From IMG/VR virus record IMGVR_UViG_3300020445_000052, positions 1-27,733 of that record: 27,733 nt of DNA, one strand, 5' to 3'. This stretch comes from a virus. Shown here in pieces: positions 1-27,733 of the stretch (position 1 is the first letter of the stretch; the number at the start of each line of letters is the position of its first letter). The position numbers and the translations under genes were made by a program. Below the pieces are notes generated by a model. It made no database searches. It was not told the DNA's origin and saw only the letters and a list, made by a program, of their open reading frames with translations.

Positions 1-224
1 AGCACATCACGTACACTCCTGAATACTTCAACTAAGTTTTGTATATATTCTTCTGGTGTTTGCTCCTGACCTATTTGTTTATCCTCGCCACCATAGTCTC
101 TTAAACCATAGTAAGGTGGTGATGTAACACACATCTGTGGTCTCTCAGCAATACCAGTGGTAATGTGACCATGTAATGTCTTCAGTGTGTCTCTGCAATC
201 ACCAAATAATATAGTATTTCTCAT
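1..224 (-). CDS. DNA methyltransferase (N4-cytosine/N6-adenine type), partial
   Basis: This is the N-terminal part (about 74 codons) of a gene whose C-terminus runs off the left edge of the window. The product begins MRNTILFGDCRDTLKTL and carries the motif TSPPYYGLRDYG at about residues 34-45. That SPPY block is motif IV, the catalytic motif of amino-methyltransferases of the N6_N4_Mtase family (Pfam PF01555), which transfer methyl from S-adenosylmethionine to adenine N6 or cytosine N4. The GDCRD segment near residue 8 fits the start of such enzymes. The frame stays open upstream of the ATG, but no better start is seen. It is the last gene of the small-gene block. The likely role is protection of phage DNA from host restriction, or epigenetic marking. 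The family is clear, but the target base and site cannot be told from this fragment. Confidence 0.85.
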   Translation of the reverse strand, partial: MRNTILFGDCRDTLKTLHGHITTGIAERPQMCVTSPPYYGLRDYGGEDKQIGQEQTPEEYIQNLVEVFRSVRDV

Positions 225-243
225 AAATGATTCCAATGACGAA

Positions 244-363
244 TTACACCTGCAACGATAAAACAATTAGTGATGAGATAAGTAAGAAAGATAAAAGATC
301 GAACAACGAGTATACTATTATCATACCTCTTGGTCTTCTCATCAGCGAACGAACCCAACGCAT
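244..363 (-). CDS. Small membrane protein, 39 aa
   Basis: This short ORF lies between a 34-aa ORF and the methyltransferase. The product has an arginine-rich N-terminus (residues 1-12, MRWVRSLMRRPR) followed by an almost uninterrupted hydrophobic run from about residue 14 to 37. That is the pattern of a single transmembrane helix with a positively charged cytoplasmic N-terminus. A GGAGG stretch lies about 12 bases upstream of the ATG, with GGAAG closer, so translation is plausible. The stop is followed by about 20 bases before the methyltransferase start. No family is recognised. A role at the host inner membrane (holin-like, superinfection exclusion or takeover) is only a guess. Confidence 0.5.
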   Translation of the reverse strand: MRWVRSLMRRPRGMIIVYSLFDLLSFLLISSLIVLSLQV

Positions 364-383
364 ACTTCCAGATCCTCCATAAT

Positions 384-488
384 CTAACCATACAATGCTA
401 TATTATGTGATCTACGAGGTGGTTTGTACTTAACCACAATGGGTTTAGTAACAGCAGTATATATTTTTAATAATGTGTCTGACTTCAT
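384..488 (-). CDS. Small hypothetical protein, 34 aa
   Basis: The start codon overlaps the stop of the SET-domain gene as ATGA (positions 485-488), the usual sign of translational coupling. The product begins MKSDTLLKIYTAV, is basic in its middle and C-terminal part (KYKPPRRSH) and has no cysteine. No family is recognised. The overlap and the lack of any other use for this stretch argue that it is translated. Its small size keeps confidence moderate. Confidence 0.5.
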   Translation of the reverse strand: MKSDTLLKIYTAVTKPIVVKYKPPRRSHNIALYG

Positions 489-781
489 GTTACAGAATAG
501 AATGTGTACTTCAAGAATAGTTCTTCACCCTTCTTAATTGGTTTAATAGTTCTCATATGATATATCTTACCCCACTCCATCTCTTCAAGATCTTTAGTGC
601 AGTTAGGATCATCACTATGATTAACGAAACCACCAATAGGTGTTCTCATTATATCTTCATCCACAACTACATGAGATATACCAAGATAAACATCATCAGG
701 TATATCCTCCAAAGCAAAAAGTCCCTGTCCTGCGACAGGGCTATCCTTTACGTGTAAACAGTTAGGCAACGCTTTATACAT
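485..781 (-). CDS. SET-domain protein (putative protein-lysine methyltransferase)
   Basis: The 98-residue product is almost only a SET core. It has the S-adenosylmethionine-binding AGQGLFA near residues 17-23, then NHSDDPNC at residues 54-61, then GEELFLKY at residues 85-92, in the order and spacing of SET domains. SET enzymes methylate lysine side chains of proteins. At 98 residues this is a minimal form without pre- or post-SET cysteine clusters. It sits in a block of small, probably early genes, 15 bases downstream of an unknown gene, and overlaps a 34-aa ORF by ATGA. The substrate is unknown. A host or phage DNA-binding protein or ribosomal protein would be plausible. A perfect terminator-like hairpin lies inside codons 13-22 and is listed separately. 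The domain call is sure from the three motifs. Activity is inferred. Confidence 0.85.
   Translation of the reverse strand: MYKALPNCLHVKDSPVAGQGLFALEDIPDDVYLGISHVVVDEDIMRTPIGGFVNHSDDPNCTKDLEEMEWGKIYHMRTIKPIKKGEELFLKYTFYSVT
716..740 (-). terminator. Intragenic intrinsic-terminator-like hairpin
   Basis: A perfect 7-bp inverted repeat, CCCTGTC at 723-729 and GACAGGG at 734-740, has a 4-base loop. In the direction of transcription it is followed by AC and then five T (positions 720-716). This is the architecture of a rho-independent terminator, although the T-run is short. It lies inside the 5' part of the SET-domain gene, where the same bases encode the cofactor-binding loop. It may act as an attenuator or weak terminator, or may only be a by-product of the coding sequence. 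Confidence 0.45.
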
Positions 782-796
782 GATAAAATGATTGTT

Positions 797-1033
797 TTAT
801 TCTCTGAGTGACCTACGATATACTTTAGTTAAAGTTTGTTCAAGTTTAACATCATCAACACCAGCACGACCTGCTAATTTCATTGATGATACTGGATCTA
901 TTTCCCACATAGCATGAAGTAAGTAACGTATCTCACAAGTTGTGAGTTCTAACATTGTAGATACTTTTTTATGCTTCGTATAGGTCAGCGAAACAGGTTG
1001 TTGATCTTCATGCGTGAAATAGTCGCCACTCAT
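797..1033 (-). CDS. Hypothetical protein, 78 aa
   Basis: The start overlaps the stop of the upstream gene as ATGA (1030-1033), which supports this start over the internal methionine at residue 27. The product has a polar N-terminal third followed by a probably helical segment with IRYLLHAMWEIDP in the middle and a basic C-terminus (KVYRRSLRE). No family or catalytic motif is recognised. It belongs to the run of small coupled genes between 2334 and 224 and is probably expressed with them. Confidence 0.65.
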   Translation of the reverse strand: MSGDYFTHEDQQPVSLTYTKHKKVSTMLELTTCEIRYLLHAMWEIDPVSSMKLAGRAGVDDVKLEQTLTKVYRRSLRE

Positions 1034-1296
1034 ACATTGTCCTCCAATTCTACATTTTCCATCAGTTCGTCTTCTATAACAAGACTACCTGATGTGTATT
1101 CTATAATGAATTCATCTTTTGATAATCTTCCTTGATCTGGAAGAACGCATGATGAATATTCTTCGTAAGCAACATCAATCTGTGCTTGTTCAAGTGCTTC
1201 AGATATACCTGTAGTATCAATACCATCAGTTGTACTGATGATTTGACCTAGTTTAAATATATCCTCAGAAGAGAGATTAACTGCAAATGTTTGCAT
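1030..1296 (-). CDS. Hypothetical acidic protein, 88 aa
   Basis: The start codon overlaps the stop codon of the upstream gene as TAATG (1296), so the pair is translationally coupled. The downstream neighbour overlaps this gene by ATGA. The protein is strongly acidic, with about 20 Asp/Glu against about 3 Lys/Arg, and is most acidic at the C-terminus (VIEDELMENVELEDNV). Small acidic phage proteins sometimes act as DNA mimics, but nothing here proves that. No family is recognised. Confidence 0.65.
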   Translation of the reverse strand: MQTFAVNLSSEDIFKLGQIISTTDGIDTTGISEALEQAQIDVAYEEYSSCVLPDQGRLSKDEFIIEYTSGSLVIEDELMENVELEDNV

Positions 1297-1535
1297 TAGT
1301 AACGTGAAGGTATCTGGTGATATTCATCTATAAGTGGACGAGGATTAGTCATCCCCTGTACATATTCTATTACTTGATCACGTATTTGTAACACATCATC
1401 AATGCACTCTTGATTATGAGCACATGATCTAAGATGGTTATCAGGTTTGAACAGTGATTCAAGAAGTATACTCTTGGCTCTATCCCACTTCTCATATGAT
1501 GTGGGTGATTCATCAAGAGATCGCTGATCCTTCAT
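1296..1535 (-). CDS. Hypothetical protein, 79 aa
   Basis: The ATG at 1535 is preceded by an unusually good ribosome-binding site, AAGGGAGGACT, directly after an A-rich stretch. It is the first gene of the subcluster at 1535-797, after a 73-base spacer. The product, beginning MKDQRSLDESP, is hydrophilic and probably helical (residues 15-62). It has a His/Cys pair near the middle (RSCAHNQEC), which is not enough to call a zinc site. No family is recognised. The good ribosome-binding site and the coupled neighbours make it very likely to be expressed. Confidence 0.7.
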   Translation of the reverse strand: MKDQRSLDESPTSYEKWDRAKSILLESLFKPDNHLRSCAHNQECIDDVLQIRDQVIEYVQGMTNPRPLIDEYHQIPSRY

Positions 1536-1608
1536 AGTCCTCCCTTTTTTTTATTTAGATTTTAGATGTGATGATTTTAGCATATTTTGGTATCAACGAC
1601 TGCAATCT

Positions 1609-1908
1609 TTAGGATGAATAAAGATTTCCTGTCCTTATGGTGTTGCGAAAGAATCCCCACTTATCATATACTGCTGGAAATGTTACGGCTTTGTAACGTA
1701 ACTGTTCAAACTCTTCTTGTGGTAAACTCCACCCAAGAATCTTTCTTACGTTACTAGCATTTCTACACTTACGAGACTTGAAGAGTTTCATCTTCCATTT
1801 ACGCTCAGTCTCTTCATAAGTAGGTGGATACTGTGCATATAATGCTTGAGCATTCACAGTATTATGAGCAGCATTATCGTATGTTTGGTAATAAAACTTG
1901 GTGGTCAT
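1609..1908 (-). CDS. Hypothetical basic protein, 99 aa
   Basis: The start overlaps the upstream stop as TAATG at 1908. The protein is basic in its middle, with the segment ERKWKMKLFKSRKCRNASNV (about residues 35-54) rich in Lys and Arg. The flanks are aromatic (FYYQTYD at the N-terminus, YDKWGFFRNT near the C-terminus). A nucleic-acid-binding role would suit the charge but is inference. It is coupled to a very acidic partner gene upstream. A 73-base spacer follows before the next gene. No known family is recognised. Confidence 0.65.
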   Translation of the reverse strand: MTTKFYYQTYDNAAHNTVNAQALYAQYPPTYEETERKWKMKLFKSRKCRNASNVRKILGWSLPQEEFEQLRYKAVTFPAVYDKWGFFRNTIRTGNLYSS

Positions 1909-2147
1909 TACTCAACCTCCTCAAAGTAAATACCATGAAATGCATTGAATGACTCAAGATTAATGAAATCATCATCTTGATACTTCAAGACTTCTTCATC
2001 TTCAGGACATACAATAAACTCTTCACAAAAATATTCAGCATTGACTCCTACTTCTTCAGCAGCACCAATGATTTCATTAGTCTGCTCTGCATTACATTCC
2101 AATACACGTGTACAGTATGCAATGTCTTCGTTTAATTGAGAGAGCAT
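1908..2147 (-). CDS. Hypothetical very acidic protein, 79 aa
   Basis: The longest open frame begins at 2204, but the start chosen is the ATG at 2147 (MLSQLNEDIAYC). It has an AAGG about 5 bases upstream, and the extra N-terminal stretch lies in the coding part of the upstream ORF with no ribosome-binding site. The product is very acidic, with about 21 Asp/Glu against about 2 Lys/Arg, and contains four cysteines near residues 12, 18, 40 and 46. Its C-terminus ends FEEVE. The stop codon overlaps the start of the following basic protein as TAATG. No family is recognised. DNA or RNA mimicry, or an anti-restriction role, is a possibility only. Confidence 0.6.
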   Translation of the reverse strand: MLSQLNEDIAYCTRVLECNAEQTNEIIGAAEEVGVNAEYFCEEFIVCPEDEEVLKYQDDDFINLESFNAFHGIYFEEVE

Positions 2148-2334
2148 GACCTTCATAATAAAGAAAAGAATGTTGAGGGAGTGGGGCATCAACATAGGTT
2201 TCACCTATATGCCCAAATTTACCTCTAGGGAATCGCTTACACCTGAACCCCCACCACTTGCACATTAGACTTACAGGACGTAATTTCTCTGCTGAACAGA
2301 GACAACCATAGATCCTTGCAATGTGCTCACCCAT
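2092..2334 (-). CDS. Possible small basic protein, 80 aa
   Basis: This open frame begins MGEHIARIYGCLCSAEKL and overlaps the following gene by 56 bases in another frame. It contains a compact basic, aromatic and Cys-bearing segment (MCKWWGFRCKRFPRGKFGHI) that looks like real protein rather than shadow translation. It also fills otherwise unexplained sequence downstream of the strong promoter at 2481-2509. The ribosome-binding site is weak. It may end in reality within the overlap, or be an expressed gene coupled to the next one. Confidence is limited by the overlap and the lack of a family. Confidence 0.4.
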   Translation of the reverse strand: MGEHIARIYGCLCSAEKLRPVSLMCKWWGFRCKRFPRGKFGHIGETYVDAPLPQHSFLYYEGHALSIKRRHCILYTCIGM

Positions 2335-2371
2335 CTGTCTTATGTGTGCAGTAATAGGGTTCTACCAACGC

Positions 2372-2464
2372 TCATGTGACTGCTTCTTGATACGCAACAG
2401 CATACGCTTCGGGCGGTTTACTCGTGTCAGTCTAGTCGGTAGGTTTGGGGCTAGAGAACCACAT
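2372..2464 (-). other. Amber-interrupted mini-ORF behind a strong promoter
   Basis: The first ATG after the promoter at 2481-2509 has GAGGG four bases upstream. It reads MWFSSPKPTD and then meets TAG at 2432-2434. The same frame continues open for 19 more codons (TDTSKPPEAYAVAYQEAVT) to a TGA at 2372. A second frame through the same DNA is open and basic (around RPKRMLLRIKKQSHERW, ending at 2362). The segment could be a leader peptide, an amber-interrupted small gene or a frameshifted gene. The evidence does not decide. Confidence 0.25.
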
Positions 2465-2480
2465 ATCCCTCAACTTTTAT

Positions 2481-2509
2481 ATAATAACACTAATTGAAGG
2501 GAGTGTCAA
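2481..2509 (-). promoter_or_regulatory. Sigma70-type promoter
   Basis: On the minus strand the -35 box is TTGACA (2509-2504), a perfect match. A 17-base spacer follows, then the -10 box TATTAT (2486-2481). It is correctly placed to drive the small-gene block from about 2464 downwards. Host RNA polymerase with its main sigma factor would recognise it, so this block is probably early or middle. This is the best promoter match I noticed in the window. Confidence 0.75.
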
Positions 2510-2518
2510 GACCTTGTG

Positions 2519-2536
2519 GACAGTAAGAGAACTGTC
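2519..2536. repeat. Inverted repeat upstream of the promoter
   Basis: GACAGT at 2519-2524 and ACTGTC at 2531-2536 form a perfect 6-bp inverted repeat with a 6-base loop. It sits between the stop of the 31-aa ORF (2541) and the -35 box (2509). No T-run follows, so it is not a classical terminator. It could be an operator for a dimeric regulator, or a hairpin at the end of the preceding transcript. Confidence 0.35.
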
Positions 2537-2540
2537 TATA

Positions 2541-2636
2541 CTATACTGAACGTGCTGACTGAATCAGGTACTGTTCGATAACAGCAAGGAGCTGATTACC
2601 ATTTTCTGCTGCTTCAAGACATTCAAATAAGTTCAT
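2541..2636 (-). CDS. Small hypothetical protein, 31 aa
   Basis: The ATG at 2636 follows AAGGGA at a suitable distance (8 bases), and a promoter-like pair lies 27-54 bases upstream. The product begins MNLFECLEAAENGNQLLAV and is probably one amphipathic helix. Helix-forming residues dominate and there is no proline or glycine after residue 13. No family is recognised. The region 2334-2708, nearly 400 bases, otherwise holds only the two promoters, an inverted repeat and an amber-interrupted mini-ORF. Confidence 0.5.
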   Translation of the reverse strand: MNLFECLEAAENGNQLLAVIEQYLIQSARSV

Positions 2637-2662
2637 AGGGTTGTTCCCTTAACGACTTCCTT

Positions 2663-2690
2663 ACTATACAGCAGTTCAGACCCCTGTAAA
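2663..2690 (-). promoter_or_regulatory. Probable sigma70-type promoter
   Basis: TTTACA (2690-2685), a 16-base spacer and TATAGT (2668-2663) on the minus strand give two boxes with one or two mismatches each to consensus. The site is directly upstream of the 31-aa ORF with its good ribosome-binding site. It separates the oxygenase pair ending at 2708 from the small-gene block. Confidence 0.5.
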
Positions 2691-2707
2691 GTGATAGTGT
2701 GACAGTT

Positions 2708-3400
2708 CTATGAGTGGCACGTCATCGAGGTATAGTAAAATTCTGACTCGTTAGTCGCATCCTTACTGGTTCTAAGACCTCTCCTATGCATATTAAATCC
2801 TATGATAGTCCTACGCTCATCAGAATCGTTTATTCCTCCTCTATGCTTCCACCATGCTGGAAATATTACGAGATCACCCTCCTTAAAATCAGGTGTGTAC
2901 CATTTATCCACATCCCACTCATCCCTAAACTGTGTGGGTATAGCACCATCAGGCATCTCAACATATAATACACAACTGACTCCCTTACCACCATGATCAT
3001 GTAAACCATGATACTGTGTCCTCATACAGGTCTCAAACCATAGGTCAGTCACATGATACTCAGCATCTATGGTACTTTCCTTCTTCCATTGATTAATATA
3101 CTTCTTAAGATCATCCAATAATGGTTTAGCATATAATGGTAATGGATTGATCTTACTATTACTAGTCTTCTTATTGCTGAAGAAATCAGTATCAAAATCA
3201 GTACCACAGTAAGATTTTCTTATCCTATCATCATTCTGTGGTATAGTATGTTGCATCAATTTCATTTTCCGATACACTTCAGTATCAATGTTCTCTTTAC
3301 CTCTATATGGTTCGATCATCTCAAGTATCTTAGTCTTGAATTCACCCCAGTTCTCAATACTATACTTAAATATAGGTTGCTGGACATCATATACTTTCAT
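2708..3400 (-). CDS. Putative 2OG-Fe(II) oxygenase with HxH metal motif
   Basis: The 230-residue protein has the layout of the phage 2OG-Fe(II) oxygenase group (resembling Pfam PF13759). HDH lies at residues 134-136, just before a strand with CVLYVEMPDG. A beta segment FKEGDLVIFPAWWKHRGG supplies the distal histidine (H186), and DERRTII supplies arginine (R196/R197) for the 2-oxoglutarate carboxylate. The expected HxD is HxH here, as in the next gene upstream. Such enzymes couple decarboxylation of 2-oxoglutarate to oxidation of a protein or small-molecule substrate, which is unknown in this case. It directly abuts and is coupled to the upstream oxygenase (one-base overlap at 3400), with which it shares fold and size but limited sequence. 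Confidence 0.75.
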   Translation of the reverse strand: MKVYDVQQPIFKYSIENWGEFKTKILEMIEPYRGKENIDTEVYRKMKLMQHTIPQNDDRIRKSYCGTDFDTDFFSNKKTSNSKINPLPLYAKPLLDDLKKYINQWKKESTIDAEYHVTDLWFETCMRTQYHGLHDHGGKGVSCVLYVEMPDGAIPTQFRDEWDVDKWYTPDFKEGDLVIFPAWWKHRGGINDSDERRTIIGFNMHRRGLRTSKDATNESEFYYTSMTCHS

Positions 3401-4092
3401 TAAAATGTCCTCCAGTGGTCGAAATGTATCATACCTGTATCTAGGTCAGTAAATCGTGGGTCTAATAATAGTTTTATATCACCTGCTATTGATCTTATAT
3501 TAGTTCCTTTACCACCAGTACCAGCAACACCATGCTTTAGGTTACTTGGGAACACCAATAAATCACCTCTATTAACCATCACGCTAGAGATACCACTATT
3601 AATATAATTTAACTCACCAACAAAACTTCTTGTTGGATCTGGTTTGGTATCAAATATACCACCAGAATAACAGTTAGGGTTATTCTCACTGTAGAATGTA
3701 ATAGTTGACTGATCAGGTGGATTAACGTAGTATATAAATGATAAGTCAGAACATGCATGAGTATGTGGTGTCATACTATCATTAAAATCTTTAATAGTAA
3801 ACCAAGACTTCATAATATATGGTATAATCATATCAGTCTTGATGTTTGCTACATGTAAACACTCACGTACCTCATTTAAAATTAAAGAAAAGAAAGGTTT
3901 TAACTCATCAGTATGATGTAACAGACCTTTACCTCTAGTCTCACCAGTCAACGGATACCTACCATCATGAGCTTCATTAGGATCAAATTGATATTCTTTC
4001 AAATTGTACAACAAATCACTCCAATAGGATTTCTCTGGGAGTGTGCGTTGGTAAATAACTGTAGGAAAAATAGAGTGTATTAACGTTGTCAT
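3400..4092 (-). CDS. Putative 2OG-Fe(II) oxygenase with HxH metal motif
   Basis: The 230-residue product starts MTTLIHSIFPTVIYQ, a start typical of this phage oxygenase group. HTH at residues 110-112 precedes LSFIYYVNPP, the core strand. RGDLLVFPSNLKHGV gives the distal histidine H187, and R200 in NIRSIAG is the likely 2-oxoglutarate-binding arginine. The insertion between them (residues 131-170) is longer than in the downstream paralogue. The start codon shares the palindrome CATG with the divergent plus-strand gene, so promoter and ribosome-binding site must lie inside that gene. I found no convincing ones. The substrate is unknown. The fold call is good, and the catalytic type is less certain because the usual acidic ligand is replaced by histidine. 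Confidence 0.8.
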   Translation of the reverse strand: MTTLIHSIFPTVIYQRTLPEKSYWSDLLYNLKEYQFDPNEAHDGRYPLTGETRGKGLLHHTDELKPFFSLILNEVRECLHVANIKTDMIIPYIMKSWFTIKDFNDSMTPHTHACSDLSFIYYVNPPDQSTITFYSENNPNCYSGGIFDTKPDPTRSFVGELNYINSGISSVMVNRGDLLVFPSNLKHGVAGTGGKGTNIRSIAGDIKLLLDPRFTDLDTGMIHFDHWRTF

Positions 4093-4900
4093 GATTGAAT
4101 CATATAATTCTTACCTAGATTTGGACAGTGCTAAGGCATTACGTTACGAGTGTGATAACATATTAACACATGATCCATTAGAACAAAAGACATGGTGGTA
4201 TGGTTTTGATAGACCCCCACAAAATATACTGGAAAACTTTATATTTCAGTCAGCAAGACAACACAATGTATTCCATTCTTATATTGGTGCTGAGTGGTGG
4301 ATTAGATCACATGATAGTTTAGATAGTAGTTGGATATTCCATGTTGATGGTGATCTTGGTCAGTCAAGAAGAGGTGATCAATATTTATCAGCACCATTCT
4401 GTACTATAACATATTTAACAGATTATGGTCAACCAACTGTAGTACTGGACCATATGCATGACTGGAATAAAAAAGGATTTTATATAATGGGTGATAATGA
4501 GTGGTCATTCTGGGCATCACCTAAGATGGGTAAACATATTAACTGGTCATTACCATATTTTCATGGTGTACCACATAACTTTGGTTATTTACCTGAAGGG
4601 GAAAAAAGAGTGACTCTTATGTTTAACACATGGAAGACAAGACCTTGGGAACCTGAATGTATAGAGTACAACTTAGACTACAAAATCTCAGGTGGTGAGG
4701 TTAAACTCATACCTGAGAAGGATACAACTATTAAATGGTTAGAACCACATGGATTTTTCACTACTAAACTTGAGGATGCTCTTGATTTAGCAATTCAGTA
4801 TCATGGATACAATCAGAGAGGAGAATCATGGTTAGTATCTCAATTTGCACCAGAGAATACTGATCTTACCCCACGTTTTCCCACGCAAGAGTCCCATTAG
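4091..4900 (+). CDS. Putative 2OG-Fe(II) oxygenase-like protein
   Basis: This is the only convincing plus-strand gene. The product has 269 residues. WIFHVDGDLG holds an HxD pair (H84, D86). Further on come PYFHGVPHNFGYLP (H158/H162) and KRVTLMFNTW (R173), which complete the HxD...H...R pattern of 2-oxoglutarate/Fe(II) oxygenases. The approximately 80 residues after R173 are not typical of the fold and may form a separate C-terminal part. No other methionine occurs before about residue 122, so the start at 4091 is the only good one. It overlaps the divergent gene's start. The 3' end overlaps the convergent 114-aa gene by 35 bases, with no terminator seen. The substrate is unknown. Confidence 0.7.
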   Translation: MIESYNSYLDLDSAKALRYECDNILTHDPLEQKTWWYGFDRPPQNILENFIFQSARQHNVFHSYIGAEWWIRSHDSLDSSWIFHVDGDLGQSRRGDQYLSAPFCTITYLTDYGQPTVVLDHMHDWNKKGFYIMGDNEWSFWASPKMGKHINWSLPYFHGVPHNFGYLPEGEKRVTLMFNTWKTRPWEPECIEYNLDYKISGGEVKLIPEKDTTIKWLEPHGFFTTKLEDALDLAIQYHGYNQRGESWLVSQFAPENTDLTPRFPTQESH

Positions 4901-5210
4901 CATTAAATACACACGCATAAATGTAATGGTCAGCATCAGGGCATAGACTAGACTTAGGGAACCAGTCTTCACCTACTGACTGTGCATTAATTGCATCATT
5001 ATAATGATACGAACCAAGTGTAGATAGTTTTAAGTTTGCTAATACTTCATCAGGTAAGAATGCTTCATACCATGTCCATATAGTATTAATCTTATCTGTA
5101 TCAGCTTTTGCTTCAAGATCTCTTAGCTTACTACCATTATACCAAAGAAAAGGTGTTCCCTTTGCTTTAGCATAATCACTTAGTGTCTCCTGTAGTGCTT
5201 TGTAGTCCAT
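4866..5210 (-). CDS. Hypothetical protein, 114 aa, end of the late operon
   Basis: This is the last gene of the long late operon. It starts 35 bases inside the end of the PKHD-type hydroxylase gene and ends overlapping the convergent plus-strand oxygenase by 35 bases. The N-terminal 40 residues look helical (MDYKALQETLSDYAKAKG). The middle is aromatic (TIWTWYEAFLPDEVL), and the C-terminus forms predicted strands (YIYACVFNANGTLAWENVG). No family is recognised. Its position suggests a role in tail-fibre assembly or modification, but this is inference from context alone. Confidence 0.7.
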   Translation of the reverse strand: MDYKALQETLSDYAKAKGTPFLWYNGSKLRDLEAKADTDKINTIWTWYEAFLPDEVLANLKLSTLGSYHYNDAINAQSVGEDWFPKSSLCPDADHYIYACVFNANGTLAWENVG

Positions 5211-5928
5211 AAGATTGTTGTTGGTTTTCGTTGTGGAAGGTGGAAGCGTACTCCCTCATCAATTTATATTTAATAGCATTAAAGTATGTATCTGGTTTAA
5301 TATCTGGTTCCCATTTACTTTCATCCAATGCTTGTATTGCATAGTGTGTTAGATCCTGATAATCATAGAGTAATTCACGAACAAATGCATTCTGAATAAG
5401 GGTTTCAACCCACATTACACATACTCTACGTTCACCCTTAGTCACTGGTCTAACAGAATGCCAGTGATTTGGATCAAAGAATAGTGCTTCACCTTTCTTC
5501 AATCTATATGAATATGATTCTGATCCTACACGTATCCATAGATCACCACCTTCGTACTCACTCTCATCATTGATAGCAGTAATCATTAGATAATCAGTTC
5601 TCAATGACCAACCACCTGGTTTACCCATTAATGGTGCATCATTATGGAAATCATAATAACCACCACCATCTTCCTCATCAGAAGAATACTTAACAAACAT
5701 AGGTCCAGTAGTTCTTCTTGTTAGTATTGCTCTAGCAAATAAAGAATTCCAAAACTGATCCATGAAGAGTTGAGAACATTTACCATCAGGATCCTGCATC
5801 TCTACATTACGTTTGATCTTACGATCAGCAGTACCAGATGCTTTACCATCCTCAAACTCATTAAATTCATAAAAATTCTGAATGTGGTCACAAACAACCT
5901 CATCCAACCACTTCATTCTACGTATCAT
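5176..5928 (-). CDS. PKHD-type 2OG-Fe(II) hydroxylase
   Basis: The 250-residue protein matches the PKHD-type hydroxylase family (YbiX/PiuC-like). YYDFHNDAP contains the iron ligands H95 and D97. EYEGGDLWI is the family's EGGxL block. FDPNHWHSVRPVTKGERR gives the distal H157 and R167 for 2-oxoglutarate. It is followed directly by VMWVETLIQNAFVRELLYD, the W..SL(V/I)...RE.L(F/Y)D signature that sets this family apart from other oxygenases. The reaction is hydroxylation of an unknown, possibly protein, substrate. It lies two bases after the chaperone-like gene and overlaps the 114-aa gene by 35 bases, inside the tail operon. That context hints at tail proteins as substrate. Confidence 0.88.
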   Translation of the reverse strand: MIRRMKWLDEVVCDHIQNFYEFNEFEDGKASGTADRKIKRNVEMQDPDGKCSQLFMDQFWNSLFARAILTRRTTGPMFVKYSSDEEDGGGYYDFHNDAPLMGKPGGWSLRTDYLMITAINDESEYEGGDLWIRVGSESYSYRLKKGEALFFDPNHWHSVRPVTKGERRVCVMWVETLIQNAFVRELLYDYQDLTHYAIQALDESKWEPDIKPDTYFNAIKYKLMREYASTFHNENQQQSYGLQSTTGDTK

Positions 5929-5930
5929 AA

Positions 5931-6788
5931 TTAACTAGATTGTGCTCTAAATTCGTCTAATAGTTTTTGTTCTTGTTCTATACGTGCAACCAATGCTTCA
6001 ACAGGATCAGTTATATGTGATATATTAGGACCATTGAATAATGGTGCTGGTCTATGGAATTGAATAGCAAGCATAACAAATCTTTCCATTGCTTCTTCCA
6101 TCCCTGATCCTGAGGAGTGAGGTGGGAAACTTACATATTGTTCATCAGTTGATAAGTATGCTACTCCCTCATTATAAGGCAAAAAGTGCTCTTTGTAAAC
6201 CTTTGGATCAATTGGTATTTTGACTGTAGTAACTACATTAACACCAGGATCTGTGAATACATCAGGCAATGCTCTGATCTTAACTCTCCAGTCTTTCCAC
6301 TGTTGTTTCTCTTCAGCAGTAACTGGTGCATCTTCAAGCATTGTCCAATCAGATGTATGAAGAAAGAAATTCCTCCATGCTTTAACTCTGGTTAGAGTTA
6401 TACCTTTCTCTTCTGAAATTATTCTCTTGAACTTATCATCAACTGTTGACCTATCAACTGAATCAACAGCATCAAATGCATCTCTAGCAGATTGTACAAA
6501 TGTTCTTACAGTATCTATTGTAGGTTCTGTGAACAAATAATCTTTCCAATAATATTCTCCAGTAGTATGATTACGAACATATGTACTCTTATCACACTTC
6601 CATGACTCTGTTGCACCATTACTATACTCAAAGTATTGTAATTTATCACGATCAGCACTCCATAAAGGATATAATACTGGTGTGATATAGGTACTCCAGT
6701 GATCGTCTGATATAGTCTTTGTCTTAGAACCACGAGTAATTTGTCTCGATGGTCCACGTATGATTAAAGTATTATTATTTAATTCCAT
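5931..6788 (-). CDS. Virion-associated protein with tail-assembly-chaperone-like domain
   Basis: The 285-residue protein has an N-terminal half (1-125) of unknown type. Next comes a block around residues 136-172 reading RNFFLHTSDWTMLEDAP and then EEKQQWKDWRVKIRALP. This agrees with the phage tail assembly chaperone-like domain (Pfam PF16778), in which RN.LL..SDWT..PDAP is followed by W..YR..LR.LP. The domain is often found in or next to tail-fibre and collar genes. The C-terminus (from about 245) ends in an acidic/Gln-rich helix (RIEQEQKLLDEF). It lies one base after the prolyl-hydroxylase-like gene and two bases before the PKHD-type gene. It may help fibre folding or attachment. The domain match is from memory of the consensus. 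Confidence 0.7.
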   Translation of the reverse strand: MELNNNTLIIRGPSRQITRGSKTKTISDDHWSTYITPVLYPLWSADRDKLQYFEYSNGATESWKCDKSTYVRNHTTGEYYWKDYLFTEPTIDTVRTFVQSARDAFDAVDSVDRSTVDDKFKRIISEEKGITLTRVKAWRNFFLHTSDWTMLEDAPVTAEEKQQWKDWRVKIRALPDVFTDPGVNVVTTVKIPIDPKVYKEHFLPYNEGVAYLSTDEQYVSFPPHSSGSGMEEAMERFVMLAIQFHRPAPLFNGPNISHITDPVEALVARIEQEQKLLDEFRAQSS

Positions 6789-6789
6789 G

Positions 6790-7491
6790 TTATGCGGGCT
6801 GTTGATAGAACCATCCTGTTACTATGTATTTAGTTCCTTTAAGAACTAGATTACCCTTATGAGAGTGTGTATAACCTGCTGGCCAAATCACTACTGTACC
6901 TGTACTTGGTTTAATCCTTCTCTTTTGATAGAAGAACTCAGTCTCACCACCTTCAAAGTCTTCATTAAGATATATCATCCACACTGCACATCTAGCATGT
7001 TCACCATATGAACCATCTTCATGATGCCAAACATGATAACCACCACCTTCAGGTGTCTTCTGACATTTAATTGCAAATGATGTTAGAGGGATTTGAGTTA
7101 AAGATGAATACTCTGCACAATAATGATTGATACATGTCTGTAGGTACTGATTAACACGAGCAGACAATTGACTATCCATGTTATCTAACATAATAGAATA
7201 GTCTCTTCTACCCAATCCTTTATTACCAAACTGTGCTACTCCAGCCATGGAGTTCTCATCACCATCACAAATATTAATCTTCTGCAAATCACCAGACATA
7301 TTTCTTTCTACTGCCTGTTCTTCCCATCTATTATGAAATCCAATAATATCATCACAGAATGCCTTTGGTACAAAGTTTGGCCAGATTGCAATGAAATCAT
7401 CAAATTCTGCCTTGTTACCCATTAGATGAACAGGTACAATAGGATTCACCATCTCAACATAGTTGGATGCACCACTACTAGTTATCGCCAT
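6790..7491 (-). CDS. Prolyl-4-hydroxylase-like 2OG-Fe(II) oxygenase
   Basis: The 233-residue protein has the P4Hc pattern: GYHVWHHEDG with ligands H157 and D159, then the strand VWMIYLNEDFEGGETEF (YLN..FEGGET.F is typical), then WPAGYTHSHKG with distal H211. K221 follows in GTKYIVTGW, at the place where prolyl 4-hydroxylases use lysine to hold 2-oxoglutarate. The likely reaction is hydroxylation, classically of proline. It lies 7 bases after the glycine-rich collar protein and one base before the chaperone-like gene, so it is produced together with the fibre proteins. Its short N-terminal region (1-35) is not part of the fold. Confidence 0.88.
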   Translation of the reverse strand: MAITSSGASNYVEMVNPIVPVHLMGNKAEFDDFIAIWPNFVPKAFCDDIIGFHNRWEEQAVERNMSGDLQKINICDGDENSMAGVAQFGNKGLGRRDYSIMLDNMDSQLSARVNQYLQTCINHYCAEYSSLTQIPLTSFAIKCQKTPEGGGYHVWHHEDGSYGEHARCAVWMIYLNEDFEGGETEFFYQKRRIKPSTGTVVIWPAGYTHSHKGNLVLKGTKYIVTGWFYQQPA

Positions 7492-7498
7492 AATTTAA

Positions 7499-9976
7499 TC
7501 AGTAAGCCTTAATAAGATATTTAACCCTAAAGTATTTTAGCACAAGAGGGACTGCTGTGCGAGGGACAATGCTTGCGGAAACCTCTAATTGTTCAGCACC
7601 AGTCATAGTCATAGTACCTTCATTCAAAGTAATACCTGCCTGTGCTGGTGTAATTGATAGAGTTTTCTCTGTAACAAAGGAGACTGTCTCTCCTCTATCA
7701 TTTGTTTCATTCTCATTTATTTTATTTGCACCGTATGGATTGGTATAAGCATCAGATGTACCAGCATCACCAAAATCTTGTGGTGTCTGGTCAGCAGCAG
7801 ATGATGGGAATGACCTACCAGAACCCCAGATTACTCTGACTCCTCCATGTCCTCCATTACCACCTGTTACATTACTTATACCATCATAAAAACATGCTCC
7901 TCCACCTCCACCTAAATCACCACCGTTACCACCGTAGACTGAACCGTAGTTAAAGTTACCTCCAGTACAATCAACTGTGCTAAACTTAGCAACTGGGTTT
8001 TGGTTATCTGATATATCATATACTTTCCATGCAATACCAGCTGGATTATCAACCCAAGCATTATTTGCTACGCTAGTATTCTCAATAGTCCATGATATAA
8101 CATGTCTTCCTTCTGCTAATGTACCAAGTGAATGAACAGTTGATGGTGTACTTGTAGAAGTAGCAGAAAAGTTGGTACTTAATAATTGAGTACCACTTGG
8201 GTCAGTCCATGTTAATGTTCCTGTATTATCAGCAGCAACCTCTATCTGAGCAGGATACCCCAAACCAGATCCAATGTCAAGTATTTGTCCACCAGTCTGT
8301 GCATTACCAAGATAAGGATCAACATCAGCAGAAGGATTTCCTGGTACTGTAGGATATATTGCATGTTGTTGCATGAATGTAGTCCAGTTAGTATATACAC
8401 CACCTCCAGTACCACCAGAATTATTTACAGTAACTCTAACCCAGTTCTCTGTTTTTATTGGTGCAGATTTAAAGTTAGCATTTGAATTAGTACCAGCACC
8501 TTGTGATGTATGATTATCAGTTGATCCAGCAGTACCACCATTCATTGCTGCATTAGGAGTTGCTTGTGTTCCACCACCTGTTCCATCAGCTCCCTTACCT
8601 TGAAGACCTACACCACCTCCACCAGCACCATGACCAACCAAACCAGAATCACAACCAGCACCACCACCTCCAGATAGAGTTGGTGCATCTCCTCCATTAG
8701 GAGTGGATCCACCATTTCCAGCATATCCAGCGGCTCCACCACCACCGCCATAAGATGTGGAAGGACCACCATTACCACCACCGTCTCCAGAGTATATACC
8801 TCCCTGACTGGAGTCATTAGAGTTTGAATCATTACCTGATCCAGCACCATAACCACATACTGTAGCACGATTAATAAAATAACTATCTCCACCTGGATGA
8901 TGTCCTGAGGCATTATCTGCACCTCCAGTACCACCAGTACCAACGACTATAGGGTACGAGGATCCTGGTGTTACTGAAATTGAGTTTTTATACCCTAGGC
9001 CACCGCCACCACCTCCTTTTGTACCACCAGCACCGCCGCCACCACCACCAACACATACTACATCTACTTCAGTCACACCAGTAGGACATATCCAACTATG
9101 AGATCCAGGTGTAACAAACTCTGACTGACCTATTGCTTCTTGCTGATTACCACCACTCTGTTCATGTGCATATGTTGGTGATAAATCATATGAATACATT
9201 GCACCTTCAGCTTCAGTCCTACCTCTTGTTGGTCTAAACTCGCATATGTAATGAGTATGCTCTGCTGAATATCCCATTTCTTCAGGAGCCCATGCTACAA
9301 TCTGACCTGCACCAGTATCATAGTTTGTAGTATTATCTCCTGTTGCTGCTGTTCCAGCATCCATAGACTGTCTCTCGTCTCTCTCACTACACAGAACCAA
9401 ATGAGTATGTGGTGGTGGACCATTTAATGCTTTTGGTTCTAAAGGACCAATCTTAACAGTAGCAGTACCAGTCAATTGACCACTAACAAATCCAACTACA
9501 TTACTATACCCTGAAATTCTTACACTACCAAAACTATACTCATTTAACTGTCTTGCTCTGGATATATACCACTCACCTCCCACATCTCCTACTTCCATAG
9601 AAGAATCATCAGGAGTCAAACTACCAGGTCCATTTACTCCACCAGGTCCATTAATCCTTTTCATCCTAAGGTCTGGTAACTTAAATGTACCAGTTAATGT
9701 ACCACCATAGTTTCTCAGATCAACTGTGTTAGGATCTGTTCCACCATACTTATTACCTATTGCCTCATATAATAGAGGGAAGTCTGATATATTTAAGTTT
9801 GCACCATCACAATATAAGTATCCAGGATGATTATATGAACAGTTAGATGATACAGTAGAACCTGCATTCTTACTGTAATGATCAACATAAACAGCTATAA
9901 TAGATCCTATAGGAGCACCAGAGTCGTAAATCTGATCCGAATAGTGATTGTGGTATGAGTGTTGAAGTCTAGGCAT
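7499..9976 (-). CDS. Tail-collar protein with gp38-like glycine-rich adhesin region
   Basis: The 825-residue virion protein starts with a collar domain (about residues 18-105): GAPIGSIIAVYV, GYLYCDGANL, LLYEAIGNKYGG and FKLPDLR. HTH pairs near residues 192 and 239 resemble the His-X-His metal sites in T4 gp12/gp37 tips. From about residue 290 (WICPTGVTEVDVVCVGG) to 500 the chain is dominated by runs of glycine, like the polyglycine loops of the gp38-type adhesins that read host receptors. An insertion of about 170 residues without such runs (about 510-675) looks like a beta-sandwich. The glycine-rich part then resumes and closes with GGVRVIWGSGRSFPSS near residues 712-727. The first and last parts probably trimerise, while the glycine-rich region is exposed. 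The start overlaps the upstream stop (TGATG). Confidence 0.85.
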   Translation of the reverse strand: MPRLQHSYHNHYSDQIYDSGAPIGSIIAVYVDHYSKNAGSTVSSNCSYNHPGYLYCDGANLNISDFPLLYEAIGNKYGGTDPNTVDLRNYGGTLTGTFKLPDLRMKRINGPGGVNGPGSLTPDDSSMEVGDVGGEWYISRARQLNEYSFGSVRISGYSNVVGFVSGQLTGTATVKIGPLEPKALNGPPPHTHLVLCSERDERQSMDAGTAATGDNTTNYDTGAGQIVAWAPEEMGYSAEHTHYICEFRPTRGRTEAEGAMYSYDLSPTYAHEQSGGNQQEAIGQSEFVTPGSHSWICPTGVTEVDVVCVGGGGGGAGGTKGGGGGGLGYKNSISVTPGSSYPIVVGTGGTGGADNASGHHPGGDSYFINRATVCGYGAGSGNDSNSNDSSQGGIYSGDGGGNGGPSTSYGGGGGAAGYAGNGGSTPNGGDAPTLSGGGGAGCDSGLVGHGAGGGGVGLQGKGADGTGGGTQATPNAAMNGGTAGSTDNHTSQGAGTNSNANFKSAPIKTENWVRVTVNNSGGTGGGVYTNWTTFMQQHAIYPTVPGNPSADVDPYLGNAQTGGQILDIGSGLGYPAQIEVAADNTGTLTWTDPSGTQLLSTNFSATSTSTPSTVHSLGTLAEGRHVISWTIENTSVANNAWVDNPAGIAWKVYDISDNQNPVAKFSTVDCTGGNFNYGSVYGGNGGDLGGGGGACFYDGISNVTGGNGGHGGVRVIWGSGRSFPSSAADQTPQDFGDAGTSDAYTNPYGANKINENETNDRGETVSFVTEKTLSITPAQAGITLNEGTMTMTGAEQLEVSASIVPRTAVPLVLKYFRVKYLIKAY

Positions 9977-11169
9977 CAGTACTTAATTAGGTATTCTAAT
10001 ACAACGTATGGTGATACAACATCATCAAATTTAGAGACAGTACTAGTTCTTATAGTAACATTTGCCTCTAATCCATCTGGTCTAACAGTAGTCACATCAG
10101 TCTGTGCTTGATAGGATGTTTCACCAACTTCTCTACTTAATCTATGACTATGAGCAGTAAAATCTGTAGTATCTGATCCTGGTGGTGCTTCAGACATAAC
10201 CTCCATGTTTCTAGCAGCAGGATATGCTAATGTAGTATCATCAACACGAGTATCATATGGTCTACCCCAACCAATATTAATTGGTACTTCAGCAGGCCAT
10301 GAAGCAGCAGTCTTAGACTGTACAGTTAAGTTAGTTGGCCATAATGATTGGTAATTGAGACCAGTATCTGTAGTGGTAGCACCTTGAGAACTGTTTCCAG
10401 ATCCTTGAGCCCACCCCATGAAATATCTCTTCCAATTACCACAGTTTACATTACAATTACCTTCACCACTTGGTGGTCCTTTGTACTCATAATATTCTCT
10501 TGCTCTTGCTTGACAGTCACTATTGCTAACATCAATAGGTGCATCAGCAACAGCCATATATGATGGTTGAGATCTATCTGGGTGAGCAGGGTCATCCTTA
10601 ACAGCAACTCTATATGTATTACTAAAATGACAATGTGATCCAATAGCACTTGCAGAGACACTTTCAGTCTCTGATGTAGTTGGTATAGTCCAACCTACGT
10701 TACCATTAAGAGCAAATGTTTGTTGTGGTACAGTAAATACTCCATTAAAACCAATGGTAGCAGTATTACCTACATTAGATGTAATCTCAACACCAACACC
10801 TGCTTTAATTACTGTATTTGTATTCTCTCCACTACCAACAGTCTTCTCTATATTTCTATACTGTCCTACGTTAGCAGATGTTGCTGCTTCAATATGCTTT
10901 GAACCTAAATCTGGTACTTGGAACTGTGTATCTAATAGAGTCTGTGCTGTCTTCTTGTATATACATGCAGAACCAGTACCTAGAATATCTGCTAATTGTG
11001 GATATAATGCAGCACTATAAACTGAACCATCACATCTTAAATATCCTGCTGGTAAATTAGCTACATTCTGTGATGCGTCAGGATCATTATCCATCACCCT
11101 AACTGACCAATTAATTATAGTACCAGGTGCATTTCCTAACTTGGATTTTTCTTTTTGATAAAACTTCAT
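9976..11169 (-). CDS. Phage tail-collar domain protein, 397 aa
   Basis: The N-terminal part (about residues 12-95) is a collar domain: PGTIINWSVRV, LPAGYLRCDGSVYS, LYPQLADILG and FQVPDLGSK. Middle strands follow, with His-X-His pairs at HCH (about residue 177) and HSH (about residue 339). In T4 short and long tail fibres such pairs bind zinc or iron along the trimer axis. The C-terminus ends VVLEYLIKY, a hydrophobic strand ending shared with the two neighbouring collar proteins. The start overlaps the upstream stop as TAATG at 11169 and the stop overlaps the next start at 9976. It is probably a trimeric tail-tip or fibre protein. No receptor can be deduced. Confidence 0.82.
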   Translation of the reverse strand: MKFYQKEKSKLGNAPGTIINWSVRVMDNDPDASQNVANLPAGYLRCDGSVYSAALYPQLADILGTGSACIYKKTAQTLLDTQFQVPDLGSKHIEAATSANVGQYRNIEKTVGSGENTNTVIKAGVGVEITSNVGNTATIGFNGVFTVPQQTFALNGNVGWTIPTTSETESVSASAIGSHCHFSNTYRVAVKDDPAHPDRSQPSYMAVADAPIDVSNSDCQARAREYYEYKGPPSGEGNCNVNCGNWKRYFMGWAQGSGNSSQGATTTDTGLNYQSLWPTNLTVQSKTAASWPAEVPINIGWGRPYDTRVDDTTLAYPAARNMEVMSEAPPGSDTTDFTAHSHRLSREVGETSYQAQTDVTTVRPDGLEANVTIRTSTVSKFDDVVSPYVVLEYLIKY

Positions 11170-12764
11170 TAGAATGCCCTGATGATGTATAACATACTTA
11201 ACGATGGAGTCTTTACATCTACATTGATATTTAGTGCAGATGGTAAGTTTTGTGGTGCTATAGTTGTAGGTGATCCAGATGCAGTACTATCAACTTGAAT
11301 ATCATTTACAGGTACAATAGTTGGTGGTCTTAAATAACCAGCATTCATTGTAACTTCAAATGTATAATGAGTATGTGAATTTATATCTGGATGCTTCTCT
11401 GCTCTATGGTTTAGGGCAACAGGGAATGTCTTAGATGTTTGAGGAGATCCAGGTGTGAATAGATTAGTTGCAATATCATCTGCCTGACCTTCATAACCAT
11501 ACCAGTTCTTATAACTGGTTAAATTACCAGTAGAAGACATTTTAGGGTTAGTGAAACATTGAGCAGCATTCTGATTGTTAAATGTACCACCAATAGGTCT
11601 AGGTATAGGTCCAGACCACACTGGTTGAGGAGCACCATACTTTGCATTGGTTGCATCATATGCAGTACCAACAGAGTTAACAGCACTCAATCTGGGTATA
11701 GATGTATCAACTAACGTAACACCAGATTGGAATCTAGTTACCAATCCAAAACCACCTGGTTGAGATGCATCATCATTAAAATAATCAATATCACCACCTT
11801 CTCCAGTTGAAATTACTTTCTCTTTCTGATTATTTTCACAACACTGTTGAGCACCAGGACATTGAAATGCCTCAACTTGTCCACCATCATCAATAGCAGA
11901 TGAATAACCAGGCTGTAATGCAGATGGATTAGCATGTCTATGTGCTGGCATATGATCCTTACTTAACTTTCTAGGTATTGTGTAGAATGTTTTGAAGTAA
12001 GAAGGTGGGTTAACACTGAAACTTCTTATCTGACCTGCTAGGTTACTTGAATCAGTAACATTAAAATTAATATCTGCAACAGCATTAGCAGATGTTGGTG
12101 GAGTAACACCACTACCATCACCATCAATCAACTGAACATTACCAACACCTTGTGGTGTAAGAACAGCAGCAACAGATGGTAATGTCCATGCTATCTTAAG
12201 TTTAAGATCATCTTGACCTGATGGTAACGATGTTTTATTAATAGTTATTTCATCATTGATGTTAAAACTCTGACCAGCACTTACAATCTTAGTAATACCT
12301 GCTCTACCTGTTACATCAACGTCAACAGTAATATCCAAACCTGATCCACCACCAGCACTGGTCAATCCTGAGAAATTATATGATGCTGGAGTTCTAAGAG
12401 GATCAATTTCACCAGAAATAATAGTTATACCACCAACAGCACCATTAGGATAATTCTGACCCATTTGTAATGCTGTCTCGCTAACATATGCTTGTTCATA
12501 GTCAGTTAGAACCCTACCATTTAACTGTGGTAGTTGAAATGTATCTGTATCTGGGACATACGTATCATATTGCCTATTATTAAGGTTACCACCATATGTG
12601 TTACCTAAAATAGATGCTAGAACAGGATATTCTGAAGCATTCAGTACCTGTCCGTTACACTGAGTCCATCCTTCAGGTATAGTAGAACTATCACCAGTCC
12701 AAGGGACAATAGTCCCTATACTGGCTCCACGCATCTTCTTATTTGTTTCGTAGTAACTACTCAT
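11169..12764 (-). CDS. Phage tail-collar domain protein, 531 aa
   Basis: The N-terminus (residues about 14-105) is a clear collar domain: GASIGTIVPWTGDSSTIPEGW, CNGQVL, YPVLASILGNTYGG and FQLPQLNGR. It has the His-X-His pairs HRH near residue 274 and HTH near residue 466, each expected at the axis of a trimeric fibre. Four cysteines cluster near residues 298-307 (FQCPGAQQCCENN) or elsewhere in the middle, which is unusual for a phage fibre. The C-terminus ends SLSMLYIIRAF, like its neighbours. It starts 3 bases after the giant protein gene ends. It was probably made by duplication of the same collar module that gave the next two genes. Confidence 0.85.
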   Translation of the reverse strand: MSSYYETNKKMRGASIGTIVPWTGDSSTIPEGWTQCNGQVLNASEYPVLASILGNTYGGNLNNRQYDTYVPDTDTFQLPQLNGRVLTDYEQAYVSETALQMGQNYPNGAVGGITIISGEIDPLRTPASYNFSGLTSAGGGSGLDITVDVDVTGRAGITKIVSAGQSFNINDEITINKTSLPSGQDDLKLKIAWTLPSVAAVLTPQGVGNVQLIDGDGSGVTPPTSANAVADINFNVTDSSNLAGQIRSFSVNPPSYFKTFYTIPRKLSKDHMPAHRHANPSALQPGYSSAIDDGGQVEAFQCPGAQQCCENNQKEKVISTGEGGDIDYFNDDASQPGGFGLVTRFQSGVTLVDTSIPRLSAVNSVGTAYDATNAKYGAPQPVWSGPIPRPIGGTFNNQNAAQCFTNPKMSSTGNLTSYKNWYGYEGQADDIATNLFTPGSPQTSKTFPVALNHRAEKHPDINSHTHYTFEVTMNAGYLRPPTIVPVNDIQVDSTASGSPTTIAPQNLPSALNINVDVKTPSLSMLYIIRAF

Positions 12765-12767
12765 GAC

Positions 12768-15700
12768 TTATATCTCCACGAGCCACCATCCCCTGTATGT
12801 AGACGGTATTGTGTTACCTGCTCCATCTGTTGTTCCTGCATAGACTAACCCAAATCCTGCGTTACGTGTTTGTACAATCAGTTCACCTCCTCCATAAGGA
12901 CCACCTGCACCGTTTCCGTTAGCAATTGATGTTCCTGTTGCATCACCCTGTATACCAACTCCAGCAGGAGCACGTACAACCAGAGATGCACTATATGTTA
13001 ATGCCCCTGTTACTTCAATAAATCTAATCATATCACCTGTCTCTGCTTCAGTAGGTAGTGTGAATACACTGGTAGCAGTGATAGCGATCATGTAGTTTCT
13101 ACCTGTTACACAAGTAGCATCAGAACTTAAGAACTCCCACTTGAGTCCACCATTCTTACCCCAGAACCTATCTTGTCCGAATGCGTTAATAGCAGCATCC
13201 TGACGTACTTGGAACTTACGGTTAGAACTTACACCAATATTAGTTATATTAAGTGCATAATCTGTTGTAGATGGTGTAGCGGTGTCGTGGCTAACAATGT
13301 TAACATGACCACCATTGACTGTTAAGTCACCATCACCAAGTGCTGCACCAGCAGTTCCAGGAGCAAGACCGATTCTTGTATCACCAGTCTGTGCATCTAC
13401 ATGGAATCTACCCTCATCATTGGTTGGGAACTGTACACCAGTTGTTCCACTGAAGATAGTGAAGTCATCATCTATTTGTAGATGACCAGATGCTTCAACA
13501 TCACCTGTAACTGAATTAACATAGAATGCAGACTTAGCATCATCATTGGATCCAGCATTACCATCGTTCTGAACTCTGAGGTTACCTGCTAACCATGTCT
13601 GACCATCTTTATTGATGATTGCCTTAGGTAGAGACTCAGTACCATTACCAACAACTGTAAACTTACCATCACTATCAATGGTTAGTCTTGTAGCAGGTAT
13701 AGGTTGACCATTAAGAATTCTAAACTGATTGTCTGTTGAATTTGTATCAGAATCACTGGTGAGATTAATATCATACTTCTGTGTGCTAAGGATAGTAGAA
13801 CTAACTCCACCATATACAGAGTCAATTACGAAACGATCTTGGTTAGCACCATTGTGTACTCTAAACTTCTCAGCATTAGTATCATTAACTGCTGTAATCT
13901 GTACAAATTCACCAGATGGGCATGTAGGAGATGCACTCAATCTTAGGTAATCATTAATTGAGAACTGACCACCAAACTCAGCAAGTGATAGTAATGTACT
14001 GCTAAAGTTAAGTACAGAACCAGTTGGATTACCACTAAGTGCAATTGCAGTACCCTCAGGATCAAGTGATAACTGGAATCTAGTTACATTATTACCAGTA
14101 TCATTAACAGCATTAACAACGAAGTATGTTACTGGTGCTAGTGATACACCTACGATACTTCCAGCATTAGAGAACTGTACTGCATCACCAGTTGCTAGTT
14201 CATTAATAGGAACTTCAAGTGTATCAGTTATATCATTAACAGAACTAATTGCTGGAGTTGTTGAGTTGATAGGTACTCTACCTGTTAGGTAAGTAGCACC
14301 ACCAGACTTAGCAAGTTTCCAGATAACTTCATTATCTGCATGTGCTGCAACAGTTGTACAATCTACACCCCTATTAACAGTAACTAACCTAGTGTTAATG
14401 TCTGGACCTGGGGAAACAACCTCAACTAATTCTGTTCCTATGATAAGAATATCACCTATCTCAATACCTTCAACGTTATTGACTGGTAGTTGAGTGTATG
14501 CTGCATCAGCAGAGTTACCTGTCCAATCTGTTGTACCAGAACCAGTATCAACTGTATGGTTCTGTAGTGTTATACCTGTTGATGTACCAGGTGTACCAGA
14601 AATAACAATCGCATTTGCAGAAGCTTCAGTGGTTGAAACTCTAAATGTTCCAGCAGCTTTATTGCTATCAACAACATAGTAAGTAGTTGTTGTATCAACA
14701 TTATTAGAAAGACCACTAGTATCACTGAATCTAACTTGGTTACCATCTAAGAAGTAGTTGTCTGGAACACTTAATGTACCATCAGCAGCATTAACACTGG
14801 TGATAATTTGAGCACCATCAATATCATTGATATATTGATAGAAGTCAACGTTAAGGTTGCTAAGACTACCTGCACTATGTGCTACAGCAGAAGTAAGTAG
14901 TCTCGCCCTATTAACTGTAACAGTACCACTGTTAGATCCACCATGCATAGTGATATCACCATACAGGTCTGCATCACCGTTAACTTTCAGAGAGTTTCTA
15001 ATCTCTGTAGTACCAGCAACACCACCAATTACAAATTGTGATGCTCTAGTTGCAAAATTAACAATAGAACCAGCACCAGCTCTGGTGAATAGGTTAATAG
15101 TAGAAGCATTAGACTGTAGATCTCCACCATTGACCTCTAGGTCACCATCAAGAATGGTCTGAGCATTCCTAACTGTTAGTGTGGAGTTAGCAGTGTTACT
15201 AAATGCACCACCAATTGTTATTACTGATCTATTTGTAGTAGTATCAGCAACTGTACCAATATTAATGGTTGAATCAGTTGTGCTTGTGTGTATGCGTAGA
15301 GCAGCTGCCTGTGTTACATTAGTACCAATCTCAATTTGTTGAGCATTAGCAGTAGTGTTAAACAAGAATGCATTCTCTACATCACCACCAACATTAAGTG
15401 TTGTAGCATTAGAATTAAGAAGACTGAATGTTGTTGCATTGGTTGTGATGTCTCCACCATCAACATTAAGATCACCATCAATATCTGCATTAGCACTAGC
15501 ACCTAATAGTCTAAGTGTTCCCTTAACAGTTAAGGTATCACCTAACTCAGATCTGCTTGTGTTAATACCAACTCTTGTCTCTTGTGTAGAAACTCTAAGT
15601 GTAGCATTGCTTGATGGACTATCAGATGCACCACCAACTAAGAATGCTTCATGAAGATTAGTCTCTGTCTTAGAGATAGTTGGATCGGATAGATAAGAAC

Positions 15701-18700
15701 CAATTGTCTTACCACTAATAAATGCGTTACCAACAACATCTAAGTTTGCTCTTGGTACTTGCTGATCGTAACTAGTACCCGAAGCAATGTATGATAAGAA
15801 GGCATGTTCATGTGCATCGTGTGTTGTACGTGCAACTGTGTTAATACCAACCTTATACTGACCAATTGCTTCAGTATCAGTTCTAATTGCTTCAGCACCA
15901 ATAACTCCTGTCTCCTTCCAATTCTCATCAGAACGCTCAAGAGTTGCAGTTGGTTCTGAACTTGGAGTCCAGTTATATGTTGCAGTTGTAATAGTATTAG
16001 CAACTACAAACTCAATATATCCATTATCAGCACCACTTTGATCTGCCTTAGTAACTACCCACTTACCATTGATCTGTGGATTACTAAATCCTTGAATACG
16101 GATTGTCTTACCGACAACCATATTAATACCAGCAGAAGCATTTGTTAGAACACCAGACCAGTTAATCTTAACTGTTGATGTACCATTAGTTGTAGCATCT
16201 AGGATACTAGTCTCAGGTATATTAGTATAGTAGTTTGCATAGATCCATCCAAGTGAACCACTCTTCTCGATTGACTTACCCTTGTACAGAATATCACCTG
16301 CTTGTGGGTTAGCATCAACATCAGAAGAAACATAGTATTTAACTACCTGATTAGCACTAAATGTTGATGATTGATCAGGTGTTCTGTTACTTGGAAGATT
16401 CTCAGTATAAGAGAAGTTTGAACGTATACTATATTCTTGTCCTGGGAATATAGTTGTACCACGACCTTTTATGTGATAAATTGCCGAGGAAATTTTATTC
16501 CTACTTATGTAAATATCACCCTTATTTCTATCAGCCCAACTTCCACGTGTAAGTGTTATATCTTCTGCACCACCATCAGTTCTTGGATTAGAAAGGATAG
16601 TAAGAGCAGGTGATTCAGTTGGTGGTTGAGTACTGATAATTACTCTATTATTAAAGTAACTAACACCCTCAACAGTAATCTTATCTTTAAATGTAACAGG
16701 AGTATCAAATGATGTTACAAGTGTAGTGATAGTATCAGTATCATCTGTTGATGAAACTAATTGTGCTTTCTCTAGGAATGTTTCTTCACCAGTGATAGCA
16801 TCAATCTTACGGTTACCAATGTATAGGTCACCATTAGAGTTTAGACCTGTGTAGAATACAATACCACCATCTTCTCTCTTAGCCTGTGCATAGTAATCTT
16901 GGAATTCAGATAGTATAACTTCTTGACGTACAGGAAGACCAGTTGAATAGTTACCTGGTCCGAAACCTAGGTATTCAAATGTGTGGTTACCAGATCTAGC
17001 AATAGATGGTCGTCTTAATTCAATATAGACCTTCTGATCGTGTATAGATGTAGCATCACCAGCAATAGCAATCTTTCTTTGTTCTGAACCAGAGGTAGCA
17101 TTACCATTCTGTGCCTTAAGAGCATTAGTACCTGTATAATTAAAGTCCTTGAAGTATCCAGTCTCAGTAAGATCTGTGACTGATTCCTTAGTCATAGAAC
17201 GCTTCGCATCATTAACCCAGACAAGACCATGTGTATAGTTGTCTGCGAAACTGCTGGAAGCAGGTGGATCAGTAACTAGAGTATCCTTAGTACCATCATT
17301 ATCAACTACCTGATACCATGTTGGATCATTCTTATAGTCGATTGGATATAGTGAGGAAATAGGTTGAGAGAACTTAAAGTTCTGGAAGTTATTACCAACA
17401 CCAGCACCACGAGGTAGAGGTGATACATTACCACGTACAGCAGTTAGATAGTAAATACCATCTTGCTGATCAGCAACACGATCCTGAATTGTTTCACTAT
17501 CAAAGATATAGAATGTATCTTCAATCTCAGGAATATCTTCTACTGCTACAACTCTATAACTATTACCAATAGAGTCATTCATTGTGTCGCCAGGTGTTAA
17601 TGTAAAGAGGTTAGCACCACCTACAACATAAAGGTTGTTAGTCTTACTGTCCCTACCATTGTTAACATCTGCCTGTTGATCAGCATACACAGCACCCTGT
17701 TGGAATCGTGTATTTGTTAATACATCATAAGTTGGTCTAGCACTTACATCTTTAAGGATGATATAATGCTTGGTTCCTACTGCAAAGTAAGCATGGATAT
17801 ATCCAAATCCACTACTACCACCAGTCCACTGTACTATATTACTAGGTGTGGAACTAGTCTTACTTGTAGAGAATGATCCTGCTTGTGGTGATGAGACCTC
17901 AACAGTATGGAATACTGTATTCTTGAGTGATGGTGCGTTAGTATCATCAACTCTATGATCAAATGCTGTTACCTGTAGTAATTGTTGTGAACCAACAGTT
18001 ACCTCCCTAGCAGATCTAATACTGAATCTCAAGAAGTTATCAGTATTAACCACACAAGGATTATTATCTGGATCGTAGATATACTTCTCTTGAATAGTAC
18101 CAGCCTGCACTGCTGCATCAAATGCAACCTTAGTCATACCTAGAACTTCAGCAGCATTCTGTGTCTGTGGGTTACGGAACTCTGCCTTAGTAGGTGAACC
18201 ACCAACAGGTTCTAAAGTAATATTCTGTGGTAGAAGGTTACGCTTATCATCTGTACGAACCTTCATTACAAATCCGTTGTTTGGCTTCCTTATAGAACCA
18301 GGATATGTGCTTGGTTGTACATAACGTAGACGATAGATACGATCATTTGCCTTACGCTCATCCTTCAGACGAGTGTAGTAGGAGTCTGTAGTCTGTGTCT
18401 GACCTGAAGAAGAATCATAGTCTGTCTGTAGTAATCTACCAACAATATTATCATCATTAGTAGACTCATCCTTAAGATTCAAGTACCACAATCCATCAGG
18501 TATTGCAGGTTGTCTTGAAGCACTGGTATCAACAAAGGTTGGGTCAAACCTCATTGGTGATGTACGCTTGTTAGCGAAGACATACCAGAATTGTGTTGGG
18601 TTGTTATCTAACTGTACTTCAGGTGATCCAACGATTGCATTCTGTGCAGTTGCAAAGATCTTAAATGTATCTTCAGACTCATAACGTACATAATATTCTA

Positions 18701-21700
18701 CTGTCGAAGATACCTGTGATCCACCACCACCAGCAATAGTAGGTAGTGTACCAACATTACCGTCTGATCCAGCAGTTCTAAAGAATACTTTCTGAATTTC
18801 ATTAGCATTGAAAGCACTGCTTGGTTTGTCGAAGATGTGTGCAACATCTGTCTTAAGTATAGTACCACTTGTACCATTGAAAGTACAACGATACTCATGT
18901 AGATCATAAGTACTATCAAGAACATACTGTTCGATTATAATCTCTACATCATCAGCAAGTGATTCTGTTTCAGATGAATAGATGTAGATACCAGCAGCAG
19001 CATTCTCCTTAGTATTAGCAAGCATTAACTTGGTCTGATCTCTACCATCAAAGATGCCGTTATAAACATTAGCATCATTATAATTAAATGGTTGAGTGTT
19101 ACGACCTGGAGCAATTACATAGTAAGTTCTGTTAGGTTGGAAACCTTGTGGTAGACGAACATCTCTCTCATCTAAATCAACAGCACCTGCCTTAGCACGA
19201 GCAACAAGTCTTACTGGTGTTCCAGTCTCAAACTTATGAGGGTTAGTACCACCTGCATCAACAGTGAATAGAGTACCACGTTGAGCAAACTGATCAGAAG
19301 ATACTGATGGGTTAGCACGTGTAACTACATTCTGTGATGGAGATGTCTTAGTTGTAGCAGCAAACTGTCCAGCATTGGTTGAATATCCAGTAACTGAATT
19401 TGCACCAGCAGTCACAAATGTATGTGGATAGTCACCACCTGTCTTAATCGCAAATGACTTAGCACTATCAAATACATGAGTGTAGTCACCACCAGACTTA
19501 ACAGCACCAGTAGTTGCAGATACAAATGTGTGAACATAGTCACCACCAGTGTTAACAACAGCTCTCTTGATACTATTAGCAACACCACTTACAAATGTAT
19601 GTGCAGTTGTATTGGTAGAAGGGATAACATCTAATACTTGTACATCAAATGTATCTGTAGTAACACCAGATATCTTTAACCATGCTCCACTAGCAGGGTC
19701 AGTAGCACGAGGATATGCATGGTCAGTAGCATTACTATCCTCAGTACAATTGAAGGTTAATGCACCATCAGCAATCTTAACATGGTCATCATTCTTCATT
19801 CCATGACCTGCTGCTGTAACAGTCATAACACCTGTAGTAGGGTTATAAGCAGCGTTAGTAGGTGTTAAATCAGTTGCAGGTACAAATGTGTGGGTAGTTG
19901 TGTTTGTGGACGGTGCAGATGATAGTACGTTTATTGTTACAACACCTGTCTGTCTGGTAACTCCACTAGCAGAAGCAGCAGTAAATGTATGTGCTGTAAT
20001 ATTAGTAGAGGGTTGAGCAGGAAGAACCTGAACATCAAATGTATCTGTCTGAACATTAGAAATCTCTAACCATGTTCCAGAAGCATAATCAGTTGCTCTT
20101 GGATAGGTATGAGTAGTATTATGATTATCCTTAGCACATGTAAATGTAAGGGAGTTATCAGCAATCTTAATTCTATTACCATTAGCAAAGTTATGACCTG
20201 GAATAGTCAAGGTCATAATACCTGTTACTGGATCGTATACAGCAGTAGTTACTGTATGAGATGAAGTTCCAACAGCAGTAATAGGTGTAGAAGTATTTGC
20301 TATAGGGTCAGAAGCACGAGGATACTTATGCTGAGTACCATTATTATCCTCAAGACATGTAAAGATCAATGACTCTTCAGCAAGTCTAATACCATCACCA
20401 ATATCAAGTGTATGATCACCTATGGTGAGTTCCATATCACCTGTTGTTGGGTTGTATACAGCAGCAGAAACATCAAAACCAACTATAGGTGACTGACCTA
20501 CGTTAACAGTGATAGTATTAGCATCGGCTGCCTTAATAGGAATAGCTCTGTTGTAATATGGGTCACTGGTACGTGGATATGTCTTAGTTGCTGTATTACC
20601 ATCCATTGTACATGTGAAGGACAATGAGTTAGCAGCAATCTGGATTGATTCACCCTTCTTAGTAATACTATTAGAAGTAGCACTTACAAATGTGTGTGCG
20701 GTTGTATTAGTGGATGGTGCTTGTGCTAATACTTGAACATCAAATGTATCATTAGTGACGTTAGATATCTCAATGAACTTACTGCTAACAGGATCACTAG
20801 CACGTGGATACTTATGCTGTGTAGCATTACTATCTTGAGCACAAGTAAAGGTAAATGCTTCTGCATCAATCTTAACTCTATCACCCTCTAGGAATCCATG
20901 ACTAGCAGAAGTGATAGTCATCACACCTGTAGTAGGATTATAATCAGCACCAGTAGGTGTCTTCTTAGACTCAGCTGCAAGACTATGAGTACCAATAGTC
21001 AACTGCATATCACCTGTTAATGCATTATAGGTAGCAGCAGTTACGTCATGACTAACGATTGGTGATTGACCTATGTTAACAGTTATAGTACCTGTCTGTT
21101 TCTTAAGACCATTAGCAGCAGCAGTTACATATGTGTGAGCAGATGTATCAGGAGATTGACCAATATTAATTGTAAACTGATCATCATTTGGTTTAGCAAT
21201 AATCTCTAACCACTCACCAGATGCATCATCTGTAGGTCTTGGATAGTTATGCTGAGTAGCATTGTTATCCTTAGCACATGTAAAGGTTAATGAGTTATCA
21301 ACTAACTGTACTCTATCACCAACAAAGATAATACCATTAGTACCAGCAGAATCAAATGTATGTGCTGATATATTAGAAGAGGTTCCTACATTAACTGTGA
21401 ATGTATTTTGATCCTTTGCTGTAATAACTAGAGAAGCACCTGAAGCAGGGTCTGTAGGTCTAGGATAAGAGTGTGTAGTAGCATCAGAATCCTTAGCACA
21501 TGTAAATGTGAGTGAATTATCTGCAATAATTACACTATCACCAACCAAGAATCCATGACTGTTACTGGTAATAACCATCTCACCAGTAGTAGGATCATAA
21601 ACTGCATTACTTGCAGTCTTAGTAGTACGTGCTTTAAATCCATGACTAGCAAGTGATAGTGTAAGTTCACCTGTTGTTGGATTGTAATCTGCACCAGTGA

Positions 21701-24700
21701 TTGTATGTTCAGTTGAACCAACAGATGCAACCTCAACAGAAGTATTGAAGAAAGGATCTGAAGGTCGTGGGTAACTATGGACTGAACCATAGTGATCCAT
21801 ATCACACTTAAAGTTAAGTGAGTTATTATCAATCTTTAAGTTAGTACCACTATTAAGTGTGTGATTACCAAGTGCTAGTTCTAGAACACCAGATGAAGCA
21901 GTGTAAGTAGCATCAGCAACATTATATCCAACAATAGGAGTTGCACCAACATTAACTTTAACTGTATCTGTTGTGAGATCAGTAATACTTAATAGACTAT
22001 TCTTATATGCTGGATCTCCTACACGTGGATAATCATGGTTAGTAGCATTAGCATCCATACCACAGGTAAATCTCAATGCACCTGTAGCAATAGAAATCTT
22101 ATTAGCAGCATTCAAACCATGATTACTCATAGTAAGAGTTAAATCACCAGTTGCAGGGTTATATGCTGCATTAGAAGGTGTAAAGGTTCCTAACTGTTGT
22201 TGCTGACTACCAGCAGTATCAATACCATACTCAACCAACTGGAAGAGAGATTCAACAGATGATACAACATCAGCACAATATACTCCACTAACAGGGTTTG
22301 GATCTGTAGTAATACTACCATCAGATACCTGAGTATAAGATGTATTAACACCAGCCCTTGGTGTGTATGTTACGTTCTGAACTACATCCTTAGCAATTGC
22401 CTTTGCAATTCTAAATGCATAGATAGACTCTTCCTCTTCTCCATCAAGGTGAGCACCTGTAACATATAGATTAGCAGCATCCCAAACCTTATTGTTTGCA
22501 CCAAACTTGACGTTATATGCAACTGCCTCAACAATATCTACAATATCATCAAAACAATTTACATCGCCACCAGGAACAATATGTGAAGGATATTCAATCT
22601 TCATATCCTTAACTGCTACATCAGCAATGTAGTTCTTGTTAGCAATTAATAGATCATATGCATCAGCAAAACGATCACCAACTGGGTTAATACCTTGGTT
22701 GATAATTGTCTTGATGTTATCGAAGTAAGTAACAACAGCAGCAGAAGTTGTAGCACACTCTGGATATACTGTATCAGTTGTGATAGTAGTATCTACAGTA
22801 CCTGTTTCAGAAGACCAGATACCCTTACGATCACCATTCTGATCCTCTAATTTGAATACTAACTTAGCACTAGCATTAGTACCCGTTGCATTTCTAGTAG
22901 TACCCGTTGATAGATAACTTCTCTGACCAGCAACTACAGCACCAAGTTCAACTGTTGTAGCATTAACAATATTCCTGATATATGTGTCTGTGGGAATGTT
23001 TGTTGTAGTAAGTGATGATGGATCAACAGTAGTATTATTAGCATTAACTGTTGTATACTCCTCCACCTTCATACCAATAGCAAGACCAACAGTAGAAGGA
23101 ACTGTAACTAGGGCAGAACCATTAGATACAGAACAACCTACTTGTAGGTAATCCCAATTACGGAATGAAGCAATAGCAAGATCACGAGCATACTCATAAC
23201 CTTCTAGTGTCTCAAACTTCTCACCATCAATATAATTTAATTCTCCAGCACTAAAGTATGCTTCAGCAGCCTGAATAGTATTGATGTTACCACCTAGACG
23301 TAAGTCAGATATAACAGCATCAAGAATCAATCCAATATCTCTCTGACACTTGGTGATGATAATATTCTTTTGTAGAAGAGCAGGGTACTTAGTAGTAATA
23401 TACCCATATGCTTCCTCTGCTATAAGATCTTTATTTGCCTCTATTAAGTTAGCAGCATCCTGATTCTTATTATCTACAACTACTGTAGTAGGGTTGAGAA
23501 TCTGTAATGATGTTGGGAATGTAGTAAAACCAGATGGTTCTAATGTCGCATTAAAGATAGCATTGGTTGGAGTTGTCTTACCTGTTCCAGTACCATAAGG
23601 ATCCAACTCAACAAAAATCTTCTCCTTACTCTTAGCACCAATTCTAAACCCATTAAGAGTAGCAGCAGGACGTTGCTTAGGATCTGTAACACCAGTACCA
23701 GCATAATACAACTTAGTAGGTGAAGCAGAATTCCTAGATGCTTGTACATCCCATGTATAGTAGTTTACTTGCTCTTCATTAGCAGCAGACTCATTTAATT
23801 TCTTAGGTGGAATAATTGCATCAATGTAACCACCCTTGTCTTGTGCGAATGAATATCCTTTAAATCCTTTTGCGTGTAGTGATGTATTACCGAAGTTACT
23901 GTTAGAGTTGGTGATACTCATATCACCACCACTTTCCATTAGGAAGTGATCAGCAAAACCAACAGCGAAGATACTAACACACTGAATGAATGAATCATTA
24001 ATTGCCTTGATGTGGCAGTTTCTCCAGTCATCCTTCCAGTATGCATCACCCTTGGTGTGATAAGGGACTGTTGCAAATGCATCGGAAAGAGATGCTTGGT
24101 TCCAAGTGTTTGTAAACTTGTCGTATCTAATGAATGCTCTATCATCTTTCTGTAGAGATACACCAGTATACTGAGCACAGACCATAGACTTGAAGCCTGA
24201 AGCCTTGCTACCATCTGCTAATAGACCACATATACCCCATGTAGACCTGATAGACAGGTTAAACATGTATGGTGAAGCAGATTCTACTGAGTCAACCTCT
24301 GCCTGTACATAAGCATTAGCAGAGAGACCATTTCCTGTACCATATGTCTGATTATTCTGTAGACCTAGAGATGCTACAGTACCAGGCAATTCAAAACTAA
24401 ATTTCCTACGGTTAGAAGAATCAATAGCAGATACACTAAATGTACCATTCAATGCATCATCTAAACCATTACTCTGTACAGCAAAGAACTGATCTTTAAT
24501 ATAACCATGAGCAACCTTTGTAGTCACATTAACAGTAACATTACCAACAGGAGATGAATCAACAACCTGAATGCTCTCAATAGATCTTAAGTCAGATAGA
24601 GGACCAACAATACGGTTCTCACTAACATTCTGACCAAACTCATTAACATCATCTATAGTAGGTTGATACTGAGCAAATGCATCTGCTATCTTAGAGTAAT

Positions 24701-25400
24701 AAAGTTCAAGTTCTGTCTTCTCAGCATATTGGAATACAGTAATCTTGTGGTGTGAATACTCAGGTATAGCAAGGTTAGCATTATCATTTTTACGATAATA
24801 GACCTTACCTACAGCATTATTGTTATCATATAAAGGAGACTTACTTGTAATATCTCCATCTTTAATAGTGAACTGCCAAATGTAAGCACCGCCTGTTACA
24901 TTGAAGATGGAAGTTCTAGCTTGTTCTTTATCAGCAGGATCAGGCACATATAAAGGACGTATATGTGTTCTACGAAGATCGTAACCAATTAAAGAGCAAC
25001 CACGAGGAACGACACAACCGCCATCTGTGCCGTTAAACTTATAAAGGACATTATCTGGATTGGACAAATCCAAGACACTAGAATCAGTCCATGTTGATGT
25101 AGACTGATCAAAACCAAAAACAGGAGTACCAGAGGTTGTTGCTAAACCAGGTCTGTTATCAATATAATGGTCACCAGGCATCAGCATGATGGTGAACTCA
25201 TCAAATCTATCGTTGTCTATACCTGGAAGGTAAGAATATCTCGAAACTTCAATAAAAGCTCTCTGAATCGTCTTGAATGGACGGGTCGGAGAATTACCTC
25301 TATTGTCTAGTTCGTCACTTGCGTTGAAGTCGTCTGGTGAGACGTACAAATATCTTCCAGATTTACTGGAAATTAAGTTATCTAATCTGGTTAGCGGCAT
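12768..25400 (-). CDS. Giant virion/tail-fibre structural protein, 4210 aa
   Basis: One uninterrupted frame of 12.6 kb encodes 4210 residues. The N-terminus has YVSPDDFNASDELDNRG and TRPFKTIQRAF, as in cyanophage structural proteins and the first coil of right-handed beta-helix proteins. Helical blocks with conserved AY/YARDLAIASF follow near residues 655-750 and 917-1005. Residues about 1073-2005 hold nine FTC...YPR modules and three short GGDY repeats, listed separately. Then come strand-rich parts with YYVIAPGRNTQPFN. From about 3190 to 3450 there are many beta turns of LxVxGDLxVDGGDI type. The C-terminal 150 residues end GELIVQTRNAGFGLVYAGT and RGWWLVEI, the ending of cyanophage fibre proteins. 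A late promoter is about 40 bases upstream. It most probably forms a long fibre or a baseplate appendage. Function beyond structure is unknown. Confidence 0.85.
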   Translation of the reverse strand: MPLTRLDNLISSKSGRYLYVSPDDFNASDELDNRGNSPTRPFKTIQRAFIEVSRYSYLPGIDNDRFDEFTIMLMPGDHYIDNRPGLATTSGTPVFGFDQSTSTWTDSSVLDLSNPDNVLYKFNGTDGGCVVPRGCSLIGYDLRRTHIRPLYVPDPADKEQARTSIFNVTGGAYIWQFTIKDGDITSKSPLYDNNNAVGKVYYRKNDNANLAIPEYSHHKITVFQYAEKTELELYYSKIADAFAQYQPTIDDVNEFGQNVSENRIVGPLSDLRSIESIQVVDSSPVGNVTVNVTTKVAHGYIKDQFFAVQSNGLDDALNGTFSVSAIDSSNRRKFSFELPGTVASLGLQNNQTYGTGNGLSANAYVQAEVDSVESASPYMFNLSIRSTWGICGLLADGSKASGFKSMVCAQYTGVSLQKDDRAFIRYDKFTNTWNQASLSDAFATVPYHTKGDAYWKDDWRNCHIKAINDSFIQCVSIFAVGFADHFLMESGGDMSITNSNSNFGNTSLHAKGFKGYSFAQDKGGYIDAIIPPKKLNESAANEEQVNYYTWDVQASRNSASPTKLYYAGTGVTDPKQRPAATLNGFRIGAKSKEKIFVELDPYGTGTGKTTPTNAIFNATLEPSGFTTFPTSLQILNPTTVVVDNKNQDAANLIEANKDLIAEEAYGYITTKYPALLQKNIIITKCQRDIGLILDAVISDLRLGGNINTIQAAEAYFSAGELNYIDGEKFETLEGYEYARDLAIASFRNWDYLQVGCSVSNGSALVTVPSTVGLAIGMKVEEYTTVNANNTTVDPSSLTTTNIPTDTYIRNIVNATTVELGAVVAGQRSYLSTGTTRNATGTNASAKLVFKLEDQNGDRKGIWSSETGTVDTTITTDTVYPECATTSAAVVTYFDNIKTIINQGINPVGDRFADAYDLLIANKNYIADVAVKDMKIEYPSHIVPGGDVNCFDDIVDIVEAVAYNVKFGANNKVWDAANLYVTGAHLDGEEEESIYAFRIAKAIAKDVVQNVTYTPRAGVNTSYTQVSDGSITTDPNPVSGVYCADVVSSVESLFQLVEYGIDTAGSQQQQLGTFTPSNAAYNPATGDLTLTMSNHGLNAANKISIATGALRFTCGMDANATNHDYPRVGDPAYKNSLLSITDLTTDTVKVNVGATPIVGYNVADATYTASSGVLELALGNHTLNSGTNLKIDNNSLNFKCDMDHYGSVHSYPRPSDPFFNTSVEVASVGSTEHTITGADYNPTTGELTLSLASHGFKARTTKTASNAVYDPTTGEMVITSNSHGFLVGDSVIIADNSLTFTCAKDSDATTHSYPRPTDPASGASLVITAKDQNTFTVNVGTSSNISAHTFDSAGTNGIIFVGDRVQLVDNSLTFTCAKDNNATQHNYPRPTDDASGEWLEIIAKPNDDQFTINIGQSPDTSAHTYVTAAANGLKKQTGTITVNIGQSPIVSHDVTAATYNALTGDMQLTIGTHSLAAESKKTPTGADYNPTTGVMTITSASHGFLEGDRVKIDAEAFTFTCAQDSNATQHKYPRASDPVSSKFIEISNVTNDTFDVQVLAQAPSTNTTAHTFVSATSNSITKKGESIQIAANSLSFTCTMDGNTATKTYPRTSDPYYNRAIPIKAADANTITVNVGQSPIVGFDVSAAVYNPTTGDMELTIGDHTLDIGDGIRLAEESLIFTCLEDNNGTQHKYPRASDPIANTSTPITAVGTSSHTVTTAVYDPVTGIMTLTIPGHNFANGNRIKIADNSLTFTCAKDNHNTTHTYPRATDYASGTWLEISNVQTDTFDVQVLPAQPSTNITAHTFTAASASGVTRQTGVVTINVLSSAPSTNTTTHTFVPATDLTPTNAAYNPTTGVMTVTAAGHGMKNDDHVKIADGALTFNCTEDSNATDHAYPRATDPASGAWLKISGVTTDTFDVQVLDVIPSTNTTAHTFVSGVANSIKRAVVNTGGDYVHTFVSATTGAVKSGGDYTHVFDSAKSFAIKTGGDYPHTFVTAGANSVTGYSTNAGQFAATTKTSPSQNVVTRANPSVSSDQFAQRGTLFTVDAGGTNPHKFETGTPVRLVARAKAGAVDLDERDVRLPQGFQPNRTYYVIAPGRNTQPFNYNDANVYNGIFDGRDQTKLMLANTKENAAAGIYIYSSETESLADDVEIIIEQYVLDSTYDLHEYRCTFNGTSGTILKTDVAHIFDKPSSAFNANEIQKVFFRTAGSDGNVGTLPTIAGGGGSQVSSTVEYYVRYESEDTFKIFATAQNAIVGSPEVQLDNNPTQFWYVFANKRTSPMRFDPTFVDTSASRQPAIPDGLWYLNLKDESTNDDNIVGRLLQTDYDSSSGQTQTTDSYYTRLKDERKANDRIYRLRYVQPSTYPGSIRKPNNGFVMKVRTDDKRNLLPQNITLEPVGGSPTKAEFRNPQTQNAAEVLGMTKVAFDAAVQAGTIQEKYIYDPDNNPCVVNTDNFLRFSIRSAREVTVGSQQLLQVTAFDHRVDDTNAPSLKNTVFHTVEVSSPQAGSFSTSKTSSTPSNIVQWTGGSSGFGYIHAYFAVGTKHYIILKDVSARPTYDVLTNTRFQQGAVYADQQADVNNGRDSKTNNLYVVGGANLFTLTPGDTMNDSIGNSYRVVAVEDIPEIEDTFYIFDSETIQDRVADQQDGIYYLTAVRGNVSPLPRGAGVGNNFQNFKFSQPISSLYPIDYKNDPTWYQVVDNDGTKDTLVTDPPASSSFADNYTHGLVWVNDAKRSMTKESVTDLTETGYFKDFNYTGTNALKAQNGNATSGSEQRKIAIAGDATSIHDQKVYIELRRPSIARSGNHTFEYLGFGPGNYSTGLPVRQEVILSEFQDYYAQAKREDGGIVFYTGLNSNGDLYIGNRKIDAITGEETFLEKAQLVSSTDDTDTITTLVTSFDTPVTFKDKITVEGVSYFNNRVIISTQPPTESPALTILSNPRTDGGAEDITLTRGSWADRNKGDIYISRNKISSAIYHIKGRGTTIFPGQEYSIRSNFSYTENLPSNRTPDQSSTFSANQVVKYYVSSDVDANPQAGDILYKGKSIEKSGSLGWIYANYYTNIPETSILDATTNGTSTVKINWSGVLTNASAGINMVVGKTIRIQGFSNPQINGKWVVTKADQSGADNGYIEFVVANTITTATYNWTPSSEPTATLERSDENWKETGVIGAEAIRTDTEAIGQYKVGINTVARTTHDAHEHAFLSYIASGTSYDQQVPRANLDVVGNAFISGKTIGSYLSDPTISKTETNLHEAFLVGGASDSPSSNATLRVSTQETRVGINTSRSELGDTLTVKGTLRLLGASANADIDGDLNVDGGDITTNATTFSLLNSNATTLNVGGDVENAFLFNTTANAQQIEIGTNVTQAAALRIHTSTTDSTINIGTVADTTTNRSVITIGGAFSNTANSTLTVRNAQTILDGDLEVNGGDLQSNASTINLFTRAGAGSIVNFATRASQFVIGGVAGTTEIRNSLKVNGDADLYGDITMHGGSNSGTVTVNRARLLTSAVAHSAGSLSNLNVDFYQYINDIDGAQIITSVNAADGTLSVPDNYFLDGNQVRFSDTSGLSNNVDTTTTYYVVDSNKAAGTFRVSTTEASANAIVISGTPGTSTGITLQNHTVDTGSGTTDWTGNSADAAYTQLPVNNVEGIEIGDILIIGTELVEVVSPGPDINTRLVTVNRGVDCTTVAAHADNEVIWKLAKSGGATYLTGRVPINSTTPAISSVNDITDTLEVPINELATGDAVQFSNAGSIVGVSLAPVTYFVVNAVNDTGNNVTRFQLSLDPEGTAIALSGNPTGSVLNFSSTLLSLAEFGGQFSINDYLRLSASPTCPSGEFVQITAVNDTNAEKFRVHNGANQDRFVIDSVYGGVSSTILSTQKYDINLTSDSDTNSTDNQFRILNGQPIPATRLTIDSDGKFTVVGNGTESLPKAIINKDGQTWLAGNLRVQNDGNAGSNDDAKSAFYVNSVTGDVEASGHLQIDDDFTIFSGTTGVQFPTNDEGRFHVDAQTGDTRIGLAPGTAGAALGDGDLTVNGGHVNIVSHDTATPSTTDYALNITNIGVSSNRKFQVRQDAAINAFGQDRFWGKNGGLKWEFLSSDATCVTGRNYMIAITATSVFTLPTEAETGDMIRFIEVTGALTYSASLVVRAPAGVGIQGDATGTSIANGNGAGGPYGGGELIVQTRNAGFGLVYAGTTDGAGNTIPSTYRGWWLVEI
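19390..22180 (-). repeat. Nine tandem FTC-YPR protein modules within the giant gene
   Basis: Within the giant gene, a degenerate module is repeated nine times. It has YNPTTG(D/E)(L/M)xLT, GH/SHGF, IAxxSLTFTC, (A/K)xDxNATxHxYPRxxDP and a final (I)xVxVGxSP or DVQVL. The YPR motifs lie near 22021, 21765, 21460, 21241, 20805, 20570, 20320, 20100 and 19710. The spacing is uneven (about 220 to 440 bases), so some copies lack a part or carry extra parts. Every copy keeps the cysteine of FTC (one reads FKC, one FNC). The DNA copies are diverged in sequence, so the repeat is visible mainly in the protein. Confidence 0.85.
19412..19557 (-). repeat. Three short GGDY repeats
   Basis: Directly downstream of the last FTC-YPR module there are three copies of about 19-20 residues: TGGDYVHTFVSA, SGGDYTHVFDSA and TGGDYPHTFVTA. 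The matching DNA on the plus strand repeats a tagtcaccacc core. They look like remnants or expansion of the HTF-ending part of the larger module. Confidence 0.85.
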
Positions 25401-25438
25401 GATTAAATATTGCTCTGCTGATTATGGTTGTCCTTGGG

Positions 25439-25573
25439 TTATTTATCAGAGTTAGTTCCTGCCTTTTCCGTTGCACGTAGTTTTTCTAATGCTTCTACAA
25501 CTTCAGGAGTTTCTTCCCATTCCCAAGTCTCTTCACGACCTTTCTTATCAATTTTGGTGAATGATTTTTTCAT
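25439..25573 (-). CDS. Small hypothetical protein, 44 aa
   Basis: The product begins MKKSFTKIDKKGREETWEWE and continues with EETPEVVEALEKL, ending with a Lys/Thr-rich tail. It is charged, with no cysteine and no membrane segment. A late promoter (25592-25599) lies 19 bases upstream of the ATG and a second one overlaps its stop codon, so it looks like the first gene of the late transcript that goes on into the giant fibre gene. The ribosome-binding site is weak (AGGG about 12 bases upstream). No family is recognised. A chaperone or virion role is only a possibility. Confidence 0.65.
   Translation of the reverse strand: MKKSFTKIDKKGREETWEWEETPEVVEALEKLRATEKAGTNSDK
25440..25447 (-). promoter_or_regulatory. 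T4-type late promoter for the giant gene operon
   Basis: On the minus strand the bases read GATAAATA, matching the NATAAATA late consensus of T4-like cyanophages (T4 itself: TATAAATA). It lies 40 bases upstream of the giant gene's ATG and overlaps the stop codon of the 44-aa gene. It is well placed to drive the operon 25400-4866. A late promoter of this kind is read by host polymerase with the phage sigma gp55 and the sliding clamp. Confidence 0.6.
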
Positions 25574-25591
25574 AGTATATGTACCCTATAG

Positions 25592-25599
25592 TATTTATT
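25592..25599 (-). promoter_or_regulatory. T4-type late promoter for the 44-aa gene
   Basis: AATAAATA on the minus strand matches the late consensus NATAAATA. It lies 19 bases upstream of the ATG at 25573 and its TAA is the stop codon of the upstream oxygenase gene. The 5' leader would be very short. Confidence 0.6.
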
Positions 25600-26149
25600 G
25601 TGGAATAAAGTAATTTAAGTTTATAACAGATTTGAATCTGGTATCAGTTTGACTTACACCTCTATGTTTTATGGAACTTGGAAATGTAACAATCCTGTTA
25701 GCAACAGCATTAACAGTAGATTCATCTTCAAATTCAGTATACCCATTACAGGTATTTAAGTAGAAAATTGATGTAGTCATTGTTTTACATGGTGTATCAG
25801 GTGCTACTCCCTCTGTTTTAATAGCATAGTCCCAATGAAACTCGCTTTTGAACTGTTCCTTCTTTAGTGGTTCTAAGTTTGCTTTGATCTTATAAACGGC
25901 AAGAAACTCTAATCTACTTAATATAGGTATAAGTCTATCAAAATACGGAGATTGTTTGTATATCAAACCACCATAATGAGATTCCATCCTAAAGAAAGGG
26001 TGTGTAAACTGATAATTATCTAACTTATCCCATTCTTTTCCATTTACTTTATGCTCATTATAATACCAAGGAAGATCACCAAAGAGCATAAACTCCCTTA
26101 AATCACTAAACTCTTTCTTTGAAAGAAAATCATCTGTAAGTTCAATCAT
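25595..26149 (-). CDS. Putative 2OG-Fe(II) oxygenase next to the halogenase
   Basis: The 184-residue protein has SEFHWDY with ligands H105 and D107, then MTTSIFYLNTCNGYTEFED (the strand after the first ligands, with a G.TEFED block). FPSSIKHRGVSQ follows with distal H162 and DTRFKSVINLNYF with R171 for 2-oxoglutarate. This is the complete HxD...H...R set of a compact phage oxygenase. Its start overlaps the halogenase stop as ATGA (26146-26149), so the two are translationally coupled and may act on the same substrate or in one pathway. The stop codon lies inside the late promoter of the next gene. The substrate is unknown. Confidence 0.85.
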   Translation of the reverse strand: MIELTDDFLSKKEFSDLREFMLFGDLPWYYNEHKVNGKEWDKLDNYQFTHPFFRMESHYGGLIYKQSPYFDRLIPILSRLEFLAVYKIKANLEPLKKEQFKSEFHWDYAIKTEGVAPDTPCKTMTTSIFYLNTCNGYTEFEDESTVNAVANRIVTFPSSIKHRGVSQTDTRFKSVINLNYFIPQ

Positions 26150-27621
26150 AATGAATTTAAGACCTTTTTCTGTGATACCCAGTTAATTGTACTCCTTTTT
26201 TGCTCTAAGAACTCATGCTGTCTCCTTGCTAAATCCCAGACACCACGAGGATCAGATTGAGAACGTAAAAATTCCTCTAAAGATTTCTTCTTAAACAACT
26301 TCAATCCCCTAGAAACCTGAATATAATTATCTAAACCCCATTGTGACCTCTTTCTACTTGATACAGGACCACTACCAAATGCAGTTCCATCAAGGAATTC
26401 TTCTCTACACTTCTCTATAACTTGTTGACACCACTCAGTCCTATGTTCCTTCATATACCTCCAGAACTCAGAATCCTCCCTGTCTGTAACATAGTGATAT
26501 GCAATAAACTCACATGTATCTGTCCATAGGTCGTAATTCGTAGCATTATAATTCTTCCTTGATAACTCTAAATTTTTAAATGTGGTGTTGTAAGAGTTAA
26601 AATCATATACCTGTTTAATAATACCATGAATGGATGTTGCTTCTAATGGTTCTGCAAATCCACTAGCAAGACCGATTGCTAAACAATTACCAATCCAATT
26701 CTCCTTATAATATCCTGGTTTATAATGGATAATTCTATCAGTATTCAAACCTACACCAAATTCATTCTGCAACCAAGCATCATACTTCTCTCTTGCTTCT
26801 TCATCAGAAGTGAATTTATCAGAATATATGAATCCAGTACCCCACCTATTTCCAATAGGAATCTTCCATATCCATCCAACATCAGTTGCTTCACATACCG
26901 TGTATGCTGGAACCTCTTTAAATTCATATGGAACCTGTTGTGGTATTGCTCTATTTAAAGGTAAATACCATGAAGTATCAACCCACTCTGGATTCAAATG
27001 CTTAAACAATACAGTATTAAACCCTGAAGCATCAACATAGAAATCCCCTTCAATTCTTCCTCTATCTCTTAATTCAACACCATTAATAATATTACCATCT
27101 GAATCTACATTTACTACAACATCATCAATAAATTCTACATCATCTTGCAATCGTTTAAAGAGAAAATCTGAGAAATTCTTGGTATCAATGTGTAATGCAT
27201 GATTATACTTCTTAAAATCTGGATCAGGTACATTAGTGGTATTCTTATTATATAAGACTCCACCATTATACTTACCTTGGAGCATAGAATATAAGGTACT
27301 AGACTGAGTATGTTCTGCTTCATCAAGACCGCCTATCTCGGCAAATCCATGAAAATAACTATGATTAGGAATCCAATTCTTAAAGTCAATACCCAACTTC
27401 ACACTACCACCACATTCTTTAAGAATCTCTGCACTACTAGTACCCGTTAAATTACAGAACAATCCCGTTAAAAATGGAGTTGTACTCTCTCCTACACCAA
27501 TATTCTTTGCTTTTGAGTCATACACAACTCTTACAGCAATTCTATCTTTCCAGCAACTCTTCATCAAAGATGCTGCTATTAATCCAGCACTACCAGCACC
27601 AATGATGACGACCTTTTTCAT
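26146..27621 (-). CDS. Flavin-dependent (tryptophan-type) halogenase
   Basis: The 491-residue protein belongs to the tryptophan halogenase family (Pfam PF04820). It has the FAD-binding GAGSAG at residues 8-13, GVGEST at 42-47, and SVKLGIDFKNW at about 73-83, with K75 at the place of the catalytic lysine of PrnA/RebH. GWIWKIP is the family's WxWxIP motif. SGFAEPLEATSIHG near residues 328-341 holds a glutamate of the EPLE(S/A)T motif. Such enzymes use FADH2, O2 and a halide to make hypohalous acid that the lysine carries to the substrate. A homologue from cyanophage Syn10, VirX1, has been reported to act on many substrates, including by iodination. No flavin reductase is seen here, so FADH2 would come from the host. 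The gene starts 36 bases after the tRNA-Tyr and overlaps the next oxygenase. Confidence 0.9.
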   Translation of the reverse strand: MKKVVIIGAGSAGLIAASLMKSCWKDRIAVRVVYDSKAKNIGVGESTTPFLTGLFCNLTGTSSAEILKECGGSVKLGIDFKNWIPNHSYFHGFAEIGGLDEAEHTQSSTLYSMLQGKYNGGVLYNKNTTNVPDPDFKKYNHALHIDTKNFSDFLFKRLQDDVEFIDDVVVNVDSDGNIINGVELRDRGRIEGDFYVDASGFNTVLFKHLNPEWVDTSWYLPLNRAIPQQVPYEFKEVPAYTVCEATDVGWIWKIPIGNRWGTGFIYSDKFTSDEEAREKYDAWLQNEFGVGLNTDRIIHYKPGYYKENWIGNCLAIGLASGFAEPLEATSIHGIIKQVYDFNSYNTTFKNLELSRKNYNATNYDLWTDTCEFIAYHYVTDREDSEFWRYMKEHRTEWCQQVIEKCREEFLDGTAFGSGPVSSRKRSQWGLDNYIQVSRGLKLFKKKSLEEFLRSQSDPRGVWDLARRQHEFLEQKRSTINWVSQKKVLNSL

Positions 27622-27657
27622 AAAAATTTACCAGAGATATTTTTTCGGAAACACTAA

Positions 27658-27733
27658 TGGGCAGAGTTGGATTTGAACCAACGTAGGCTTAGCCAACGGA
27701 TTTACAGTCCGTCTCCTTTAACCACTCGGACAT
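27658..27733 (-). tRNA. tRNA-Tyr (GUA), 5' end cut by the window edge
   Basis: The minus strand folds as a class II tRNA. It has the D arm TCC...GGA, and the anticodon stem ACGGA/TCCGT with loop CTGTAAA and anticodon GTA. A variable hairpin GGC-TAA-GCC follows, then the T arm GTTGG-TTCAAAT-CCAAC and the 3' acceptor strand TCTGCCC with discriminator A. Only the last base of the 5' acceptor strand is in the window, so about six bases are missing. CCA is not encoded at the 3' end. The long variable arm fits tyrosine. Confidence 0.93.

What the first reader, a model, noticed from the sequence alone, without database searches (positions are those of the whole stretch)
2708..27621. Six oxygenase-like proteins and a halogenase around the tail-fibre operon
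Five clear or probable HxD/HxH 2OG-Fe(II) oxygenases plus a PKHD-type hydroxylase lie at 2708, 3400, 4091, 5176, 6790 and 25595. Two of them sit inside the fibre operon itself (no gap over 7 bases), between the collar proteins and the end. They are all different in sequence, so they are not simply copies, and a halogenase is added. Phage 2OG oxygenases are known as common genes in T4-like cyanophages. Concentration beside and within the adhesin genes suggests modification of tail proteins (hydroxyproline, hydroxylysine, hydroxyasparagine) or host-surface chemistry, as a system rather than as single genes.
Basis: partly seen in the sequence, partly recalled or inferred. Interest (0 to 1): 0.72.

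Follow-up and report, generated by a model that had tools for sequence, protein, structure and literature searches.

The report
Fibre-linked oxygenase cassette in cyanophages
Viruses of ocean cyanobacteria carry a conserved block of oxygen-using enzyme genes, here with a halogenase beside it, around the genes for their host-gripping tail fibres, which suggests, without yet proving, that these viruses chemically modify their own gripping proteins.

Summary
The window is a 27.7-kb fragment of an uncultivated T4-like cyanophage. All six oxygenase-like genes belong to the 2OG-Fe(II) superfamily: four by Pfam, 25595 by family and motif, 4091 only by predicted fold. The seventh is a flavin-dependent halogenase.

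The clustering is not chance. In 23 cyanophage genomes, 48 of 200 2OG genes lie within 3 kb of the giant-fibre operon (17.5 expected, circular shift). The signal comes from nine genera sharing this operon; other genomes show only weak enrichment. Every recognised tail-assembly chaperone of this type sits between two 2OG genes, and unrelated chaperone loci also have a 2OG neighbour (4 of 5; 0.6 expected). In 36 environmental loci the order 2OG–2OG–small ORF–2OG–chaperone–2OG–fibre is kept wherever the contig reaches.

The halogenase belongs to a clade, distinct from VirX1, whose members mostly sit between a tail fibre and a Gly-rich adhesin-tip gene; most of those tips carry a Trp/Cys-rich loop.

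Best reading: a late-expressed cassette that oxidises fibre or adhesin residues during assembly. The substrate is inferred (about 50%). Published readings I found treat these enzymes as auxiliary metabolic genes. Cargo or small-molecule roles remain possible, because many cyanophage 2OG genes lie far from fibres.

The parts
2708..3400 (-). 2OG-Fe(II) oxygenase-like protein (PF13759, phrog_81), HDH...H...R
3400..4092 (-). 2OG-Fe(II) oxygenase-like protein (PF13759, phrog_81), HTH...H; HxH invariant in its family alignment
4091..4900 (+). 2OG-fold protein on the opposite strand, H84xD86...H158...R173; start overlaps the start of 3400-4092, end overlaps 4866-5210; found in 36 environmental loci
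4866..5210 (-). 114-aa protein of unknown function (phrog_4883), conserved member of the block
5176..5928 (-). PiuC/PKHD-type 2OG oxygenase (PF13640, phrog_61), HND...H...R
5931..6788 (-). tail-fibre assembly chaperone (PF16778, phrog_4697), between two oxygenases
6790..7491 (-). prolyl-4-hydroxylase-like 2OG oxygenase (PF13640, phrog_61), H156xE158 (or H157xD159)...H209
7499..9976 (-). collar-domain fibre with Gly-rich domain (PF07484, PF21722)
9976..11169 (-). collar-domain short-fibre protein
11169..12764 (-). collar-domain short-fibre protein
12768..25400 (-). giant tail fibre, 4210 aa (phrog_529, phrog_4527)
25439..25573 (-). 44-aa ORF ahead of the giant fibre, read from the sequence
25588..25598 (-). 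T4-late-promoter-like ATAAATACTAT, only exact match in the window, 14 nt before the 44-aa ORF
   Evidence: T4 late consensus from own knowledge
25595..26149 (-). 2OG oxygenase of phrog_274 (named 'DNA endonuclease V' there), HWD...H...R, 4-bp overlap with halogenase
26146..27621 (-). flavin-dependent (tryptophan-type) halogenase of the fibre-tip clade; GAGSAG, VKLGIDF, WIWKIP, EPLEA motifs

Best explanation
The block is a conserved adhesin-maturation cassette. Shown by sequence: four different 2OG oxygenase genes and a fibre chaperone form a fixed unit at the 3' end of the short-fibre/giant-fibre operon, and a further 2OG gene plus, here, a halogenase sit at its 5' end. Inferred: they are made late with the fibres. 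The chaperone holds the newly made trimeric fibre or adhesin, and the oxygenases hydroxylate particular residues on it using O2 and 2-oxoglutarate while it is accessible. The halogenase likewise halogenates aromatic residues, probably Trp in an adhesin receptor-binding loop, using reduced flavin from the host. The products would stabilise the fibre or alter its binding to the cyanobacterial surface.
For: Six 2OG-fold proteins and a halogenase confirmed. 48 of 200 2OG genes lie within 3 kb of fibre operons, 17.5 expected, P<=2.5e-4. All 9 block chaperones lie between two 2OGs, and 4 of 5 other chaperone loci have a 2OG within 0.8 kb, 0.59 expected, P 4e-4. The seven-gene order is kept in 36 environmental loci at 53-88% identity. 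The operon is contiguous with -1 to 7 bp gaps. The halogenase clade lies between fibre and adhesin-tip genes in S-SRM01 and 8 of 9 environmental loci (one of these a 3'-partial contig showing only the tip side), and the window's copy groups with them at 100/99 support. Those tips hold the three highest local Trp densities of 615 ORFs. A second 2OG cluster in S-RSM4 (about eight copies) ends beside another giant fibre. A 2OG replaces the halogenase at the same position in L062. Precedents: P. putida P4H, the best fold match of 4091, solved with protein EF-Tu; SrpI, a flavin halogenase acting on ribosomal peptides (PMC10858898).
Against: No modification has been measured. 2OG genes of the same families occur far from fibres (P-SSM2: 23 copies) and in metabolic regions; a relative of 4091 in P-HM2 lies near glycine dehydrogenase. 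Outside the nine related genera linkage to the giant fibre is weak (P 0.13-0.15 at 3-6 kb, 0.012 at 10 kb). The nine genera share the block by descent, so they are not independent. In S-SSM7 the halogenase sits among sugar genes. The window's own Gly-rich adhesin has no Trp-rich loop (at most 3 Trp per 45 aa), and one tip in the clade (L098) has only 2. phrog_81 proteins carry HxH, so their activity is uncertain. No flavin reductase is in the window.
Confidence: 0.5

Rival explanations
1. The enzymes are auxiliary metabolic genes that act on host or phage small molecules, or lower 2-oxoglutarate to tune NtcA and nitrogen stress, and lie beside the fibres only by history.
For: This is the published reading: Sullivan 2010 (PMC3037559) and S-SCSM1 with 24 2OGs (PMC9602691). 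2OGs are scattered genome-wide in P-SSM2 and S-SSM7. A PiuC-type enzyme is the best solved match of 5176.
Against: A pure 2OG sink would not need several mutually unrelated enzymes, nor a fixed position between fibre and chaperone across nine genera and 36 loci, nor repeated pairing with unrelated chaperones.
Confidence: 0.2
2. Fibre regions are recombination hot spots that collect cargo; the oxygenases are passengers with mixed, unrelated roles.
For: Extra 2OGs at the outer edge of the block do vary between contigs, and the gene before 25595 is a halogenase here but another 2OG in L062. Fibre modules are known to be exchanged (own knowledge).
Against: The core of the block is invariant in order and orientation, with overlapping or near-zero gaps, including an antiparallel gene; cargo should vary.
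Confidence: 0.2
3. The enzymes remodel surface glycans, either of the host (superinfection exclusion) or attached to virions, rather than amino acids.
For: S-SSM7 places halogenase and 2OGs with carbamoyltransferases, heptose genes and a sugar epimerase just after a tail fibre; in P-SSM2 a 2OG lies among glycosyltransferases.
Against: Neither the window nor S-RIM32 shows sugar genes at the block.
Confidence: 0.1

Closest known systems
Viral prolyl 4-hydroxylases (PBCV-1; Eriksson 1999, as cited in PMC9301287)
   Same: virus-encoded 2OG hydroxylase reported with 4-hydroxyproline in viral proteins; weak sequence match of 6790 to a prolyl 4-hydroxylase structure (5c5t, E 1.3e-3)
   Different: single gene of an algal virus; here several unrelated oxygenases in a phage fibre operon, with few G-x-P triplets in the fibres
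Cyanophage 2OG-Fe(II) oxygenase 'auxiliary metabolic genes' (PMC3037559, PMC9602691)
   Same: same families (phrog_61, phrog_81, PF13640, PF13759) in T4-like cyanophages
   Different: earlier work that I read counts them per genome and assigns metabolic roles; fibre and chaperone linkage is not described there
VirX1 halogenase of cyanophage Syn10 (PDB 6qgm; PMC8407142)
   Same: phage flavin-dependent halogenase, also next to 2OG genes and tail-fibre assembly genes
   Different: different clade; the window's clade sits between fibre and adhesin tip; no native substrate is listed for VirX1 in the passages of the review that I read
RiPP halogenase SrpI (PMC10858898)
   Same: flavin halogenase that modifies ribosomally made peptides or proteins
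   Different: natural-product pathway with leader peptides, not a virion
PiuC PKHD-type hydroxylase (PDB 9ghl)
   Same: 5176 aligns over 176 residues, E 2.8e-16
   Different: PiuC is a bacterial enzyme; here the relative lies inside a fibre operon
S-RIM32 fibre operon (NC_031235)
   Same: same order 2OG-giant fibre-collars-short fibre-2OG-chaperone-2OG-phrog_274
   Different: no halogenase; tRNAs before the operon; different extra oxygenases

Membership tests
2OG-Fe(II) oxygenase superfamily | profile match to a 2OG family | tested here: met
   four genes above Pfam cut-offs, 25595 by phrog_274; 4091 fails by sequence
2OG-Fe(II) oxygenase superfamily | double-stranded beta-helix fold | tested here: met
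   4091 model pLDDT 87; PDB hits are 2OG dioxygenases; others not modelled
2OG-Fe(II) oxygenase superfamily | HxD/E...H iron triad and R/K for 2OG | tested here: inconclusive
   met in 5176 (HND), 25595 (HWD), 4091 (HVD); HxE or HxD in 6790; HxH instead in 2708 and 3400
2OG-Fe(II) oxygenase superfamily | Fe(II)/2OG/O2-dependent activity | not testable with these tools
   needs purified enzymes
Flavin-dependent tryptophan halogenase | GxGxxG, WxWxIP, catalytic Lys (K79) and Glu (E346) motifs | tested here: met
   GAGSAG, WIWKIP, VKLGIDF, EPLEA
Flavin-dependent tryptophan halogenase | halogenates an aromatic substrate with FADH2 | not testable with these tools
   no reductase gene in the window; assay needed
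Collagen-type prolyl 4-hydroxylase system | substrate with collagen G-x-y or proline-rich repeats nearby | tested here: not met
   10 G-x-P in 4210 aa, 2-5 in the collar proteins
Tail-fibre-linked oxygenase cassette (proposed) | conserved linkage to fibre and chaperone beyond chance | tested here: met
   weak outside the nine genera except for chaperone pairing
Tail-fibre-linked oxygenase cassette (proposed) | fibre or adhesin residues are modified | not testable with these tools
   needs virion mass spectrometry
T4 endonuclease V (PHROG label of phrog_274) | endonuclease V domain in 25595 and relatives | tested here: not met
   Pfam gives only 2OG families above chance for phrog_274 members

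The most novel reading that the evidence does not exclude
Phage receptor-binding proteins are halogenated and hydroxylated: a dedicated halogenase encoded between the tail fibre and the adhesin tip modifies Trp residues in the tip's Trp/Cys-rich binding loop, and a bank of chaperone-linked 2OG oxygenases oxidises the fibres. This would be the native role of at least one clade of phage halogenases.
Probability: 0.2. Interest if true: 0.9.

Novelty: new variant of a known kind. Interest (0 to 1): 0.66.

Why it matters
2OG oxygenases are among the commonest 'auxiliary' genes of cyanophages and have been read as metabolic genes; the native substrate of phage halogenases appears open. Fixed linkage to fibre, chaperone and adhesin-tip genes gives a concrete, testable answer: look for oxidised and halogenated residues on virion fibres. 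If true, chemical modification of adhesins would be a new layer of phage host recognition in the ocean.

Tried and rejected
First structure model of 4091 from a shallow alignment (10 sequences, 55-88% identical) was useless (pLDDT 32); adding P-HM2-type relatives from viral contigs fixed it. Profile comparison of 4091 with a 2OG alignment gave only probability 1.6%, though with the iron-ligand motifs in register. Sequence search of the 4091 profile against the PDB and Pfam found nothing. Collagen-like substrate repeats were looked for and not found. Halogenase to 2OG linkage across the panel is only marginal (5 of 9 within 2.5 kb, 2.0 expected, P 0.035), so I do not lean on it. T4-late-promoter-like sites are not enriched in the window overall. 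Endonuclease V as the identity of phrog_274 rejected. Simple duplication rejected: paralogues at most 25% identical to the first aligned. Literature searches found no report linking cyanophage 2OGs or halogenases to fibres, but only open-licence papers were searchable, and Sullivan 2005 was not held.
Full report
What the window is. It is a linear 27,733-base IMG/VR virus record whose DNA matches the fibre genes of Synechococcus and Prochlorococcus T4-like phages. On the minus strand it reads: halogenase, phrog_274 oxygenase, a 44-aa ORF, a 4210-aa giant tail fibre, two collar-domain short-fibre proteins, a collar plus Gly-rich fibre, an oxygenase (6790), a tail-fibre assembly chaperone (5931), an oxygenase (5176), a 114-aa ORF, then two more oxygenases (3400, 2708). 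The oxygenase at 4091 lies on the plus strand inside this series.

Are they oxygenases? Four pass Pfam cut-offs. 25595 belongs to phrog_274, which PHROGs calls DNA endonuclease V; phrog_274 members hit 2OG families in Pfam, up to 5e-9, and 25595 has the HWD...H...R motif, so that label is a misannotation. 4091 has no family hit; with relatives down to 25% identity its model reaches pLDDT 87 and pTM 0.88, and its best PDB matches are 2OG dioxygenases led by Pseudomonas putida prolyl 4-hydroxylase, an enzyme also solved in complex with protein EF-Tu. TM-scores are moderate (0.4-0.6), and in P-HM2-type relatives the second histidine is not kept, so activity is not assured for the wider family. 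The phrog_81 pair (2708, 3400) carries an HxH that is invariant in their alignment, not HxD/E. The halogenase has all flavin-halogenase motifs.

Is the clustering more than chance? I scanned 24 cyanophage or related myovirus records for the three 2OG families, collar domains, the giant fibre (phrog_529), chaperones and halogenases. With circular shifts that keep each genome's own clustering, 48 of 200 2OG genes lie within 3 kb of the giant-fibre operon against 17.5 expected (P<=2.5e-4). Fibre-operon limits were partly approximated from the hits. The effect is carried by nine genera with the collar operon (37 of 78; 10.8 expected); in the other 14 it is not significant at 3-6 kb and is marginal at 10 kb. 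The nine share the block by descent and are not independent. A more independent sign is the chaperone: in all nine genera it lies between two 2OG genes, and of five other chaperone-like loci four have a 2OG within 0.8 kb (0.59 expected, P 4e-4). Other fibre-side clusters exist: S-RSM4 has about eight 2OG genes ending beside another giant fibre, and Syn10 has a run of them plus two halogenases next to fibre genes, including a JmjC_2-domain protein, a fold of ribosomal-protein hydroxylases by own knowledge.

How conserved is this block? Thirty-six environmental loci with a 4091 relative (53-88% identity) all show 2OG(3400)-4091(+)-114-aa ORF-2OG(5176)-chaperone-2OG(6790)-Gly-rich fibre as far as their contigs reach, while genes outside the block vary. 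S-RIM32 has the same operon without 4091 and without halogenase.

The halogenase. Its relatives in viral contigs, and S-SRM01, place it 8-40 bp from a tail-fibre gene on one side and from a Gly-rich adhesin-tip gene on the other in 8 of 9 loci (L099 is a 3'-partial contig that shows only the tip side). Several contigs are near-copies, so this is about five independent lineages; L092 is an exception. The window's copy joins this clade with 100/99 support, apart from VirX1. The tips carry a variable Cys/Trp-rich loop such as CNWWGNCWWEASQW; tips take ranks 1, 2 and 3 of 615 ORFs for Trp within 45 residues, others 7 and 27, and L098 is low. Gly-rich adhesins or tip-like proteins from genomes without halogenase had at most 3 (MED4-213), 1 (P-TIM68) and 1 (SynMITS9220M01); S-SSM7 and P-SSM2, which have halogenases, had 5 and 4. 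This is a small, post hoc sample and aromatic loops may be common in adhesins anyway. In the window itself the halogenase precedes the giant fibre, the Gly-rich fibre lacks such a loop, and the region beyond position 27733 is missing.

Mechanism. Shown: fold or family, gene order, conservation, near-zero gaps, a T4-late-like ATAAATACTAT just before the giant-fibre unit. Inferred: late co-expression, chaperone-assisted presentation of fibre trimers, residue hydroxylation by the oxygenases, aromatic halogenation by the halogenase, and effects on stability or receptor binding.

Relation to what is known. Cyanophage 2OGs are published as auxiliary metabolic genes that alter 2-oxoglutarate and nitrogen control (PMC3037559, PMC9602691), and a pelagiphage study noted co-located 2OGs with ferrochelatases (PMC9599517). 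A virome paper speculated that viral P4H relates to collagen in tail fibres (PMC9301287). I found no report of a conserved fibre-chaperone-oxygenase-halogenase block, within the limits of an open-licence library.

Verdict. Real, conserved, more than chance in one clade of cyanophages. Modification of adhesins is the leading but unproven explanation.

Noticed in passing
window 485-781 (-): Small SET-domain protein (PF00856, 8e-12), a possible lysine methyltransferase, recurring beside the block in other contigs at up to 97% identity.
   Followed up: partly
window 4091-4900 (+): Antiparallel gene overlapping its neighbours at both ends (2 bp head-to-head, 35 bp tail-to-tail), with orientation conserved in 36 loci; how it is transcribed is unexplained.
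   Followed up: partly
phrog_274 (window 25595-26149 and many phage records): Labelled 'DNA endonuclease V' in PHROGs and RefSeq cyanophage records, but members are 2OG-Fe(II) oxygenases by Pfam and motif.
   Followed up: yes
L149 770-3163 (S-SSM7, record about 98.3-100.7 kb): Three tandem paralogues of about 262 aa, very rich in Cys and Gly with Trp clusters, between a tail fibre and a carbamoyltransferase-2OG-halogenase cluster.
   Followed up: no
L030 (S-RSM4 record 89-95 kb): Run of about eight 2OG-family genes next to a second giant tail fibre.
   Followed up: partly
L026 11760-12470 (Syn10 record 109.8-110.5 kb): JmjC_2-domain protein (PF08007, 1e-16), the domain of ribosomal-protein hydroxylases, in the 2OG-halogenase cluster next to VirX1.
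   Followed up: no
L062 2470-3147: At the position of the window's halogenase a related phage has a second phrog_274 oxygenase, preceded by a CpeT-like gene: a possible swap site for modifying enzymes.
   Followed up: partly
L050 6316-7791 (S-PM2 halogenase): The halogenase reading frame appears broken by a stop codon (1 TAA inside; two ORFs), so it may be a pseudogene or a sequencing error.
   Followed up: no
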